Part shown: in pieces, positions 1 through 63,906 of the stretch | Layout: each line of letters begins with the position of its first letter | Numbering within the stretch: position 1 is the first letter of the stretch | From: Pseudanabaena sp. | Lineage (GTDB): Bacteria > Cyanobacteriota > Cyanobacteriia > Pseudanabaenales > Pseudanabaenaceae | Direction: 5' to 3' | DNA length: 63,906 nucleotides | Assembly: GCA_003249035.1 (NCBI GenBank) | Contig: QBMK01000021.1 | Span: forward strand, 1 to 63,906 | The notes under the pieces: generated by a model | Seen by the model: the letters and a program-made list of their open reading frames with translations, nothing else | What the model was told of the DNA's origin: nothing | The model's database searches: none | Position numbers and translations under genes: made by a program

Positions 1-2
1 CA

Positions 3-171
3 AAGGGGATCTCCCTGACTAAAGTGGATATGCGGGAAATTGAGAAGAGATTGGACCGTAATCCAGAATTACCGAAATGGGACATCCTGATTCGACCTAC
101 CAGTGGGTAAATTCTTTCTTAGAAATCTCCTTACTCCCGAAATCTTAGAGGAAATCCTAAAGGATGACTAA
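3..171 (+). pseudogene. Partial, probably frameshifted antitoxin-like gene upstream of a PIN toxin
   Basis: The window edge cuts off the 5' end. Frame 3 reads about 35 residues ending WDILIRPTSG at a TAA (108-110). If one G is removed from the GGG at 105-107, the frame continues as TSGKFF...LLTPEILEEILKDD to a TAA at 169-171. That stop overlaps the ATG of the next gene (164) as ATGACTAA, the usual coupling of an antitoxin to its toxin. The acidic, charged product fits an antitoxin tail, but I do not recognise the family. The frameshift reading is an inference. The alternative is two unrelated short frames. Confidence 0.4.
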
Positions 172-589
172 ACTAAGATTAGTAATCGATACCAATATCT
201 TGATCAGTGGCTTAATGGCTGTAAATTCATTGCCACAGCAGGTTTTTGACTATGCCACATCTCAAGCAATACTCCTGATATCAGATGAAGTTTAATCAGA
301 AATAGAAAATGTCATCAGTCGTCCCAAACTCGAAAAATACATCACCTTAGAACGACGTACTAAATTTTTAACTGAGTTAAGCCAGCAGGTCGAAAGAGTC
401 ACAATCAACCAGCAAATTCGAGCCTGTCGAGATCCCAAAGATGACAAGTTCCTAGAGTTAGCTGTCTGCGGTGAAGCCAACTACATCATTACAGGCGATG
501 CCGATCTTTTAGACTTACATCCATTTCAAAATATTTCTATCATTAAAGCAGCTAGGTTTTTAACTGCGATCGCGCCTCGACCTCGTTAA
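164..589 (+). pseudogene. PIN-domain toxin (COG1569-like) broken by one in-frame TAA
   Basis: The frame encodes 141 codons starting MTKLRLVIDTNILISGL, with the first PIN acidic residue in VIDTN, a later RDPKDDKFLELA block, and ITGDADLL near the end. These are the conserved acidic motifs of PIN ribonucleases of the putative-toxin family COG1569. Codon 44 is TAA (293-295), inside the stretch where relatives read like SEEVLxEIxxVLxRPK, so TTA (Leu) is a likely ancestral codon. Everything downstream stays in frame and looks conserved, so the break is probably recent. The upstream antitoxin also looks frameshifted, so the module is probably dead. Confidence 0.75.
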
Positions 590-650
590 GTGCGATCATG
601 CGTGGCAGCATCGAGTCAGTTAAAATAATTAATAGCTAGCCCCCATTGCA
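575..650. repeat. Diverged dispersed repeat, copy A
   Basis: This stretch, which starts in the last codons of the PIN pseudogene, aligns with 1424-1500. Both run from CCTCGAC through AGTGCGATC, an AAATCAGTT-like segment and AATAGCT to CCATTG. By eye roughly 70 percent of positions match. The two copies bracket the TumE-type TA pair at 704-1373. Confidence 0.5.
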
Positions 651-703
651 GAAAAAGTAAACTCAACCTTGCATAATCTAGATTTTATTTGAGGTAAACC
701 ATT

Positions 704-1018
704 ATGTTGCGACTAGAAATCAAATCTGATGCACCCGATCTCGAAATCGTCCAAAAACTGATCAGAGCCGCGATTGATGCAGAAATCAAAAACTTACAGC
801 GATCGCTAGATAAAACTAATAAATTTTTAAAAGAATTTGAAACCAAATATCAAATCTCATCCGACCTTTTTCTCAGCGATTGGACTGCGGAAGACCTCAA
901 AGGCGGTGACGAAGAATATGTGAGTTGGGCAGGTGAAGCCAAAATCAAGAAGAGACTAACTAGTTCTCTGCAAAAATTACAAGCGATCGAATATGTTACT
1001 CAACAACTATCAATCTAA
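704..1018 (+). CDS. Antitoxin-like partner of TumE-family toxin
   Basis: A 104-residue charged, mostly helical protein (MLRLEIKSDAPDLEIVQKLI...), with no cysteines or membrane segment. Residues 20-60 look amphipathic or coiled-coil. Its last 26 bases overlap the start of the following DUF6516/TumE-like gene, the tight overlap expected of an antitoxin-toxin operon. An AAACC-ATT-ATG leader gives no strong ribosome binding site. I infer the antitoxin role from position and size only. Known TumA antitoxins carry a helix-turn-helix, which I do not clearly see here, so this could be a different antitoxin class. Confidence 0.6.
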   Translation: MLRLEIKSDAPDLEIVQKLIRAAIDAEIKNLQRSLDKTNKFLKEFETKYQISSDLFLSDWTAEDLKGGDEEYVSWAGEAKIKKRLTSSLQKLQAIEYVTQQLSI

Positions 1019-1373
1019 CATCATCTCCATTATTCAAAAATATGTAAATGATGGATGGATTCTATCCTTTAGCTTTTCTGTTGATCCCAGATCGGATTAT
1101 GTTGGATTTATTCAAGGAAGTTTAGAGTTTTTGCAAGGCTCACGTCTATTTTTTAAAGAATATGTTGATTTACAGGAATCCATTGAAAAACTTTCATATT
1201 CCTTCCATTACCAAGATTCTGATAACAATTTGATATTTCGTTATGACAATGCAAGTCATCAGCCTAGACTAAACTATATTGATCATAAACATATCAAAAA
1301 TAAAATCATTTCCTCTGAAATTCCAGATATTGAGCAAGTGATCCTAGAAATTATTACCGATTATTTAAGTTAA
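993..1373 (+). CDS. TumE-family (DUF6516) toxin-like protein
   Basis: A 126-residue protein with the DUF6516/TumE layout: an N-terminal segment with FSFSVDPRSDYVGFIQGSLEF, a middle ending in YSFHYQDSDNNLIFRYDNA, then PRLNYIDHKHIK near residue 90 followed by a short acidic C-terminus. The YSFHYQD...LIFRYDNAxH signature is what I recognise. Members are described as toxins of type II modules and act as RNases. It overlaps the upstream gene by 26 bases. Both ends look complete, unlike the neighbouring TA remnants. The family call is good; activity is inferred. Confidence 0.7.
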   Translation: MLLNNYQSNIISIIQKYVNDGWILSFSFSVDPRSDYVGFIQGSLEFLQGSRLFFKEYVDLQESIEKLSYSFHYQDSDNNLIFRYDNASHQPRLNYIDHKHIKNKIISSEIPDIEQVILEIITDYLS

Positions 1374-1423
1374 ATCCCTTATAGAAAGCGATCGCCTCAC
1401 CCGTGATAAAGATCGCGCTACAT

Positions 1424-1500
1424 CCTCGACATCGTAAAGTGCGATCGTCCGCGTAAGTATCAAATCAGTTGCGATCAATGAATAGCTTGCCACCATTGAA
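1424..1500. repeat. Diverged dispersed repeat, copy B
   Basis: Counterpart of 575-650, in the same orientation, starting 51 bases after the TumE-like gene. The surrounding 1374-1520 contains HIP1 octamers and no reading frame I can support. Confidence 0.5.
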
Positions 1501-1520
1501 CGAGAGATAGACATAATCCT

Positions 1521-1707
1521 CCTGTAGGGGCAGAGCATTCCCACAAAAATCTTTGCTTTTTTAAATTATTTAAAATTGGGAATGCTCTGCCCTAAACCCT
1601 CAACGCAGGGACAATTTATCTATGAAAGCGTAAAGGGTTGAGCATTTGCATTTCGAGATTGTGGTGAATACATAAAAATACTGACGCAAATGCTCAACCC
1701 CTACAGG
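1521..1707. repeat. Composite palindromic element with 10-bp terminal inverted repeats
   Basis: The unit starts CCTGTAGGGG (1521-1530) and ends with its reverse complement CCCCTACAGG (1698-1707). Inside are two hairpins. The first has 16-bp perfect arms at 1528-1543 and 1577-1592. The second has 15-bp perfect arms at 1635-1649 and 1686-1700. At 187 bp with terminal inverted repeats and no coding capacity, it resembles the small palindromic repeats common in filamentous cyanobacteria. It supplies the sequence upstream of the ParD-like gene, so the in-frame ATG at 1690 is part of the repeat and not the true start. Confidence 0.65.
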
Positions 1708-1782
1708 TTTTCTTGTGATATAGGGCAAATTGATAGTTATGCTATGCTAGCTATTGATTCCAACTTTCGCAGGATTGGGAAA

Positions 1783-2040
1783 ATGAACATTGCCTTAAAG
1801 CCAGAACAGGAAAACTATATTCGCGCAAAACTTCAAGGTGGTAAGTATCAGAGTGTTGATTCTCTCTTAGCTTTTGCATTTCAACTTTTGGAAGAATATG
1901 AAGCTAAACAACAAAAGTTGAGCGAACTAAGGAAAAAGATCGCTGAAGGAACAGAGCAAATTAAACAAGGCGATGTCGTTGATGGTGAATTAGTATTCCA
2001 ACAATTACAAACCAAACTAGAACAGATGAGTCAAAAATAA
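1783..2040 (+). CDS. parD: ParD-family antitoxin
   Basis: Begins MNIALKPEQENYIRAKLQGG, the N-terminal ribbon of CC2985-type ParD antitoxins, followed by the helix SVDSLLAFAFQLLEEYE and a charged C-terminal tail that normally wraps the ParE toxin. I chose the ATG at 1783 because upstream in-frame codons come from the palindromic element at 1521-1707. The protein is 85 residues, normal for the family. The parE partner starts 12 bases downstream but is truncated, so this is an orphaned antitoxin that may persist as a repressor. Confidence 0.8.
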   Translation: MNIALKPEQENYIRAKLQGGKYQSVDSLLAFAFQLLEEYEAKQQKLSELRKKIAEGTEQIKQGDVVDGELVFQQLQTKLEQMSQK

Positions 2041-2052
2041 AAAAGATTCATT

Positions 2053-2235
2053 ATGTCTAGCTACTCCTTCTCAAAAATAGCCATCAAATATCTAGACGAT
2101 ATTTGCACATTTCTCGGACAGATTAATATCCATTTACAAAAACAAATTCGAGAGCATTTTAATGTGAGCAAGACTTTCAAAGAACTTCAACTTCCAATTA
2201 CAACTTCTGCCTCAGCACTTCAAAACTTTCGCTGA
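2053..2235 (+). pseudogene. Truncated ParE-like toxin remnant
   Basis: The first 28 residues, MSSYSFSKIAIKYLDDIC onward, match the start of ParE/RelE-fold toxins, which usually run about 95-100 residues. Similarity fades after GQINIHLQK, and the frame runs into the 3' end of the convergent hisS gene, ending at 2235, 38 bases inside it. The catalytic C-terminal half is missing. The toxin has probably been removed by a deletion that brought hisS next to parD. Confidence 0.65.
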
Positions 2236-3463
2236 GATCGGCGATCGCAATCGCTTCCTGTTCACCAGATTCTAGCCATTTGATTTGAATCTTTCCCGAT
2301 TCGATTTCGCTATCACCGATAACCACGGCAGCCTTAGCATTCGCATTACTAGCCCGTTTGAACTGCTTATCAAACTTCGCGCCACTGAGATCGAGTTCCA
2401 CTGTAAATCCTGCTTTACGGAAAAGTTGAGAAATGGATAGAGCCTTCGCTTCTGGTTGTTCGCCACGAGAAATGACGTAAAAGTCGATCGCAGCTTGTTT
2501 TTGTTCGGCAACCTGTTGCATGAGAATGACTAGACGCTCTAAACCGATTGCCCAACCGATCGCAGGCACATCTGCACCGCCTAACTCCGAAATTAGGCGA
2601 TCGTAACGTCCGCCACCACAGACTGCCGACTGTGCGCCCAGTAGATTAGATTGAATCTCAAAGGCGGTACGGGTATAGTAGTCCAAACCACGTACAAGAC
2701 GCGGATTAATCCGATAGGCAATATTGAGATCGGTTAATAGGCTTTGGACTTTCTCGAAATGCTGTTGGGATTCAGGGCTTAAATAATCGAGAATGCTCGG
2801 AGCATCTTGGGAAATTTCTTGAGTGCGCTTGTCTTTGCTATCGAGAATTCTGAGAGGATTGCGAGTCAGGCGATCGCGAGAATCAGCATCAAATTCCTCA
2901 ACAAAAGGAGTGAAATAATCCACCAGTGCCTGACGATAGGCAATCCGATCTTCAGCACTGCCGACCGAGTTGAGATCCACCACAAGATCGGTTAAACCCA
3001 CAGCCTGCAAAAAGTCACTGGCGATCGCGATCGCTTCGGCATCAGCACGCGGATCGGCACTGCCTAATACTTCAACACCTAACTGATGAAATTGGCGTTG
3101 GCGACCAGCTTGAGGACGCTCATAGCGAAACATCGCGCCCATGTACCATAGTCGCTGCACACCACCTTGAGCAAATAATTTATTTTCAATATAGGATCTT
3201 GCTACACCCGCCGTCCCCTCTGGGCGCAGAGTCAAAGAACGATCGCCGCGATCGCTAAAGCTGTACATTTCTTTACCGACAATATCTGTAGCTTCACCAA
3301 TGCCCCGCGCAAATAGCTCAGTCGCTTCAAAAATTGGCGTGCGAATTTCGTTATAGGCAGCTTGGGCGAGGATTTGACGCGCCGTTGTTTCTAACTGCTG
3401 CCAGTAATAAATTTCGGGAGCGAGAATGTCGCGAGTGCCGCGTGTGACCTGAAGTGAAGACAT
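2198..3463 (-). CDS. hisS: Histidyl-tRNA synthetase
   Basis: Class II aminoacyl-tRNA synthetase that charges tRNA-His. The start MSSLQVTRGTRDILAPE is typical of HisRS, and the ATG at 3463 is preferred over an in-frame TTG at 3472. Motif 2 is visible as TLRPEGTAGVARSYIE followed by the RYERPQAGRQRQFHQLGVEV loop. The histidine-specific LVRGLDYYTRTAFEI and the GGGRYD motif follow, then a C-terminal anticodon-binding domain from about residue 320. At 421 residues it is full length. The last 38 bases overlap the parE remnant on the other strand. Confidence 0.95.
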   Translation of the reverse strand: MSSLQVTRGTRDILAPEIYYWQQLETTARQILAQAAYNEIRTPIFEATELFARGIGEATDIVGKEMYSFSDRGDRSLTLRPEGTAGVARSYIENKLFAQGGVQRLWYMGAMFRYERPQAGRQRQFHQLGVEVLGSADPRADAEAIAIASDFLQAVGLTDLVVDLNSVGSAEDRIAYRQALVDYFTPFVEEFDADSRDRLTRNPLRILDSKDKRTQEISQDAPSILDYLSPESQQHFEKVQSLLTDLNIAYRINPRLVRGLDYYTRTAFEIQSNLLGAQSAVCGGGRYDRLISELGGADVPAIGWAIGLERLVILMQQVAEQKQAAIDFYVISRGEQPEAKALSISQLFRKAGFTVELDLSGAKFDKQFKRASNANAKAAVVIGDSEIESGKIQIKWLESGEQEAIAIADLSESFEVLRQKL

Positions 3464-3517
3464 GGATAACAAAAAGAGTCTGTGGTGTTAATCCAGAATA
3501 CAGAATTTTTGGTCATG

Positions 3518-3578
3518 AAAAACCAAATTTTTATTGAAAGTATTGCAAAGCAATGCTTTCAATAAAAATTTGGTTTTT
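3518..3578. repeat. Near-perfect 61-base hairpin
   Basis: Arms of 23 bp (3518-3540 and 3556-3578) are perfectly complementary. The apparent loop is itself paired (ATTGC at 3542-3546 with GCAAT at 3550-3554), so almost the whole unit folds back. It lies upstream of hisS and of the plus-strand gene at 3687, so it is not a terminator for either. It belongs with the other large hairpins of this genome. Confidence 0.65.
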
Positions 3579-3686
3579 AGTTTGGCTCAAAGTACTGTAA
3601 AAGCGAGATTGCGATCGCACTGCACATTCAGAAGGTAACAAATCTGGGTAAAATCTGGATAGTGCAAGTAAACTTTAGAAACCCAT

Positions 3687-3941
3687 ATGACAGCAGACAA
3701 CACCAACGAAACGCAAATAAGCCAATCGGCTAATGAAGCATTATTTAATGAGGTGCTAAAAAGTGTAGAAATCAATCCTGCTTTGCTTGCAGAACTTGGT
3801 GAAGTCACAAATGACCCAGAACAGGCGATCGATACCGCAATTCGCCAATGGTTACAGCGCCGCGCCATGAAAGAAGCCGATCGCTCCAGACCTTTGACAA
3901 TGAACCCAGTCGTGCCACCACGCGGTGAGTGGAATGACTAG
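3687..3941 (+). CDS. Small conserved-looking protein, paralogue of the next gene
   Basis: 84 residues of unknown function. Residues about 29-58 (EINPALLAELGEVTNDPEQ, then AIDTAIRQWLQRR) closely match the C-terminal domain of the next gene (EIAPELLKEIKEISSDPAT, then VIDEAIRWWLRRR). Both proteins end in W-N-D. The strand-helix-helix look with a basic RR cap suggests a ribbon-helix-helix-like fold, which is inference. There is no membrane segment. The gene lies 41 bases upstream of its membrane-anchored paralogue and could share a transcript with it and holB. Confidence 0.7.
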   Translation: MTADNTNETQISQSANEALFNEVLKSVEINPALLAELGEVTNDPEQAIDTAIRQWLQRRAMKEADRSRPLTMNPVVPPRGEWND

Positions 3942-3982
3942 GATCAATCAAGACAATTATAGGCACGTTGATCCTAGAAATT

Positions 3983-4525
3983 ATGTATGAATTTTGGCTG
4001 AAAGAAAAGTTAATCTTTATTATTGGACTATTTCAGTTTGGACTTATTCTAATAATGTTTGCGATCGTCAATTTAAGCAAACTAATATGGCGCAAGCTAA
4101 CTTTAGATAAGCAAGATGTTAGTAATCAAAACAACCTGAATGAAATTAAATCTGCTGCGATCGCCCCTAGTTCACCTAATAACGCAAAAGATCCAGTGAA
4201 TAATCTAGTTAATAATGAAATCAGTCTTGAAGAACAACTGACTGAACGTAGTGAGGAACTGTTGGTAGCTCAGCCATCACTAACAACAGAAAATATCTCT
4301 CTCCCTGAAGATGATCTCACTTACAAAGTAGAAATTGCGCCAGAGCTGTTAAAGGAAATAAAGGAAATTTCCAGTGACCCTGCGACGGTAATCGATGAAG
4401 CAATTCGATGGTGGTTACGTCGGCGCACTTTAGATGTCTTGAATTCTTCAGATGATCGCCCATATCGAGTTGGCATGAGGTCAAACAGATCGCAGCGATC
4501 GCAACAAGATCTCTGGAATGACTAG
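3983..4525 (+). CDS. Membrane-anchored paralogue of the upstream small protein
   Basis: About 180 residues. MYEFWLKEKLIFIIGLFQFG begins a single N-terminal transmembrane segment (residues 8-32). An acidic, low-complexity linker of about 80 residues follows, then a C-terminal copy of the domain seen in the upstream gene (APELLKEIKEISSDP, then EAIRWWLRRR), ending W-N-D. I take the ATG at 3983; the frame is also open from a TTG at 3968. Its stop overlaps the holB GTG start by one base. A tethered plus a soluble version of one domain suggests they may interact. Function unknown. Confidence 0.75.
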   Translation: MYEFWLKEKLIFIIGLFQFGLILIMFAIVNLSKLIWRKLTLDKQDVSNQNNLNEIKSAAIAPSSPNNAKDPVNNLVNNEISLEEQLTERSEELLVAQPSLTTENISLPEDDLTYKVEIAPELLKEIKEISSDPATVIDEAIRWWLRRRTLDVLNSSDDRPYRVGMRSNRSQRSQQDLWND

Positions 4526-5475
4526 TGGTGACTGCCCAAAATTTGTTTATTAATTCTCCATTTGATCTCATCGTAGGTCAAAGTCAAGCGATCGCTCTTT
4601 TAAAAGCGGCTATCAAACGCGATCGCATTGCGCCAGCCTATTTATTTGCTGGTACGAGTGGTGTAGGGCGCAGCAAAACAGCTTCAGCTTTTGCAGAAAT
4701 TTTGTTGGGCGATCGCAAATCGGCAAATCGATTAAGCGATCGAAATCATCCCGATTTGTTATGGGTAGAGCCGACCTATTTAGATAAGGGCAAAATGCTG
4801 ACGGCAAAAGAAGCAGAAGCCGCAGGACTAAAGCGCCGAGCTTTGCCACAGATCAGGATCGAGCAAGTGCGCGAAATTAGTGAATTTGTCAGTCGCGCTC
4901 CCTTAGAATGCAAAAGATCGGTCGTTATCCTCGAAGAAGCGCAATCAATGGCAGAGTCCGCAGCGAATAGCTTGCTCAAAACTCTCGAAGAAACCCTTTA
5001 CGCCACAATTATTTTAATCGTCCCTGATGCGGGTTCGATTTTGCCGACGTTGGTTTCGCGTTGTCAACGCATTCCCTTCACAAGGCTAAATCAAGCGCAA
5101 ATGCAAGAAGTGCTCACCCGCGAAGGGCATACAGAAATTCCGCCCGAAGTCATCGCGTTAGCCCAAGGCTCTGCGGGTAATGCGATCGAGTCTTTTGAGC
5201 GCTTCAAGAGTATTCCTGCCGAGTTATTAGACTCAGTGAGACAAATTCCTCAAGATGCCAAAAGTGCGATGGCGATCGCCAAACAAATCAACAAGGAGCT
5301 AGATGTAGATTTGCAATTATGGCTGATTGATTATTTGCAAAATTATTTTTGGGAGAAACAAAGATCTAAGTCAGTGTTGCAACATCTTGATACAGCGCAG
5401 GAATTGATAGCCCGCTATGTGCAACCGAGACTAGTTTGGGAAGTAACGCTTCTACAAGTAGCAGGAAAGCTCTAA
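4525..5475 (+). CDS. holB: DNA polymerase III delta-prime subunit
   Basis: Clamp-loader subunit that helps load the beta clamp. The AAA+ region begins PFDLIVGQSQAIALLKAAI, then the Walker-A-like GTSGVGRSKTA in which the usual G-K-S/T is altered, as is common in delta-prime. VVILEEAQSMAESAANSLLK is the Walker B/sensor stretch and LPTLVSRCQRIPF carries the SRC arginine-finger motif. The C-terminal lid and collar domains follow. The start is GTG at 4525 or 4528. The gene overlaps its upstream neighbour by one base, suggesting translational coupling. Confidence 0.88.
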   Translation: MVTAQNLFINSPFDLIVGQSQAIALLKAAIKRDRIAPAYLFAGTSGVGRSKTASAFAEILLGDRKSANRLSDRNHPDLLWVEPTYLDKGKMLTAKEAEAAGLKRRALPQIRIEQVREISEFVSRAPLECKRSVVILEEAQSMAESAANSLLKTLEETLYATIILIVPDAGSILPTLVSRCQRIPFTRLNQAQMQEVLTREGHTEIPPEVIALAQGSAGNAIESFERFKSIPAELLDSVRQIPQDAKSAMAIAKQINKELDVDLQLWLIDYLQNYFWEKQRSKSVLQHLDTAQELIARYVQPRLVWEVTLLQVAGKL

Positions 5476-5561
5476 AGAACTTTGCGCTTTGACTCTCTTA
5501 TTTGCAGGACATCACCAGTCTTTATCGGAAAATCAACCAAGAGCTAGATCTATACTAAGAA

Positions 5562-5655
5562 TCTCGGCATAATTAAAAAAAATAGAGCCAAAAACTGTAC
5601 CGCCCGCTTAGCAGGCGGTACAGTTTTTGGGGTTTTATATTTCGCATTGTGTAAG
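5562..5655. repeat. Hairpin repeat family CTCGGCATAATTAAA, copy 1
   Basis: The core hairpin has 17-bp perfect arms (5588-5604 and 5614-5630), beginning CCAAAAACTGTACCGCC. Its flanks match copy 2 at 30451-30545: both start with CTCGGCATAATTAAAAAA and both resume after the hairpin with GGTTTTATATTT and a TGTAAGT/TGTAGTT-like end. Shared flanks outside the stem show a defined repeat unit of about 94 bp and not a simple terminator, although it sits just after holB and could also terminate it. Confidence 0.65.
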
Positions 5656-5661
5656 TTCTAA

Positions 5662-6912
5662 ATGATCGAAAAACTCAGCAAAAACCGTTATTCTTCAAAT
5701 CTATTTGATGTCACTCAAGACATCATTGGTGCGTTGCCGCTCAAATTAGTTGAGCTGTGGCTGAGCGGTGAACAAACTCATGATGAAGCATTAAAACTCC
5801 TTGAGAGCCATAAAGAACGAGGGTTTGGCGTATCTTCTGACTCAGTTGGACTAACTAAACTTTGCCAGCAAAAAGGATTGTTAGAGATTTTGGCAGTCAT
5901 CAACCAACCGAAAAAGATTTTATATGGTTATGGGAAAGCGATCGGGGGTGAAAGCATAGGGATTTGGGCAGCGGACAATACGCAGATGTTCTATCCAGAT
6001 TCCATTGATGCTGCAAAACTCGTTTCGACTTTGTTGACTATCCAAGATGCGATCGCGACAAGTTGCCAAATCAAGATTGGTATTGGCGCCCATTATGGAG
6101 ATTTCTATTCTATAAGTGGTGGTTTATATGGAGCAGAAGCAGATGCGATCGAAGAAATTGCGGAGAATCACACCTGTGGTGGAGAGATTTTAATTAGTCA
6201 AGCTATATGCGATCGCCTACCAGTAAATCACAACTTCACTTTGGAGAAACGCGATGATTTAAATTCGGCAATTGGCAATATTTATCGAGTATTGGATGGT
6301 GAGAGATTATTGGGTTTACAGCCAGTCGATCAACGGTATCCAATTCCCTATTCTGAAGATTTTTATGCTGATTTATTGGAATATGAAACTCGCCTAAACG
6401 ACCAAGATTTTGCTTATACCTTGGTAGATAAATATATTCAAAATAAAGTAGTGGTGCTGATCGAGAGTAAAAATGAAGTAGTGGAAACACATGAAGTTTC
6501 GATATTTAATCAGCTTTCATTCTCTGCATTAATGAAAGATATCGGCTTGCGACTGCTAGACAAAACATCTGCTGCGGAAATTAAAGTGATTAGCTCGTTA
6601 GGAATTTATGCTTTTGATGATGCGATCGCAGCGGTGAACTTTGCCAAAACTTTTCGTCAAGAACTGGCAAAACAAAATATTACTTGCCGAATTGGAATTG
6701 ATCGAGGCGAAGTTCTGATATTCAATTTACCATCAGGTACGAGAGATATTGCTGGAATGCCCGTCAATGTAGCTTCCAAAATGGCTCAAGATAAAGGCGA
6801 ATTCGGGAAATTATATCTGAGTGCCGCAATGCGAGATCTGGTTGATATAAGTGGGTTTAACGAAATAAATTTCGGTGTTTCTGGTGTGGAAATAACAGCG
6901 TATGAAGGGTAG
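5662..6912 (+). CDS. Tandem class III nucleotide-cyclase-like protein, probably degenerate
   Basis: 416 residues. After an N-terminal helical region (1-70) there are two cyclase-homology-like segments. One is around residues 90-215 (IKIGIGAHYGDFYSISGGLY, then AEADAIEEIAE and GEILISQAICDRL). The other is around 290-410 (CRIGIDRGEVLIFNL, GMPVNVASKMAQD, LYLSAAMRDLV). The layout 'GIGxHxGD...GxxVNxASKxA...GEIxIS' is that of adenylate/guanylate cyclases, but I do not see a clear full set of metal-binding aspartates. It may be a regulatory pseudo-cyclase or an intramolecular pair. No transmembrane segment is visible. Confidence 0.7.
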   Translation: MIEKLSKNRYSSNLFDVTQDIIGALPLKLVELWLSGEQTHDEALKLLESHKERGFGVSSDSVGLTKLCQQKGLLEILAVINQPKKILYGYGKAIGGESIGIWAADNTQMFYPDSIDAAKLVSTLLTIQDAIATSCQIKIGIGAHYGDFYSISGGLYGAEADAIEEIAENHTCGGEILISQAICDRLPVNHNFTLEKRDDLNSAIGNIYRVLDGERLLGLQPVDQRYPIPYSEDFYADLLEYETRLNDQDFAYTLVDKYIQNKVVVLIESKNEVVETHEVSIFNQLSFSALMKDIGLRLLDKTSAAEIKVISSLGIYAFDDAIAAVNFAKTFRQELAKQNITCRIGIDRGEVLIFNLPSGTRDIAGMPVNVASKMAQDKGEFGKLYLSAAMRDLVDISGFNEINFGVSGVEITAYEG

Positions 6913-6913
6913 C

Positions 6914-7081
6914 TTAACTAAAATCAATGCTTTCCACGAGGTCATCAGGTAGGATGAAATTAGCAGGTAACTTTTCCCAAGTGATTTCTGTTTTGGCTTT
7001 GGCTTTGGCGATCTCTTGGAGTACTTCAGGTTGGACTGAGTTAGTATCGATTTGCCCAATTTTAGCTTGATTAAGTATTGG
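6914..7081 (-). pseudogene. C-terminal remnant of an unidentified gene
   Basis: The minus strand has 55 open codons with a protein-like C-terminus (NQAKIGQIDTNSVQPEVLQE, later WEKLPANFILPDDLVESIDFS) ending at a TAA (6916-6914), just past the stop of the convergent cyclase-like gene. Upstream the frame is closed by TAA at 7084-7082, and no start is present. I do not recognise the family. It looks like the surviving tail of a deleted gene, next to the disrupted sbcC. Confidence 0.45.
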
Positions 7082-7152
7082 TTAGATCGCTTGTGCAATT
7101 GTTTTCGAATAAATGATTAATCGATTATTGCTATTCTACATGGAGTTTCTCG

Positions 7153-7590
7153 ATGCTTTCCCTTGAGCTAATTGTCGAAGGATTTACTAGTTTTCGAACT
7201 CGTCAAGTATTACTCCCTTCCCACTATAAAACTAGACATTAAAACCCAAGAATTAGCGGTGCGGCGCTTCGCGCCGCACCGTCTAATTCTTGGCTGGGAA
7301 GGCAGTAGATTTTACGAGCCTTGATTTATTTGCAATTACAGGCGCGACGGGGGCGAGGAAAACTTCGCTATTAGATGCGATTACTTTTGCACTTTATGAC
7401 AAGGTTGCTAACAAGCCCAATTCATCTAAAGAATTAGTCAGCCAAGGAGCGACACAGCTAAAAGTAGAACTTAGGTTTGAGATGAGGCAAACGGAATATC
7501 GGTTGCTTAGGACTTGGCGCAATCGCGGTAAAACCGATGAAAAGAAATTTCTGTTTGATCAATTGATTGACGGGGAATGGGAAAGATGTG
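7153..7590 (+). pseudogene. sbcC: sbcC N-terminal fragment, split by a MITE and truncated
   Basis: SbcC is the Rad50-like ATPase of the SbcCD nuclease, normally about 1000 residues. Here ATG 7153 opens MLSLELIVEGFTSFRTRQV, then a 93-bp MITE plus one target duplication interrupts codon 20. Removing 7213-7307 restores RQVLDFTSLDLFAITGATGA followed by KTSLLDAITFALYD, the SbcC N-terminus. The Walker A now reads GATGARKTS; relatives have GxTGAGKT/S, so G-to-R is a second lesion. Similarity ends near 7590, where sequence matching an integrase gene begins. Only the first 110 or so residues survive. Confidence 0.85.
7213..7305 (+). mobile_element. MITE family copy 1 (TA target duplication), inserted in sbcC
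   Basis: A 93-bp unit flanked by TA on both sides (7211-7212 and 7306-7307). The left end reads CTCCCTTCCCAC and the right end is the inverted repeat, with CTGGGAAGGCAG closing it. The centre is a GC-rich hairpin, GGTGCGGCGCTTCGCGCCGC. Copies 2 and 3 lie at 59993-60079 and 43538-43628, and a solo left end at 47980-48015. TA duplication with short inverted ends is characteristic of elements mobilised by IS630/Tc1-mariner transposases. No transposase is encoded here. Confidence 0.85.
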
Positions 7591-7673
7591 ATCGCACAGG
7601 TAAATCCTGCGTATTGATTGCCAATAGTCTTAGGAGAGGAGATCGGCTTTTTGAATTCCATATATTTTTTCCA
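7590..7673 (-). pseudogene. Fragment of a second integrase gene
   Basis: About 84 bp closely match 26127-26210, inside the intact integrase gene, in the same orientation. Translated on the minus strand it gives YMEFKKPISSPKTIGNQYAG, versus YMEFKKPIASPSTIGNQYAG in the intact protein. It lies just outside the element's left end. The junction with sbcC is at a shared GATCGCAC, suggesting microhomology or HIP1-mediated joining. Confidence 0.8.
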
Positions 7674-7691
7674 TATATCTATAGCCAAAGA

Positions 7692-7752
7692 AGTTAAGAC
7701 CCAAGATAGAGTTGCGGCGCTTCGCGCCGCAACTCTATCTTGGGTCTTAACT
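7692..7752. repeat. Perfect 29-bp-arm hairpin
   Basis: Arms 7692-7720 and 7724-7752 are perfectly complementary around a TTC loop, with the GC-rich centre TTGCGGCGC. The centre matches that of the MITE family, but the flanks differ (GTTAAGACCCAAGATAGAG) and no TA-flanked CTCCC ends are present. Confidence 0.8.
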
Positions 7753-7763
7753 ATACTTCACAG

Positions 7764-7810
7764 CATTTAGAGCCGTTTGACTATCAAGGATAGTCAAACG
7801 GCTCTAAATG
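7764..7810. repeat. Perfect 20-bp-arm hairpin
   Basis: Arms 7764-7783 and 7791-7810 (CATTTAGAGCCGTTTGACTA) flank a 7-base loop. It lies 11 bases after the previous hairpin and directly before the left attachment site region. The flank from about 7800 to 7876 resembles 26572-26647 next to the right attachment site. Confidence 0.75.
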
Positions 7811-7876
7811 TGCCCAAGATTTTCTATCCGTGTAAGTGGATACAAGGTGTGAGTTAGTTATTGTGGCTTGTTTTAA

Positions 7877-7923
7877 TTATCCAAGGTGTCGGAATCGAAC
7901 CGACATATCAACGATTATGAGTC
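7877..7923. other. Left attachment site (tRNA 3' fragment)
   Basis: 47 bp identical to 26648-26694. It comprises the 3' half of the tRNA-CAT gene (acceptor 3' strand, T-arm, variable loop, part of the anticodon arm) plus three bases beyond the tRNA end. The match stops at 7923, where the element interior begins. The remaining 5' half of a tRNA is absent, as expected for the non-reconstituted end of a tRNA-integrated element. Confidence 0.85.
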
Positions 7924-8081
7924 TATGACACTATTGACTGAAAAGCTTTTTATATATAGGCTTTGCGTTTTTGTTTAATCGGTCATAGTCATTTCATAGT
8001 CAAAATGCCTTGTTGCTACAAAAATTATAACTTCTAAGCGTTAATTACTGAAGTTATAATGAATAAATTAGACTAATTTGG

Positions 8082-8936
8082 ATGGGTAGAATGATTTGGA
8101 AAGGGATGAGAGGTGAGATACCATCTTCAGATATTATGAATCTTTTGACTATCAGAAGCATACCTTACCTTCCTGACTGGACAATAGAAAAATATTCTCG
8201 GATGATACAACTGCAAGAAACTGAAGCTGAAAAGCAATTGTTTCAGATCTTTAGGCAAACATACCAGCAAATCGCCATGTATCTTGAATCGGAGTTTTTT
8301 GGATTAAAACTTTCCGAGGAGGTGATGCAATCTCAAAAACTATATAAGCCTTTTGCAACTTTCTACAGGTTAATTGAGGCTATTTTCAAGCATCCTCAAA
8401 TTTCTGAACTGTATGATGATTTTGGCTCTCACATGTTTAGGGGAGGAAAAAATATTGGTACTCCTATAGGTGTTTGGGGTTGGTGGTGTATTCAGGTATG
8501 TGAAACGGAGATGTACAGTGCTGGGCTGCTTGGAATCACACCTAAACAAATTATGAGCAAAGAAACCTATAGGCATAACATCAGTTGTCTATCTGCTTAT
8601 TCAGAAGATCCTCGTTTTGGCATGATCACAGTGCAACAAGGTAAGTTAGGAAGAGCTTTGATCGATAAATCAGGCAAATTGCCCATCCCTTCAATTGCCA
8701 GAGAATCTCGAACCTACAATTGCCCTTATTTATTTATTACAGACGTTGCTTTAACTATAGCCCTGAAAGATCCTAGTTTTGCTGAGGGCGTTTATCGGGA
8801 CTATCAGAAATCTGAGCTAAGCAAGGCAAACTTTATCCAAAAAAATAAAAATGTTCAGTCTATCTATGCCGAAAATGGACAAATCAAATTCAACGGTAGA
8901 GGAGGATCAAAGAATGTTGCGAAATATTACAATTAG
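8082..8936 (+). CDS. Unknown element-encoded protein
   Basis: 284 residues, first gene inside the element. I do not recognise the family. It has a helical N-terminal half (about residues 40-120), then a Trp/Gly-rich stretch GTPIGVWGWWCIQVCETEMY around 145-165, and a basic C-terminus. There is no signal peptide, no clear transmembrane helix and no nuclease or ATPase motif I can name. Several ATGs are possible (8082, 8091, 8106); the ribosome binding site is weak, so the start is uncertain. It is codirectional with the excisionase-like and replication genes but separated by 73 bases. Confidence 0.65.
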   Translation: MGRMIWKGMRGEIPSSDIMNLLTIRSIPYLPDWTIEKYSRMIQLQETEAEKQLFQIFRQTYQQIAMYLESEFFGLKLSEEVMQSQKLYKPFATFYRLIEAIFKHPQISELYDDFGSHMFRGGKNIGTPIGVWGWWCIQVCETEMYSAGLLGITPKQIMSKETYRHNISCLSAYSEDPRFGMITVQQGKLGRALIDKSGKLPIPSIARESRTYNCPYLFITDVALTIALKDPSFAEGVYRDYQKSELSKANFIQKNKNVQSIYAENGQIKFNGRGGSKNVAKYYN

Positions 8937-8983
8937 TCAATGAATTCTACTAATAAGTTGGGCATAAAGAAAATTTGTAGATT

Positions 8984-9017
8984 GTTTTCATCGTTGTTCA
9001 AAATTATCGATGAAAAC
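8984..9017. promoter_or_regulatory. Inverted repeat spanning the start codon of the excisionase-like gene
   Basis: GTTTTCATCG (8984-8993) and its perfect complement CGATGAAAAC (9008-9017) flank 14 bases. The ATG of the gene at 9010 lies inside the right arm. It could be an operator for autorepression or an RNA hairpin that hides the start codon. Confidence 0.45.
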
Positions 9018-9267
9018 CCAATTTTGTTCAAAAAAGACTCTCTCTGAAGCAACGGGACTATCCAACTCAACTTTTAAAAAATATCGTTTGGTTGGGGCTT
9101 GGGTCGAAGGAATTCACTGGCAAAGGGTGAATTCTCGCTGTGTGCTGTATAACCTGTCCTTGATCTTGGACTGGTTGGCTAATCGGAGTCAGCCTGAGCA
9201 TCATCAAAAAGCAATTGATTTCTATGTCCGATCTCTACCTTCTAACCAAGGTAAGAGGAGGGCATAA
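9010..9267 (+). CDS. Excisionase/AlpA-like winged HTH protein
   Basis: 85 residues. KTLSEATGLSNSTFKKYRLV resembles the recognition region of MerR/AlpA-type excisionase DNA-binding domains. It is followed by EGIHWQRVNSRCVLYNLSLI and LDWLANR, the 'W..G.HW......r.lYn..li.dWl' layout of small cyanobacterial excisionase-like proteins. The likely role is directing excision or repressing transcription. It is followed after 2 bases by the replication gene, so the two are probably cotranscribed. The start codon is inside an inverted repeat. Confidence 0.7.
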   Translation: MKTQFCSKKTLSEATGLSNSTFKKYRLVGAWVEGIHWQRVNSRCVLYNLSLILDWLANRSQPEHHQKAIDFYVRSLPSNQGKRRA

Positions 9268-9269
9268 TA

Positions 9270-11753
9270 ATGCTGACTCCAAAGCATCAAAGAGATCTAG
9301 AAAGTTCGGGCTTGTCTTTAGAGCAAATGAACATAGCAGGACATTTTTCTGCTGATAGAGATACTGCTAAAAAACTTGTTGGTTGTGATGTCTCAGGACT
9401 AATCCTAAATTACTGCGATCTTTCTGGTAAGCCCTATTTAAAAAAAGATGGTCGGAAATTTTATCGGATTAAGCCTGATTGTGGCGATCGCAAAACTGAT
9501 GATAGACCTAAGTATCTGAGTCCAAAGGGAGAAGGTTGCCGCCCCTATTTTTCAAGGCTATATCCTGATTGGGCAAAGGCAACTAAATCAACAAAAATAG
9601 ATCTATGGGAAACTGAGGGAGAAAAGAAGGGGGATTGTGGATGTGCTAATGGGTTAGCAGTAATCGGTTTTGGTGGTGTTGATGGATGGGTAGATAGATG
9701 CGATCGCAATGGTACAGAAGAATTAAAAGAGTCTCGCGTTTTGCCTGAACTCAGAGAGATTAATTGGCAACATCGTAGAGTTAACCAATGCTTTGACTCA
9801 GACATTATCGAGAAAATTCCAGTCCAAATTGCATTAGCTAAAAGAGCGTACTTTTTGAGTAAAGACGGTGCTAGACCTTATCTAGTGCTGTTACCAAACG
9901 AGATTGACGGCTCTAAGAACGGACTTGATGACTTTGTGTTTAGGCATGGCATTGACGCATTAAAACTATTAGCAAAGGACTCTTTCCGAACACCTTATGA
10001 AGCTGAGACAAAAGAAGGATCTGATGAGATAAAGTTTTCTCTTTCTCTCAATGAACCTGATACTCACATCAAAGCAATCATGGCTTATACCGTCCTCAAA
10101 GAAAGGTGGGCTTATAGACCTGCGATCGGTTGGTATGAATGGCAGGGAACACATTGGAAATCATTTACTAAAGAGGAGTTTGAAGCAACCTTAACAGTAT
10201 TTATGGATGCTCAGAACTGGAAAAAACGTAGCTCTGGAGTCATTACGTCTGTAGTTAGAGAATTACAATCGCGCTTGATGGTTCGAGATAATTTATGGAG
10301 TCCATTTGGCAAAATCGCTTTTTCTAATGGTACTTTTGATACGACAACGGGAGAATTTAAAGACTCGCATTGTGCATACGATCGCATTACACAGCTACGC
10401 CCTTATGCGTTTAACCTTACGGCTCAATGTCCTAATTGGCTAAACTTTATTTATGAAGCTATGGAGAGAGATAGCGATCGCGTAAATCTTATCCAAGCTA
10501 TATTTCGCTATGCTGTATTACCAAGGCGGAGAGATAAAAAGGCGGAGATTGAGAAGTCCTTTGATTTCTTTGGGCAAAAGGGAACGGGTAAAGGAACTAC
10601 TCTAGATGTTTTAACTAAGCTTGTTGGCTCTGATAATGTTGGCTCTGCTAGTGTGGAAACTTTCAAAAATGCTGTGGGATTAGGACAATTGCTAGATAAG
10701 GATCTTGCTGTTGATTATGATGCGTCAGGTTTCTTGAGCAATATAGGGGCATATAACAAGGTTGTTAGCAATGAGCCTGTAGAGGTCAAAAAGCTATATC
10801 AAGATACTTGTACAGTTAGGCTTGGTGTATTGGTAGTTAGAGCGTATAACGCTTTTATTAGTGTTCCTGATGGCTCGGAGGGACTAGATAGAAGGCTAAC
10901 GGTTATTCCATTTAATCATCAGCCTGAATCTGTTGATACTAACTTATCTCAAAAGCTTGAAAGTGAACTGTCAGGAATATTTGCTTGGTGTTATTCGATC
11001 TCTCATGAAGAGATGAAACGGCGGATCATGACGGCTGGGGAGATTAGTGCGATCGCTGAAATGAGCATTGAACGCTTTGAAGCAAATAATCCTGAGTTTA
11101 GATTTTTAGTTGAGGATTTCTCAGAAGGGAGAGACTCTATCAAGGCTAATGAATTCTATCAGAGTTATCGAGAATGGAGTATTAGCAACCAACATCACCC
11201 AAAAAGCAACGTTAAATTTGCAAGCATTATCAAAACTTTGGGCTGTAAACGCAGTAATAAAATCGGCGGCTGCTTTTACTACACAATCCCTAGAATGTCT
11301 ACTTTTGATGTTCCTTCACATTTGGGGATAGTTAAGAGACAGTTAGAGGATAGTAAGCGAGACAGTTCAAACCTTGACTCAGTAAGCAATAGGGATAGTT
11401 GTAGACAGTTTGAACCTCAAAATCAAAAAGATATTGAACAGGTTCAAATAAAATCTGAAGTTGAATATGTAGAGAGTATATCCTCTAAACCGTCTACAAC
11501 TGTCCCTAATCGTCTCTCAGTATGGAATGCAACTATCTCTAATCCATCCCCAACCGTCTCAACTGTCCCTAGTAAAGCAACTTTGAAAATAGGCGATCGC
11601 GTTGTATGGATGGACACTAAAATAACACCTGCTCTAAAGTGTGTTGTGTGGATTATAGGAGAGATAAATGGGGACTCTGCAAATATTCGCAGAGTAGATA
11701 ATCTAGAGATCACTCAGATAGTTGAGTTGCAAAAGCTCCAGAAAGCCTTATAG
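9270..11753 (+). CDS. Replication protein: DUF3854 primase-like domain plus SF3 helicase
   Basis: 827 residues. The N-terminal region (1-240) fits DUF3854, a TOPRIM/primase-like domain of plasmid and phage replication proteins (LWETEGEKKGDCG and AVIGFGGVDGW are visible). Residues about 270-620 form a D5/P4-type SF3 helicase. Walker A is FGQKGTGKGTTLDVL near residue 436 and a Walker B-like AVDYDAS is near 482, with GLDRRLTVIPF after it. A polar linker (about 690-765) precedes a C-terminal SH3/KOW-like segment, KIGDRVVWMDTK...IRRVDNLEI. It would initiate or drive replication of the element. Confidence 0.88.
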   Translation: MLTPKHQRDLESSGLSLEQMNIAGHFSADRDTAKKLVGCDVSGLILNYCDLSGKPYLKKDGRKFYRIKPDCGDRKTDDRPKYLSPKGEGCRPYFSRLYPDWAKATKSTKIDLWETEGEKKGDCGCANGLAVIGFGGVDGWVDRCDRNGTEELKESRVLPELREINWQHRRVNQCFDSDIIEKIPVQIALAKRAYFLSKDGARPYLVLLPNEIDGSKNGLDDFVFRHGIDALKLLAKDSFRTPYEAETKEGSDEIKFSLSLNEPDTHIKAIMAYTVLKERWAYRPAIGWYEWQGTHWKSFTKEEFEATLTVFMDAQNWKKRSSGVITSVVRELQSRLMVRDNLWSPFGKIAFSNGTFDTTTGEFKDSHCAYDRITQLRPYAFNLTAQCPNWLNFIYEAMERDSDRVNLIQAIFRYAVLPRRRDKKAEIEKSFDFFGQKGTGKGTTLDVLTKLVGSDNVGSASVETFKNAVGLGQLLDKDLAVDYDASGFLSNIGAYNKVVSNEPVEVKKLYQDTCTVRLGVLVVRAYNAFISVPDGSEGLDRRLTVIPFNHQPESVDTNLSQKLESELSGIFAWCYSISHEEMKRRIMTAGEISAIAEMSIERFEANNPEFRFLVEDFSEGRDSIKANEFYQSYREWSISNQHHPKSNVKFASIIKTLGCKRSNKIGGCFYYTIPRMSTFDVPSHLGIVKRQLEDSKRDSSNLDSVSNRDSCRQFEPQNQKDIEQVQIKSEVEYVESISSKPSTTVPNRLSVWNATISNPSPTVSTVPSKATLKIGDRVVWMDTKITPALKCVVWIIGEINGDSANIRRVDNLEITQIVELQKLQKAL

Positions 11754-11837
11754 AAACCCTGAAAATACAGCAAGTAGCCTAATACCAAAGATAACGACAG
11801 CAAAGCTTATAGCTTAATCTGAGAGGAGTTTTTTGAG

Positions 11838-12266
11838 ATGGATAAAATTTATGATCGCCAAAGTACCGATACGGATAAAAGCTTTGCTGCTTTTGCTATT
11901 TACCGCGATATGGGTAGCGATCGGACTCTCGAAAAAGTACGGGTAGAGATCGGGCATAGATCGGTTAGAAATTTAGAGGCATGGTGCAGCAAACATCTGT
12001 GGGTAGCACGTTGCAGAGCGTTTGATGATGATGAGTGGATCGATATCGATCCTCCAGTCGTTCCTACGAAAAAAGCGTTAAAAGCTGGCGACAAAGTTCG
12101 CTATGTGGGTCAAAAGTTCGCGGCAATATACGGAAGCACAGAGTTAATCGTTAATTCTGTTGGCAGTTACGAGATTGACTGCAAATTACCAGATGGAGCA
12201 TTTACCACTAAGTTTAAAATCCGCGATCGCGATCCTGAGTTAGATCGAGCGTCTGCTTTCTTCTAA
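11838..12266 (+). CDS. Terminase-small-subunit-like HTH protein with C-terminal SH3-like segment
   Basis: 142 residues. The N-terminus (DKSFAAFAIYRDMGSDRTLE, then ...SVRNLEAWCSKHLWVARCRA and FDDDEW) matches the 'AFxxYRDxGxxRSLxxVA...WSxxxxWxxRxxAYD' pattern of HTH domains in phage small-terminase-like proteins. The C-terminus (LKAGDKVRYVGQKF, later KLPDGAFTTKFKIRDRD) resembles the C-terminal segment of the preceding replication protein. A role in binding element DNA is plausible; packaging is not supported, because no large terminase is present. A GAGAGGAG sequence precedes the ATG. Confidence 0.6.
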   Translation: MDKIYDRQSTDTDKSFAAFAIYRDMGSDRTLEKVRVEIGHRSVRNLEAWCSKHLWVARCRAFDDDEWIDIDPPVVPTKKALKAGDKVRYVGQKFAAIYGSTELIVNSVGSYEIDCKLPDGAFTTKFKIRDRDPELDRASAFF

Positions 12267-12323
12267 ACATGGTGGGAAGGGACTAACCCCAAATCAAAAT
12301 CAACATCACCAAAGGTGAAATTT

Positions 12324-12626
12324 ATGCCTATCATCTACAGACATCAACAAATCGATCGCAATCCCGAACCAAAGCCAGAGCAAAAATACTCCAATAAATA
12401 ATGGGTGCAATATGAGGGCAAGCAGTGGGAAGTCACAGGCTTTTAGCTTGACGGCGGTATTCCCACATACTCGCTAAAATGTCCAACACGAGACGGATTA
12501 GGAGAACGTACAACAGCACATCAAAGGGAATTAAGCGCACCAAATGCGATCGCCATTACTGAAAGCGATCGCGCTGCCAACCGTGAGCAGGTGATGAGAG
12601 ATGCGGCGAAGTACAACAGGGATTAA
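12324..12626 (+). pseudogene. Small element gene with two in-frame stops
   Basis: One frame from ATG 12324 to TAA 12624-12626 encodes 100 codons with a plausible sequence (MPIIYRHQQIDRNPEPKPEQ, later PNAIAITESDRAANREQVMR). It is broken by TAA at 12399-12401 and TAG at 12444-12446. Each could arise from a Gln codon by one C-to-T change. No frameshift is needed. Family not recognised; the charged C-terminus looks helical. Confidence 0.5.
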
Positions 12627-12728
12627 GATACTAATAAAGCAAACAGCCAAAGCGTTACGGTGTAATGCTTTTGGCTTTTGAATACCTAAGAATAACCTAG
12701 GAATAATATAGGGTTAATGTAAGGTCTG

Positions 12729-12910
12729 TATAAGGTAGTTGACCTAAGTTAATTGCATTTTGTCCGTTTTGTGTCCGTTTTGTGTCCGCAAAAAATGACA
12801 AATAAAATGGCAGACACCTAAGATTAATAGAAGATTAATAGAAGGTTGATATAAGGTAGTTGACCTAAGTTAATTGCATTTTGTCCAATTTATGTCCATA
12901 AATATGTCCA
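12729..12910. repeat. Iteron-like array, possible replication origin or partition site
   Basis: A 37-bp direct repeat (12729-12765 and 12850-12886) contains AAGGTAGTTGACC and ends TTTTGTCC. Each copy leads into three TGTCC iterons: 12761, 12772 and 12783, then 12882, 12893 and 12905. The 11-12 base spacing is about one helical turn. The surroundings are AT-rich and non-coding (12627-13112). It sits between the replication-gene block and the RHH-like gene at 13113, the usual place for an iteron origin or a partition site. Confidence 0.65.
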
Positions 12911-13112
12911 TAATTTTTGAAGTGTATTGCAGTATATTTTGCAAATATCCCCATGATTTTTCTAGCATATTCTAGGATTTACTCCTCTCAGATTGACTTA
13001 TAAGCCTTACTGTCGTTGTCTTTGGTGTAAATCTACCTTACTTAAAAAGCCTCATGAAGTAGCGACAAATAGCGCTGTAGTCGCAAGGCTTTAAAGTGTT
13101 ACGGTGTATGGG

Positions 13113-14075
13113 TTATACGACTAGCCATACATAGTTTTCGCCATCATAATGAGGCATTAAGCCAATTTCTTTAAGCTTTGCCTTACTTTCATTTTGAGCT
13201 TCGGCGGTTTTGTTGGTGAATGATCGCTTACTCCAATTACGCAAAGTCTGAGCATTGCCTGTATAACCGTGTTTTTGAGCTATCTCCATAGCTTTATTGA
13301 TATCAATTGCAGACGCGGCGGCGGTATCGCTCAAATTCGCATCAGGTAAAGGATTTTCAATCGATGGAGCTGTGATATTCGCGATCGCCTCAATGATTGG
13401 CAGTGCATCAGTCTCTATCCTGCTTTCTGTAACATTAGTGGCTACTTCCTTTGCTTTCTGAAGTAGCGCTTGAGTAGTATTTGCGGGTGGTGTTACGTCA
13501 CTGCGATTAGTTTCAAGTGGTTCTAATCTGGCAAGCAAAGGGGAGATCGCCCCTTCAAAAATCGCCTCAACCTGCTCGGTCGATATGAAAGTAGTGGGTA
13601 ATCCGATAACAATTGCCTCAAGTGCTGCAATCTTGTCATCTTGAGAGCCAATGGTAGATTCTATGCTATCGATTTTGGCAAGCAAAGGAGCGATCTCATT
13701 TTCTTCATTTCCCCTGCGAGGGGAGTTTAGCGCCGAGTCTATACGTTCGTCTATATCTATATTATTTTGAGCCAAAAGAGCTACAAGCCTCTCGTATTGC
13801 TCATCAGCAACCCTACTAATATTCCTGATCGAGAAATCTACCTTAGCCTCTAGCGCCAAGTCTATACGTTCATCTAGATTGCTATCTACATGATATGTAG
13901 ATACATCTATATTAGTATCTACACCATCAACATAATTTTGGACAAACTGCCAAAATAGCGCCGCCCCTGTAGTTTTATTGTCTTCAACCTTAGCCTTAAA
14001 CTTTTCCCACACATTAGCCTTATCAGGCGCAATTCTGAAAGTAGCCAAAGGTAACTGTTTTTTCTTATCAGTCAT
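13113..14075 (-). CDS. Unknown RHH-like/coiled-coil protein, possible plasmid maintenance factor
   Basis: 320 residues. The N-terminus (LPLATFRIAPDKANVWEKFK, then NKTTGAALFWQFVQNYVDG) looks like a ribbon-helix-helix DNA-binding domain. The middle (70-190) is acidic, with heptad-like LxxIxxxI spacing suggestive of a coiled coil. The C-terminus (INKAMEIAQKHGYTG, NAQTLRNWSKRSF, then LMPHYDGENYVWLVV) looks like a second small HTH-like domain. A two-ended DNA-binding protein beside an iteron array could serve in partition or copy control; that is inference. It is divergent from the zinc-ribbon gene at 14307. Confidence 0.7.
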   Translation of the reverse strand: MTDKKKQLPLATFRIAPDKANVWEKFKAKVEDNKTTGAALFWQFVQNYVDGVDTNIDVSTYHVDSNLDERIDLALEAKVDFSIRNISRVADEQYERLVALLAQNNIDIDERIDSALNSPRRGNEENEIAPLLAKIDSIESTIGSQDDKIAALEAIVIGLPTTFISTEQVEAIFEGAISPLLARLEPLETNRSDVTPPANTTQALLQKAKEVATNVTESRIETDALPIIEAIANITAPSIENPLPDANLSDTAAASAIDINKAMEIAQKHGYTGNAQTLRNWSKRSFTNKTAEAQNESKAKLKEIGLMPHYDGENYVWLVV

Positions 14076-14156
14076 AGTCTACACCTGTATACACCTGTAT
14101 ATATTCTACTGATATATATAGATTACGTATACACTCTAATCTATATTTTTGTATTA

Positions 14157-14227
14157 TCTAGATTGCGTGTATATATAATATATATCAATCTATATCAAGT
14201 GTATATGCATCTAGATTGCGTGTATAT
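14157..14227. promoter_or_regulatory. Repeated operator-like motif in a divergent intergenic region
   Basis: TCTAGATTGCGTGTATAT occurs exactly twice (14157-14174 and 14210-14227), 53 bases apart, about five helical turns. A related TAGATTACGTATACA lies at 14119-14133 and ACACCTGTATACACCTGTAT at about 14081-14100. The whole region 14076-14306 is very AT-rich and lies between divergent genes, so these are probably binding sites for the RHH-like protein at 13113-14075. Confidence 0.5.
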
Positions 14228-14306
14228 TATGTATAGACAAACGAAAGGGGCTAACCCGCAAAAGCCGCCCCTTTCCAGAAAACAAAATTTCTAAGGAGAT
14301 TCTACC

Positions 14307-14507
14307 ATGTACGCATTTAACGACAGCTACGAACTAGACCGCGATCGCAACCACGAACGCAAAGCCAAAATGAGAGCCGAGCGTAGAAACCTAAAATCCT
14401 GCGATCGCTGTGAAGGATTCGGGACATTAATCGCACCTTATGGGGAAGAAACCTGTTATTGCTGTAATGGGTTAGGGATGGTCAAGATTTTATCGATAGT
14501 GAAATAA
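14307..14507 (+). CDS. Small DnaJ-type zinc-ribbon protein
   Basis: 66 residues. A basic, Arg/Asp-rich N-terminus (DRDRNHERKAKMRAERR) is followed by CDRCEGFGTL and CYCCNGLGMV, two CxxCxGxG half-motifs that together would bind one zinc, as in DnaJ-like zinc fingers. A good ribosome binding site (AAGGAG) lies 9 bases upstream of the ATG. Function unknown. Similar small zinc-ribbon proteins are common on phages and plasmids. Confidence 0.75.
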   Translation: MYAFNDSYELDRDRNHERKAKMRAERRNLKSCDRCEGFGTLIAPYGEETCYCCNGLGMVKILSIVK

Positions 14508-14608
14508 AGATAAGGGGCAAAAAAAGCCCCTTTTTAAACCAAGATGAATGCAAGATTAGAAACCTAATCATGCATTCATTCCCAAATGTGCCATTATATG
14601 AGGTTTTT

Positions 14609-15466
14609 ATGAGTGCTATTGTTTTAAGGGAATCGGTCGCCACTGATGAGCAGTTAGTCGATCTATGGGTACATGGCAAGTCAAAAACTACGGCTCGTTA
14701 TTATCGAAGTGAGGCGGTGCGGTTTTTGGGTTTTGTCGGTAAGTCGCTTTCTTTGGTGAGCTTGGCAGATTTACAGGGCTTTGCGGATGAACTAGATAAT
14801 TTAGGTTTACAGGTTTCGAGCCAAGCGCGATCGCTGTCGGTAGTTAAATCGCTCCTAACCTTTGGACATAAAATAGGTGTGTTGGCTTTCAATGTTGGGG
14901 CGGTGTTAGAAATGCCAAAAGTTAAGGACAAATTGTCTGAAAGGATTTTGAGCGAAAGTGAGGTGCATAGCATGATCGCTTTAGAAAGTCATCTCAGAAA
15001 TAAGTTAATTCTAAAGTTGCTTTATGGGGCGGGTTTACGGGTGAGCGAGCTTTGCTCTCTGAAATGGTGTGATGTTAAATCCAGTGGCGAATCAGGTCAA
15101 GTTACGGTTTTTGGGAAGGGTGGGAAAACTAGGGCTGTGCTGTTGCCTGTTAGTTTGTACCGTGATATTCAAAATTTACGGGGCGATCGCTCCCATGATG
15201 AACCAGTTTTTATGTCTCGTAAAAATCACGGGCATTTAGACCCGTCTATGGTGATGAGAATAGTTAGGGCGGCGGCGGCGCGGGTAGGTATTGAGCAAAA
15301 TGTTAGCCCTCATTGGTTGAGACATTGCCATGCTTCACACTCTTTAGATCGCGGCGCTCCGATTACTTTGGTTCAAACCACGTTAGGACATAGCAATGTC
15401 GCCACTACTTCTAAGTATCTCCATGCTAGACCTAATGACTCAAGCGCTCGTTATTTGGCTGTTTAG
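14609..15466 (+). CDS. XerC/D-type tyrosine recombinase
   Basis: Site-specific recombinase. An N-terminal SAM-like core-binding domain (KSKTTARYYRSEAVRFLGFV) precedes the catalytic domain with all expected residues: Arg in GLRVSELCSL (about residue 140), Lys in FGKGGKTR, His-x-x-Arg in HWLRHCHA (about 235), His in LGHSN and the Tyr nucleophile in SKYLHA. I choose ATG 14609 (MSAIVLRESV), preceded by GAGG; the frame is open from 14570. It is distinct from the tRNA-proximal integrase and may resolve multimers or serve as a second integration enzyme. Confidence 0.88.
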   Translation: MSAIVLRESVATDEQLVDLWVHGKSKTTARYYRSEAVRFLGFVGKSLSLVSLADLQGFADELDNLGLQVSSQARSLSVVKSLLTFGHKIGVLAFNVGAVLEMPKVKDKLSERILSESEVHSMIALESHLRNKLILKLLYGAGLRVSELCSLKWCDVKSSGESGQVTVFGKGGKTRAVLLPVSLYRDIQNLRGDRSHDEPVFMSRKNHGHLDPSMVMRIVRAAAARVGIEQNVSPHWLRHCHASHSLDRGAPITLVQTTLGHSNVATTSKYLHARPNDSSARYLAV

Positions 15467-15645
15467 GGCGGCGTTAAGGAGTATTTAGAGGGATTAGATA
15501 CTGACTTACGGAATTGTCTGATGTGCAATCTGATAGGGGATATCAGCGCTGATGTGTTGTCAGATTATGGATTAATCGAAGTCTGACAAATGTATGACTA
15601 TGTAAAATGAAAAGCTTTCCTCTCAATACTTAGAGAAAGTGATGA

Positions 15646-17481
15646 TTACTTAACCTCTCCATCCTTTAACCGCTCGACTGACCACAGTTGTTCGGCAATG
15701 TGTCGATACAGTTCAAATCGTTTTTGGAAGTCTGCCTTCTTAAAGGTCGGATGGGGCTGAAATGGTAAACCAGTCCTTTCGATCATCTGTTTTAACCCAG
15801 GATTATTTTCATAACATTTGGGATGTAGCGATTTAGCTAACAGGTTTTCCTTTAGATATTGCTCAACCTTATAGCTATAGTCTGTGTCGCCAAGGCTGGC
15901 ATTGATTTTCTTCGGCAATAGCAGCAATCCACCTAAATGGTTACGATACTCGCTAAATGTGGCTGGATTGTCAAATTCGTCCTTGTGGCGATGATAGTGA
16001 TTTGCCCAAATATGCTCAATCTCATAAGCCAACTTGCCAGATCTCACCACATAAGTGCTGTATTGTCCCTGCGATCCGCTTTGCGTCTCTATCCAATCAA
16101 TTATCCTTGCGAGCTGTCGATGTAGACTTTTGGCATTCCAGTTATTTAGATAGGGGTGATTACTAAAGTTTAGACCCTCATCTTCCTCCTGTAGCTTAGC
16201 TATTAATTTTGTTCTTAAATCTGTAACTGATAGTCCCCGTAACTCCTTAGTCAATTGAAACACCGTATATTGCACTGTGGAATATGTAATCGATCTAAAA
16301 TTCCACAAGCGGCGATTTAGCCAGCAGTCAATATAGTCAGCCACTAACTTGATCTTGGTTTGAACTGTAGCCTCATCATCACTCGGTTTCAAAGGGGCTA
16401 GCAGCAGTAGATATTGCTGTGTAAATCCATGATCCGCGTTGAACCGAATGCTTTCTAAACCTTCAATAAGGGACTGAGAAGCTTGGAATAACCGTAAATA
16501 CCAACGAGCATAAAAGTCTAAATCTCGGATCACCCATTGGTAACAAGTTGAGCTATGGGTTAACCCCAGAGAATCTGCATTGTTCCTAGCCCAGCGATGA
16601 TACTCTGTGCCAATTAGGTCAAAATCTTGGGGAGTTGCGTCCTTTTTGCGTTCCCGAATCTTTCCTGCATACTGAGATCTCAGCCAAGTTTTAAAAAAGT
16701 CTGCTTCAGTTTCCCTACCCTGTTCCCCGAACTTTAGCAGCCATTGTTTAATGCATTTGTCAGCTTCTGCTCGTTTAGTGGCATCGTCAATATTGGCAAG
16801 TAAATAACCCTTCAACATATCCGTTGCCGATAAAGACAATCCGCGATCGTTCATCGTCTCAAAGATTGTGTAAGCATCGCCATCAGCATAGGCAGTGATT
16901 TCCACCAAATGCACTTTTTCCATCAACCAATTGACAAAATAGGGCAATGCTCCTTCACGCAGTTCATCTGGGAAGGATTCATCAATATCCTGATATCGAC
17001 CGACTAAATTGACAACTGAATAACCTTTACCTGCTGTATCAAATGGCTTTCCTTCAAACAACGTCTCCATACAATCATTGCGATCGGGCACATTCAAATT
17101 AAACGATCTCTCCCCAAATTTTTTAGAAAAAATTAACTCCTCAACTGGCTCGGCATCATTACGTCCTTTTTGTAGATTATGCAAATAGGTCAACAGTAAG
17201 GTCAGCGATGTTAACCGTTGTTGCCCATCCACAATCATTCTCTGGTTATCCTGCTGGCTAATAATGATAGAGCCTAAAAAATAATGACCGTAATGAGCCA
17301 CTTTTTTGAGTTCGTGATCTGGTTGGTAGTCATCTAAGAACCGTCCAGTCAGATCGTTTACTAATTCAGTAATTTGCTTGGACTGCCACTTATATTCCCG
17401 TTGATAATAATCAATTCCATACTTTGCCCCGCTCAACAGTTCTCGAACTGTTCGTGTTTTGCCTTGAATTTCTTGCATCAT
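15646..17481 (-). CDS. DUF262/DUF1524 protein, GmrSD-like type IV restriction enzyme
   Basis: 611 residues. The N-terminal DUF262 domain shows YQREYKWQ (about 26-33) and IVDGQQRLTSLTLLL (about 83-97), the DGQQR nucleotide-hydrolysing motif. The C-terminal DUF1524 HNH-type domain has YEIEHIWANHYHRH near residue 482 and a following NHLGGLLLLP. Fused GmrS-GmrD-like proteins restrict modified phage DNA. It lies at the end of the minus-strand hsd block, downstream of hsdR, supporting a defence role. The length is normal and no lesion is seen. Confidence 0.85.
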   Translation of the reverse strand: MMQEIQGKTRTVRELLSGAKYGIDYYQREYKWQSKQITELVNDLTGRFLDDYQPDHELKKVAHYGHYFLGSIIISQQDNQRMIVDGQQRLTSLTLLLTYLHNLQKGRNDAEPVEELIFSKKFGERSFNLNVPDRNDCMETLFEGKPFDTAGKGYSVVNLVGRYQDIDESFPDELREGALPYFVNWLMEKVHLVEITAYADGDAYTIFETMNDRGLSLSATDMLKGYLLANIDDATKRAEADKCIKQWLLKFGEQGRETEADFFKTWLRSQYAGKIRERKKDATPQDFDLIGTEYHRWARNNADSLGLTHSSTCYQWVIRDLDFYARWYLRLFQASQSLIEGLESIRFNADHGFTQQYLLLLAPLKPSDDEATVQTKIKLVADYIDCWLNRRLWNFRSITYSTVQYTVFQLTKELRGLSVTDLRTKLIAKLQEEDEGLNFSNHPYLNNWNAKSLHRQLARIIDWIETQSGSQGQYSTYVVRSGKLAYEIEHIWANHYHRHKDEFDNPATFSEYRNHLGGLLLLPKKINASLGDTDYSYKVEQYLKENLLAKSLHPKCYENNPGLKQMIERTGLPFQPHPTFKKADFQKRFELYRHIAEQLWSVERLKDGEVK

Positions 17482-17560
17482 TTTATTATCTCCTCAAGAC
17501 TTACCAACCAGTAGCACGATAACGATTCCTATATTCTAGGGACATGAGGCGATCGCTAAG

Positions 17561-17698
17561 CTATCGATCGTCCCAATCGCGATAACTATCAAAACTATTT
17601 AAAAGATTTAAATTGACTTGCTGAACGATTCGGGCGCGATCGCCCTTATAAATAAATTCATTGCTTGATTCAACTTGAATGGTCTTACTGGGAGTCAT
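17561..17698 (-). CDS. Small ORF coupled to hsdR
   Basis: 45 residues (MTPSKTIQVESSNEFIYKGD, then RARIVQQVNLNLLNSFDSYR). The ATG (17698-17696) directly follows the hsdR stop (17701-17699) with no gap, so translational coupling is likely. The composition is protein-like, and no better frame exists in this 217-base interval between hsdR and the GmrSD-like gene. Family not recognised. It could be a small regulator, an anti-restriction guard, or a remnant. Confidence 0.5.
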   Translation of the reverse strand: MTPSKTIQVESSNEFIYKGDRARIVQQVNLNLLNSFDSYRDWDDR

Positions 17699-20593
17699 TT
17701 AGACAGTCCCACCCATACCCTCGATAAATGTGTCAATGAATAACTTGGTTTTCTCTGATATGCGATCGATGGTTGCTTTGCGTTCTAAGATTTTTGGTTT
17801 AAAGTTGAGAGCGCTGATAATCTCCTGCTCTCTGGGTAGACGGTTGGCAAAGGCATAGTTATTAATGAGCTTGGATAGTTCTTCAGGCGCAATATTTTCG
17901 GTGGTGCAGAGTTCAGCTAAGGCTTCAGATTTTTTGGTTAGCCAGTAGTCCTCAAAGGCTTGTTCTGCATTTTCATGGGGTTGAAGTTGTTGCAGATTAT
18001 TTTCGATGAATGTTTCGATTAGGGCGCGTTTGCTGCGTAGTTGGACTTCACCTGCCATGAGGTCGAGGATTTCTTTTTGACGTTTTTGGGCGGCGGCGGG
18101 ATCGGTTTTGCTCATACTTCTCAATAGGTTGAGAATGTAGGCAACGTTAATCTCATCACGATGGATTAAGCTCAGTTCAAAGTCAACTTCATCGAGAATC
18201 GATGGTTTTTCGGTGTTGCGTTCTTTCTTTACACTGTCATAGACATCGAGATATTTGCTTTTGTAGTCCTCAAATTTTTGGGCTTCAAGGGTGAGGTCTG
18301 TTTCTTCAAAGTCGGCAAAGGTGGTCAGGACATTTTTGAGGCGGAGTAGCTCTCGAAATTTAGTGACAAATTCTAGTTGGGCGGTTTCATCTGGTAAGGT
18401 ATCTACGCTTTTGATGGTGGGAGTTACGGTTAATAGCGCGATCGCTGCTTCATTAAATTGAGTTACATAGTCCTCATAGGGTTGGACTAGGACTGTTTCT
18501 TTTGCATCTTTATTGGAGAATAGGGCGATCGCGTCATCAGTGGCATTTTTAAGGTTGCGAAAACAAACGATATTGCCCTGTGATTTTTTATCGTTGAGGA
18601 TGCGATTGGTGCGAGAGAAGGCTTGGACTAGCCCGTGAAACTTGAGATTTTTATCGACATAGAGGGTATTGAGTTTGGGGCTGTCAAAGCCTGTTAAGAA
18701 CATATTTACCACTAGCAAAATGTCAATTTCGCCTTGTCTGACGCGCTTAGAAATGTCTTGGGAATAGTTGTAAAAAGCTTGGCTGTCGTTGGCGCTTTGC
18801 TTGGTGTTGAAGAGCTTGTTGTAGTCAGTGATGAATTGATCGAGTTTGTCGCGATTGTTTTGGTTGATTTTTGCTTCGCTAGGAATCTCTAGCGGTTCTT
18901 CATCGATCATGCCGTTGGCAAGTGGGTTTTCTTCATTCGCGGCATAGCTGAAGATTGTGGCGATTTTTAGGGGTGAAGTTGCTTGAGCTTGTTGCTTTTG
19001 AAATAGTTCGTAATATTTGATCAGGGTTTCGATATTGCTGACGCAAAACATAGCGGTGAAGTCTGGCGCTTTAGTTTTTTGAGCGTGATGTTCGAGAATG
19101 TAGTCCACGACTTTTTCTAGTCTGCGTGGACTTTCGAGCATTTCTTTAGTGTCGGTTTCTTCTACAGCAATATCGAGATCGTTAGCACCTTTTTTATTCC
19201 TTTTTTTCTTAACAGTTGAGTTACTGGTTTGATTAGTTTTACCCACATACTCGACGGCAAAGCGCAGCACGTTCTCATCTTTGATCGCGTCCACGATTAC
19301 ATATTTATGCAAGCAATCACCAAATAAGGTTGCTGTGGTTTGTTGATGGTCTTTATTGCCAAAGGCATTGTCTGCGAGGATCGGTGTGCCTGTGAACCCG
19401 AACATTTGGCAGTTGGTAAAAAACTTTTTGATGTTTTGGTGGGTTTCTCCAAACTGGCTACGGTGACATTCATCGAAGATAAACACAAATTTTTTATCTT
19501 GGAGATGTTGAATTTTGTCGAGATAGCGCCCTTTAACGATCGCATTGTTGAGCTTCTGAATCGTGGTGACGATGAGCTTAGTGCTGTCGTCATTCAGTTG
19601 ATTGACGAGGTTATGGGTGTTGGTGGTGCTGTCTACACTGCCTTTAGAAAATTCGTTAAATTCCTTGGCTGTTTGGTAATCGAGGTCTTTGCGATCGACG
19701 ACAAATACAACTTTGTGGACTTGGGGCGATCGCATGATGATCTGGCTTGCCTTGAAGGAGGTGAGGGTTTTGCCTGACCCTGTGGTGTGCCAGATGTAGG
19801 CGTTTTTGGTGCTGGTTTTGACCTGTTCGACTAGTGCCTCGGTTGCGTAGACTTGATAGGGGCGGAGGACTTTGAGGATGTTGCTAGCGGTGATCACGAT
19901 GTAGTGGGTGATCATTTTGGCTAGGTGACAGGTGCGGAGAAAGGTATCGGCAAATTCGCTGAGGTCAGAAATACGATTATTTTCTTTGTCTGTCCAGTAA
20001 AAGGTTTGTTGAAAGGCTTGATATTTGTTGTTTGCAAAGTATTTTGTGTTTACGCCGTTGCTGATAATGAATAGTTGCACATATTGAAATAGTCCTGCGC
20101 CTGCGTCATAGGATTCATGCTGGTAGCGGTTAATTTGATGAAAGGCAACTTTTAGCTCGGAGCCGCGTTTTTTGAGTTCGATCTGTACCAGTGGCAAGCC
20201 ATTAATAAGGATGGTTACGTCATAGCGGTTTTTGCGTTTGCCTTCAATGCTGATCTGGTTCGTTACTTGAAACTCGTTTCTGCACCATTCATCGCAATTT
20301 AGAAAGCTGATATAGATGGTTTCGGCGGGTTTACCGTCTGTGGCTTCACGTTTGAGGGCATATTTGTCGCGGAGTATTTTGGCACGTTCGATGACTGTGC
20401 CTGTGTTGAGGTGGTTGAGAATGAGGTCAAATTCGTTTTTGCTGAGGGTGATGTTGCCGTTATGGATTTCTAGCTGTTGCTTGAGGTTGGCAAGCATGGC
20501 GGCTTGATCTTTGATTTTGACTCTTGCATATTTCAGGCTTTGGAGTTGATCGATTAAGGCGGCTTCTAGTTCGGCTTCGGGTTGGGTGGTCAT
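17699..20593 (-). CDS. hsdR: Type I restriction endonuclease subunit HsdR
   Basis: 964 residues. The N-terminal nuclease domain includes RYDVTILINGLPLVQIELKK (PD-(D/E)xK core, about residues 123-142). The SF2 translocase follows: motif I HTTGSGKTLTSF (about 272), DECHRS (about 378), GFTGTP and QAFSRTNRI (motif VI). HsdR cuts DNA after ATP-driven translocation when complexed with HsdM and HsdS. It appears intact. Cutting would need a working HsdS, which here is interrupted by a stop. It is separated from hsdS by two genes on the opposite strand. Confidence 0.95.
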   Translation of the reverse strand: MTTQPEAELEAALIDQLQSLKYARVKIKDQAAMLANLKQQLEIHNGNITLSKNEFDLILNHLNTGTVIERAKILRDKYALKREATDGKPAETIYISFLNCDEWCRNEFQVTNQISIEGKRKNRYDVTILINGLPLVQIELKKRGSELKVAFHQINRYQHESYDAGAGLFQYVQLFIISNGVNTKYFANNKYQAFQQTFYWTDKENNRISDLSEFADTFLRTCHLAKMITHYIVITASNILKVLRPYQVYATEALVEQVKTSTKNAYIWHTTGSGKTLTSFKASQIIMRSPQVHKVVFVVDRKDLDYQTAKEFNEFSKGSVDSTTNTHNLVNQLNDDSTKLIVTTIQKLNNAIVKGRYLDKIQHLQDKKFVFIFDECHRSQFGETHQNIKKFFTNCQMFGFTGTPILADNAFGNKDHQQTTATLFGDCLHKYVIVDAIKDENVLRFAVEYVGKTNQTSNSTVKKKRNKKGANDLDIAVEETDTKEMLESPRRLEKVVDYILEHHAQKTKAPDFTAMFCVSNIETLIKYYELFQKQQAQATSPLKIATIFSYAANEENPLANGMIDEEPLEIPSEAKINQNNRDKLDQFITDYNKLFNTKQSANDSQAFYNYSQDISKRVRQGEIDILLVVNMFLTGFDSPKLNTLYVDKNLKFHGLVQAFSRTNRILNDKKSQGNIVCFRNLKNATDDAIALFSNKDAKETVLVQPYEDYVTQFNEAAIALLTVTPTIKSVDTLPDETAQLEFVTKFRELLRLKNVLTTFADFEETDLTLEAQKFEDYKSKYLDVYDSVKKERNTEKPSILDEVDFELSLIHRDEINVAYILNLLRSMSKTDPAAAQKRQKEILDLMAGEVQLRSKRALIETFIENNLQQLQPHENAEQAFEDYWLTKKSEALAELCTTENIAPEELSKLINNYAFANRLPREQEIISALNFKPKILERKATIDRISEKTKLFIDTFIEGMGGTV

Positions 20594-20768
20594 GGGTATT
20601 GTTTTTGACTAAGGATTCATGCGATCGCTTGATTTTTAACGTAAGCTAGATATAGTTTAAACACAATTTTTTCTTTAAATAATTGCACAAAATCCATATT
20701 TAGCGTGTTTTTAAGTTTTTTAAGTTCTTAAAACACCAAATCTGGAATTATTACATTGGGATGCTGTT

Positions 20769-21359
20769 ATGGTCAGTCCTTTAGCTGTTGCCCGTTATTT
20801 TATTTTTAGGGCGTATGAGGATGGTAGAGAGTCACTCATGACAAACATGAAAGTGCAGAAACTTCTTTACTACACTCAAAGTTTACATCTTGCCCTATTT
20901 GATGAGCCTTTGTTTGATGATGAAATTCAAGCATGGCGCTATGGTCCCGTTTGTCCTCCTGTTTACTATTCTTACAGAGAGTATGAATCAAGGCAGTTAC
21001 CAAAAACGACAAGAAATGAGTTAATTCATTTTCCTGAAGAAACTCAAGATTTGCTAGAGGAAATTTTAAGTTTCTTCGGTGAACATCATGCCTATTACCT
21101 TAGTGAAATGACTCATCTGGAATTTCCTTGGCAAAAGGCGCGTGATGGTTTACAAGCAGACGAGATATCTAAAAAGCCGATCCTCCATTCTGATATGAAG
21201 ATGTTAGGTCAAGAAAAACTAGATGAGATGGAGCGATCGCATCCTGTTTATCAAAAAGTTGTGCCTTTGCTGTTAAAAGACGCATTTTTAGAAAACACTC
21301 CTAAGTCTTATATTAAGCAAGGAGAGGTGCATGACTGGCTCAACGCCCTTCTCGCTTGA
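20769..21359 (+). CDS. Panacea (DUF4065/SocA-like) antitoxin
   Basis: 196 residues. The Panacea domain signature is clear: VARYFIFRAYEDG, MKVQKLLYYTQSLHLAL, PLFDDEIQAWRYGPVCPPVY. Panacea domains act as antitoxins for several unrelated toxins in TA pairs, and related SocA is a proteolytic adaptor. It overlaps the next gene by 29 bases. The pair runs opposite to the hsd genes and is inserted between hsdS and hsdR, which may make loss of the restriction locus harmful to the host. Confidence 0.85.
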   Translation: MVSPLAVARYFIFRAYEDGRESLMTNMKVQKLLYYTQSLHLALFDEPLFDDEIQAWRYGPVCPPVYYSYREYESRQLPKTTRNELIHFPEETQDLLEEILSFFGEHHAYYLSEMTHLEFPWQKARDGLQADEISKKPILHSDMKMLGQEKLDEMERSHPVYQKVVPLLLKDAFLENTPKSYIKQGEVHDWLNALLA

Positions 21360-21723
21360 GAAGTCTGCTAATTTTGAAAGATCGTTTAAGAAACTGGTTA
21401 AGGCTCTCAAACACTTAGATATTGTAGGGATCGTTGTTAGTTGTCTAAAGGACTTGATGGTTAATCCTTATCCCCCTAAGTCGCGTGATGAGCCTTTGCC
21501 AAAAAGGACAAATTTGCCTCAAGGTTGGACGTTTCATAAGTTAGAGTTACCAGTTGCTAAAGGGGCATCAGGGCAGATTAGGCTTATGTATTTGGTTAAT
21601 GAGGATATGAGAGTCATTAAGCCTCTCTGGATTTATAACCACGAACAGTTTAAAAAACGCCCTTCTGATAAGGATATAGACGATGTAATTCAAGAAATAT
21701 TTGACGATTCATCTGATGACTAA
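21331..21723 (+). CDS. RelE/ParE-fold toxin paired with the Panacea antitoxin
   Basis: 130 residues. The sequence NFERSFKKLVKAL, then GASGQIRLMYLVNED and LWIYNHEQFKKRPSDKDI, fits a RelE/HigB-like toxin fold with a basic core ending in an HEQFxKRP block. The start ATG lies within the antitoxin coding region (29-base overlap). Its stop overlaps the convergent hsdS stop by 4 bases or fewer (TAA 21721-21723 against TAG 21722-21720). Toxin identity is inferred from fold pattern and pairing. Confidence 0.65.
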   Translation: MTGSTPFSLEKSANFERSFKKLVKALKHLDIVGIVVSCLKDLMVNPYPPKSRDEPLPKRTNLPQGWTFHKLELPVAKGASGQIRLMYLVNEDMRVIKPLWIYNHEQFKKRPSDKDIDDVIQEIFDDSSDD

Positions 21724-22862
21724 ACAAACATCTGTTGTAATAAGCCTTGTTTGTATTGTTTTACTGTATCGAGATATGCCTGAGCTTCGGTAATTTTTTC
21801 GTCAATAGAAGTTAAGAAATTAGCGATTTTAGTTTGTTCTTTAAAACTTGAAGGAATAACCACCTCAACATTATTAATCGATGTAGTATTTAAACTTGGT
21901 ACACCTGTCGCCTCGTTAAACATATACCAATTAATTTGTGAAACTAATAAATACACAAAAAAGGGAACAAATCCTTGATGAATCTCTGTATAAAATAAAG
22001 TGTCAACAGTCCAGAAAGCTTTTTCAATAAATTGAGGTTTATCTATAGTTCCTTTTCTTCCAATAAGTACGCTTGGTTTGTCATATAAAAACTGGTCAAC
22101 TTAAGTCATTATTCCGCCAGTACCAATAACAGGAATATTTCCAGAATTTAGATGTTTATAGTCTTTTCCGTATTTGATTGTAAAAATTTCTTTTAACTTC
22201 TTCTCTTCCCAATCTGGAAAATCGCTCCCATCATCATCTTTAAAGCGCAACTCTTGGCTAAAAATCTGCTGCATCACACCTTTTTTATAACGCGCTAATA
22301 ATTCACATTTTTGCGTGAGTTGTGCGATTTTTTCATCTACAGAAATGAGAAAGTCAGCAATTTTAGTTTGTTCTAGAAGTGTTGGTATTCCTACTGTGAA
22401 ACTTGAAAGAGCTTCTTTTGTAATTGTTTTAAGCGTTCCACCTGGAGCTTTTTCTTTTTCTATTTCAAATAAAAGTAAAATGCTATAGGCAAAGAACCAT
22501 TTATCAAGAGGTTTAAAAAAATCTCCAAATATCAATAAAGTTCTATCTACATAACAATCATATTGAGTAATTGCAATTCTTCCAATTGATCCCTGAATAG
22601 TGAGAATGATAGACCCCTTTTTAACAAAGACACTAAAAGGCTTTGCTTCCTCGCTAATTTTCTTTTTTGTTGAGGGTTTTAATCGCATATTTGTATCAAC
22701 GTCATAAACTTGAACAAAAGGATCGCCTTGTTCATCGTCATACCACTTATCAAGACCATAGGGCTGTGGAAAACTACCTCTTCGATATTTTGATAGTTTT
22801 TCTAGAGTTATACTTTCCCACTTCCCTGTAAATTCCTTAAACCTCAACTTAGGCACACTCAT
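21720..22862 (-). pseudogene. hsdS: Type I specificity subunit HsdS with one in-frame stop
   Basis: HsdS binds the target sequence through two recognition domains separated by conserved helices. The frame from ATG 22862 (MSVPKLRFKEFTGKWE) reads the first recognition domain, the central repeat LEQTKIADFLISVDEKIAQL, and the start of the second domain up to GNIPVIGTGGIMT, then meets TAA (22103-22101). It continues in the same frame as VDQFLYDKPSVLIGRKGTID to the C-terminal repeat EQTKIANFLTSIDEKI and a TAG at 21722-21720. Only one base change separates it from an intact 380-residue gene. The 253-residue truncated product keeps one full recognition domain. Confidence 0.88.
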
Positions 22863-23300
22863 CTATTCCCCCTCCTCAAACTGCGATACCTGCTGAATAA
22901 TACTCAATAGTTCAGTCGGGCTATAAATAGGCAAACTAGCAGTTTTAAAATCTTTACTATTTCGAGTTACAAAACCATCAACACTCGCATAAACTCCTGA
23001 ATGATATAAAACAGCATCCTCAAAATCAGAAAAATTTGAATTGATAGCTGCTTTTAAGGTCACATCATTAACCTCTGCAATTGCAAACAAATCAAGTAAT
23101 CGATTAATAGCCAGCTTTGCCGAAACCTTGCCTAGTGACTTCGACAACAAATAATCGATTGTAGTTATTGTTGTCGCACAAAGATAACCCTGAATAACTT
23201 GCTGCTCAACCGCATTAAATAAATTAATAGACAAACTAGCGAAAGGCTCACGCTCTAACAAAACATCAAGAACGATATTGGTATCAAATACAATTTTCAA
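22863..23300 (-). CDS. PIN-domain toxin (VapC-like)
   Basis: 145 residues. PIN motifs: MKIVFDTNIVLDVLLEREPF at the N-terminus with the first catalytic Asp, FSDFEDAVLYHSG in the middle and VTRNSKDF near the C-terminus. VapC-type PIN proteins cleave RNA. It overlaps the antitoxin gene by 4 bases (ATGA), and its stop lies directly before the hsdS ATG. The TA pair is therefore embedded in the hsdM-hsdS transcript. Confidence 0.85.
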   Translation of the reverse strand: MKIVFDTNIVLDVLLEREPFASLSINLFNAVEQQVIQGYLCATTITTIDYLLSKSLGKVSAKLAINRLLDLFAIAEVNDVTLKAAINSNFSDFEDAVLYHSGVYASVDGFVTRNSKDFKTASLPIYSPTELLSIIQQVSQFEEGE

Positions 23301-23569
23301 AGATACTTTTCCTCTAAATGTTTTTTATAGTCAGATACATCAACATTAGAACCTTTTAAAATACCAACCAGCGATCGCGTAATTGGTAAAATCTCATTAT
23401 TAGTTTGTTGTAATAGCTGTCTACGTTCAACTAACAAATTATGTGCGGTTCGTTTTCTTTGCTCCTCCAACAGCATTTTTTGAACAGCCTTCTGCACTAA
23501 TAACTGCATATCAGGCATCTCCAAAAGCTGTTTGCCCAGATCATCAGGTAACTCGATCGCAACTTGCAT
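23297..23569 (-). CDS. Antitoxin of the PIN pair
   Basis: 90 residues, MQVAIELPDDLGKQLLEMPD, then a helical region and the tail LVGILKGSNVDVSDYKKHLE that ends EEKYL. This tail, a 'GxLKG...DYKxHLEEKY' form, is typical of antitoxins that partner PIN toxins. It lies 15 bases downstream of hsdM and overlaps the PIN gene by 4 bases. Confidence 0.75.
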   Translation of the reverse strand: MQVAIELPDDLGKQLLEMPDMQLLVQKAVQKMLLEEQRKRTAHNLLVERRQLLQQTNNEILPITRSLVGILKGSNVDVSDYKKHLEEKYL

Positions 23570-23583
23570 AAAATTAACCTCTC

Positions 23584-25170
23584 CTAAAATGGCGGCTCAA
23601 TCCCTAACTCATCACAGAATGACGAGATCTTAGCATCCGTCACCTTGCTTTGCTGGTCGATCGCCCTTAGCTGCAAAGCGATCGCATCAAGATCGATCGA
23701 CTCCTCCGCCTCAAACGTATCCACATAACGGGGAATATTCAGATTAAAATCATTGCCCCGAATCTGCTCAATACTCGCCACAAAGCTAAATTTATCCTCA
23801 TTAGTCCTTGCCAAATAAGCCGCCACAATCTTCTCGATATGCACAGGACGCAACACATTTTGAGTCTTCACCTTATCGAAATGCTGACTCGCATCAATAA
23901 ACAAAATATCGTCAGGACTACGACGACATTTCTTAAACACCAATACACAAGTCGGAATACTCGTACCGTAAAAAATATTCGCAGGTAAACCAATCACCGC
24001 ATCCAGACAGTTCATCTGCTCGATCAAATATTGGCGAATATGCCCCTCAGCCGCACCCCGAAATAACACCCCATGCGGCAACACCACCGCCATCGTGCCA
24101 TCATCAGCCAACTGATAGATCATGTGCTGCACAAAAGCCAGATCCGCCTTACTGCTCGGCGCAAGCTTGCCATAAACACTAAAGCGATCGTCACTCATGA
24201 ATAGCTGACTCGCACTCCACTTTGCCGAAAATGGCGGATTCGCAACGATCGCATCAAAACGTAAATCTCGATGTTGTGGATGCTCTAGCGTGTCCTCTAG
24301 CTTGATATCAAAATTTGCATAACGCACATCATGCAAAATCATATTCATCCGCGCCAAGTTATAGGTCGTGCGGTTCATCTCCTGACCATAAATCTTGTCA
24401 ACCTGCGCCGCCTCACGCTTCACCCGCAACAACAGCGAACCACTGCCACAGGTCGGGTCATACACCGTTTTTAAATTTGGCTTATCACTCGTTACTAACT
24501 TTGCCAACAAAGTCGAAACCGCTTGCGGTGTATAAAACTCTCCCGCCTTCTTACCCGCACCACTGGCAAACTCACCAATCAAATACTCGTAAGCGTCACC
24601 CAAAACATCCGCACTTGTATCATTCAGCCTGAAGTCAATCTGATCCAAATGCACCAAAATCTTTGCTACCAAGTCATTCTTAGCTTTTTCAGTAGCTCCC
24701 AACTTCGATGAAGTCAGATCCAAATCTTCAAACAAATTACTAAAATCGTCAGCGCTATCAGTCCCCAGCGTACTCTGCTCAATGTTTTTCAGGATCTTAG
24801 TCAGATCCGCCAAGATGAAATTATGACCAACTCCCTCGTTATTCGTGTCCAGTTGGTTGCTGCCTTTTAAGGCGATCGCATGAAAAAGCTCAGACGGCTT
24901 CAAAAAATAACCCAACTCCGAAACCGTTGCCTCGCGGACAGCTTCGATAATTGCTACCCCATCAGCATCATCTTCCTTGAGTGCTGCAAATTTAAGTCCA
25001 TCTGACTCTAATTCCCCATCAGCATAGCTTTCAATCTTTTCAGACAGATATTTATAGAAAATAAAACCCAACATATAATCCCGAAATTCATCGGCATTCA
25101 TCTTGCCGCGCAAATCATCGGCTATCTTCCAAAGTTGCTGCTGTAGCTGACGACGTTGCTCTTCTGACAT
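23584..25170 (-). CDS. hsdM: Type I DNA methyltransferase subunit HsdM
   Basis: 528 residues. The N-terminal helical domain starts EQRRQLQQQLWKIADDLRGK. The catalytic domain has the SAM motif YDPTCGSGSLLLRVK (about residue 238) and the adenine-methylase NPPFSAKW (about 312). GAGKKAGEFYTPQAVSTLLA precedes motif I as usual. The protein methylates adenine in the site chosen by HsdS. It is the first gene of the minus-strand operon hsdM, antitoxin, PIN toxin, hsdS. It looks intact. Confidence 0.95.
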   Translation of the reverse strand: MSEEQRRQLQQQLWKIADDLRGKMNADEFRDYMLGFIFYKYLSEKIESYADGELESDGLKFAALKEDDADGVAIIEAVREATVSELGYFLKPSELFHAIALKGSNQLDTNNEGVGHNFILADLTKILKNIEQSTLGTDSADDFSNLFEDLDLTSSKLGATEKAKNDLVAKILVHLDQIDFRLNDTSADVLGDAYEYLIGEFASGAGKKAGEFYTPQAVSTLLAKLVTSDKPNLKTVYDPTCGSGSLLLRVKREAAQVDKIYGQEMNRTTYNLARMNMILHDVRYANFDIKLEDTLEHPQHRDLRFDAIVANPPFSAKWSASQLFMSDDRFSVYGKLAPSSKADLAFVQHMIYQLADDGTMAVVLPHGVLFRGAAEGHIRQYLIEQMNCLDAVIGLPANIFYGTSIPTCVLVFKKCRRSPDDILFIDASQHFDKVKTQNVLRPVHIEKIVAAYLARTNEDKFSFVASIEQIRGNDFNLNIPRYVDTFEAEESIDLDAIALQLRAIDQQSKVTDAKISSFCDELGIEPPF

Positions 25171-25273
25171 AGATCCTACTAACTTTTAGCAAGCATCATG
25201 TTACCACCGTCAAGAATCAAAGTGAGATTTTTGTATCGCCTTATTGTCCTTCACAAAATGGCAATATCACAAT

Positions 25274-25320
25274 CCCAGAATATGATTGACAGTGCTTGCC
25301 TCCGCCAATCACATTCTGGG
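25274..25320. terminator. Inverted repeat between hsdM and the integrase gene
   Basis: CCCAGAATATGATTG (25274-25288) and CAATCACATTCTGGG (25306-25320) pair at 14 of 15 positions around a 17-base loop. It lies just downstream of the integrase gene, which stops at 25341 on the minus strand. It may end integrase transcription before hsdM. Confidence 0.45.
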
Positions 25321-25340
25321 TTCATGCATAGCACAGCAAA

Positions 25341-26501
25341 CTATAGTTCTGGTACTGAAAGACTTCGTAGATGAGCAGCATAGTGACGGTAAATAATTTC
25401 TGGAGAGTTACCAACCCACTTAGCTACATCTTTAACTTCGATATGAGCATCAAGACACAACGTAATGAATGAGTGTCTCGTTTGATAGGGTTTGCGATAC
25501 TCAATCCCACAACTTTCTAAAACTTTGCGCCAAGCCACATTTGCAAAGTTATTAACCCGAATAAATCCGCCTTCCTTAGCAGAAAAAACAAAGTCATTAG
25601 GTTTTGCCCCTTCAGACCTGTGTGCAGTCAAAATTTCTCGCAATTGATTGTTAATTGGAAAATCGCGTTTTTCTTGCGTCTTCAATCCATCTTTGACTGT
25701 AGGCTGATAGCCTTCACCAAAAACAACAGCCTGTCTAAACTTAACTACACTATTATCAAAATCAATATGCTTCCATTGCAGCCCGATCGCCTCACTCGGT
25801 CTACAACCAGTAAAAAAGCAAAACTGGACATAGGCTGTGTAAAAGCGATAGTGAGGATGCTTTGCAAAAGCCTCAATGATTAGATCTCTTTCCTCTCTAT
25901 TAAATGGAGAGATTTCGTTATCTTCACCACGCTGATTTTTAGGCAACTTGATTTCAGATGCCATATCTACAAATGGGTTTTCAGTGATTAGTCCTGATTT
26001 CATCCCCCATTTACAGCAAGCATTGAGTTGCACGATCAATCGTTTAGCAGCATTAGGCGGCTTATTAGCAACAATCCAATCTCTAATCAGGATGGAATCT
26101 TTTAAATTTTGTGATGGCAAAAGCGCGATCGCACGGGTAAATCCTGCGTATTGATTGCCAATAGTACTAGGAGAGGCGATCGGCTTTTTAAACTCCATAT
26201 ACTTACCCCACAATGCCCCAAGATTTAAAGCTTGTTGACTATGATTCATAGTCACAGGTTTTAAATGGGTAGGACGATATTTGTCTAGGGTGTAGTCAAA
26301 TCGCTCCAGAACGATGTCAGTCTGTATTTCTTGAGCTTTTGCCTCAGCAATTTTGAGATTGATCTTAGTATCTGACAGCCCAAGCGTTAAGTATTTCTGC
26401 TTGCCCTCAAATAGCTGTCTTGGTAACCTCAGCCTCAGCCGTCCTTGAAACACCTCAACGCTTACTGTGCCTTTGCTTTGACGATCTTTAGATGCATACA
26501 T
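25341..26501 (-). CDS. int: Tyrosine integrase of the element
   Basis: 386 residues. The N-terminal arm-binding region resembles DUF3596 (RLRLRLPRQLFEGKQKYLTL). A core-binding domain (WGKYMEFKKPIASPSTIGNQ) and a catalytic domain follow, with Arg in TGCRPSEAIGLQW, the YQTRHSFI box (the usual first His is replaced, as in many element integrases), WVGNSPEIIY and the Tyr in YRHYAAH. It lies 146 bases from the tRNA-CAT gene whose 3' half is the attachment site. A fragment of a related integrase gene is at 7590-7673. Confidence 0.92.
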   Translation of the reverse strand: MYASKDRQSKGTVSVEVFQGRLRLRLPRQLFEGKQKYLTLGLSDTKINLKIAEAKAQEIQTDIVLERFDYTLDKYRPTHLKPVTMNHSQQALNLGALWGKYMEFKKPIASPSTIGNQYAGFTRAIALLPSQNLKDSILIRDWIVANKPPNAAKRLIVQLNACCKWGMKSGLITENPFVDMASEIKLPKNQRGEDNEISPFNREERDLIIEAFAKHPHYRFYTAYVQFCFFTGCRPSEAIGLQWKHIDFDNSVVKFRQAVVFGEGYQPTVKDGLKTQEKRDFPINNQLREILTAHRSEGAKPNDFVFSAKEGGFIRVNNFANVAWRKVLESCGIEYRKPYQTRHSFITLCLDAHIEVKDVAKWVGNSPEIIYRHYAAHLRSLSVPEL

Positions 26502-26647
26502 ACATTTGACTATGAACTCGTTTGCTTATGACTATGATAACAGAATTCATAGTCAAATCATAGTCAAAACTAGGCTAAATGTGTCCAAAAGTGTCTAACC
26601 GTGTAAGTGTTTACACGGTTTAAGTTAGTCTTAGTGGCTTGTATTGC

Positions 26648-26694
26648 TTATCCAAGGTGTCGGAATCGAACCGACATATCAACGATTATGAGTC
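26648..26694. other. Right attachment site within tRNA-CAT
   Basis: The 47 bp identical to 7877-7923. It covers the tRNA 3' end through the anticodon loop plus three bases beyond the discriminator base. Insertion here rebuilds a complete tRNA gene, so the host keeps a functional copy. Confidence 0.85.
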
Positions 26695-26722
26695 GTTTGC
26701 TTTACCAGTCAGCCAACCTTGG
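26651..26722 (-). tRNA. tRNA-Met(CAT), or tRNA-Ile2
   Basis: A 72-nt cloverleaf on the minus strand. The acceptor is CCAAGGT paired with ACCTTGG plus discriminator A. The D-arm has GGT in its loop, the anticodon stem AACGA/TCGTT encloses loop CTCATAA (anticodon CAT), and the T-arm is GTCGG TTCGATT CCGAC. CCA is not encoded. The CAT anticodon fits elongator Met or lysidine-modified Ile2; the first base pair does not look like an initiator. Its 3' half is the integration site. Confidence 0.92.
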
Positions 26723-26815
26723 GCATATTGTGATTATAGACGTAAGTATTATATGCTATCAAGCAAGCTACCTTGCAGGTTGCCTAATAGCAATTATTAG
26801 CTAAACAAGTTTGAG

Positions 26816-27556
26816 ATGGCAACACCCCAACCCCAAAAGCGACTTCGCAAGAAAAAAAAGCCACCTAAAAAATTTAGACTAAGTTATAGTCTGCTGCTCT
26901 TGTTTGCCATGATCGTCGTAGGATCTGTGGCTGGGCTAGTTGCCTATAGCTTCGGTAAACAAGCGCTAGAGGGCGTTAACCCATCGCCTGCGGGAATAAA
27001 ATTACCCAAAGCTCCAGTCTCTAAACCCAAAGATTCCCCAAAAGCATCTCCTCAAAGTCAAGCTGATGATAAAAATTCTTTGTTCTTAGATGAAGCTGAA
27101 GTTATTGCCGAAATGCAATCCCGATCGCAACAAGAGTTAGGAGGACTAACTCGGCCAGCTTTTGTGGCAAAGGCAAATATTAGCGATCGCAAAAGAATAT
27201 ATACCAAGGTTGACCGCGCCTATAACTCAATGCGAGATCCTCTAGCAGTTTCAGCTGATGCTGATGCCAGAATTGCTGCAAGAATTGATGCTCTTCGGCA
27301 GAGAGTTTACAACAGCAGTCGCACCTACGACAGTAGTATTGATCGATCTGTTGCAAATAATTACAAGACTCCATCTTTATTATCTGCAACTGTAGAACTA
27401 GCCCCTGCTCGAAGTCGTTGGGAAGACCGTGATGACTCTTTAATAGTTAATCCTAGACAAGTCACTGTCGAAGGCATTGAGATTGGACAAGAGCCAAAGA
27501 GTAGCTTTATTCCTTATCAACAAACACCTAGCACTGTTGAAGTAAATCGTCGTTAG
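26816..27556 (+). CDS. Hypothetical membrane-anchored protein
   Basis: 246 residues, not recognised. A very basic N-terminus (QKRLRKKKKPPKKFRLSYS) precedes one transmembrane helix (about 23-47). A Pro/Lys/Ser-rich linker (55-85) and a polar C-terminal domain follow, with ANISDRKRIYTKVDRAYNSM and a helical ARIDALRQRVYNSS stretch. The positive N-terminus suggests the C-terminal part faces the periplasm or thylakoid lumen. The stop codon TAG overlaps the terminal repeat of a hairpin element starting at 27553. Confidence 0.7.
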   Translation: MATPQPQKRLRKKKKPPKKFRLSYSLLLLFAMIVVGSVAGLVAYSFGKQALEGVNPSPAGIKLPKAPVSKPKDSPKASPQSQADDKNSLFLDEAEVIAEMQSRSQQELGGLTRPAFVAKANISDRKRIYTKVDRAYNSMRDPLAVSADADARIAARIDALRQRVYNSSRTYDSSIDRSVANNYKTPSLLSATVELAPARSRWEDRDDSLIVNPRQVTVEGIEIGQEPKSSFIPYQQTPSTVEVNRR

Positions 27557-27623
27557 GAATGAAAATTAAATAACAAGTGCATAAAAAATAGATGTCCTGC
27601 TCTGCAAAGCCATCTATTTTTAT
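27553..27623. repeat. Half-copy of TTAGGAATGA element with hairpin
   Basis: TTAGGAATGAAAATTAAATA (27553-27572) and the following ACA-GTGC-TA match the inverted right end of the element at 55392-55495. A hairpin follows (arms 27584-27594 and 27611-27621). It sits between convergent genes, so it may also act as a bidirectional terminator. The repeat begins within the stop codon of the upstream gene. Confidence 0.6.
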
Positions 27624-28774
27624 GTAGGTCTCGATTGACGGTTAGACCGAAAAGAAAATCTTTGAGGCGACAGGTTGCCGGTGGCAATTGATTGTCTGGC
27701 TAGTTCTGCGCGTTCGCGTGATTTAGTCATGGCATTTGTCCCACCAAAAGTTTCACGCAGAGTTAAATAATTTTGGATGATTAGCGCTTCACTATCAGTA
27801 GAGCTTTGCGCAATCTGAGCAGGAGTCAAGCGCGATCGTGTGATCGCATCAGCAACGCAGGGAATCACCTGGCTAGGACGATTTACATGATGATCGAGTA
27901 GGAGTGCTACAGCAAATTCTGAACTTAAAATTTGAGAAAGGGTAAAGCCTTGCAAAGCTTGGCTAGGCGTAAAATAAAAACGATCAAGTCTTGAAATCCC
28001 GTGAACTACCTGTACTGATTGCACTAGTACATCCATACCTGCGATCGCAAACCGTAATGCCCAAAGCGGTTGTCGCATTAAGTTTTTATCAGTAGCACTA
28101 ACTAGACGATTGCCATTGAGGGACATCCAGCCCGTGATGCCATCTAGAGAAGTTACATCCAAGCCAAACTGACCAAAGTAGTATTGAAACTCTGATGGGT
28201 ATCGCCTTTTTAAATTGTTGAGCAACGCAGGTAGCTCTCCCTGTTGCTCCGCAGCTCCCAAAGTCCATTGGAATATGCCAAAGCTTAAATACTGACTATC
28301 CCATGTATTTATCGCATCAAGACTGCCTTCATTTGCTGATGTTACCAGCATTACCTTGATTTCTGAAGGACTCATCTGCACCTGCTGCAATAAACCTGAT
28401 CCAAAGGTGATAAAGTCGCGCAGCTTAAAAATACCTAGTCGATACAGTCCTAGATCCTTAGTTTTGGCAAATGACTCTTGCTGACCAGTATTTAATAACT
28501 TGGCAATTACATCACTGCCAACAGTAGTAAAGGAAATTGCAATTTTATTGGGTGGATAAATACCTTGCAATGTATTCCTGACCGTGACAACATCAGGATT
28601 TTGGATGATCGGCGGAGTTGCCACGGGAATACGGAGTTTCTGACCGATTTGTAAATTTGCAGGATTAGTAATGTTATTAATACGAGCAATCTCTCGCCAA
28701 TCAGCATTTGCACCTAAAAAACGTTTCGCGATCGCAGATAGGGTATCTCCAGCTTTAACAATATATTCCTGCAT
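27620..28774 (-). CDS. LysM-domain protein, putative peptidoglycan-binding
   Basis: About 384 residues. One LysM domain at the very N-terminus (MQEYIVKAGDTLSAIAKRFL through NLQIGQKLRIP) binds peptidoglycan or chitin-like glycans. The rest (about 70-380) contains VTSANEGSLDAINTWDSQYL and SFGIFQWTLGAAEQQGELPA, whose early Glu and FGIFQW segment recall lysozyme-like peptidoglycan hydrolases. No N-terminal signal peptide is seen. I choose ATG 28774 because the longer frame starts inside the upstream gene. It is 7 bases downstream of the SDR gene. Confidence 0.75.
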   Translation of the reverse strand: MQEYIVKAGDTLSAIAKRFLGANADWREIARINNITNPANLQIGQKLRIPVATPPIIQNPDVVTVRNTLQGIYPPNKIAISFTTVGSDVIAKLLNTGQQESFAKTKDLGLYRLGIFKLRDFITFGSGLLQQVQMSPSEIKVMLVTSANEGSLDAINTWDSQYLSFGIFQWTLGAAEQQGELPALLNNLKRRYPSEFQYYFGQFGLDVTSLDGITGWMSLNGNRLVSATDKNLMRQPLWALRFAIAGMDVLVQSVQVVHGISRLDRFYFTPSQALQGFTLSQILSSEFAVALLLDHHVNRPSQVIPCVADAITRSRLTPAQIAQSSTDSEALIIQNYLTLRETFGGTNAMTKSRERAELARQSIATGNLSPQRFSFRSNRQSRPT

Positions 28775-28781
28775 AGCTGTC

Positions 28782-29456
28782 TCACAAATCGAACGTTTCA
28801 AACTCTACTGGTTTAAACAACATATTGCGATCAATTGCTGAAAAAACTTTATTATTTGCTCTGTCAGAATTTAAACAATCAAATACCAACCTTGCCACAT
28901 CAGCCCGATGGATAACCCCTGCAACTGTAGGATTTTCAGTAAGCACTGCGTTTCCTGTCGCCAATTCTGATTTCAAGCCCCCTGGGCGAATAATCGTATA
29001 GGTTAAGCCGCTATCAACCAGATGCTGCTCTGCTTTTTCTTTTTCTTTAAGAATTGCGCCCAAAGTTAGTAAAACCTGAGGCGCGATCGCCACCACGCTA
29101 TTGCCACTGCCAATCGAAGAAACCAGAATAAATTTCTTGACTCCCGCCTTTAAAGCCGCATCAATCAGATTTTTATTGCCTTCACAGTCAGCTCGTTCAC
29201 CGCGATCGCTTGGTAGACCACCCATAGTCGTGATTACTACATCGATTGCACCACCCTGTAACGACGATTCAAGGTCAAAGGGATTTAGAGCATCACCAAA
29301 CATTACCTTTGCTCCTAGAGCTTCTAGCTCAACAGCATAGGTAGGATTGCGGAGCAACACTCTTAAACTTACGGATGGTGGCTCATTCTCTAACAATAGT
29401 TTGGCAATTTCACGCCCAACTCCACGACTAGAACCAGCTAAAAAAATATTTTGCAT
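28782..29456 (-). CDS. Atypical SDR / NAD(P)-binding protein
   Basis: 224 residues. The Rossmann start MQNIFLAGSSRGVGREIAKL has a glycine-rich nucleotide loop. The strand-helix pattern of NmrA-like/atypical short-chain dehydrogenases follows (FGDALNPFDLESSL, KKFILVSSIGSG, TYTIIRPGGL). The classical YxxxK pair is not evident, so it may bind NAD(P) without standard dehydrogenase chemistry, as plant and cyanobacterial homologues linked to photosystem or redox functions do. The substrate is unknown. It lies in a minus-strand run: map, this gene, LysM gene. Confidence 0.8.
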   Translation of the reverse strand: MQNIFLAGSSRGVGREIAKLLLENEPPSVSLRVLLRNPTYAVELEALGAKVMFGDALNPFDLESSLQGGAIDVVITTMGGLPSDRGERADCEGNKNLIDAALKAGVKKFILVSSIGSGNSVVAIAPQVLLTLGAILKEKEKAEQHLVDSGLTYTIIRPGGLKSELATGNAVLTENPTVAGVIHRADVARLVFDCLNSDRANNKVFSAIDRNMLFKPVEFETFDL

Positions 29457-29464
29457 AAATTTTT

Positions 29465-29499
29465 ATCAAAAAAGCTTTGCTTTGCCAAGCTTTTTTGAT
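29465..29499 (-). terminator. Terminator after map
   Basis: Perfect 13-bp arms (29465-29477 ATCAAAAAAGCTT; 29487-29499) around a 9-base loop, 6 bases past the map stop. The A/T tracts within the stem give a T-run on the map strand. Confidence 0.7.
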
Positions 29500-29504
29500 C
29501 TTGA

Positions 29505-30350
29505 TTAAACTTTAGAGCGATCGGTAAAGATTTCATAACCTGTTTCAGTCACCAAAACAGTATGTTCAAACTGAGCGGAAAGTTGATTGTCCACAGTTAC
29601 GGCTGTCCATTTATCAGACAAAATCCTTACTCGCTTTGACCCAGCATTCAAAATTGGCTCGATCGCTAAAGTCATACCTGGGCGAAAACGCACATTTGGT
29701 AACTGATGGGTACGGAAATTAAATACTGAAGGTTCTTCGTGCAGATTTCGCCCTACTCCATGACCAGTAAAATCTTCGACGATCGCAAAACCATTTGCCT
29801 TCACATGATCCTCAATTGCCCCAGCCAAATCGAGCATACAATTACCTGGTTTCACTTGTTCAATCCCCTTAAACAGAGCTTCCTCAGCCACACGCATTAA
29901 CTTAGCTGCCTTTTCACTGACATTGCCAATTGCTACCGTAATGCAAGAATCACCATGAAAACCATTTTTAAAAGCGCCAGTATCAATCTTAACGAGATCG
30001 CCAAGCTTAATCACTTTTCTCGCATTTGGTATACCATGTACGACTTCGTTGTTAATACTAGAGCAAATACTTGCAGGAAAGCCACAATAGCCCTTAAAAC
30101 TAGGTACAGCACCCATCTCTCGAATCCGCTTTTCCGCATGAGCATCAAGATCCATCGTGGTCATCCCAGGAGCAATGATCTCTGAAATTTCCTTGAGTAC
30201 TGTCGCCACAATGCGAGATGATTCACGCATATAGTCCAACTCTCGTTGAGACTTGATTTCAATACCTTTGGTTTGCTTTGGAGTTGCTTGCTTAGAAGGT
30301 TTTTTGCTTTCTGCGCTCGGTTTAGATCGCAGGGCACTGAGAATATTCAT
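29505..30350 (-). CDS. map: Methionine aminopeptidase type I
   Basis: Removes the initiator Met from nascent proteins. 281 residues, with an N-terminal Lys/Ser/Pro-rich extension of about 30 residues before the catalytic domain ([20 protein letters not shown]). The metal ligands are visible: [20 protein letters not shown] (two Asp), [12 protein letters not shown] (His), LAIEPIL (Glu) and [12 protein letters not shown] (Glu). The extension may mediate ribosome or membrane contacts. It is divergent from the pilT region, with a hairpin repeat in between. Confidence 0.93.
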
Positions 30351-30450
30351 TAATTATTTGAGGATAGTATTTACAAGGGCTAATATATTTTTAGCCTATT
30401 AAGTAACAGGATTGGTTATTTTTAGGTCAAACAACAGAATTTGAATAAGT

Positions 30451-30545
30451 ACCTCGGCATAATTAAAAAACCAAAACCAAAAACTGCACCGCCCGCGCTG
30501 CGGGCGGCAGAGTTTTTTGGGTTTTATATTTAATCGAGTGTAGTT
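30451..30545. repeat. Hairpin repeat family CTCGGCATAATTAAA, copy 2
   Basis: Shares flanks with 5562-5655 (ACCTCGGCATAATTAAAAAA and GGGTTTTATATTT). The stem is CCAAAAACTGC-ACCGCCCGC against GCGGGCGG-CAGAGTTTTTTGG with small mismatches, 30477-30520. It lies between divergent map and pilT, so it is not a terminator there. Confidence 0.65.
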
Positions 30546-30607
30546 ACTTAGCAAAAAGCTCCTCATCAAACCTGATCTCCAACTACAGCACTTTTCGAGG
30601 TTCAACT

Positions 30608-32041
30608 ATGACGCAATCTGGGATGCCTCCCGTACCACCGCCTTCCTCTGGTGGCGGTGTGCCACAGCCACGTACAAACCCTGCCGCACCCGCCCAGCAG
30701 CGTGTCGCCCCTCCTAGCAATCCTCAAGCTCCTCCCAATTCTGTGCAACATGGGCGAGCAGAACTTACTCCAGCACAACAGCAACAAGCACAAGCTATAC
30801 AAGCGGCGCAAAAGGCTCGAGCCGAAGCTGCTGCCCGCCAAGCGCAGATGGCAATCCCGACGGATACGCAAGTCACTAGCGTTCCGCCACCACCAAATCC
30901 CCGTCCGCCAATTCGTCCAGGTCCACCTCCAAACTTACCAGGGCTAGGTGTACCAGCGATTTTGCAGCGTAGCACTGGGCAGCCTACTCTCGCACAGATT
31001 GTCAAAGATGCCCATGAACAAGGATGTTCTGATGTTCATGCTGGGATAAATGAACCTGTTCGATTTCGGAGTCGGGGCTTAATGGTCACACAGGAGCAAT
31101 ATCCTGTGCCAGACAAGCAGACCTTTGACACTTGGCTGACGGAAATTATGGATGATAAACAAATCCAGCAGTTTCGTGACACCTTAGAATTTGACGGTGC
31201 AACCCAGTACGAATTTGCCCGTTGTCGGATCAATATTTTTGATTCGTTGCGTGGAGCAGCCATGGTGTTGCGACTAATTCCCCTCAAGATTTTGTCGATC
31301 GATCAGTTGGGATTGCCAGAGGTATTCCGTGAGCTTTGCTATACCCATAAAGGTTTAATCCTTGTAACTGGTCCTACTGGTTCTGGCAAATCAACTACTT
31401 TAGCGGCGATGGTGGACTTCATTAATGCGGAGATGCAGAAGCATTTGATTTCAATTGAAGATCCGATTGAATTTGTGCATCAAAGCAAAAAGGCGCTGAT
31501 CAAACAACGGGAAGTTGGTATCCATACCCTCAAGTTTGACAATGCGCTGAAGGCTGCTTTACGTGAAGATCCTGATATCATTCTGATTGGAGAAATGCGC
31601 GATAAAGAAACTGTTAACACAGCACTGAAAGCTGCTCAAACAGGACACTTAGTATTCGGCACATTGCACACTAACAGTGCGGTAAAAACCATTGAGCGGA
31701 TTCTAAACCTATACGAACCTGAACAGCAAGGACCCATGCGAATTCAAGTTTCAGAATCTTTGGTGGGAGTTATCGCTCAGTCATTGGTGCGGACTACGGA
31801 TGGAAAACGAGCAGCAGTTCATGAAATCATGATCAATACAGATGCTGTTCGTGACTATATCAAGCGCGGTGAAGTGGATGAAATCGAGGCGCTAATTCCT
31901 AAATGTACCTACGAGGGAATGGTAAATATGAACCAATCACTTTATAAGCTCTACGAAGATGGTCGGATTACTGAAGAAACCGCTGTAGAGAACTCTCCGA
32001 AGCCCAATGAAATGGCTCAAATGCTACGTGGCCGTATGTAA
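30608..32041 (+). CDS. pilT: Type IV pilus retraction ATPase PilT
   Basis: Hexameric ATPase that powers pilus retraction and twitching motility/phototaxis. 477 residues. The first 115 or so are Pro/Ala/Gln-rich, longer than in proteobacterial PilT. Then comes the PAS-like N-domain (AQIVKDAHEQGCSDVHAGIN), Walker A VTGPTGSGKSTT (about 255), the Asp box/Walker B DPDIILIGEMRDKET (about 320) and the His box FGTLHTNSAVKTIERI. No other pil gene is adjacent within this window. A terminator follows directly. Confidence 0.93.
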   Translation: MTQSGMPPVPPPSSGGGVPQPRTNPAAPAQQRVAPPSNPQAPPNSVQHGRAELTPAQQQQAQAIQAAQKARAEAAARQAQMAIPTDTQVTSVPPPPNPRPPIRPGPPPNLPGLGVPAILQRSTGQPTLAQIVKDAHEQGCSDVHAGINEPVRFRSRGLMVTQEQYPVPDKQTFDTWLTEIMDDKQIQQFRDTLEFDGATQYEFARCRINIFDSLRGAAMVLRLIPLKILSIDQLGLPEVFRELCYTHKGLILVTGPTGSGKSTTLAAMVDFINAEMQKHLISIEDPIEFVHQSKKALIKQREVGIHTLKFDNALKAALREDPDIILIGEMRDKETVNTALKAAQTGHLVFGTLHTNSAVKTIERILNLYEPEQQGPMRIQVSESLVGVIAQSLVRTTDGKRAAVHEIMINTDAVRDYIKRGEVDEIEALIPKCTYEGMVNMNQSLYKLYEDGRITEETAVENSPKPNEMAQMLRGRM

Positions 32042-32072
32042 ATAGTAAACGCCCCACAAGGGCGTTTACTAT
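32042..32072. terminator. Bidirectional terminator between pilT and the convergent gene
   Basis: Perfect 13-bp arms (32042-32054 and 32060-32072, ATAGTAAACGCCC) with a 5-base loop, followed by a short T-run. The last bases overlap the 3' end of the minus-strand gene at 32069. Confidence 0.8.
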
Positions 32073-33715
32073 TTTAGAATTACTACTTCGCCGCGATCGC
32101 TTGCGGCTTTAAACTCTTCTCCAAAGTCACAAGTTGCCAATTCACCTAATTGAATATTATGCTCAAAGTTTGGCAAAGATGAGTTGATTTCGAGCGATCG
32201 CAAACAAAGTGAAAGACGCGTTATTTCAATAGATTCTTCGGCAATATCGCAACCAAATAAATTATGTTGCATGATATGAGCTATTACTGCTGTTGGAGTT
32301 TTGAGCCCGTCCACCTCATCATCGGTAGAGAACTTAGTTAATAGGTAATGGATACGCTCATGTTCTGAAAGTAAAAACTCCAAAGCCGTTGAGAGCAATA
32401 CACCAGCGCCGCACTTAGGATGTAAGACTTTGATTCTCCATAGACGCTCTTGATATTCTTGGCAATATGCCAAAATATCTTGATGATTATTTGATATAGC
32501 TAAATGCTGCTGCAATGTACGAATTACAGACTCACTTTGCAGAATTGCTTTACAAGGTAATTTCGGAATGCGACGTTTACTAAGGTTACTTAAATCTTTG
32601 CGATATTGAGATAGCTCTCTGATTGATTCGTCAAAGAGACAAGTCAAAATATGGCGCGTGATATCTTCACAAAAGTCAAACCGAGCTATTTCCTTGATCT
32701 GACGACATAACTCATCGCCGACAAATAAAGCCTGATCTAAAATGCGATCGCTTGCAAATAGACTAGATGAATAAGCATTAATGGGGATGTGATATTTTGC
32801 ATTGCCATTTTGTACCCAACTAAATATAGCTTTATAGTTTTCCCAAATCGGTTGCTCGATGTAGGGGTTCTCAAATTCGTAAGCGTCTTTAATTAAGTTC
32901 TCAGGTAATAAAGCGCGATCTTCGCAATAAGCAACAAACAAAATACGGTTTAGAAGTTTTTGGGCTTGATAAATGGCGATGGAGATCGCAGCTTCGGCTC
33001 TGATCTGGAGTGGATTTTCGGCATTTTCGACAGGATGTGATAATAGTTGCAACCTATAGCGAAAATCCTTGATTAATTGACTACGGATTTTACAGTAGTG
33101 ACTATAAAAGTTTTTGAGAATCTCGGATTCTAGCTGGTGAGACTCTTCTAGCAAATGGGTAGTGCGCGATCGCTCTTCGCTATTGGCAATGCCTCTAAGT
33201 AAAGTCCGCCGCGATAATAAAAAATAAAAAGCTTTGAGTTGTTCTAAGTCCGCTAATGATTCCCATGCAAATCTCTGACAGAACAGACTCGATACATTGC
33301 GGTTATAAAGACAGATTTCTCGATAATCTAAGACGATCAGCCATTCAGTAGTTTCATTCTCTGGATCTGGCTTAATGATCGCTCCTTCCTCGGCAGTACT
33401 AACTCTAATCTCGGCAATCACATTCGCTGATGTTTCTGTGAAAAAACCTAGTGCAGGATGTGGATGCAATTCTAATTCCCATGTCCCACCGTTGCTTTCA
33501 AATGGGGATTTATAACCCAAAATATCAACAAAAATATCATGTAAGAACTGAGCTTCGGCAAGCAGGTTAGATGGTTCGCCATCACTAGCAAAACTTAGCC
33601 ATTTCTGCACTATTTGAAAGCGATCTCCTAAATCCTGTGGAAAGCCAAAGGAACCAATTCGCTTTGCAAGTGGCTTAGGATGAAATAGTGAATAGTAGGG
33701 CGATCGCTGATTCAT
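32069..33715 (-). CDS. Truncated type IIG restriction-modification-like protein
   Basis: 548 residues. The N-terminal part resembles type IIG/PglX-like enzymes (VIAEIRVST followed by EWLIVLDYREICLYNR). A helical middle follows (YQAQKLLNRILFVAYCEDRA). A methyltransferase beginning appears near 440, where motif I reads LHPKCGAGVLLSTALEFLL in place of DPxCGSG, followed by LFGCDIAEESIEITRLSLCL. The catalytic NPPY motif and the C-terminal target-recognition domain are missing, although such proteins usually exceed 900 residues. It is probably catalytically dead. It overlaps the upstream DUF3007 gene in ATGA fashion. Confidence 0.7.
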   Translation of the reverse strand: MNQRSPYYSLFHPKPLAKRIGSFGFPQDLGDRFQIVQKWLSFASDGEPSNLLAEAQFLHDIFVDILGYKSPFESNGGTWELELHPHPALGFFTETSANVIAEIRVSTAEEGAIIKPDPENETTEWLIVLDYREICLYNRNVSSLFCQRFAWESLADLEQLKAFYFLLSRRTLLRGIANSEERSRTTHLLEESHQLESEILKNFYSHYCKIRSQLIKDFRYRLQLLSHPVENAENPLQIRAEAAISIAIYQAQKLLNRILFVAYCEDRALLPENLIKDAYEFENPYIEQPIWENYKAIFSWVQNGNAKYHIPINAYSSSLFASDRILDQALFVGDELCRQIKEIARFDFCEDITRHILTCLFDESIRELSQYRKDLSNLSKRRIPKLPCKAILQSESVIRTLQQHLAISNNHQDILAYCQEYQERLWRIKVLHPKCGAGVLLSTALEFLLSEHERIHYLLTKFSTDDEVDGLKTPTAVIAHIMQHNLFGCDIAEESIEITRLSLCLRSLEINSSLPNFEHNIQLGELATCDFGEEFKAASDRGEVVILK

Positions 33716-34053
33716 TCATCTTTGATTGCATTTTGAGCTGAGCTTTGCGCTAGTTTCTTCTCTGCATCTACCTCTGCAAGTAAACTTTCGCGCTCTTCAG
33801 GAGACATCTCTTCTAACTTCTTGGTCAGAACAGCTTTTTTGTAATCATCTAGCTGCTGATTGTAGGTCATAGTTTTTGTCACAGCGCGGAATAAATAGGT
33901 GGAAATCCAAGCTATTAATACGCCTACTAAAACAACTTGACTCCAGACACCCGCATTAGTTGCATCGAGGCCAGAGACACGAAATACCCAAAATGCGACT
34001 CCACCAAACCCGAAAAAAGCAATCATAATTGCTATGGCATCAATGCGGCGCAT
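33712..34053 (-). CDS. DUF3007 membrane protein
   Basis: 113 residues from the preferred start MRRIDAIAIMIAFFGFGGVA (ATG 34053; the frame is open to 34092). Two transmembrane helices (about 4-26 and 35-58) are followed by the conserved FRAVTKTMTYNQQLDDYKKA and an acidic coiled C-terminus with EEMSPEERESLLAE. DUF3007 is a family of cyanobacteria and plastids. It lies 62 bases downstream of ndhL, which suggests a link to the NDH-1 complex. Its stop overlaps the next gene's ATG. Confidence 0.85.
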   Translation of the reverse strand: MRRIDAIAIMIAFFGFGGVAFWVFRVSGLDATNAGVWSQVVLVGVLIAWISTYLFRAVTKTMTYNQQLDDYKKAVLTKKLEEMSPEERESLLAEVDAEKKLAQSSAQNAIKDE

Positions 34054-34115
34054 AGTTTTAATCTCAGAAATTTTTTTTATTAAACTGAGCACTTCGCGCT
34101 CAGTTTAATTTAGGT

Positions 34116-34346
34116 TTAAATTTGCCGCGCTTCGGGACGAAAGTTAAAGAATGGAGAGAGCAGTAATAATCCCGGGAAAAAGAAAAAGGCTAGAAAGCAG
34201 AGAAATACTCTTTCTAGAGAGCCTGTTTTGTACCAACGTGCTTTGAAATAAAACAGCACCAGCAATGGGATCACCAGTAAATATGTACCTGCGATCGCGG
34301 TATAGACAACTGCAGTCAATATGGGAGCAGAAAGAAGCAAAGACAT
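34116..34346 (-). CDS. ndhL: NAD(P)H-quinone oxidoreductase subunit L
   Basis: NdhL is a membrane subunit of cyanobacterial NDH-1, which works in cyclic electron flow, respiration and CO2 uptake. 76 residues from ATG 34346 ([20 protein letters not shown]). Two transmembrane helices flank the conserved [14 protein letters not shown] loop. The C-terminus [20 protein letters not shown] is diagnostic. The longer frame to 34436 is not needed. It is the first gene of a minus-strand unit with DUF3007. Confidence 0.93.
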
Positions 34347-34434
34347 ATTTCTAGATAAAGTTATATGAATGTATCTATCAAGCAATTGTAACAGGATCGG
34401 AATCGGCAATCCTAAAAAGGTATGAACAGTTAGC

Positions 34435-34563
34435 AATTCTCATTATAAAAATCGTTTTTTGAGTTTCCAACGCCAAAGGCGCTGAAAACACCAAAAAAAT
34501 TGGTTTTGCTACAAGCCCTCCGCCAGAGGGCTTGTAGCAAAACCAATTTTTGTAATGAGAATT
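34435..34563. repeat. 129-bp palindromic element with AATTCTCATTA terminal repeats
   Basis: Terminal inverted repeats of 18 bp (34435-34452 and 34546-34563; 17 match) enclose an inner hairpin with 23-bp perfect arms (34498-34520 and 34526-34548). A second small stem, CGCC-AAA-GGCG, is near 34471. The arms of inner and outer stems overlap, so alternative folds are possible. It lies between divergent ndhL and rpsJ. Confidence 0.7.
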
Positions 34564-34653
34564 ATTAGCATTGATCCAATTGTTTGATTTTGGGTAGTTA
34601 GGGTGCTAATATAAGAAACGCTGAAAAATTACCCGAATAAATCCCTAAGAACT

Positions 34654-34968
34654 GTGGCACCTCAACAACAAAAGATTCGGATTCGTCTCAAAGCTTTCGA
34701 TCATCGCCTGCTAGACTCATCCTGCGAAAAAATCGTCGAAACTGCTAATCGTACAAACGCCGCTGCCGTTGGCCCTATCCCCCTGCCAACACGTCGTCGT
34801 ATCTATTGCGTTCTCAGATCTCCCCACGTAGATAAAGACTCACGCGAACATTTTGAAACCCGCACTCATAGTCGGATTATCGATATTTATCAACCATCTG
34901 CAAAAACTATCGATGCACTCATGAAGCTTGATCTAGCTGCTGGTGTGGACATCGAAGTTAAGCTCTAA
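34654..34968 (+). CDS. rpsJ: 30S ribosomal protein S10
   Basis: 104 residues starting at GTG 34654 ([20 protein letters not shown]). The conserved [20 protein letters not shown] and [20 protein letters not shown] are present. S10 assembles in the 30S head and also acts as NusE in antitermination. In many cyanobacteria rpsJ follows tuf in the str operon; here it stands alone between repeats. A long hairpin with a T-run follows. Confidence 0.97.
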
Positions 34969-35010
34969 AGTTCAACTTTGATATTTCAAGATATATTAAG
35001 ATTTAATTAA

Positions 35011-35086
35011 AGTCCAGAATTATAAAAGTGGCTCAATAGTGAACAAAGAGTCACTAAGTAACGCTTTCATAACTCTGGGCTTTTTT
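35011..35086 (+). terminator. Terminator-like hairpin after rpsJ
   Basis: Arms 35011-35028 (AGTCCAGAATTATAAAAG) and 35064-35081 pair with two mismatches and lead into a TTTTTT run. The loop of 35 bases is long for a classical terminator, so it may be a decayed repeat reused as one. Confidence 0.5.
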
Positions 35087-35118
35087 ATAGCTAGAGTCAC
35101 TTGACTTAAGTCCTAATC

Positions 35119-35173
35119 AAACCCCAAGAATTGATTCTCGGCGCGGGGCACTGCCTACCAATTCTTGGGGTTT
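35119..35173. repeat. Hairpin repeat, 15-bp arms
   Basis: AAACCCCAAGAATTG (35119-35133) pairs with 35159-35173. The internal sequence keeps TCGGCGCGGGGCACTGCC, a damaged version of the GC-rich centre found in the MITE-type hairpins. Confidence 0.6.
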
Positions 35174-35206
35174 TACATCCTTGTACACTTTGCGACAGCT
35201 ATACAT

Positions 35207-35249
35207 CCAAAAAAGAGATGGGGTGCTTTGCGCCGCACCTCTTTTTTGG
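35207..35249. repeat. Hairpin repeat, 11-bp outer arms
   Basis: CCAAAAAAGAG (35207-35217) pairs with 35239-35249. The inner GGGTGCTTTGCGCC is partly mispaired. It is a second decayed hairpin in the 347-base gap between rpsJ and the MBL gene. Confidence 0.6.
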
Positions 35250-35315
35250 GTTTTGATTTGGTTTACACTATGTTTGAAGCTGCTAAGCTTCAAAATCTAG
35301 CTCTAAGGAATTAAG

Positions 35316-36329
35316 ATGCTGAAAAAGCTAAAGATTAAATACCTTTTGGCATTCTTGTTGGCTGCGATCGCCACGGTAATGTCGATAATGCTCGGACATG
35401 TTTGGATGACTGCTGATGCTGAAAATCAGCCACAAATTCTGTCGCAAAGCTCATCTGCGGAGACAAGTTTTAAAACTGGCAGCTTGCAAAATGCTGGCTT
35501 ACAAATGCAAGAGGTTGGTCAAGGAATTTATGCTCTAGTTGCCAGCACTGATTTCCCACCTGTGAGTCCTGCGGTGGCGATTTGCAACGGCGGCATTGTG
35601 ATTGGTAGTGAAGGGGTATTGGTAATCGATCCATTCCAAACAACTGAACTAGCAGAACTGATGATCTCTACTGTAAAGTCTTTGACAGATAAGCCGATCA
35701 AGTATGTTTTGAATACGCATTATCACTTTGATCACACGGGTGGGAATGCAGCTTTTGTAAAGCGTGAAATTCCTGTGCTGGGACGCGGCGTAATTCGCGA
35801 TTATATTCAAAGTGGCAAAAACAATACTGGTGGAGTTACGCCACCTACAGTGATTATTAATAGTCAAACTGATCTGTGGTTAGGTGATCGCCAAGTTAGA
35901 ATTGAACGAGTTGATGGACATTCGGCGGGAACTGATCTGGTTGCCTACGTTCCAGATGCCAAGGTTTTGTTTTCTGGCGATATGGTATTTAATAATCGCA
36001 TTCCTTACACTGGGGACAGTGATATTCGCCAATGGCAAGGGAGTTTGTATCGCTTAATAGCCGTTTATTCCGGAGCGAAAGTTGTTCCAGGTCATGGAGA
36101 TGTTACCGATGTAACTGGCTTACAGGCACAACAAGCTTATTTCAGTTGGTTAGAACGTTTAGCACTGGATTGGAAAGGTCAAATTTTGTCTAAGGATCAA
36201 GTCCTTGAGAAGTTTGCCAAAGTGCCTGATACGTATAAAGACTACAAATTTAAAGGGCTATATTCGACCAACTTAGAGTCAGCTTATGAGCAGTTTACTC
36301 GAAGTGCCACGATTCCTTTTATACCTTAG
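35316..36329 (+). CDS. Exported metallo-beta-lactamase-fold hydrolase
   Basis: 337 residues. The N-terminus LKIKYLLAFLLAAIATVMSI is a signal peptide or signal anchor, so the protein is likely periplasmic. Zinc ligands: NTHYHFDHTGGN (HxHxDH, about 135-142), VDGHSAGTD (His, about 207), LFSGDMVF (Asp) and VVPGHGDVT (His, about 260). The extended GHSAGTDLVAYVPDAKVLFS and 'GNAAFVKR' resemble subclass B-like and quinoprotein-relay-associated MBL proteins. The substrate is unknown; calling it a resistance enzyme is not justified. Confidence 0.85.
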   Translation: MLKKLKIKYLLAFLLAAIATVMSIMLGHVWMTADAENQPQILSQSSSAETSFKTGSLQNAGLQMQEVGQGIYALVASTDFPPVSPAVAICNGGIVIGSEGVLVIDPFQTTELAELMISTVKSLTDKPIKYVLNTHYHFDHTGGNAAFVKREIPVLGRGVIRDYIQSGKNNTGGVTPPTVIINSQTDLWLGDRQVRIERVDGHSAGTDLVAYVPDAKVLFSGDMVFNNRIPYTGDSDIRQWQGSLYRLIAVYSGAKVVPGHGDVTDVTGLQAQQAYFSWLERLALDWKGQILSKDQVLEKFAKVPDTYKDYKFKGLYSTNLESAYEQFTRSATIPFIP

Positions 36330-36364
36330 ATTACAAAATAAATCTCATCTTTGAGAAAGATATT

Positions 36365-36399
36365 AAACAGCCCCACCTTTTGCAAAGGTGGGGCTGTTT
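36365..36399 (+). terminator. Rho-independent terminator after the MBL gene
   Basis: 16-bp perfect arms AAACAGCCCCACCTTT (36365-36380) and 36384-36399 around a 3-base loop, with a short T-run at the end. Confidence 0.85.
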
Positions 36400-36480
36400 T
36401 GTAAGCAAAACAAATATTTAAGAAATGGGAAATTTTGATTATTACGACGATCTGGCTTATTTTTATTGATTTTTGTGAAC

Positions 36481-37986
36481 CTAAAGGTGCTTTGCTGCAA
36501 TTTTGCGTGACTCTTGTTCTATTTGTCTAACTACAGTTAGCGCCGAATAACTTGTACCTGCGGTTCCTTCACCTGGGTGGGTGGAATCGCCGACTAGCCA
36601 GATATTTTTGAGTGGAGTGCGATTGGCAAAACCAAAGGGTCCAAAAGTGGAAACACGCATTCCTACGCCACCAACGATACCGCGATCGCGTCCAGTATAG
36701 CGGGCAAAAGTTTGTGGCGTAGCAGCTTCAACATGAATAATTGTCTGTTCATTGAGATGAAAGTATCCACTTAACTGCGCGATCGCTCGTTCAGTAAACT
36801 TCTGCTTGAGAGTTTCATATTTCTCATCGCCATACCAAACCTCAGCATCCGTGAACTCTGAAGCAATGATTGTTGTTCTCCCATCTGGAGCACGTCCATC
36901 ACCTTCTTTGCTAACTGAAATAAATAGAGAATGAGGTTTATTCCCAGATTCTAAAAATTGTAAATGTGGCGGACAGTTCTCTGGAATTGCTGACCGATCC
37001 ACGCCCAAATAAACCACAAAAGCCACCGAAGAAGGTTTTAAATTAGCAACACGTTTAACATATCCTTTGGGTGCCTCATCTCCCAAAAGATTCATAAAAT
37101 TATTGACCGTCACATTTGCCACAATATGTTCAGCTTTATTCCACCAAATTTCACCCGATCTTAAATTCATTACTTTTACACTTTTCCATTTACCTTGATC
37201 GGCGATCGCACTTACCTGATGCTGCATCAACACCTTACCTCCGTCACGTTCAATACTTTCGACTAGGCGATCGCTTAAAACTTGCATACTTCCCTTCAGA
37301 TGAAATAGCCCTAAAGGACTTTGGGAAACTGCTAGAGCCGTTGCTGCATAGAGCAGAGCTGTCTCTTCAGCATTTACCTGTGAATAGAGCTTTAATTGCA
37401 AATCAAGAAAAGTACGTAGGCGACGATCGCTTACTAATCCAAAACCACGTAAGGCGTCACCTACAGTCGAAAAAGTATAGGGAACTGTTGCTAAAGTATC
37501 TATTCGTATAGCTTTAAGCAATTGCCACATATCCCAAAGATTGCGGGGTGGCAAAATTGGGTTGCGGCTTTGAAAGCGCCAACTACGCCAAAATAGATCT
37601 TCTAGAAATAGCCAAAAGGGTTCGCTATTTGGGAACTGTCTTTGACGTTCTAGTTTCCATTTTTGGCGATCGCGCCAGACGTTAATTGGCTCCTGCTCAT
37701 TAGGTAAATACACCGCACAAGCAGGATCGCAATACGTAGCTTCAGGGAGTTCAATTTCTAGCTCTTTAAAAATGCGATCGTGAATTCCACCAGATTCTAA
37801 ACCTGCTACCTGTGTCGCACCGACATCAAAGGTAAAACCGCGTCGCTTAAACGTGGATGCACATCCCCCTGCCACGATTGCCAAATCGTAAACAATCACT
37901 TCATAGCCACGTTTCGCCAACAAAGCCGCCGATGTTAAGCCCCCAATCCCCGCCCCGACCACAATAATCCTCTGTTTAGATCTCAT
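36481..37986 (-). CDS. crtD: CrtD-like carotenoid C-3',4' desaturase
   Basis: 501 residues. The FAD-binding N-terminus is IIVVGAGIGGLTSAALLAKR, followed by GGCASTFKRRGFTFDVGATQ. The later LFHLKGSMQVLSDRLVESIE and the C-terminal IWLVGDSTHPGEGTAGTSYS are typical of phytoene-desaturase-like enzymes. Details such as CDPACAVYLPNEQEPINVWR point to the cyanobacterial CrtD group, which desaturates the 3',4' bond in myxol/myxoxanthophyll synthesis, more than to the CrtH isomerase. The CrtD versus CrtH choice was made from memory of sequence style. Confidence 0.75.
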   Translation of the reverse strand: MRSKQRIIVVGAGIGGLTSAALLAKRGYEVIVYDLAIVAGGCASTFKRRGFTFDVGATQVAGLESGGIHDRIFKELEIELPEATYCDPACAVYLPNEQEPINVWRDRQKWKLERQRQFPNSEPFWLFLEDLFWRSWRFQSRNPILPPRNLWDMWQLLKAIRIDTLATVPYTFSTVGDALRGFGLVSDRRLRTFLDLQLKLYSQVNAEETALLYAATALAVSQSPLGLFHLKGSMQVLSDRLVESIERDGGKVLMQHQVSAIADQGKWKSVKVMNLRSGEIWWNKAEHIVANVTVNNFMNLLGDEAPKGYVKRVANLKPSSVAFVVYLGVDRSAIPENCPPHLQFLESGNKPHSLFISVSKEGDGRAPDGRTTIIASEFTDAEVWYGDEKYETLKQKFTERAIAQLSGYFHLNEQTIIHVEAATPQTFARYTGRDRGIVGGVGMRVSTFGPFGFANRTPLKNIWLVGDSTHPGEGTAGTSYSALTVVRQIEQESRKIAAKHL

Positions 37987-38255
37987 TGACTGAACTCATG
38001 AAAAACTCTCGATGCTTCGGTATAGCTACAAGTAATGATTGTAGACAAGAATAAGATTGTCCGAAGCCGAAACAACAATAATCTAACTTTCGGATGTCTT
38101 TCTTTCGGTCTTCTGATTTAGTAGAGTAGGAGATAATTTCAAATATTTTTGAGAAATCCTGATAGGTTAAGTTACTTAAAATGTTAAAATTTTTGGAAGG
38201 TTTAATAAAAATTCTTTACAGTTTTAGACATAAAACGTAGACAGGATCGCAAAAC

Positions 38256-39302
38256 GTGAGAATTGCAGTAGATGCGATGGGTGGGGATTTTGCCCCACGT
38301 GAAATAATTGAAGGATCAATATTAGCTCAAGCCCAATTGGGTGTTGATATAGCGTTAGTAGGCGATCGCGATATTCTAGCGAATTACCTTAAGCAACATA
38401 ATTATCAAGAGAGCGATCACCTTGAGATTGTGCCATCCGAGGGGATCATCGAAATGGATGATGAGCCACTTGAGGGGTTGCGCCGCAAACCTAATTCCTC
38501 GATCGCTGTTGCGATGAACTTAGTTAAGCGCAAGCAAGCCGATGCCGTAATTTCGGCGGGACATTCTGGGGCAGCGATGGCAGCAGCGTTGTTGCGTTTA
38601 GGGAGATTGCCAGGTGTGGATCGACCTGCGATCGGCGCATTGTTCCCCACACAGGTAGCCCACAAACCAGTCTTACTGCTTGATGTCGGTGCAAATGTAG
38701 ACTGCCGCCCCAAGTTTTTAGAACAGTTTGCCATAATGGGCTCTCTGTACAGCAAATATGCAATCGGTATTAAAGAACCTAAAGTAGGCTTGCTCAATAT
38801 TGGCGAAGAAGCCTGTAAAGGCAACGAACTCGCGATTCGTGTTCATCAAGCGCTACAAGACAATCCCCAAATCACCTTTGCAGGAAATGCGGAAGGAAGA
38901 GATATTCTTAAAGGTCAGTTTGATGTCATTGTCTGTGATGGTTTTGCAGGCAATATTGTCCTTAAATTTGCTGAGGGAGTTGGTAATGCAGTCATGCAGA
39001 TTCTCAAAGAAGAGTTGCCAAGAGGATGGCGGGGTAAGCTTGGCGCATTAATCTTGAAACCAAATCTCAAAAAGGTGAAAGAGCGTATTGATGCCGATGA
39101 GTACGGTGGGGCTTTATTACTGGGTGTCGCTGGCATTTGTGTGATTAGTCACGGCAGCTCCAACGCTGTAAGTATTCGCAATGCGATCCGAGTTGCTAAG
39201 GATGCCGTCGATAATGAAGTGCTAGAGCGTATTCGTGGTCAGATCAAGCCTAAAGTACCAGTCCCTGCGATCGATGATGCTCCAGATGATCCTCCAACAT
39301 AG
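38256..39302 (+). CDS. plsX: Phosphate acyltransferase PlsX
   Basis: Makes acyl-phosphate from acyl-ACP for phospholipid synthesis. 348 residues from GTG 38256 (RIAVDAMGGDFAPREIIEGS). ISAGHSGAAMAAALLRLGRL and VLLLDVGANVDCRPKFLEQF, then FDVIVCDGFAGNIVLKFAEG are family hallmarks. It is followed after 80 bases by fabH, the common plsX-fabH pairing. The C-terminus is Pro/Asp-rich. Confidence 0.95.
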   Translation: MRIAVDAMGGDFAPREIIEGSILAQAQLGVDIALVGDRDILANYLKQHNYQESDHLEIVPSEGIIEMDDEPLEGLRRKPNSSIAVAMNLVKRKQADAVISAGHSGAAMAAALLRLGRLPGVDRPAIGALFPTQVAHKPVLLLDVGANVDCRPKFLEQFAIMGSLYSKYAIGIKEPKVGLLNIGEEACKGNELAIRVHQALQDNPQITFAGNAEGRDILKGQFDVIVCDGFAGNIVLKFAEGVGNAVMQILKEELPRGWRGKLGALILKPNLKKVKERIDADEYGGALLLGVAGICVISHGSSNAVSIRNAIRVAKDAVDNEVLERIRGQIKPKVPVPAIDDAPDDPPT

Positions 39303-39382
39303 CTTCTTTTTGCGATTAGGTTTTAATTCGGCGCAAAGCGCTGTTTCACTCTTTGTCCAGCCATTCAGATCAAACACAGCCA

Positions 39383-40366
39383 ATGACTAATACTGAATCT
39401 TCTGTTGTAGGAGTGCGTTTTATTGGAAGCGGTTCCGCCGTTCCCGATCGCGTACTTACTAATCTCGATCTCGCGCAGATGGTGGACACCACTGACGAGT
39501 GGATTGCCTCTCGCACGGGAATAAGAGAGCGACATATTGCTGATGGAGAGGGCGATTCAGTTGCAAATCTAGCGGCGAAGGCAGGACGCAAGGCGATCGC
39601 GGCGGCAGGGCTGACACCAGCAGATATTGACCTAATTATTCTGTCAACTTCGACTAGCGATGACTTGTTTGGAACGGCTGGACGAGTTCAGAAGATATTG
39701 GGAGCAGAACGTGCAGTAGCTTTTGATCTGGTTGCTGCATGTTCAGGATTTCTGTTTGGATTGGTTACCGCCTCGCAATATATCCGCACAGGGGTTTACA
39801 AAAATGTTTTGCTACTCGGAGCTGATGTCCTCTCTCGCTGGGTCGATTGGCAAGATCGCCGTACTTGCATTTTGTTTGGCGATGGTGCGGGTGCAGTAGT
39901 TTTGCAAGCTAGTAGCGAAAGTAAGAGCCAAGACAATCTCTTAGGCTTTGAGATGCGGAGTGATGGCAAGGGGAATGATTTGCTCAATATCAATTATTCT
40001 GGTCGCAGTACCTTTGAGCCGATTAGTATGAATGGTCAGGAAGTCTATCGGTTTGCAGTGCGGCGCGTTCCTGAAGTGATCGAAAAATCCTTGCATTATG
40101 CAAATTTGGAAGTCCACGATCTTGATTGGCTAATTTTGCATCAAGCTAATCAACGCATTATTGATGCAGTAGTTAATCGTTTTGGCATCGATCCTGCCAA
40201 GGCAGTTAGCAACATGGGGAAATATGGCAATACTTCCGCTGCCTCAATCCCGATCGCTCTAGATGAGTGGGTGCAATCAGGAAAAATTCAACCCGATCAT
40301 TTAATTGCGATCGCCGGTTTTGGCGCAGGTTTAAGCTGGGGTTCTGCGGTATTGCGCTGGGGCTAA
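39383..40366 (+). CDS. fabH: 3-oxoacyl-ACP synthase III (FabH)
   Basis: Starts fatty acid synthesis by condensing acetyl-CoA with malonyl-ACP. The catalytic triad is visible: Cys in FDLVAACSGFLFGL, His in LILHQANQRIIDAV, Asn in KYGNTSAASIP. WIASRTGIRERHIADGE is the conserved N-terminal segment. I choose ATG 39383; the frame is open from TTG 39353, adding 10 residues. It is the second gene of plsX-fabH. Confidence 0.95.
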   Translation: MTNTESSVVGVRFIGSGSAVPDRVLTNLDLAQMVDTTDEWIASRTGIRERHIADGEGDSVANLAAKAGRKAIAAAGLTPADIDLIILSTSTSDDLFGTAGRVQKILGAERAVAFDLVAACSGFLFGLVTASQYIRTGVYKNVLLLGADVLSRWVDWQDRRTCILFGDGAGAVVLQASSESKSQDNLLGFEMRSDGKGNDLLNINYSGRSTFEPISMNGQEVYRFAVRRVPEVIEKSLHYANLEVHDLDWLILHQANQRIIDAVVNRFGIDPAKAVSNMGKYGNTSAASIPIALDEWVQSGKIQPDHLIAIAGFGAGLSWGSAVLRWG

Positions 40367-40393
40367 ACCTTGAGCAGTTTTTGGGAATCCCTC

Positions 40394-41617
40394 TTATTGG
40401 TTAAATATAAGTAGCCAGCCAATTGCTGCACCAGCAATTACTAACCATGCAGAATTTGTCTTTGGAAATTTAAGTAAAATTACAAGGCTTGTGATCGCGA
40501 TAATAATTGTCCAAATATCAATTAATGCTCCTCTCCCTAGTTCCCATGCCACGGCTGCCATCAACCCAATCGAAGCCGCATTTACTCCATCGAGAAAACC
40601 TCCAGTCCAAGATGATTCGCGTAATTTTGAGACAAAGGGATTAATTAATGGAACCAGAATAAATGCTGGTAAAAATATGCCAATCGTCCCTGCGATCGCA
40701 CCCAGATTTCCAGCGACAAGATAGCCGATAAAAGTCGCGGTCGTAAATAATGGCCCTGGAGTAAACTGTCCGATGGCTACTGCATCAAGTAACTGTTGTG
40801 AAGTCAGCCAATTGGTGCGATCGACAAATTCTTGCTGCACAAAAGCTAACAGTACATAGCCACTTCCATAAAGAACCGAACCAATTTTGAGAAAGCTCAA
40901 AAATACCGCTGTCCATGTTTTGGGATGAATTTCAGCGGCAATAGTGGCTAAAGGAAAAGGGAACAAGGAAAAGGGAACAAGGACGACTGATAGGGATTTA
41001 GAATTTTTGGATGATAGTAAATTGCTAACGAGGCTGACGATGATACCTGCACCCAGCATTAGGGCAATTTCATTGATTTTAAAAAAATATAGAACTAGGA
41101 CTAAAATTCCTGCGCTCCAATTTGGGATATTTTTTAGCGCTGATCGTCCTAATTTCCATAGGACTTGAGCAATGATTGCAATAATTACGGGTTTGACTCC
41201 ATAAAGTAACCAGCCAACAGCAGGAATTGTTTGATATTTCACATAAATAAACGCCAATCCCCATACCAACAACATCGCGGGAACTATAAAACTTGTTCCA
41301 GCCACGATCGCCCCTAGTAATCCTGCTTGTTCTAGTCCCACATGAATTACTAACTCTGTCGAATTGGGCCCTGGAATCAAATTGCTGATACTTAACAAAT
41401 CCAGTAACTTCTCGCGGCTAAGCCAGCGCCGACGCTGCACTATTTCCAACTCAATCTGTGCAACATGCGCAGCTGGCCCACCAAAAGCGATCGCACCGAG
41501 TTTAGAAAAAACTACCGCTAATTCCCATAATCGAGGCTTTGTCGTTAACTGATTTACAGATGCTGGATCGGCTGACAAAGATTCTGAATCTGGATCTTTT
41601 TTTGTATACTCCGGCAT
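40394..41617 (-). CDS. chrA: Chromate efflux transporter ChrA
   Basis: 407 residues in two homologous CHR halves. The first contains LGAIAFGGPAAHVAQIELEI and SNLIPGPNSTELVIHVG; the second contains LKIGSVLYGSGYVLLAFVQQ and AIGQFTPGPLFTTATFIGYL. About ten to twelve transmembrane helices are evident. The long CHR family exports chromate. It converges on fabH with a 27-base gap. Confidence 0.9.
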   Translation of the reverse strand: MPEYTKKDPDSESLSADPASVNQLTTKPRLWELAVVFSKLGAIAFGGPAAHVAQIELEIVQRRRWLSREKLLDLLSISNLIPGPNSTELVIHVGLEQAGLLGAIVAGTSFIVPAMLLVWGLAFIYVKYQTIPAVGWLLYGVKPVIIAIIAQVLWKLGRSALKNIPNWSAGILVLVLYFFKINEIALMLGAGIIVSLVSNLLSSKNSKSLSVVLVPFSLFPFPLATIAAEIHPKTWTAVFLSFLKIGSVLYGSGYVLLAFVQQEFVDRTNWLTSQQLLDAVAIGQFTPGPLFTTATFIGYLVAGNLGAIAGTIGIFLPAFILVPLINPFVSKLRESSWTGGFLDGVNAASIGLMAAVAWELGRGALIDIWTIIIAITSLVILLKFPKTNSAWLVIAGAAIGWLLIFNQ

Positions 41618-41785
41618 ATTTTTTAAATATTAAGTGGGACATACTTGATTGCATCAATCAGTAATTAAGGCTATGCAATGCTCAAAAGTTCATTTAAATA
41701 GTTAATTCAAATGAGCATACACAAAGACTTATACTTTTTGCAGGTATTCCCGAATACTAAATAGCTTTTGCCTAATTTTATCGAT

Positions 41786-42361
41786 ATGGTAGATTCGCTC
41801 AAATCACAGCAAATACAACAGTTGCAGAATTCCGAAAACTCTGTTCTAGAGATGGGGCTTCAATCTGAACCGATGTTTTATTACTTTGCTTACGGTTCTT
41901 GTATGTGTCCGGTAGATTTGAAGCGATCTCTTGGAGAGACAGCCCATCATTATGTTGTTGGGGTAGCGAGGTTAAGTGGTTATAAACTCGGCTTTTATTA
42001 CCGATCACCCCATCGTGACTGCGGCTGTTTAGATATTGTTAAAGAAGCAAATTCTTATGTTGAGGGTGTTTTATACTGCTTGCCCATGCGTTTAAGCTAT
42101 CAACTCGACTTGCGTGAGGATGTCTCAAGAGGCGGCTATCAGCATGAATTGATCACAGTTAGCATTGATCAACAGATTTACACAGATGTACGAACTTATA
42201 GTGTTGTTAACAAGCTATCTCGTGAACTAGCTCCAAATGACTGGTATTCCAATGTAGTGCTGCGAGGTGCTTCTACCTGCGGATTAACCGAAAAATATTT
42301 TTGGCAACTTTTTTATCACATTTACCAATTGCAGTCACTCCACAAACGTAAATACAGCTAA
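41786..42361 (+). CDS. Gamma-glutamylcyclotransferase-like protein
   Basis: About 191 residues. The GGCT-fold substrate loop is FYYFAYGSCMCPVDLKRS (near residue 30), with the usual YGSN/L replaced by YGSC. The later YVEGVLYCLPMRLSYQLDLR holds the 'V.G.lY.l....l..LD..E' pattern with a candidate catalytic Glu in LREDV. The cysteine-rich stretch DCGCLD is unusual. The N-terminal 25 residues are Gln-rich and variable. I choose ATG 41786 over an upstream TTG. The substrate could be gamma-glutamyl amines; not assignable. Confidence 0.75.
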   Translation: MVDSLKSQQIQQLQNSENSVLEMGLQSEPMFYYFAYGSCMCPVDLKRSLGETAHHYVVGVARLSGYKLGFYYRSPHRDCGCLDIVKEANSYVEGVLYCLPMRLSYQLDLREDVSRGGYQHELITVSIDQQIYTDVRTYSVVNKLSRELAPNDWYSNVVLRGASTCGLTEKYFWQLFYHIYQLQSLHKRKYS

Positions 42362-42438
42362 ATTCAAAATGGGGGCGTTGTAAAACATCGCAGCGTAGTA
42401 ATTATTGTGAGTTTCGCGATCTTAGCAATCGGGTCGAT

Positions 42439-42552
42439 ATGTTAAGCAATGTTAAACCTATTGAGCCAAATTTTATTGGTGCAAGGATTTTGTTTGTTTT
42501 TATGCTTATTCCTTGCACTTTGCCATTTTTTGCGATCCTTGAAAAATACTAA
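42439..42552 (+). CDS. Candidate 37-residue single-membrane-span protein
   Basis: ATG 42439 to TAA 42550-42552 encodes MLSNVKPIEPNFIGARILFV and then a hydrophobic run, FMLIPCTLPFFAILEKY. The result is a short polar head, one transmembrane helix (about 14-33) and a charged tail. This resembles the small subunits of thylakoid complexes in size and layout, but I cannot match it to a named one. No strong ribosome binding site. It sits in a 253-base gap with nothing else evident. Confidence 0.35.
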   Translation: MLSNVKPIEPNFIGARILFVFMLIPCTLPFFAILEKY

Positions 42553-42614
42553 TTTCAGCTGTTTCTACCTTTCTTAGAAAGCACTAATTAAGCACGAAAT
42601 TGCCTAGAAAGATA

Positions 42615-43394
42615 CTATTGAGAAGCAATCGTAGATCCAACACCTTGAAAGAAAACCCATGACAAAAAGAAATTACTAATAAAAATAGCGAGTAAAGCAG
42701 TTACTACTGCGGAAGTGGTGGATTCTCCTACACCCTTCGCCCCGCCTGTGGTAGTTAATCCCCATGTCGTTCCGATCGCAGCTATTAAAACTCCAAAGAT
42801 ACTGGATTTAATTAGGGCGGCAATTAAATCCCAAGGTTTGAGTAAATTCTTAACAGAATTAAGAAACATGTCGTATGGAATGGCGTACATGGAGTGCGAT
42901 AGAAATAAGCCACCTGCCATACCAGTTAAGAAACCGAAAGTTGTGAGTACTGGCAACATCAATAAACAGGCGATCGCACGCGGGGTGGCAAGGTAATCCA
43001 CAGGATTAGTTCGCAGCATGTAGAGTGCATCAATTTGTTCAGTTACTTGCATTGTGCCAATTTCGGCTGCAAATGCGGAGCCTACGCGCCCCGCAATAAT
43101 TACAGCCGTCAGTACAGGAATTAACTCGCGAGCCAAAGCGATCGCTAAAATTCCACCGATCGCTTGCTGTGCGCCAAAATTAATAAATTCTCTAGCCACT
43201 TGGATTGTAAATACTGCACCAACAAAGGAAGCCGTAATCAAAGTGATTAGTAGTGATTCCGTGCCAACTACTGACATTTGTGCCAGTATGTTACGCCAAT
43301 GGAAGCGGCGATAGATTAAAACATGGGTGATGATTTGTCCGATCAGTAAACAACTTTGCCCTAGCTTAATTAGCCAACTGCCAAAATTTCCCAT
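42615..43394 (-). CDS. mlaE: MlaE/TGD1-family ABC transporter permease
   Basis: 259 residues with about five transmembrane helices. Family hallmarks are ILAIALARELIPVLTAVIIA, GRVGSAFAAEIGTMQVTEQI and DALYMLRTNPVDYLATPR. This is the permease of lipid ABC importers that move phospholipids between the outer and inner (or plastid) membranes. The ATPase and substrate-binding partners are not adjacent here, which is common in cyanobacteria. Confidence 0.92.
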   Translation of the reverse strand: MGNFGSWLIKLGQSCLLIGQIITHVLIYRRFHWRNILAQMSVVGTESLLITLITASFVGAVFTIQVAREFINFGAQQAIGGILAIALARELIPVLTAVIIAGRVGSAFAAEIGTMQVTEQIDALYMLRTNPVDYLATPRAIACLLMLPVLTTFGFLTGMAGGLFLSHSMYAIPYDMFLNSVKNLLKPWDLIAALIKSSIFGVLIAAIGTTWGLTTTGGAKGVGESTTSAVVTALLAIFISNFFLSWVFFQGVGSTIASQ

Positions 43395-43510
43395 GTTTTC
43401 AATTTCCTAGATCGCCACTGAGCAGCGGCAAGCATTTTTTGTTTTTCTCGTAACCTTCGCAATTATAACTATAGACACTTGCACTAGGCTAATTCCAGCC
43501 CCAAAAACTA

Positions 43511-43535
43511 AGAGGAAGCGCTAAGCGCTTCCTCT
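43511..43535. repeat. Short palindrome next to MITE copy 3
   Basis: AGAGGAAGCGCT (43511-43522) and AGCGCTTCCTCT (43524-43535) are perfect 12-bp arms around one base. It abuts the MITE's left TA and may have offered a structured target. Confidence 0.65.
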
Positions 43536-43537
43536 TA

Positions 43538-43628
43538 CTCCCTTTCCCCCAAGAATTAGTGGTGCGGCGCAGAGCGCCGCACCACTAATTCTTGGGTTTT
43601 ATTGTCTATTGCTAGATGGGGAAGGGAG
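43538..43628 (-). mobile_element. MITE family copy 3
   Basis: A 91-bp unit flanked by TA on both sides (43536-43537 and 43629-43630), in reverse orientation to copy 1. The ends are CTCCCTTTCCCC and, inverted, GGGGAAGGGAG. The inner hairpin is AAGAATTAGTGGTGCGGCGC with its complement. The right end lies 16 bases from the stop of the pseudogene at 43647. Confidence 0.85.
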
Positions 43629-43646
43629 TATCTTTTGGGGTTGGAA

Positions 43647-44132
43647 TTATGGAAAAACATGGAGCGTCCAGTTGCAACGCTGTTGCAGGTCTCCAAACCG
43701 CCCATTTGCCCAGTACCACAGCGCCAGACGAGTCCGAAAAAATCCAACTATCAAAAAGTGCCCTTCAGGAGTTGTCACACCATATCTAAGCCCATGAGTA
43801 CGCATGAATCCCCAGGGTGTATCTGAGCCTTTGACTAGTAGTTGTGAACGATCAGAAATTTCTTAGTATTCCAATGGCAAAGCAAAGATGGCGTAGACAT
43901 TATGTTCCCCTCGCCAAGGTTTAGTAACAACTTTAATCGGATGAAATTTCAAACTATTGGATTTACTGAGTTTATCTGTTGGAGGTGGACACAAAGATTG
44001 ATTAGTATCAGACGTGACTGTTTTAGGTGACAAAGCAGTTATTGTGATCGTGACAATACTTCCTATAGCCATTGCTATAGCCAAGATGAATAAGAATTTA
44101 TTTTGAGCAGACCAGTTTTTTATTTTTTTCAT
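43647..44132 (-). pseudogene. Hypothetical membrane-anchored protein with one in-frame stop
   Basis: ATG 44132 opens MKKIKNWSAQNKFLFILAIA with one transmembrane helix, a Thr/Ser-rich linker, and KPWRGEHNVYAIFALPLEY, then a TAA (43865-43863). The same frame continues for 71 clean codons (EISDRSQLLVKGSDTPWGFM, GLRYGVTTPEGHFLIVGFF, WANGRFGDLQQRCNWTLHVF) to a TAA at 43649-43647. The downstream half is compositionally a good globular domain. It overlaps dacB by 4 bases (ATGA), so it belongs to the nagZ-dacB operon. Family not recognised. Confidence 0.7.
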
Positions 44133-45667
44133 TCACAGTTTTCAAGGCGAGTTAAGAGTAGGGCAATCGCATCGATATACTGTTGTAACTCCCTTGTTGG
44201 AAGATTGCTGTTATTGATAATGATGCTAAAAATAACTTCGTGATAATTTTGAGGGTCAGCATATCCAGATAATGCAATTGTGCCCGTTAAAGTTCCTGTC
44301 TTGGCTTGGATTAAGCCTTGAGCAGCAGTATTTTTAAATCGATTGGTCAACGTGCCATCGACATTTGCGATCGCTAAAGATTTACGGAAATTACGATCGG
44401 TAGATGCGCTTTGTAAAAGCTGAACGATTGTTTTGGGAGTTGTTAAGCTGCGTCGCGATAACCCAGAACCGTCAGCTAGCAATACAGAAGAAGAAGGGAC
44501 ATTGATAGATTGTAAGTATTTGCTAATCATCATCATGCCGCCAAGAACACTGTCATAGGGAGTAATTTCATGGAGGCGATCGCCTAAAGCTCTAAGTAAT
44601 AACTCTGCATAGAGGTTATTGCTGTCTTTGTTAGTGGTAAAAATCAACTCAGAGAGCGGCTGTGAATATGCGATCGCTAAGTCTTGGATCGGCGGGAGTT
44701 TTTTTACGGAGTTGGTAGCAGCAATATCTGTTGAAATTGCAATGCCTTGCACCACTAGTTCTTGGCGTAATAAATCTAAAAAATTGGTCTCAGGATTGGG
44801 AATTGCGACACCGCCAAGTTCTGGTTCTGATTTTTCCGGTATTTGGCCAGTAATTATTAGTACTTTTTGACCGTAGGGGCGCACAACTTTTAAGCTGTAT
44901 ATAGAATCTACACTTGCTGTAGTTGCTTGATTTTGGACTCGCCAGTCCTTAGCCAACTCAGGATTGTCCCAAGTAAAAATTGCAGGTTTACCATTTGTGT
45001 CTGGGGTAACTGTCCAGTTTATGGAGTTTTCGTTAATCGTGAACGGTGATGCGATCGCTGCATAATATTCCTGTAAATCTGACCATTCCCAACTGTCCGC
45101 AACTTCTTCACCTCTGCGGGCTGTCAAAGTCCAAATTCCACCATTAATCCGCTTTACACCTTTGTTTTTGAGTTGCGTAACTAGTGATTTCAATCCAGTT
45201 TCTGAGCGAAAGCTAGGATCGCCTGAGCCAATAAGCCATAACCCATTTTCTAGTTCTCCCTTGGCATTAGGCAAATTGTGTGACATCAAACGGGTAGCAA
45301 AGCGATAGTTTGCACCCAATGTTTTTAATGCGATCGCGGTTACAAATAGTTTGACATTTGAGGCTGGTATGAAATAACGATCTCCGTCAAGATTGACTAA
45401 TACTTGTGAATTAGGAGTATTAGTCTGCACATATACACCAACTCGTGACGCTTGTAATTTAGGTGATTGTGCAACTTTTTTTACCTCTTTTTGCAATTGG
45501 GCAGGGCAGAGACGAGTGTTATTTGCTTGAGTAGGAAGAGCTGTAATTAAAGAAATTACAATCAGAGCGATCTTAATTAATAATGTCTTTCGCAATATAC
45601 TTGTTGATACTGAAATGTCATCAATCAAAACAAACCTAAATAAAATTGCCATATTGGGCTTATACAA
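44129..45667 (-). CDS. dacB: D-alanyl-D-alanine carboxypeptidase/endopeptidase, S13 (PBP4) family
   Basis: Periplasmic peptidoglycan hydrolase. 512 residues with an N-terminal hydrophobic segment (LLIKIALIVISLITALPTQA), most likely a signal peptide. The SxxK box is PASNVKLFVTA, SxN is TNKDSNNLYAEL and KTG is QAKTGTLTGTIALSG. The large insertion between SxxK and SxN is typical of PBP4. The start may be 45667 or the Met at 45652. It overlaps nagZ upstream and the small membrane gene downstream, forming one cell-wall operon. Confidence 0.92.
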   Translation of the reverse strand: MYKPNMAILFRFVLIDDISVSTSILRKTLLIKIALIVISLITALPTQANNTRLCPAQLQKEVKKVAQSPKLQASRVGVYVQTNTPNSQVLVNLDGDRYFIPASNVKLFVTAIALKTLGANYRFATRLMSHNLPNAKGELENGLWLIGSGDPSFRSETGLKSLVTQLKNKGVKRINGGIWTLTARRGEEVADSWEWSDLQEYYAAIASPFTINENSINWTVTPDTNGKPAIFTWDNPELAKDWRVQNQATTASVDSIYSLKVVRPYGQKVLIITGQIPEKSEPELGGVAIPNPETNFLDLLRQELVVQGIAISTDIAATNSVKKLPPIQDLAIAYSQPLSELIFTTNKDSNNLYAELLLRALGDRLHEITPYDSVLGGMMMISKYLQSINVPSSSVLLADGSGLSRRSLTTPKTIVQLLQSASTDRNFRKSLAIANVDGTLTNRFKNTAAQGLIQAKTGTLTGTIALSGYADPQNYHEVIFSIIINNSNLPTRELQQYIDAIALLLTRLENCE

Positions 45668-47225
45668 ACCCTAGTTTTTGTAAAACTGCTTCCTGAGCCT
45701 CCGGTTGTTGGCTATAGGCAAAACCCCAAGGCATAAGTACTGGCATTAGAGGCAACAATCGATCTAAGGCGTAGGGACTTCCATAGAGAACTACTGCCTG
45801 TAATTTATTCGCTGATGTTAATTCTGTAACTAGAATCTGAATCTTTTCTTGAAGATTTGTATCACCAAGAAATGGATTGCCACGCTTAAAGATTTGGATA
45901 AATATTTTAGAGAATTGGTCATATTTAAGATTTTCTAAGATCAATTTATCTGCAACAATGCGCTGATAGCCTTTGTTTTTTGGTAATAACACAGCAGGAG
46001 ATCGCGCGTTTAGAAACTCTTCGCAGGTGAGTGGATCGTCAACAATAATTAAATTTAGATAATTTGTTTCGTGAGACTCCCGAACGTAGTCAGGTTGAAG
46101 ATTTGGGAGCACAGAATAAACATTAATGGATTTTGTCGCGACCGACTTGGAAATTCCTAGATTTAAAGGATTACCTAATTTTTTTAGATTAGGGGGGATA
46201 CCACAAACTTTTTGTTTAGCTTTCCAAATCCTTTGGACTGAGTCTCGTATTTGCTCTCGATCTATTTCTTTGGATTCCACCGCTGCGCAAACTGCATCAA
46301 TTGCAGCGATTGGATCGACTGGCATCAATAACACATCCACACCAGCTTTTACTGCTTGCACTGCGATCGCCTCTGGGCTACCTAAATTGGCAATACCCGA
46401 CATGATCAGCGCATCAGTAACAATCAGCCCCTCAAAACCTAATTCATTTCGCAAAATTCCCGAAATTATATGATGCGACAAAGTAGCGATATTTTTACGA
46501 TCAAAAGCTGGTGCCAAGATATGTGCACTCATGATCGCATCGACTCCCGCTTCGATCGCATTGATAAATGGCAGAAATTCGACATTCTCAAATCTTTGAC
46601 GATCGTGATGGATAACTGGTGTGTGTAAATGGGAATCCACAGATGTATCGCCATGACCAGGGAAATGCTTAGCTGTGGTCAGGACAGGATATTGCTTTGC
46701 TCCCGCAATATATCCGCGCGTCGCGCCCATCACCTCGCCAGCGGTAATTCCAAAAGAGCGCACATTAATTACAGGATTATCAGGATTGTTATTGATATCA
46801 ACAATCGGCGCAAGCAACCAATTTATACCGATCGCTAAAGCTTCCTCAGCCGTAATTTTGCCCATTGCCTCGGCATATTTCATCGAAACTGCTTGCAATG
46901 CCATTGGTGGCGGGAACCATGTAGCACCTTTAAAGAGATGTCCCACACCTTCTTCAACATCGGCAGCAATCAACAACGGGACTTTTGCCCATGATTGCAT
47001 TTGCTGAGTTCTGAGGGCAACTTCAGGTGCGCTACCGCCAAGCAAAATTACGCCGCCAACGCCATATTCATTGATCAGAGTTTGTAACTTTGCATTAGTC
47101 AATTCCCACTGTGGGTAAGCGATCTGATGATCGTATAGCATTCCGCAAGCGCGTACCACCACCATTTGAGAAACTTGCTCAATGAGGCTCAGAGAATCAA
47201 TATCTGGTAAGTTGATGGGCTGCAT
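45660..47225 (-). CDS. nagZ: Glycoside hydrolase family 3, beta-N-acetylhexosaminidase-like
   Basis: 521 residues. The GH3 catalytic domain has KHFPGHGDTSVDSHLHTPVI, containing the His-loop general acid/base of NagZ enzymes, and GFEGLIVTDALIMSGIANLG with the nucleophile Asp. A C-terminal alpha/beta domain of about 170 residues is present, as in two-domain members. The enzyme removes N-acetylglucosamine from peptidoglycan fragments. It lies directly upstream of dacB with an 8-base overlap, supporting a cell-wall recycling unit. Confidence 0.88.
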   Translation of the reverse strand: MQPINLPDIDSLSLIEQVSQMVVVRACGMLYDHQIAYPQWELTNAKLQTLINEYGVGGVILLGGSAPEVALRTQQMQSWAKVPLLIAADVEEGVGHLFKGATWFPPPMALQAVSMKYAEAMGKITAEEALAIGINWLLAPIVDINNNPDNPVINVRSFGITAGEVMGATRGYIAGAKQYPVLTTAKHFPGHGDTSVDSHLHTPVIHHDRQRFENVEFLPFINAIEAGVDAIMSAHILAPAFDRKNIATLSHHIISGILRNELGFEGLIVTDALIMSGIANLGSPEAIAVQAVKAGVDVLLMPVDPIAAIDAVCAAVESKEIDREQIRDSVQRIWKAKQKVCGIPPNLKKLGNPLNLGISKSVATKSINVYSVLPNLQPDYVRESHETNYLNLIIVDDPLTCEEFLNARSPAVLLPKNKGYQRIVADKLILENLKYDQFSKIFIQIFKRGNPFLGDTNLQEKIQILVTELTSANKLQAVVLYGSPYALDRLLPLMPVLMPWGFAYSQQPEAQEAVLQKLGFV

Positions 47226-47290
47226 AATTAACTAAAATCATTAATTTGTCTGAGAGAAGACGGATTGCAGGTTCTCTCAAATCGCGAATT

Positions 47291-47887
47291 TTAAAACTCT
47301 AAGGCAAAGTCTTTGCGGGTCATTGGGTGTGGCACTTCTAAACCTTCACCGCCAATATATTTTAACGGTTTACCTTCAACAGATAAATAAACTTTTGCAT
47401 CGGGTTCTAAAGTCGTTGCTGTATATAAAACCTGAATGATCCGACCCTGCATAGAGGCGGAACCACCGCCGCTAGTAAAAGCTTTAGATAAATCAATCCG
47501 AATTTCCTTGTTTTTTGTCGTTGCGCTTAGTACTTTCGTATTTGCAGGAATGGCACTGTATAGCTCGGATTCAGGAGGATTTTCAGTAATCAGCATATTG
47601 ATAGCTGACGCGATCGCCTCGTCATTACTTTTGGCTTTAATGGCGATCGGAACAGCAATCAGTTTATTTTTACTTGACTCGATCCAATAAACTGCCAACT
47701 GACCATCCACGGCTCTGGTCGCTGGAGGTGATTGCGTTACTTGATTAATGGTTGCTGGAGCCGATGATTGTGGATTAGGCTGATTATTAAAAGTGCCATG
47801 TACTAGCACTGCTGCACCAGAACCACCGACGACCGCTGCCGCCACTAGGGCAAACCAAGTACTTTTGCTTAAAACTGGAATTTTCAT
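47291..47887 (-). CDS. GerMN-domain lipoprotein-like or membrane-anchored protein
   Basis: 198 residues. A single N-terminal hydrophobic helix (TWFALVAAAVVGGSGAAVLV) is followed by an Asn/Pro/Ser-rich linker and a GerMN domain from about residue 62 (LAVYWIESSKNKLIAVPIAI, INMLITENPPESELYSAIPA, KNKEIRIDLSKAFTSGGGSA). GerMN domains occur in spore-germination and other envelope proteins. In cyanobacteria they are of unknown role, probably peptidoglycan-related. It is likely periplasmic, 65 bases upstream of nagZ. Confidence 0.85.
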   Translation of the reverse strand: MKIPVLSKSTWFALVAAAVVGGSGAAVLVHGTFNNQPNPQSSAPATINQVTQSPPATRAVDGQLAVYWIESSKNKLIAVPIAIKAKSNDEAIASAINMLITENPPESELYSAIPANTKVLSATTKNKEIRIDLSKAFTSGGGSASMQGRIIQVLYTATTLEPDAKVYLSVEGKPLKYIGGEGLEVPHPMTRKDFALEF

Positions 47888-47979
47888 AATTATCGCTCCT
47901 CAACGTTGACTAAGTTTGCATGATATTTCTGACGCAAACAAACGTGAATTAGCTCCCATTTCAATTTTATAGTAGCTTA

Positions 47980-48015
47980 CTCCCTTCTCATCAAAAGTAT
48001 AGACATTATTCATTA
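47980..48015 (+). mobile_element. Solo left end of the MITE family
   Basis: TA (47978-47979) followed by CTCCCTTCTCATCAAAAGTA and TAGACATTATTCATT, aligned with copy 1's CTCCCTTCCCACTATAAAAC and TAGACATTAAAACC. The hairpin and the right end are missing. It is a decayed copy. Confidence 0.55.
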
Positions 48016-48129
48016 GAAAGAAAATAATGCGAAGAAAGATCGGGCAGAAGCACTATATTTGCCTGTTATAACAATTCACAAAAGTGTGACGACACTTCTG
48101 TGGATTAAAAACCAAACCCTGTAAGGGTC

Positions 48130-48170
48130 TAACAAAACATAAAATGGGTATGTCATTTTGTGTTTTGTTA
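48130..48170. repeat. Hairpin repeat, 17-bp arms
   Basis: TAACAAAACATAAAATG (48130-48146) pairs with 48154-48170 at 16 of 17 positions. The flank AAACCAAACCCTGTAAGGGT upstream resembles the sequence near 58970-59000 (GACCAATCCCTGTATGGGTT), suggesting a shared parent repeat. Confidence 0.6.
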
Positions 48171-48187
48171 CTACAGAGAGTTGTGCT

Positions 48188-48266
48188 CAAGTCCGAACAA
48201 ACAATTAAACTTTTAAAAGTGCTGCTTTGCAACACTTTTAAAAGTTTAATTGTTTGTTCGGACTTG
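48188..48266. repeat. Perfect 34-bp-arm hairpin
   Basis: Arms 48188-48221 and 48233-48266 (CAAGTCCGAACAAACAATTA and on to TTTTAAAAGTG) are perfectly complementary around an 11-base loop. It lies 39 bases past the coaD stop. The length exceeds anything needed for termination. Confidence 0.85.
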
Positions 48267-48304
48267 ACCGTAAATTGCTGTGAGTTTTTCTGACTGGCAA
48301 AGGT

Positions 48305-48787
48305 CTAATAGAATTTTTGTCTCAAAGCACTCGCCACTTCAGGCGTAACTAAATGTCCAATTTCACCACCAAAACGAGCAATTTCACGCACTACACTACT
48401 ACTCAAAAAACTATATTCATTGGAAGTAGATAGAAAAACTGTCTCAATATCATTAGCCAAGGTCTTATTTGTATGAGCCATCTGCAATTCCAATTCAAAA
48501 TCGGATACTGCTCTTAATCCTCTAATCAAAACCTGTGCTTGCTTTAGATGGGCATAGGTGACGGTTAGCCCAGTAAATGTATCAACATCAACATTGTCCA
48601 GATGATGCGTCGCTTGACGAATTTGGATCATTCTTTCCTCCATCGTAAATAGAGGGCTTTTATTAGGATTGCGTAAAACAGCAACAATCACGCGATCAAA
48701 TAGATGACTACCGCGTTTAATAATATCGAGATGTCCAAAAGTAATGGGATCGAAACTACCAGGATAAATGGCAATCAATGCATTCAC
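48305..48787 (-). CDS. coaD: Phosphopantetheine adenylyltransferase
   Basis: Fourth step of coenzyme A synthesis (4'-phosphopantetheine to dephospho-CoA). 160 residues. The nucleotidyltransferase motif is [20 protein letters not shown] and the C-terminal [20 protein letters not shown] corresponds to the ISSTxxR region. Conserved [20 protein letters not shown] is present. Full length. Confidence 0.96.
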
Positions 48788-49162
48788 CGACTATCTATCA
48801 ATACTTCGGACAGTTTTGAAAAATGAGAACAAAAAAGCTATTCATCGGATAAGGTGCATGTGTTGAATCAAAGCACCCAATGAATGTCATTACAGACATA
48901 ATACCGAATGTAGCAAGCAAAGTACAACGGAAATTTCTGACAATCCTGTTTTCGACAATCATAGTGATGTGTGGAAAAGTAAACTTCACGAATCAGAGCC
49001 GATATAGCGAAATCAGCGAACGCACCTATCGCCGGCAGTTTTAGCGTTCATACAACCTCCATAAAAGGGAAAGCAGAGATCATCGCAAAAGCGATCGCGT
49101 CAACAGCCCGCCAGATTATCGCGACGGACTGCTCGTTCGTGTCGAAAAGTGGCAAAACAACC
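48788..49162. other. Gap with no supported gene
   Basis: 375 bases upstream of coaD. A 63-codon minus-strand frame (48798-48989) is present but lacks any domain or conservation-like pattern, so I do not call it. HIP1 octamers and a CGCCGGCAG segment are present. Nothing else is seen. Confidence 0.5.
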
Positions 49163-49436
49163 ATCATAAATCCTTCTTTGATTATCGAAGTTCTGTCAAA
49201 ATCAACGCAAAATTATGATCAAGGCGAAAAGTTTTATTATTATCGCTCAATTCCTGAGTTCTAAAGAATATATTTTAATTAGCCAATATCAATATTATGT
49301 AATGCAATTCAATAAAACTAATCAGGGCAAATGGATATTATCTGAATACCGAAATGATAATTTAGCATTATCTTTACAAACAGTAGAATTTGACATTTCC
49401 TTTGAAGAGATTTATGAAAACGTTAATCTCGGCTAA
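49163..49436 (+). pseudogene. Frameshifted C-terminal remnant of a Uma2-family (DUF820) nuclease
   Basis: Frame 2 reads IINPSLIIEVLSKSTQNYDQ, then GEKFYYYRSIPEF, and meets TAA at 49262-49264. Dropping the T at 49261 or 49262 restores EFKEYILISQYQYYVMQFNK and the C-terminus through FEEIYENV. The 'NPSLIIEVLSxST..YDxGEKFxxYRxIPxxxEYxLI' motif is that of cyanobacterial Uma2 PD-(D/E)xK proteins. The N-terminal half is not recognisable upstream. A downstream ATG at 49215 opens 73 residues in the second frame but lacks the active site. Confidence 0.7.
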
Positions 49437-49632
49437 CTTGAGAATTAATAACTATCAAAGATCCGCGATCGCCTGTTGATGATGGTAGCGATCGCGCAAG
49501 TCAGCATTAAGTAAACTTTCCTTTACACAATTACCCTAGATATGAGGATTTGACTTTTTATTTGTATAGGAGATTACCTGCCATAGTATGATGCTGTCAG
49601 CCCACAGCAATCGATCCCGTACAGTCATCACT

Positions 49633-50760
49633 ATGCGTATCGCCATATTTACCGAGACATTTTTGCCAAAAATTGATGGCATCGTTACTCGCCTCAAATA
49701 CACTGTCGAATATCTGGTCAAACTCGGTAACCAAGTATTAGTGTTTTCTCCTGATGGTGGGCTTAAAGAATATTGTGGGGCAGAGATTTATGGCGTATCA
49801 GCCTTTGACTTTCCCCTATATCCAGAACTAAAAGTAGCCTTACCACGCCCCTCAATCGGTAATGCCCTTGAGAAATTTAACCCCGATATTGTGCATATTG
49901 TGAATCCTGCAATTTTGGGAATGGCGGGGCTATATTATGCCAAATCGATGAATTACCCGCTTATGGCTTCCTATCACACCCATTTACCCCAATATTTACA
50001 GCATTATGGATTGGGATTTCTGGAGGGCGTGATGTGGGAATTGGTCAAAAATACTCACAACCAAGCAGCGTTGAATCTTTGTACTTCAACAGTGATGATC
50101 GATGAACTACGATCGCATGGTGTGGAGCGACTCGATCTTTGGCAGCGTGGTGTCGATACGGTGCAGTTTCATCCAAAATTTAAAAGTGCGGAAATGCGAT
50201 CGCGACTCACCCAAGGACATCCAGAAGACACCTTATTCCTGTATGTGGGTAGACTCTCTGCCGAAAAAGAAATTCAGCAAATTTTGCCAGTGTTAGAAGC
50301 GATCCCTAATAGTCGCCTTGCTCTAGTGGGAAATGGGCCATACCGTCAGGAGCTAGAGAAGATTTTTGCAGATACTAAAGCCAATTTTGTGGGCTATTTA
50401 CGTGGTGATGATCTTGCCGCAGCCTTTGCGTCCAGTGATGCCTTTCTATTCCCATCGCGTACAGAGACTCTGGGCTTAGTACTGCTCGAAGCTATGGCGG
50501 CTGGTTGTCCAGTTGTTGCCGCAAATTCAGGGGGAATTCCTGATATTGTCAACAATGGGCTTAATGGCTATTTATTTGAGCCTAGTGATAGCAATGGCTT
50601 AACCTTAGCAACTCAAAGTCTTTTGCAAAGTCGTAATGAATACATGTGCATCGAAGCCCGTCTAGAAGCAGAAAAGTGGGGTTGGGATGCTGCCACGAGA
50701 CAATTGCAGAATTATTATGAACAGACGATAGAGGCTTGTAAACCAGTTTTAAGTGCTTAA
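49633..50760 (+). CDS. sqdX: Sulfoquinovosyltransferase SqdX
   Basis: GT4 glycosyltransferase that transfers sulfoquinovose to diacylglycerol to make SQDG, a thylakoid lipid. 375 residues from ATG 49633 (MRIAIFTETFLPKIDGIVTR); the frame is open to 49588 but the shorter start fits SqdX proteins. The C-terminal RTETLGLVLLEAMAAGCPVV is the GT-B donor-binding EX7E-type motif, and FLYVGRLSAEKEIQQILPVL precedes it. A hairpin terminator follows. Confidence 0.9.
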   Translation: MRIAIFTETFLPKIDGIVTRLKYTVEYLVKLGNQVLVFSPDGGLKEYCGAEIYGVSAFDFPLYPELKVALPRPSIGNALEKFNPDIVHIVNPAILGMAGLYYAKSMNYPLMASYHTHLPQYLQHYGLGFLEGVMWELVKNTHNQAALNLCTSTVMIDELRSHGVERLDLWQRGVDTVQFHPKFKSAEMRSRLTQGHPEDTLFLYVGRLSAEKEIQQILPVLEAIPNSRLALVGNGPYRQELEKIFADTKANFVGYLRGDDLAAAFASSDAFLFPSRTETLGLVLLEAMAAGCPVVAANSGGIPDIVNNGLNGYLFEPSDSNGLTLATQSLLQSRNEYMCIEARLEAEKWGWDAATRQLQNYYEQTIEACKPVLSA

Positions 50761-50769
50761 AGTACTGGA

Positions 50770-50794
50770 GAGTGTGCCCCAGAGGGGCACACTC
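50770..50794 (+). terminator. Rho-independent terminator after sqdX
   Basis: 11-bp perfect arms GAGTGTGCCCC (50770-50780) and GGGGCACACTC (50784-50794), 3-base loop, followed by TTT. Confidence 0.85.
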
Positions 50795-50889
50795 TTTCAT
50801 AAAGAAGTATTGCGATCGCGCTTCCAAGCGGTATTGCTTCACAGTACAATGGCGATCGCTATCATTATTTCGTAAGCATAAATATTCTT

Positions 50890-51828
50890 TTGATTTCCCT
50901 CGAATCTGTCTCCGAAATTTACTATAAACCATTGCTTTCTCTAGTTTTTGAGGCGCAATCAGTACATCGGCAATATCATCAAACTGATGCTGTGCAGATG
51001 TGTACATTATCAAATATCAAATCAGGTCGCTGTCCTGAAGATTGTAAATATTGTCCGCAAAGTGCTCGCTATCCAACGGGGGTAGAGACTTATCCGCTGT
51101 TGCCATTGGATGAAGTGATTAGCCAAGCAAAAGAAGCAAAACAGCATGGTGCAACTCGTTTTTGTATGGGAGCAGCATGGCGCAATGCACCCGATGGAGA
51201 AGAGTTTGAGCGGGTTTTGCAAATGGTCGAAGCTGTAGCAGGGATGGAAATGGAAGCCTGTGTAACGATGGGGATGCTGCGACCAGATCAAGCTCAGCGT
51301 TTAGCCAAGGCTGGCTTAACAGCCTATAACCATAATCTCGATACTTCCGAAAGTTTCTATCCCGAAATTATTACGACTCGCACCTATAGCGATCGCCTCG
51401 AAACAATTCAGCATGTCGCTGATGCAGGTATTCAAGTTTGTTGTGGCGGCATCGTCGGGATGGGCGAAACAGATGGCGATCGCATCGATCTTTTACATAC
51501 ATTAGCAAACCTCACGCCACAACCTGAGTCAGTACCAATTAATGCATTATCTCCCGTTGCAGGGACTCCATTTGGCGATCTTGATGCGATCGATCCTTTG
51601 GTTCTAGTGCGCATGGTGGCAACCGCGAGAATTCTGATGCCTAAAGCAGTAGTGAGACTTTCCGCAGGACGCGATCGGCTCAGCGTTTCCGATCAAGCTC
51701 TCTGCTTCCTTGCAGGCGCGAATTCTATCTTCTCTAGTGAGAAACTACTCACGACTGCGAATCCAGACTGGCAGGATGATGCGGAGATGTTCCAAAAATT
51801 AGGTGTAAAACCGAAGGAATTCGCATAA
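50890..51828 (+). CDS. bioB: Biotin synthase
   Basis: Radical SAM enzyme that inserts sulfur into dethiobiotin. 312 residues. The radical SAM cluster is CPEDCKYC and the following Cys residues for the 2Fe-2S cluster are present (MEACVTMG; CCGGIVGMGETD). YNHNLDTSESFYPEIITTRT is characteristic. No ATG precedes the conserved start, so TTG 50890 is the best start. It ends KEFA within a large palindrome shared with convergent ppk. Confidence 0.93.
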   Translation: MISLESVSEIYYKPLLSLVFEAQSVHRQYHQTDAVQMCTLSNIKSGRCPEDCKYCPQSARYPTGVETYPLLPLDEVISQAKEAKQHGATRFCMGAAWRNAPDGEEFERVLQMVEAVAGMEMEACVTMGMLRPDQAQRLAKAGLTAYNHNLDTSESFYPEIITTRTYSDRLETIQHVADAGIQVCCGGIVGMGETDGDRIDLLHTLANLTPQPESVPINALSPVAGTPFGDLDAIDPLVLVRMVATARILMPKAVVRLSAGRDRLSVSDQALCFLAGANSIFSSEKLLTTANPDWQDDAEMFQKLGVKPKEFA

Positions 51829-51871
51829 TAAAAAAGGCTCCCCAAGGGAGCCTTTTTTATTATGCGAATTC
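51817..51871. terminator. Palindromic bidirectional terminator shared by bioB and ppk
   Basis: 26-bp perfect arms (51817-51842 and 51846-51871) around a CAA loop, with the A-run/T-run in the stem giving U-tracts on both transcripts. The arms extend into both coding regions, so both proteins end in E-F-A followed by TAA. Confidence 0.9.
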
Positions 51872-54055
51872 AGGTCGCCCTTGTGACATGAAATGCTTTT
51901 GTGAACTCATTTCAGGCTCTCCATCCTTCGGAACTCTCTGAATATAAGTTCCATCTTCCTTAAGATCCCAAGCTTGACGATTATCAGCTAGAATAATTTC
52001 GAGAATCTGCTTAAGTTCTTTGATTAGAGATACCTCTTCAACAGGAGTGATTACCTCAACCCTTGCATCAAGGTTCCTTGGCATCCAGTCAGCACTGCCT
52101 ATATATATCTGCTCTTCGCCACCATTACTAAAATAGAAGATGCGTGAATGTTCTAGAAATCGGCCGATTACACTAATAACCCGAATGCGATCGCTTAGCC
52201 CCTTCACTTTGGGACGAATACAGCAGATACCACGAATGATTAGATCAATATTCACACCAACTTGTGAAGCCTCATATAGAGCTGAAATGATCTCAGGATC
52301 GACCAATGAGTTCATTTTGGCAATGATATAGGAAGGATAGCCTTGCTTTTGATGTTCGATTTCACGTTGGATCAGTTTCAAGAACTTCTCGCGCATATTC
52401 ACAGGGGCAACTAGAAGCTTGCGATAGTCACGCTGACGAGAATAACCAGTCAAGTAGTTAAACAAATCCGTGAGATCGGCTCCCAAATTATCATTACAGC
52501 TAAAGATCCCCAGATCGCTATAAAATCGCGCCGTTTTTGGGTTGTAGTTGCCAGTGCCAATATGGACATAACGTACTAAGCGATCGCCTTCTTGCCTTAC
52601 CACCAGAGCCGTTTTGGTATGGGTTTTGAGATTCTTAAATCCATAGACGACATGTACTCCTGAATTCTCAAGCTTTCTTGCCCAGAGAATATTATTCGCC
52701 TCATCAAATCTCGCCTTTAGCTCCACTAACACTGCCACCTGCTTGCCATTCTCAGCCGCCCGAATCAGCGCATGAACAATTGGCGAATCTCCAGATGTAC
52801 GATACAGAGTTTGTTTGATTGCTAGAACATCATCATCATTTGCGGCATCTTCGATAAATCGCTGTACCGTTGTGGTGAAAGATTGATAAGGATGATGAAC
52901 TAAAAAATCACCTTCACTAATGATGTCAAAAATGTTTTTACCATCTTCATCTCCTTGCTTCAATCTTGGATGAGTTACTGATTTCCAAGGCTTATCTTGA
53001 TGCTCAGGCATTGGCAAAAAAGAGATCGCCATCAGATCGCCTAAGCCAATCAATCCGGGGATATCATACACATCCGCTTCAGTAATCCCCAATTGCTCGA
53101 TTAACTCTTTACGGATTTCTGGAGGTATATCACTGGCGATTTCCATCCGCACGACTGAGCCAAACTTCTGCTTACGCAACTCTTCTTGCAAAGCAGAAAT
53201 CAAGTCATCCGCTTCTTCTTCTTCGATGTCAAGCTGCGCATCACGGGTAATCCGAAATGGATAATAACTAATAATCTCCATCCCTGGGAATAAAGCATCA
53301 AGGTTATGAGCGATTACTTGTTCCAATGGTACAAAAGTATGATCGTCTGTCTCCGGAATTTTGACAAAGCGTGGCAATACATTTGGCACTTTCACCCGTG
53401 CAAAGTTTTTTTCCTTAGTATAGCGATCGCGCACTATTACGACCAAATTCAGACTGAGATTAGAAATGTAAGGGAATGGATGCGCAGGATCGACTGCTAA
53501 TGGTGTGAGAACAGCAAAGAGCTTGTCTTGGAAATAGGTTTTGAGATACCGCTGATGTTTCTTATCGATATCCTTGTAGTCAAGGAGCTTCACCCCATGT
53601 TCATATAATTCTTGCCGAATGGTATTCTCAAAAAATTCATGCTGCATCGTGACCAATGGCACTAAAGCCTCACGAATTACTTGCAGCTGCTTTTCTGGAC
53701 TAAGCCCATCGTCGGAAACAATATCCATATGCTCTGCAAACTTTTTCTTCACGCTAGCAACTCTAACCATGAAAAATTCATCAAGGTTAGTACTAAAAAT
53801 TGCAAAAAATTTAGCTCTTTCTAATAATGATGTGCGTGAGTCAATGCCTTCGCTTAAAACCCTCTTATTAAAAGCAATCCAGCTTAGTTCACGATTAAAA
53901 AAATACATGGAACGATCGACTGACTTTTCATCTTGCTTGTCAATTGTCACTAGTGTAGATTCTGAGATTTCTGACGACACAACACTTTCTATGATGTCAA
54001 CTTCTAGCGAAACATCTAAATCTTTCTGCTCTAAATCTTTTTTGGTTCTAGTCAT
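51860..54055 (-). CDS. ppk1: Polyphosphate kinase 1
   Basis: Makes polyphosphate from ATP reversibly. 731 residues. The N-terminal domain contains YFFNRELSWIAFNKRVLSEG, conserved in Ppk1. The catalytic His lies in VRYVHIGTGNYNPKTARFYS, and VELKARFDEANNILWARKLE and RVEVITPVEE are conserved downstream. The N-terminal 45 residues are acidic and variable. Polyphosphate synthesis relates to the pst phosphate importer nearby, though the two are not in one operon. Confidence 0.95.
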   Translation of the reverse strand: MTRTKKDLEQKDLDVSLEVDIIESVVSSEISESTLVTIDKQDEKSVDRSMYFFNRELSWIAFNKRVLSEGIDSRTSLLERAKFFAIFSTNLDEFFMVRVASVKKKFAEHMDIVSDDGLSPEKQLQVIREALVPLVTMQHEFFENTIRQELYEHGVKLLDYKDIDKKHQRYLKTYFQDKLFAVLTPLAVDPAHPFPYISNLSLNLVVIVRDRYTKEKNFARVKVPNVLPRFVKIPETDDHTFVPLEQVIAHNLDALFPGMEIISYYPFRITRDAQLDIEEEEADDLISALQEELRKQKFGSVVRMEIASDIPPEIRKELIEQLGITEADVYDIPGLIGLGDLMAISFLPMPEHQDKPWKSVTHPRLKQGDEDGKNIFDIISEGDFLVHHPYQSFTTTVQRFIEDAANDDDVLAIKQTLYRTSGDSPIVHALIRAAENGKQVAVLVELKARFDEANNILWARKLENSGVHVVYGFKNLKTHTKTALVVRQEGDRLVRYVHIGTGNYNPKTARFYSDLGIFSCNDNLGADLTDLFNYLTGYSRQRDYRKLLVAPVNMREKFLKLIQREIEHQKQGYPSYIIAKMNSLVDPEIISALYEASQVGVNIDLIIRGICCIRPKVKGLSDRIRVISVIGRFLEHSRIFYFSNGGEEQIYIGSADWMPRNLDARVEVITPVEEVSLIKELKQILEIILADNRQAWDLKEDGTYIQRVPKDGEPEMSSQKHFMSQGRPEFA

Positions 54056-54137
54056 AGGGGCAAAGCTATCGGCTGGCGTAAAACAGTTAATACTAGATTA
54101 CCGAAGTGTAGGTCATTACTATGTGAGCTTAAACACT

Positions 54138-54218
54138 TTTAAGTACTTGTGCAAAATAATTGTAAAGTTACGCCCCGAAGGGGCGCAACTTTACAATTAT
54201 TTTGCACAAGTACTTAAA
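54138..54218. repeat. Near-perfect 39-bp-arm hairpin
   Basis: Arms 54138-54176 and 54180-54218 pair with one mismatch around a GAA loop (TTTAAGTACTTGTGCAAAAT on the outside, ACGCCCCGAAGGGGCG at the tip). It lies downstream of gpx and upstream of ppk on their strand. It is the longest palindrome of the window. Confidence 0.85.
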
Positions 54219-54259
54219 AATAAAAGGCGGCACGATGTGCCACCCTTTATTTACAAAAC

Positions 54260-54733
54260 TTAGCCTAAAAGTGCTTCGATATCTTTACGCAGACCTGCAT
54301 CTTCAGGTGCAACGCTGGAAGGGTAGTATTTCACAACTTTACCTTCTTTATCAACTAGAAACTTATTGAAGTTCCACTGCACTTGGTTACCTGTTGTCTC
54401 AGTAAGATACTTATAGGTATCGGCAATACCACTGCCACTTACCTTCACCTTGCTGAACATATCAAAGGTGACATCATAGGTGAGCGAGCAAAAGCTCTTG
54501 ATTTCTGCCTCGGTACCAGGTTCCTGTGCGCCAAAATCGTTGCTAGGAAAGCCAAGAATCTCGAATCCTTTGTCTTTGTATTCACGATAAAGAGATTCTA
54601 GCCCCTTGTACTGCTTGGTGTAGCCGCATTTAGAGGCAACGTTGACAACTAGGGCAACTTTACCTTTGTACTGAGCGAGATCGACAGGTTGACCGTCGAT
54701 ATTAGTGATCTTGAAATCGTAAAGTGTGGACAT
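54260..54733 (-). CDS. Glutathione peroxidase family protein
   Basis: 157 residues from ATG 54733 (MSTLYDFKITNIDGQPVDLA). The catalytic triad is visible: peroxidatic Cys in NVASKCGYTKQY, Gln in FGAQEPGT and Trp in VQWNFNKFLVD. A second Cys in KSFCSLTYDV matches the thioredoxin-dependent GPx type, so thioredoxin could be the reductant in place of glutathione. Cys replaces selenocysteine. The frame is open to 54799, but upstream codons look non-conserved. Confidence 0.92.
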   Translation of the reverse strand: MSTLYDFKITNIDGQPVDLAQYKGKVALVVNVASKCGYTKQYKGLESLYREYKDKGFEILGFPSNDFGAQEPGTEAEIKSFCSLTYDVTFDMFSKVKVSGSGIADTYKYLTETTGNQVQWNFNKFLVDKEGKVVKYYPSSVAPEDAGLRKDIEALLG

Positions 54734-54776
54734 ATTTTGGTTTTTGAGTTGTTTGAGGATTGCTAGCATCATCAAT

Positions 54777-54822
54777 AATTTTAGGATTTTTAGCATCAAT
54801 AGGTGCTGAAAATCCTAAAATT
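54777..54822. repeat. Hairpin upstream of gpx
   Basis: AATTTTAGGATTTTTAGCA (54777-54795) pairs with 54804-54822 at 18 of 19 positions, 8-base loop. It lies between divergent gpx and the P-loop kinase gene, in a promoter region. Confidence 0.65.
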
Positions 54823-54865
54823 GCTGCATAGTTAAAAAACTTACTTAGCTTTTTATAGCGATCGC

Positions 54866-55390
54866 ATGGCAAGTGTAATTATCCTAATTGGGGTACCTGC
54901 GAGTGGCAAATCTAGCCTCGCTGAGAGGATGTTGCGTGCTTCTAATCAGACTTCTCATCAGAATAGTAGCAGCCTCACCCATGGGCAAACCCAACTAATC
55001 AACCCCGATTGCATTCGAGCATCACTCTATGGATCGGCTGACAAGCAAGGAGATTGGGCAGAAATTTGGGCGCAGGTTCAACAAGAGTTTGCCAACGCAG
55101 CTAAATTGCAACAATCTGTAATATATGATGCCACAAACTACAAGCGCGAATATCGTAAAAGTATTATCGGCCTTGCTAAAGAACATGGATTTAAGCCAAT
55201 TACAGGGATTTGGCTAGATGTGCCACTTTGGATTTGTTTGTCACGAAATGATATGCGCGATCGAGTAGTTCCTGAAGATGTTGTAGTAGAGATGTATCGC
55301 ACCTTGTCCTATCATCCACCAAGACTCGATGAAGGCTTTGATCGAATTTTGTTTCGCGATGAAAAATTAGAAAATGAATGGATAGACTAA
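54866..55390 (+). CDS. P-loop kinase-like ATPase
   Basis: 174 residues. Walker A is ILIGVPASGKSSLAERML at the N-terminus. INPDCIRASLYG and VIYDATNYKREYRKSIIGLA follow the pattern of the zeta-toxin/polynucleotide-kinase (AAA_33) family. SRNDMRDRVVPEDVVVEMYR contains the lid arginines. The substrate is unknown; tRNA-ligase-like 5' kinases and zeta-like enzymes share this layout. No antitoxin-like gene is adjacent, so a toxin role is unlikely. Confidence 0.8.
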   Translation: MASVIILIGVPASGKSSLAERMLRASNQTSHQNSSSLTHGQTQLINPDCIRASLYGSADKQGDWAEIWAQVQQEFANAAKLQQSVIYDATNYKREYRKSIIGLAKEHGFKPITGIWLDVPLWICLSRNDMRDRVVPEDVVVEMYRTLSYHPPRLDEGFDRILFRDEKLENEWID

Positions 55391-55391
55391 G

Positions 55392-55495
55392 TAAGGAATG
55401 ATGATTTAATAAAACCCAAAATTGGTTCGGCGGGCGAAGCCCGCCGAACCAATTTTGGGTTTTATACGCACATGTTATTTAATTTTCATTCCTAA
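55392..55495. repeat. 104-bp palindromic element with TAAGGAATGA terminal repeats
   Basis: The ends TAAGGAATGATGATTTAAT (left) and, inverted, TTAGGAATGAAAATTAAAT are similar. Inside is a perfect 27-bp-arm hairpin (55409-55435 and 55439-55465; core TTCGGCGGGCGAAGCCCGCC). A half copy lies at 27553. It starts 2 bases after the kinase gene stop. Confidence 0.75.
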
Positions 55496-55678
55496 CTCAT
55501 TCTTTCTAAAATAAGCGATTTGAATTGTTACTGTCGAATGCGTGGAATCATCCCTTAAAATTGTGATTGATTGAAGAGAGTTATATCCGCAAAAACACGT
55601 AATTTTAAAACCTTAAAAACACGAAATTTTTTAACAATTCTTCACTGATAATAGCTTTCATCTACTTTCCGAAAACAA

Positions 55679-55697
55679 CTTAATCCAATCTTAACCT
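55679..55697 (+). promoter_or_regulatory. Pho box upstream of pstS
   Basis: CTTAATCC, a 3-base spacer AAT, then CTTAACCT: two 8-bp direct repeats matching the cyanobacterial SphR/PhoB box (PyTTAAPyPy with 3-bp spacing). It lies 110 bases before the pstS start, implying induction by phosphate starvation. Confidence 0.75.
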
Positions 55698-55806
55698 CCA
55701 GACAATCATTAATTAATCAAAGCTTTCCTTGACCTTAATGAAGTGCCCTTGATACTTGTGTAACTTTAAGTTGTATAACAATTAATTGCGTTGCTATAGA
55801 CAAATC

Positions 55807-56817
55807 ATGGGTTCATCTGTCATGTTTAAAGGTCTCTTTTTTAAGGCAGCTTCTGCTGTTGCTGTTAGCACTGCCCTAATCACATCATTCGGTTCTCAGG
55901 CAAATGCCCAGAGTGTTATCAAGGTAGATGGATCTAGCACTGTATTCCCTATTATGGAAAGAGCTGCTAGCGACTTTCAGAAGTCCGGTGGCTCCAGAGT
56001 AACCGTTGGTATTTCAGGAACAGGTGGCGGTTTCAAGAAATTCTGTAACGGTGATACCGATATTTCCAATGCTTCTCGCCCAATCCTCAAAAAAGAAATC
56101 GATGCCTGCAAAGCTAAGGGAGTTAGTTACTTCGAGCTTCCTATTGGCTATGATGGTATAGTCGTGGTTGTCAATCCACAAAATACTTGGGCAAAGGATC
56201 TGACTGTCGATGAACTCAAGAGAATTTGGGAACCAGGTTCTAAAATCAAAAACTGGAGTCAAGTTCGTAAAGGCTTTCCTAATGTTCCCTTAAAGTTATT
56301 TGGTCCAGGTCCTGATTCGGGTACTTTTGATTATTTCACCGAAGCGATTAATGGCAAGGCGAAGGCTAGCCGCACCGACTTTACTCCTAGCGAAGATGAC
56401 AATGTATTAGTCAGAGGTGTTGCAAGCGATCGCGGAGCTCTCGGCTATTTTGGCAAGTCTTATTTAGAGGCAAATAAAGGCCGTGTTCGTGCCGTTGGCA
56501 TTTCTAGAGGCGGCGGCAAAGCAGTCATGGCTTCTGATGCCACCGTGCAAAATGCTTCCTATCAGCCACTCTCACGTCCTTTGTTCATTTACGTCAACTC
56601 CACATCTGCTAAGCGTCCTGAAGTAAAGCGTTTTGTAACCTTTATTTTCAACAATGGCAACAAAGTTGTCAAACAGGCTAACTACACTCCATTCCCTCAG
56701 AAAGCTTACGGTCAGATCCTTGCCAATTACAACAAGGGCAAACTCGGCACCATTTTTGGAGGCGAAGCAGAAGTTGGTCTGACTATTAACGAATTGATTG
56801 CACGCGAAGTTCGTTAA
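55807..56817 (+). CDS. pstS: Phosphate-binding protein PstS
   Basis: Periplasmic phosphate receptor of the Pst ABC importer. The signal peptide [20 protein letters not shown] precedes the mature start [20 protein letters not shown]. Phosphate-binding segments include [27 protein letters not shown] and [20 protein letters not shown]. The start is ATG 55807 or 55822. The upstream Pho box supports starvation induction. A small hairpin separates it from pstC, which may lower downstream expression relative to pstS. Confidence 0.95.
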
Positions 56818-56853
56818 ACTTCATTTTTCATCAATCGCTCATAGCATCAACTT

Positions 56854-56889
56854 AAGTAAGGTACGGGGTTTTTACCACGTACCTCACTT
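56854..56889 (+). terminator. Hairpin between pstS and pstC (attenuator candidate)
   Basis: AAGTAAGGTACGGGG (starting 56854) pairs imperfectly with CCACGTACCTCACTT (ending 56889); two mismatches. A TTTTT run is in the loop and not after the stem, so it is more likely an mRNA-stability element than a strong terminator. Confidence 0.45.
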
Positions 56890-57029
56890 GATTGAAAAGC
56901 GCTATATCCCCAAAATCCAATTTAATTTAATCCCAGAAATGTAATCTTCAACATTTTTGGGATTTTAAGCATTTGTTTATTTGCATTTTGGCCGTGTCTA
57001 GCCATATTCCTAGAAATACGCACAATCTC

Positions 57030-58010
57030 ATGACTAAAGAAGCCAGTATCGGCAACCTGAAAACTTTTAAACGCAGTCGCACTCAAAAGCGCTTAATCAC
57101 TGAAAAAGTGATTGAAATAGCACTTTTTTTAGCCGCTTCATCCTCAGTCTTGACTACCTTTGGGATCATGGAAATTCTGATTGGAGAGACTTTGCAATTC
57201 TTTCAAAAAGTCTCAATCGTTGAATTTTTGACAGCAACTGAATGGACTCCCTTATTCAGCGAACCAAAATATGGCATTTTGCCACTAATCTCTGGAACAT
57301 TAGTTACCACTGGCGTCGCTCTAGTTTTGGCTATTCCCCTTGGCACAATCATTGCAATTTATTTAAGCGAATTTGCATCAGATCGCTTGCGAGAAATCAT
57401 TAAACCAATTTTAGAGATTTTGGCAGGCATCCCCACAGTCGTATATGGTTACTTTGCGCTACTCTTTGTCACACCTTTGCTCAAAGAATCAATTTTAGCA
57501 GTCCAAAAGTTTTTTATACCAGGACTGGAAGAGTTTGATTATTTCGTCCTGCCTGGATTTAATATGCTCAGTGCAGGGCTAGTAATGGGGATCGCGATCG
57601 TGCCATTTATTAGCTCGATTAGTGAAGATGCCATGAGAGCTGTCCCTCTGCAAATGCGAGAAGGTTCCTATGCGATGGGAGCGACAAAATTACAAACGGC
57701 GCTCAACGTGGTCTTGCCTTCAGCAATCTCAGGAATTATGGCGGCATACATCTTAGGGATTTCAAGAGCGATCGGGCAGACGATGATTGTGGCGATCGCA
57801 GCTGGGTTGCAGCCAATTTTGACATGGAACCCACTCGAAGGAGCCGCCACGATCTCCACATACATTGTACAAGTCTCACAGGGCGATATTGCTAGAGGAA
57901 CTGTAGAGTATCAGACAATTTTTGCAGCAGGACTAACCCTAGTATTGATTACGCTATTGCTGAATGTTATTGGGTTCTTTTTGACTAAGCGATTTCGAGA
58001 GGTTTATTAG
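57030..58010 (+). CDS. pstC: Phosphate ABC transporter permease PstC
   Basis: 326 residues from ATG 57030 (MTKEASIGNLKTFKRSRTQK); the frame is open from 56973. Six transmembrane helices. The inner-membrane permease signature EGSYAMGATKLQTALNVVLP followed by GIMAAYILGISRAIGQT is the EAA loop that contacts PstB. ILEILAGIPTVVYGYFALLF is typical of PstC. pstA starts 4 bases after its stop. Confidence 0.95.
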   Translation: MTKEASIGNLKTFKRSRTQKRLITEKVIEIALFLAASSSVLTTFGIMEILIGETLQFFQKVSIVEFLTATEWTPLFSEPKYGILPLISGTLVTTGVALVLAIPLGTIIAIYLSEFASDRLREIIKPILEILAGIPTVVYGYFALLFVTPLLKESILAVQKFFIPGLEEFDYFVLPGFNMLSAGLVMGIAIVPFISSISEDAMRAVPLQMREGSYAMGATKLQTALNVVLPSAISGIMAAYILGISRAIGQTMIVAIAAGLQPILTWNPLEGAATISTYIVQVSQGDIARGTVEYQTIFAAGLTLVLITLLLNVIGFFLTKRFREVY

Positions 58011-58014
58011 AGCT

Positions 58015-58935
58015 ATGCAATCACAGGATATCCAAAAACTAAAGGCAAACATCAGTCGTCGCAAACTCTGGGATTACATATTTATTATCGTCGCCATTCT
58101 TTCTCTTTTGGTCAGTATTTTGACGCTGATTGCGCTGATACTTCAGTTGTCAATCACAGGAATCCCACGCATTAACTGGGAATTTCTTACATCTTTTGCC
58201 GATCCTGCTCCAGAGCTTGCAGGTGTCTTAACTGCTTGGGTTGGTAGCTGCCTAACTATGCTAGTTACTATCGTAATGACAGTTCCTATTGGTATTGCCT
58301 CAGGTATATATTTAGAAGAATATGCTCGCAAAAATTGGTTTGCCAACATTATCGAAATCAACATTGCTAATCTGGCTGGCATACCTTCAATCATTTATGG
58401 GTTGTTGGCGCTAGGTGTTTTTGTGCAGCAGCTTAAGTTGGGTGAAAGTATTCTAACTGCCGGTTTAACCCTATCCTTGCTGATTTTGCCTGTAGTGATT
58501 GTGACGACGCGAGAAGCCCTCAAGTCAGTTCCTAACTCGCTCCGCGAAGCAGCCTATGCAATGGGTGCAAGCAAATGGCAAATGATCTGGGATCACCTCT
58601 TGCCATCTTCCGCTGGCGGCATATTGACAGGAATTATTGTGGGACTATCTAGAGCGATCGGTGAGACCGCGCCATTGGTGACGATTGGCGCTTTGACATT
58701 CATTGCATTTTTGCCAGACTCTCCCTTTATAGACTTCCCAACTAAAGCTTTTGCATGGTTAGAAGCTCCATTTACGGTGATGCCAATTCAGATGTTTAAC
58801 TGGGTATCTCGGCCAGAACCAGAGTTTCAAATAAATGCGGCGGCGGCTGGAGTAATCTTGATTCTGATGACTCTAGCGATGAATGGATTAGCGATTTACC
58901 TTCGTTATTACTTCCGCAAGCGTATTAAATGGTAG
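58015..58935 (+). CDS. pstA: Phosphate ABC transporter permease PstA
   Basis: 306 residues with six transmembrane helices. The EAA loop is REAAYAMGASKWQMIWDHLL followed by IVGLSRAIGETAPLV. WEFLTSFADPAPELAGVLTA and IANLAGIPSIIYGLLALGVF are typical of PstA. It pairs with PstC to form the channel. The 161-base gap to pstB contains a CCCTGTATGGG palindrome and a TACTTCGGTATA stem. Confidence 0.95.
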   Translation: MQSQDIQKLKANISRRKLWDYIFIIVAILSLLVSILTLIALILQLSITGIPRINWEFLTSFADPAPELAGVLTAWVGSCLTMLVTIVMTVPIGIASGIYLEEYARKNWFANIIEINIANLAGIPSIIYGLLALGVFVQQLKLGESILTAGLTLSLLILPVVIVTTREALKSVPNSLREAAYAMGASKWQMIWDHLLPSSAGGILTGIIVGLSRAIGETAPLVTIGALTFIAFLPDSPFIDFPTKAFAWLEAPFTVMPIQMFNWVSRPEPEFQINAAAAGVILILMTLAMNGLAIYLRYYFRKRIKW

Positions 58936-59096
58936 TACCAATTCACAGAAGCATTACACATTCTGCGAATTAGAGACCAATCCCTGTATGGGTTTTAAAG
59001 CACAAAATGTCTACGCCATTTTTATACTTCGGTATAAGTCTAGAGATAGATTAAGCGTAAATCTCATTTGAGTAATTAATTAACTAATTGAAATAA

Positions 59097-59888
59097 ATGG
59101 AAACTAGCTCAACAACAGCAGCTACTAGAAAAGTGAGACTAAAGGCTCAGGTTAAAGACTTTAGCTTCTTTTATGGTTCTGTCCCAGCTCTTAAGAACAT
59201 CAATTTAAAAATAGCTGAGAATCGAGTTACAGCATTAATTGGCCCCTCAGGTTGCGGTAAAACTACTCTCTTGCGTTGCTTTAACCGAATGCACGATCTT
59301 TATTCGGGAAACCGCTATGCAGGGGAGATATTTGTTGAAAAACAAAATATTCTCGATAAAAACATTGATCCAATTGAAGTCAGAATGAGAATCGGGATGG
59401 TTTTTCAAAAGCCTAATCCTTTCCCAAAGACAATTTTTGAGAATGTTGCCTACGGATTGCGCGTAAGGGGGGTTCATCAAAAGAAATTGATTGCTGACAA
59501 GGTAGAAAAAGCGTTGCGAGATGCCGCGCTTTGGAATGAAGTAAAAGATCGCCTGAATGACCTCGCATTTAATCTGTCAGGTGGACAACAGCAAAGACTC
59601 TGTATTGCCAGAGCTTTGGCGACCGATCCTGAGATGTTGTTATTTGATGAGCCAACTTCAGCTCTAGATCCGATCGCAACTTCTAGTATCGAAGAATTAA
59701 TAACCCAGCTGAGAGATAAAGTAACTGTGCTAATCGTGACCCACAACATGCAGCAAGCGTCCCGTATTTCCGACTTTACTGCCTTTATGTATTTGGGAGA
59801 GTTAGTGGAGTTTAACAACACCAAAATCATCTTTAACTCAGCAAACAAGCAACAAACTCAAGAGTATGTCTCTGGTAAGTTTGGCTAA
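59097..59888 (+). CDS. pstB: Phosphate ABC transporter ATPase PstB
   Basis: 263 residues. Walker A is [20 protein letters not shown], the Q-loop is [20 protein letters not shown], the signature [19 protein letters not shown], Walker [13 protein letters not shown] and the switch His is in [14 protein letters not shown]. The last gene of the pstSCAB unit. It is followed by a hairpin repeat and MITE copy 2. Confidence 0.96.
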
Positions 59889-59910
59889 AAGAAGGCAGTT
59901 ATAGCAAATC

Positions 59911-59965
59911 AAAACCCAGATAAATGAAGGCGGCGCGAAGCGCCGCCTTCATTTATCTGGGTTTT
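59911..59965. repeat. Perfect 26-bp-arm hairpin after pstB
   Basis: Arms 59911-59936 and 59940-59965 around GAA (AAAACCCAGATAAATGAAGG then CGGCGC). The stem is nearly identical to the one at 63852-63904. It could terminate the pst operon. Confidence 0.85.
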
Positions 59966-59992
59966 ATGTCCTACGCAAAACTTTCATTGCTA

Positions 59993-60079
59993 CTCCCTTC
60001 CCACTATAAAACTAGACATTAAAACCCAAGGATTAGCGGTGTGGCGCTTCGCGCCGCACCGCTAATCCTTGGCTGGGAG
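59993..60079 (+). mobile_element. MITE family copy 2
   Basis: An 87-bp unit flanked by TA (59991-59992 and 60080-60081). The first 40 bases are almost identical to copy 1 (CTCCCTTCCCACTATAAAAC and TAGACATTAAAACCCAAG). The right end CTGGGAG is 6 bases shorter than copy 1's. The inner GC-rich hairpin is intact. Confidence 0.85.
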
Positions 60080-60112
60080 TATTCAAGAATTTGAGAGCGA
60101 AGCTCTGTAGAA

Positions 60113-61777
60113 CTATGCTTCCACTAATTGTTGTGGCGTCATAATTTGGCTCAAAGCATCTTCGGTGTTAGGAAAGCAATTTTCTTTTCCAATTTCTTTG
60201 ATTAAGCCACTGCGATCCAAAAGCTGTTCGACTTCAGGACATAAGCCAGTCAAAATTAGCTGACAATTATGACGTTGCAGATATCGGTAAATCTCCTCTA
60301 GCGCCATTAAACCAGTCGTGTCCATAGTCAGCACATAGCGCATTCTCAAAATCAAAAATTTAACTTCGGGCGCATCGCGCAAGAAAGACACAAATCTGTC
60401 CGCAGCACCGAAGAAAATGGGGCCATCTATCCGATAGATGGCGATTTGCTTACGAAATTCCAGTGGGACGCCATCATTAAGGAAGCAGTCTTCTGAGGTT
60501 TTGACAAAGCTAAGTTCACTCATGCGCTTGACAAAGAAAACACCAGCGGCAATCAGACCTACTTCTACAGCTAAAACTAGATCAAAACATACTGTAACTA
60601 GCCATGTCAGCACCATTACACCAAAATCAGCATAGGCAGTGTTGAGTAACCAACCGATCGCTTTCCATTCCATCATACTAATACTGGTGAGTATCAAAAT
60701 CCCCGCTAGCGCAGCCATTGGCACTTGTGAAGCTAGAGGCGCAAAGGCTAACACAATTAGGGCAAGTGCAACACTATGAATAACCCCAGATAAGCGAGTT
60801 TTCCCACCAGCACGTACATTTACCGCAGTTCTTGAGATCGTCCCAGTAGCAGGAAAGCCTCCAAAAAACGGCACGATCATATTAGCTAGCCCTTGTCCGA
60901 TTAATTGCTGATCGCTATTGTGGCGATCGCCTACCATCATCCCGTCAGCAACGACTGCTGCAAGCAAAGATTCAATACTGCCTAATGCTGCCAGTGCAAT
61001 CGCGGGAGTAATTAGCTCACTGATTACTCGAAAATCATTCCAATAGGGAATTGATTGTGGGATTGGTAGGGATTGAGGAATCAGACCAATCGTTGGTACT
61101 TTCAGATTCCATTGTGATTTAGCAACTATGGCGGCGAGCGTAGCGACAATCAAACTAATTAAAGAACCTGGAATCGATTGATTGATGCGATCCCATAATA
61201 ATTTTGTACCAATAGTTAAGATTGCTAAAGCGATCGCAAACCAGTTATAGGCTTCTAAATTTGTGATAGTTTGCCAAAGCGCTTGAAAGAAATGCTCTTG
61301 GTTAGGTAAATGCAACCCAAAAAAGTCATTTAACTGAGAACAAAAAATAATAACTGCAATGCCATTAGTAAAACCTACGATTACTGGATAGGGAATAAAC
61401 TTCACTAAGCGTCCTAACTTTGCTACTCCAAGGGCAATTTGGATAATGCCAGCCATCACACTTGCAATCCAAACCTTTTCGATACCATACTTAGCAACGA
61501 CTCCGACTAAAATCATCGCCATCGCTCCTGTCGGTCCTGTAATCTGCACCGGTGATCCACCAAATACAGTGGCAACGACTCCAGCCACGATCGCTGTATA
61601 AATACCAGCCTTTGGCTCCAAGCCACTGGCAACGGCAAAAGCAAGCGCTAACGGGATGGTGACAACTGCAGTGGTAAGGCCCCCTGTTAGGTCACCACGA
61701 AAATTAATATATAATCCTTTGAATAGAGAATTTTGTGGAATTTGATTGCTTCTAGCTAAGCTTTCTGCTTTTGCCAT
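60113..61777 (-). CDS. SulP-family anion transporter with STAS domain
   Basis: 554 residues. The transport core (about 1-400) has GDLTGGLTTAVVTIPLALAF, GPTGAMAMILVGVVAKYG and GGFPATGTISRTAVNVRAGG, hallmark SulP segments. The cytoplasmic STAS domain follows (GPIFFGAADRFVSFLRDAPE, RMRYVLTMDTTGLMALEEIY) with the conserved DTTG loop. SulP members move sulfate, bicarbonate (BicA) or other anions; from sequence alone the substrate is not decidable, though bicarbonate or sulfate is likely. It converges on pstB across repeats. Confidence 0.9.
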   Translation of the reverse strand: MAKAESLARSNQIPQNSLFKGLYINFRGDLTGGLTTAVVTIPLALAFAVASGLEPKAGIYTAIVAGVVATVFGGSPVQITGPTGAMAMILVGVVAKYGIEKVWIASVMAGIIQIALGVAKLGRLVKFIPYPVIVGFTNGIAVIIFCSQLNDFFGLHLPNQEHFFQALWQTITNLEAYNWFAIALAILTIGTKLLWDRINQSIPGSLISLIVATLAAIVAKSQWNLKVPTIGLIPQSLPIPQSIPYWNDFRVISELITPAIALAALGSIESLLAAVVADGMMVGDRHNSDQQLIGQGLANMIVPFFGGFPATGTISRTAVNVRAGGKTRLSGVIHSVALALIVLAFAPLASQVPMAALAGILILTSISMMEWKAIGWLLNTAYADFGVMVLTWLVTVCFDLVLAVEVGLIAAGVFFVKRMSELSFVKTSEDCFLNDGVPLEFRKQIAIYRIDGPIFFGAADRFVSFLRDAPEVKFLILRMRYVLTMDTTGLMALEEIYRYLQRHNCQLILTGLCPEVEQLLDRSGLIKEIGKENCFPNTEDALSQIMTPQQLVEA

Positions 61778-61908
61778 GAGATTTTAATTTATCGTGGTTC
61801 AAAATAAGTTTGTAACAAAGTTACCGTAAAAAATAATTTATCTTTGTCTGTTTCTCGTTTTGTGTTAGCTTAAATAGATGCAATCTCAAAAGGGTATGAC
61901 GGTTTAAA

Positions 61909-62124
61909 ATGGCTAAGCGCCGCAATCAGAAAAAAGAAAAAGCTCTTCGCAACCAAGCGTATGCGCGTAAGTTTCGCAAGCGCACCCCTATGGGTCGCTT
62001 TGGGCGTAGAAGACCAATGGGCAGTTACAACGATCCTGAAGATTCTGAATCCAATGGAGCTGCAGACACGGGTGCAGCCGATACTGGCGCTGCTGATACT
62101 GGCTCCGGTGGCAATAAGTTCTAA
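61909..62124 (+). CDS. Small basic protein with GAADT repeats
   Basis: 71 residues. A highly basic N-terminal half (MAKRRNQKKEKALRNQAYAR, KFRKRTPMGRFGRRRPMG) precedes an acidic tail with three GAADT tandem repeats (62059-62103 in DNA, 15-base period). The basic half suggests nucleic-acid or ribosome binding. The tail repeat number may vary between strains. It lies 39 bases upstream of tsaB. Function unknown. Confidence 0.75.
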   Translation: MAKRRNQKKEKALRNQAYARKFRKRTPMGRFGRRRPMGSYNDPEDSESNGAADTGAADTGAADTGSGGNKF

Positions 62125-62163
62125 TCTGAATTCTTGCGATCTCCTTCCAGTATTCTACAGATC

Positions 62164-62619
62164 ATGACCACAAGTTTTGCCCTTGCCTTACATACAACAA
62201 CTACAAAATTAGAGCTTGCGATCGCGCAAATTAATCCAAACGCCGATCGCAATTCTCAAATTTATAACATCCACAAGCAGCAGTCATGGGAACTAGGCAG
62301 AGAGCTATCTGTACAGTTACATGACTGCTTAAGTGTGTTTGTGGGTGATCTTGCATGGACCGACTTTGCATTTTTAGCGATCGCAACAGGTATCGGTAGC
62401 TTCACTGGCACAAGGATCGGCGTTGTTGTCGCAAGGACTATCGGGGAGCAGTTAAATATTCCTGTATATGGGATTGACTGCGAGTCAATTGTCACCAAAG
62501 CGCAGCAATCAGCTCCGCCTTTGTCTTTGAGCGAGGGTTTACTAGCGATCGCTTACGATCAATGGCAAGCAGGAATTTATCCAAGTTGGCATGATGTTTT
62601 GCCAATTTATGAGCAATAA
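62164..62619 (+). CDS. tsaB: tRNA threonylcarbamoyladenosine biosynthesis protein TsaB
   Basis: 151 residues. The actin-like fold start FALALHTTTTKLELAIAQIN and the family motif ATGIGSFTGTRIGVVVARTI (usually GPGSFTGLRIG) identify TsaB, the partner of TsaD in t6A synthesis of ANN-decoding tRNAs. The start is ATG 62164; upstream in-frame ATG 62134 adds 10 unlikely residues. It is shorter than proteobacterial TsaB (about 230) because the C-terminal subdomain is reduced. Confidence 0.85.
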   Translation: MTTSFALALHTTTTKLELAIAQINPNADRNSQIYNIHKQQSWELGRELSVQLHDCLSVFVGDLAWTDFAFLAIATGIGSFTGTRIGVVVARTIGEQLNIPVYGIDCESIVTKAQQSAPPLSLSEGLLAIAYDQWQAGIYPSWHDVLPIYEQ

Positions 62620-62801
62620 GCTGATGAGACGCATAGTAACCCTTCTACTTTTTCGCATCTCAAAGTGTTAGGATTAGGATGCTGAAAGTACATAAAAGTT
62701 GAGTTTTCTTAACTAGTGATCGCTCGTTAGTATTAGAGAAAAATCATTTTATGATCTAGGCAAAAATTCACCTAAGACGGTAGTTATTCCCAGCTTGACC
62801 T

Positions 62802-63062
62802 ATGCTTCAAGACGCGATCGCCATTCGTCATTATCAAAAGATTACCGACTCCCTTGTCGAAATGTCAGAACGTGGTTATCGTTCTACGGACGAGATGAGG
62901 CTTTTTTTAGATGGTTATCTATCGGCTCTGCGCTTCACTAATGCTGTAGAAGCTCATCATATTCACCGTCTCGAAGAAGAAGTAATCCGATTTCTATATG
63001 ATTCCTCTAACTTTGCATCTCCTTATGAGTTTGAGTTAGAGGTTGAACGGGGTGAGAGATAA
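62802..63062 (+). CDS. DUF6761 family cyanobacterial protein
   Basis: 86 residues, MLQDAIAIRHYQKITDSLVE, then RGYRSTDEMRLFLDGYLSAL and HHIHRLEEEVIRFLYDSSNF. This all-helical sequence is what I recognise as DUF6761, restricted to cyanobacteria and of unknown role. Its last 40 bases overlap the 3' end of rsmG on the other strand. Met at 62802 follows AGCTTGACCT with no strong ribosome binding site. Confidence 0.8.
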   Translation: MLQDAIAIRHYQKITDSLVEMSERGYRSTDEMRLFLDGYLSALRFTNAVEAHHIHRLEEEVIRFLYDSSNFASPYEFELEVERGER

Positions 63063-63706
63063 ACGCTGTGGCGAATTCCTGCTGTAAGAGGAGTCTGAAA
63101 GCGATCCTGCTTAACCACTTGTAGCCCTTGTTCCTCACAAAATATATCTAGATGTTCACTTTCTTCGGGTAGCCATTGACCACGATAGAGTATTGCTGTG
63201 CCGCTTTTTTTGAGAAATGGTAATGCGTAATCAGCACAAATATCTGGTTTGCCTACGGCTCGTACAAGTGCTAAGTCATATTTTTTTTTATAATCTGAGA
63301 GTTTATTAATTTCTTCGCTACGCCCTGATAACGCGATCACATTAGATAGTTGAAGATTTTCAATTGTTTCTTGGACAAAGGCAACCTTTTTTTGTTTGCT
63401 GTCTAGCAAGGTGACTTTCCATGAAGGCTTGGCGATCGAGATCGGCAGCCCAGGGAATCCTGCACCAGTACCAATATCAATCACCTTAATATCTTCACGA
63501 TCCCAAAAAGCTAATACGCCACGTAACGAATCCCATAAATGCTTTTCCCAAAAATCATCGGCAGCAGTGATCCGAGTCAGATTTTGCTTGCTATTGCCCT
63601 CCAACACCAGTTCGTACAGCCTTTCAAATTTGTCGATTTGGTCAGGGTTTGGTGACCAGTTGAGGGTAGATTGCCAATGCTCGAATAGATGGGAAAAGTA
63701 GGGCAT
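63023..63706 (-). CDS. rsmG: 16S rRNA m7G527 methyltransferase RsmG
   Basis: 227 residues from ATG 63706 (MPYFSHLFEHWQSTLNWSPN). The SAM-binding motif is KVIDIGTGAGFPGLPISIAK and the acidic ring-binding residue is in TLLDSKQKKVAF. LALVRAVGKPDICADYALPF is a family hallmark. It methylates G527 of 16S rRNA; loss confers low-level streptomycin resistance in other bacteria. The C-terminus (SPRSTSNSNS) is encoded across the overlap with DUF6761. Confidence 0.93.
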   Translation of the reverse strand: MPYFSHLFEHWQSTLNWSPNPDQIDKFERLYELVLEGNSKQNLTRITAADDFWEKHLWDSLRGVLAFWDREDIKVIDIGTGAGFPGLPISIAKPSWKVTLLDSKQKKVAFVQETIENLQLSNVIALSGRSEEINKLSDYKKKYDLALVRAVGKPDICADYALPFLKKSGTAILYRGQWLPEESEHLDIFCEEQGLQVVKQDRFQTPLTAGIRHSVYLSPRSTSNSNS

Positions 63707-63809
63707 AAAATACATGAAGTAAATACTGCGCTTTGCGCGATCTCTACTTTACTAGCGATCGCAATAGCTACTCATAAAAAACTAAAAGGTATATCCATTA
63801 TCAAAACCC

Positions 63810-63848
63810 AAAGATAAAAGGCAGCTCATAGCGATGCCTTTTATCTTT
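63810..63848. repeat. Hairpin repeat, 14-bp arms
   Basis: AAAGATAAAAGGCA (63810-63823) pairs with 63835-63848. It is preceded by TCAAAACCC as in other hairpin units of this genome. Confidence 0.7.
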
Positions 63849-63851
63849 TTT

Positions 63852-63904
63852 AAACCCAAATAAATGAAGGCGGCGCTTCGCGCCGCCTTCATTTATTTGG
63901 GTTT
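63852..63904. repeat. Perfect 25-bp-arm hairpin at the window end
   Basis: Arms 63852-63876 and 63880-63904 around TTC. The stem core ATAAATGAAGGCGGCGC is identical to that of 59911-59965 but the loop is inverted (TTC for GAA), as expected for the same palindrome in opposite orientation. The window ends 2 bases later. Confidence 0.85.
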
Positions 63905-63906
63905 TA

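Follow-up and report, generated by a model that had tools for sequence, protein, structure and literature searches.

An 18.8-kb element at tRNA-Met(CAT) in a Pseudanabaena-group cyanobacterium: a probable integrative, plasmid-like member of an apparently unnamed family

What kind of element has settled in a tRNA gene of a Pseudanabaena-group cyanobacterium, and how would it move? To our knowledge, few hitchhiking elements have been described from filamentous cyanobacteria. In the window, i.e., the whole stretch of 63,906 nucleotides analysed here from a 4.55-Mb genome, an 18.8-kb element occupies the 3' end of a tRNA-Met(CAT) gene. This block is probably a site-specific integrative, plasmid-like member of a new, apparently unnamed cyanobacterial family, with the core int-orfX-xis-rep located next to a tRNA gene. 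In this family, defence cargo is combined with a defined att/arm system and a distinct Rep, and further with either a phage packaging gene or a plasmid module.

Attachment sites and integrase arms

The following features delimit the element:
7577..7675, minus strand: relic of a second integrase gene, outside the element and left of attL (nucleotide matches to int genes)
7877..7923: attL, a 47-bp copy of the 3' part of tRNA-Met (44 nt of the tRNA), 100% identical to 26648-26694
7983..8002: left arm, with TCATAGTCA at 7983 and 7994
25341..26501, minus strand: int, arm-binding tyrosine integrase (Phage_integrase 8.8e-15; Arm-DNA-bind_2 4.6e-9)
26236..26566: right arm, TCATAGTCA at 26507, 26529, 26547 and 26558, plus a pair within int (26236, 26246)
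26648..26694: attR core inside tRNA-Met, 100% identical to 7877-7923
26651..26722, minus strand: intact tRNA-Met(CAT)

The earlier note had described 47-bp direct repeats derived from a tRNA gene, with an integrase at one end. Both are found, and the two identical att copies are nested in a 120-nt repeat of 87% identity. The empty site that it proposed to look for has apparent counterparts in congeners, in the form of single-att sites; no circular form was seen in the assemblies searched. A full-length int is located at the same tRNA-Met in seven other genomes of the genus, and several congener copies are relics with int fragments only. The sequence left of attL is not a clean chromosomal flank, because it holds the relic of another integrase copy, fused to an sbcC fragment. 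Over 91 nt the relic is 86.8% identical to the int of the element, and over 99 nt it is 88.9% identical to that of G021. It is a remnant of another element.

The integrase arm sites, eight copies of a 9-bp motif at the element ends, are new relative to the earlier note. All eight occurrences of TCATAGTCA in the window are at these ends, two of them inside int, and the motif is absent from 69,620 further bases counted of the genome. They are putative arm-type sites of the integrase, with a conserved geometry on both sides of the core. Their offsets are +60 and +71 on the left and -142, -120, -102 and -91 on the right. G012 has TCATAGTCA in an identical eight-site layout, with the same left offsets. 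In G021 and G005, a one-base variant, TGATAGTCA, is found at the left offsets +60/+71; G005 matches all four right offsets with TGATAGTCA. In G021 the match is exact at -102 and -91; at -142 it extends to 8 of the 9 bases, and the site at -120 is degenerate. The type of motif follows the integrase N-terminus, the N-terminal 75 aa being 94.7% identical between the window and G012, 93.3% between G021 and G005, and 78.7-82.7% between the two groups. G016, G019 and G023 all bear int, yet the portions of them that were read contain no exact TCATAGTCA near it. An active element would also yield an integrase specific for the tRNA-Met(CAT) site of Pseudanabaena.

Core genes and their relatives

The remaining core genes are located at the opposite end:
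8082..8936, plus strand: orfX (284 aa), conserved in its place ahead of xis (weak homology to a 267-aa ORF of sister elements)
9010..9267, plus strand: xis, excisionase-like (DUF1233 5.2e-6; phrog_539 excisionase 5.2e-10)
9270..11753, plus strand: rep, primase-helicase (DUF3854 1.6e-17; D5_N 3.5e-14)

The excisionase-like gene and the replication protein expected at this end are thus supported by their domain matches. The xis product is 86-92% identical in four congeners, and dN/dS between the window and G021 is 0.085 for int, 0.096 for xis and 0.24 for rep, low in all three. In an alignment of seven Rep sequences, the TEGE, CFDSD and GTGKGT residues are invariant. OrfX is 20-23% identical to the 267-aa ORF of the sisters (E 2.5e-4 among the ORFs of 12 loci, 1.9e-6 between two sequences); it matches no Pfam or PHROGs family, and its structure model is poor (pLDDT 46).

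Among 72,556 plasmids, 39 match Rep with identities of 21-35%, and among 50,697 phages there are 212 partial matches, none in either set covering over 80% of the Rep length. Three IMG/VR scans, two with rep and one with int, returned no relative. As the plasmid and phage matches are partial and these scans empty, no free replicon is known with the Rep clade of the window, and this Rep does not belong to a known plasmid clade. CyRepA plasmid replication proteins combine an N-terminal DUF3854 with a C-terminal DEXDc domain (PMC10079941). The window Rep has DUF3854 in common with them, but carries D5_N instead of DEXDc, which by Pfam places it outside CyRepA.

The core order int-orfX-xis-rep is found in three further Pseudanabaena genomes (G021, G005, G016). 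Related elements also occur beyond the genus, in line with the cyanobacterial family suggested earlier: Leptolyngbya FACHB-321 has the full core at tRNA-Arg, and Phormidium LEGE 05292 has int-xis-rep without orfX at tRNA-Gly. More distant Reps adjoin tRNA-Phe and tRNA-Val. In FACHB-321, no second att was found within 57.6 kb past the tRNA, and the 39 kb read for P. tanganyikae contained no int match and no tRNA. G093 and G158 are short contigs.

Defence cargo and plasmid-like module

The interior contains the following features:
12279..13114: mostly non-coding, repeat-bearing stretch, possible origin (homology to plasmid-like contigs)
13113..14075, minus strand: orf320, possible partition role (homologues on plasmid-like contigs)
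14080..14230: short direct repeats, possible operator/centromere
14570..15466, plus strand: XerC-like tyrosine recombinase (Phage_integrase 1.2e-31)
15467..15613: plasmid-homologous DNA following xerC (82% to L196 and L151; 86% to L198; 78% to L193)
15646..17481, minus strand: GmrSD-type (type IV-like) restriction protein (GmrSD_N 3.1e-32; GmrSD_C 1.6e-8)
17699..20593, minus strand: HsdR of a type I RM system
20769..21359, plus strand: SocA/Panacea-domain, antitoxin-like protein (PF13274 5.7e-19)
21331..21723, plus strand: probable toxin partner, 130 aa (position only)
21720..22862, minus strand: hsdS with an in-frame stop at 22101-22103
22863..23300, minus strand: PIN-domain toxin-like protein (PF13470 (PIN_3) 6.2e-22)
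23297..23569, minus strand: 90-aa probable antitoxin (by position; DUF6364 below cut-off)
23584..25170, minus strand: HsdM (N6_Mtase 1.4e-109)

The cargo agrees with the earlier description of a type I RM system, a GmrSD-like protein and two TA modules: HsdR, HsdM and HsdS were all recognised, as were both GmrSD domains, and two probable toxin-antitoxin pairs are present (SocA/Panacea with the 130-aa protein, PIN with the 90-aa protein). The sole Pfam match of the 130-aa protein is below the cut-off (Phage_TAC_12, 0.005), and it has no PHROG. The hsdS frame is interrupted by one stop, after codon 253. Structural and conjugation genes, said to be absent, were indeed not recognised: the 16 element ORFs contain no relaxase, MobC or mating gene by Pfam, and no capsid, portal or large terminase was found in these 16 ORFs by Pfam or in 11 of the element's ORFs by PHROGs.

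The plasmid-like character now has better support than in the earlier note, from the region of 12.3-15.6 kb, which is homologous (74-91%, in pieces) to plasmid-like contigs, two of them apparently circular. The stretch at 12279-13114 has 74-88% DNA identity to G000:C1 (L193), and 79-81% in short pieces to L194. Orf320 is matched in 6 of 26 genomes of the genus, including other contigs of G000. At the DNA level, pieces of five plasmid-like contigs match it at 76-83%, and L193 does so at 91% over 43 bp. A tblastn search of 72,556 PLSDB records gave no match; the plasmid link of orf320 rests on contigs of the same genus. A 0.045 match of orf320 to "tail" was also noted. The XerC-like protein is a second recombinase of the element, absent from the earlier note; its best two matches (59-61%) are on 29-31-kb cyanobacterial plasmids. 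Five contigs (L151, L198, L152, L194 and L146) and two end pieces of G000:C1 were examined for identical ends. These were found in G001:C28 (L151) and G001:C15 (L198), with 52 bp each, and in G015:C484 (L152), with 119 bp, which has a distant rep only and lacks the module; there were none in L194 or L146, nor between the two end pieces of G000:C1.

The iterons of the earlier note are weak. Only short imperfect repeats are present, namely two 82-nt copies of 84% identity and units of 10-21 bp at 12.68-12.91 and 14.08-14.23 kb. The group at 12.68-12.91 kb is within the plasmid-homologous stretch, ~0.9 kb past rep. The element has the tRNA att site and site-specific integrase of an integrative plasmid, and its plasmid replication and maintenance genes are recognised by homology only. 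The integrative plasmid pHS87b likewise has an integrase with an adjacent tRNA att site, with a 45-bp core; its free form is demonstrated (PMC4739549), whereas the present element is known from assembled sequence alone.

Terminase genes and competing readings

One further gene bears on packaging:
11838..12266, plus strand: 142-aa protein with a TerS-like N-terminal HTH (residues 3-65) and a different C-terminal part (phrog_6299 1.4e-16)

The suggestion that the element could be a satellite is supported by two sister elements, but in the window copy by nothing beyond this HTH. In G021 and G005, a full-length 180-aa phage-type TerS adjoins attL, the far att site (PF20901 1.6e-8; phrog_1482 2.7e-9), so the family looks satellite-like. 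The dN/dS of the sister terS is 0.15, based on just 16 changes. In a fold search, the best six matches of this protein were all Sf6 TerS, with E of 0.008-0.04 and none below 0.001. As a candidate for a clean TerS in the window, the 142-aa protein was rejected, having the HTH alone in common with phage TerS. It is 45% identical over 62 aa to the TerS of Aphanizomenon phage CL131, and its C-terminal part is 43% identical over 52 aa to an ORF of G029.

A PICI-like or tycheposon-like phage satellite, excised and replicated upon phage infection and packaged in the capsids of a helper, with TerS redirecting the packaging, would account for the window copy and its sisters jointly. We regard this reading, which is compatible with the plasmid-like one, as possible. 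Besides the full-length TerS, it draws on the 60-aa TerS remnants adjoining an att copy in G016 and G001, on the large-terminase domain in two of three large neighbouring proteins tested around near TerS homologues in other cyanobacteria, and on the sister ORFs scanned (only some of them), in which no large terminase was recognised. In G021, int, rep and terS are placed at opposite ends and point the same way, an arrangement reminiscent of the PICI scheme (PMC6092414). Against the satellite reading, the sister TerS finds no match in the window copy, and N-terminal homologues of the 142-aa protein in one cyanobacterial genus have ordinary chromosomal surroundings, as judged by eye. In the genomes of LEGE 05292 and FACHB-321, the best TerS matches have E 0.108 and 0.741, respectively, and in P. 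tanganyikae the match (3.3e-5) is on a different contig from rep. No IMG/VR contig was found by rep or int; TerS retrieved one relative there, L200, with 35% identity.

Only some PICIs carry their own TerS, the alternative for packaging being a helper cos site. The element resembles PICIs and SaPIs in its specific att site, its int at one end and, by homology, its replication gene(s), and two sisters have TerS at the other end, with structural genes not recognised (PMC6092414 for PICIs). It differs in lacking a clean TerS, in the dominance of R-M cargo and in a Rep with the DUF3854 domain of cyanobacterial Reps. No Stl/Rpr or AlpA-type regulator was recognised (16 ORFs by Pfam, 11 by PHROGs), and a divergent PICI-type regulator is possible since orfX matches no family in either database. 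For the tycheposons of Prochlorococcus, tRNA-Met is given among the sites, and the likeness, by description only, consists of a tRNA-bordered, cargo-bearing cyanobacterial element with a tyrosine recombinase (PMC10872708, PMC11389934).

We consider it unlikely that the block is a fixed and dead genomic island, with a defence hotspot behind the tRNA and mobility genes surviving only as relics. The hsdS stop and the int relic with its sbcC fragment would fit, as would G003 and G011, which have type I RM genes at the same tRNA-Met without int or rep; yet the reading frames of int, xis and rep are open and their dN/dS is low, the attP arms are conserved on both sides and the two att cores are identical. 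Still less probable is transfer as an integrative mobilizable element, in which a conjugative plasmid would act on an oriT in cis and the element would have no relaxase of its own. Contig L194, which shares module pieces, encodes a relaxase (PF03432 3.3e-30) and MobC and thus indicates a likeness to mobilizable plasmids, but neither was recognised by Pfam among the 16 element ORFs. The genes recognised are not those of a prophage or of an IME/ICE, the sole packaging-type match being the HTH of the 142-aa protein.

For the favoured integrative, plasmid-like element, we infer excision, replication and transfer. Int and Xis would recombine attL with attR to give a circle with one attP, which Rep would copy. 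The plasmid-derived module (repeat region, orf320 and XerC-like recombinase) may help to maintain and resolve this circle, and the RM and TA genes would protect the host and addict it to the element. Transfer to new cells would occur in trans, most likely via phage, as the TerS genes of the sisters suggest. If active, the element would offer a route for the spread of anti-phage systems among cyanobacteria and a testable satellite-helper system beyond marine picocyanobacteria.

More speculatively, and rather doubtfully, int-orfX-xis-rep could be an interchangeable chassis that becomes a satellite with TerS and an integrative plasmid with the plasmid module, the window element being caught in a lifestyle switch; both lifestyles would then shuttle restriction systems. 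Compared with its sisters, the window copy has an apparently inverted interior, carries the plasmid module and lacks a clean TerS. The inversion and the hsdS stop may reflect decay of this copy.

Att sites, core genes and integrase arms

The sites that delimit the element in the window are:

26651-26722, minus strand, tRNA-Met(CAT)
7877-7923, identical 47-bp copy of the 3' part of tRNA-Met(CAT)
7983 and 7994, left-arm TCATAGTCA sites
26507, 26529, 26547 and 26558, right-arm TCATAGTCA sites
26236 and 26246, TCATAGTCA sites inside the integrase gene (int)

The identical copy agrees with the 47-bp direct repeats from a tRNA gene described in an earlier note on this DNA, whose assignments of int, the excisionase-like xis and the replication gene rep were borne out by Pfam and PHROGs. 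The att copy is embedded in a longer repeat (120 nt, 87% identity) whose more divergent portion falls outside the element, on the left. The int gene starts ~150 bp from tRNA-Met and is directed away from it; xis and rep start 1.1 kb and 1.35 kb, respectively, from the left att. In Rep, the TEGE/DSD residues are presumably Toprim-like, and GTGKGT is taken to be the Walker A motif of an SF3 helicase. The DUF3854 domain is related to Toprim, according to a passage of PMC10079941.

The window integrase possesses an N-terminal arm-DNA-binding domain. With both strands counted, TCATAGTCA has eight copies in the window (63,906 bases), all of them at the element ends, and none in the 69,620 other bases of this genome that were counted. 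The element of the congeneric genome G012 carries TCATAGTCA too, in the same eight-site layout, with offsets differing by at most 1-2 bp. The sister elements of G021 and G005 have TGATAGTCA instead, at the left offsets of the window (+60, +71). On the right side, all four offsets (-142, -120, -102, -91) are occupied in G005; in G021, the motif is exact at -102 and -91, retains 8/9 bases at -142 and is degenerate at -120. The motif type tracks the integrase N-terminus (75 aa; 94.7% between the window and G012, 93.3% between G021 and G005, 78.7-82.7% between groups). No other observation points as strongly to a selected, site-specific recombination system as this co-variation of motif and integrase in four elements. 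Exact TCATAGTCA is also found near int in G018 and G020 (contig-edge or broken copies); in G016, G019 and G023, the window's exact motif, searched without variants, is absent near int.

Occupancy of the tRNA-Met site and related elements

In all 26 genomes of the genus (Pseudanabaena) that were examined, the query matched over the tRNA and the sequence upstream of it. A full-length int lies at tRNA-Met in eight of them, window included (G000, G005, G012, G016, G019, G021, G023, G025), and int fragments or contig-edge pieces lie at tRNA-Met or a second att copy in G001, G004, G007, G008, G018 and G020. Such a second copy, whole or partial, is present in at least 10/26 (G000, G001, G003, G004, G005, G012, G016, G019, G020, G021). 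An xis of ≥85% is found in 5/26 genomes, with a 34% relative in G004, and a Rep of ≥75% in 4/26. Two genomes, G002 on one contig and G022 on six, have an apparent empty tRNA site of the kind that the earlier note had envisaged in relatives: a single att copy is present, and the ~19.5 kb read towards the integration side gave no int match. In G003 and G011, type I restriction-modification (RM) genes adjoin tRNA-Met, and the stretches read there contain no int or rep nor, in G003, xis. The RM of G003 (L113, L092) is close to that of the window (HsdR 96%, HsdM pieces 85-92% identical); that of G011 is distant (23-25%). The tRNA-Met site is a defence hotspot.

Among 194 related genomes, 55 matched the Rep query at E≤0.001, 11 of these at 1e-20 or better; a profile of seven Reps, run against the class, passed 1e-60 in 11/388 genomes. 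The order tRNA-Met, int, orfX (a conserved ORF), xis, rep, in one direction throughout, is found in G021, G005 and G016. The G016 rep is split across two contigs, and a 297-aa ORF, a putative orfX by position, stands in the orfX place there. G012 retains int (95%), xis (91%) and an orfX of 267 aa, but its rep differs (23% identity).

In other cyanobacteria, where the earlier note had suggested a search for the replication gene next to tRNA-CAT, relatives lie at tRNA-Gly, tRNA-Arg, tRNA-Phe and tRNA-Val. In Phormidium sp. LEGE 05292, the tRNA is tRNA-Gly(CCC) and the gene order int-xis-rep, with a second att 11.7 kb off (94% of 90 bp). In Leptolyngbya sp. FACHB-321, the tRNA is tRNA-Arg(CCT) and the order int-orf-xis-rep, no second att being found in the stretch read, and Phormidium tanganyikae has orf-xis-rep, with no int within the part read. 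Distant Reps lie between tRNA-Phe-derived repeats in G207 (50 bp) and G181 (93 bp) and between tRNA-Val-derived repeats in G384 (47 bp). In total, tRNA repeats bracket the element in seven of the 11 profile-matched genomes (G000, G021, G005, G016 across two contigs, G207, G384, G181); FACHB-321 (G241) has the tRNA, its second copy not found, and the remaining three genomes are P. tanganyikae (G264), G093 and G158.

Plasmid-like and satellite-like features

The earlier wording, a plasmid-like integrative element or satellite, is a good description, and comparison with the relatives suggests that the family includes both flavours. Between rep and the cargo, window 12.28-15.61 kb has piecewise DNA matches (74-91%) to the following plasmid-like contigs, some of which are candidate plasmids:

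G000:C1, 111.6 kb, from the window's own strain
G012:C235 (L194), 10.2 kb, with relaxase and MobC
G024:C5, G024:C2, G016:C34, G001:C28 and G001:C15, other matching contigs

G001:C28 and G001:C15 are probably circular because their ends are identical over 52 bp. The order on G001:C28 (L151), a rep-like ORF(+), a 183-aa ORF(-) and a serine resolvase(+), matches that of the window, where an XerC-like recombinase takes the resolvase place; G001:C15 (L198) has a large ORF(+), a 166-aa ORF(-) and a serine recombinase(+), the last identified by eye. The two best matches of the XerC-like protein (59 and 61%) are on 29-31-kb cyanobacterial plasmids. The window Rep is outside known plasmid clades: against 72,556 plasmid records it gave 39 matches, none over 80% of its length. 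Repeats of window 12720-12913, a candidate origin, are common, in pieces (79-81%), to G012:C235.

The sister elements of G021 and G005 carry, ~100 bp inside the left att, a gene for a 180-aa protein. That of G021 matches the small terminase (TerS) of Sf6 (PF20901, 1.6e-8; phrog_1482, 2.7e-9), and that of G005 is 97% identical to it, with a dN/dS of 0.15 on 16 changes. The six best fold matches of its model (pLDDT 70) are Sf6 TerS chains over 72-77 columns, at E 0.008-0.04, none below 0.001. TerS homologues occur in 9/194 genomes, and neighbours in G168, G107 and G028 were given to domain search. In G168, the homologue directly precedes a protein that matches the large terminase subunit, and in G107 a 221-aa ORF separates it from such a protein; its 505-aa neighbour in G028 has no Pfam match. 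Both G016 and G001 have a truncated copy (60 aa) next to att. No large terminase was found among the part of the sister-element ORFs that was given to family libraries, and nothing in the window copy matches the G021/G005 TerS.

Direct support exists for the att copies, the arms, the apparent empty sites and the recombination and replication genes, which are open and have a low dN/dS; the element may be excised, replicated and partitioned, and could be transferred in trans. The window copy is classed as neither PICI (PMC6092414) nor IME because neither the regulator of the former nor the relaxase of the latter was recognised among the 16 of its ORFs given to Pfam, and because its packaging is hypothetical. 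By title and abstract start, none of the top literature matches listed, which cover few subscription papers, describes the family.

Rearrangement, left flank and cargo of relatives

The interior of the window element is reversed relative to its sisters: orfX-xis-rep lead inward from the left att, and int has the hsd genes next to it. A single inversion of the whole stretch that separates int from the left att would account for this order. Left of attL, the relic of an integrase gene at 7577-7675, 88.9% identical to G021 int (99 nt) and 86.8% identical to the int of the window element (91 nt), is fused at ~7590 to the 5' fragment of a gene (7153-7595) that we take to be sbcC, a second copy of which lies elsewhere in the genome (G000:C33, L226; 95.5% over 290 bp). 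A deletion probably removed an older tandem element here; in G181, a second int lies just past the second att.

Perfect or near-perfect palindromes are located at 7213-7305, 7692-7752 and 7764-7810. The ~97-bp palindrome interrupting the sbcC fragment is a MITE/REP-like repeat, with at least eight more copies in the genome (91-96%), one at window 59991-60078.

Other cargo was noted in relatives. In G021 (L097:12770-18720), and likewise in G005 by similar ORF starts, a SNF2 helicase and TPR-protein pair directly follows rep, possibly an undescribed defence pair. In FACHB-321 (L034:13455-22373 and L216:2564-2812), the cargo after rep, presumably DISARM-like, comprises a SNF2-type helicase, a WCX-domain protein and a large methylase that gave Eco57I/MmeI matches; a second xis-like gene lies ~38 kb beyond. 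In G019 (L103:3277-5974), a CRISPR-array-like stretch adjoins a cas2-like ORF ~13 kb from the tRNA, as seen by eye in the ORF list. The tRNA-Phe elements with distant Reps, G181 (L223+L148+L224) and G207 (L220+L219), may be small temperate cyanobacterial phages of an unusual kind. The former encodes a cI-like repressor (phrog_3, 2e-8) and an endolysin (phrog_7, 8.5e-66), along with several large proteins that match no PHROG; the latter has weak tape-measure (E 0.0009) and large-terminase (E 0.0004) matches.
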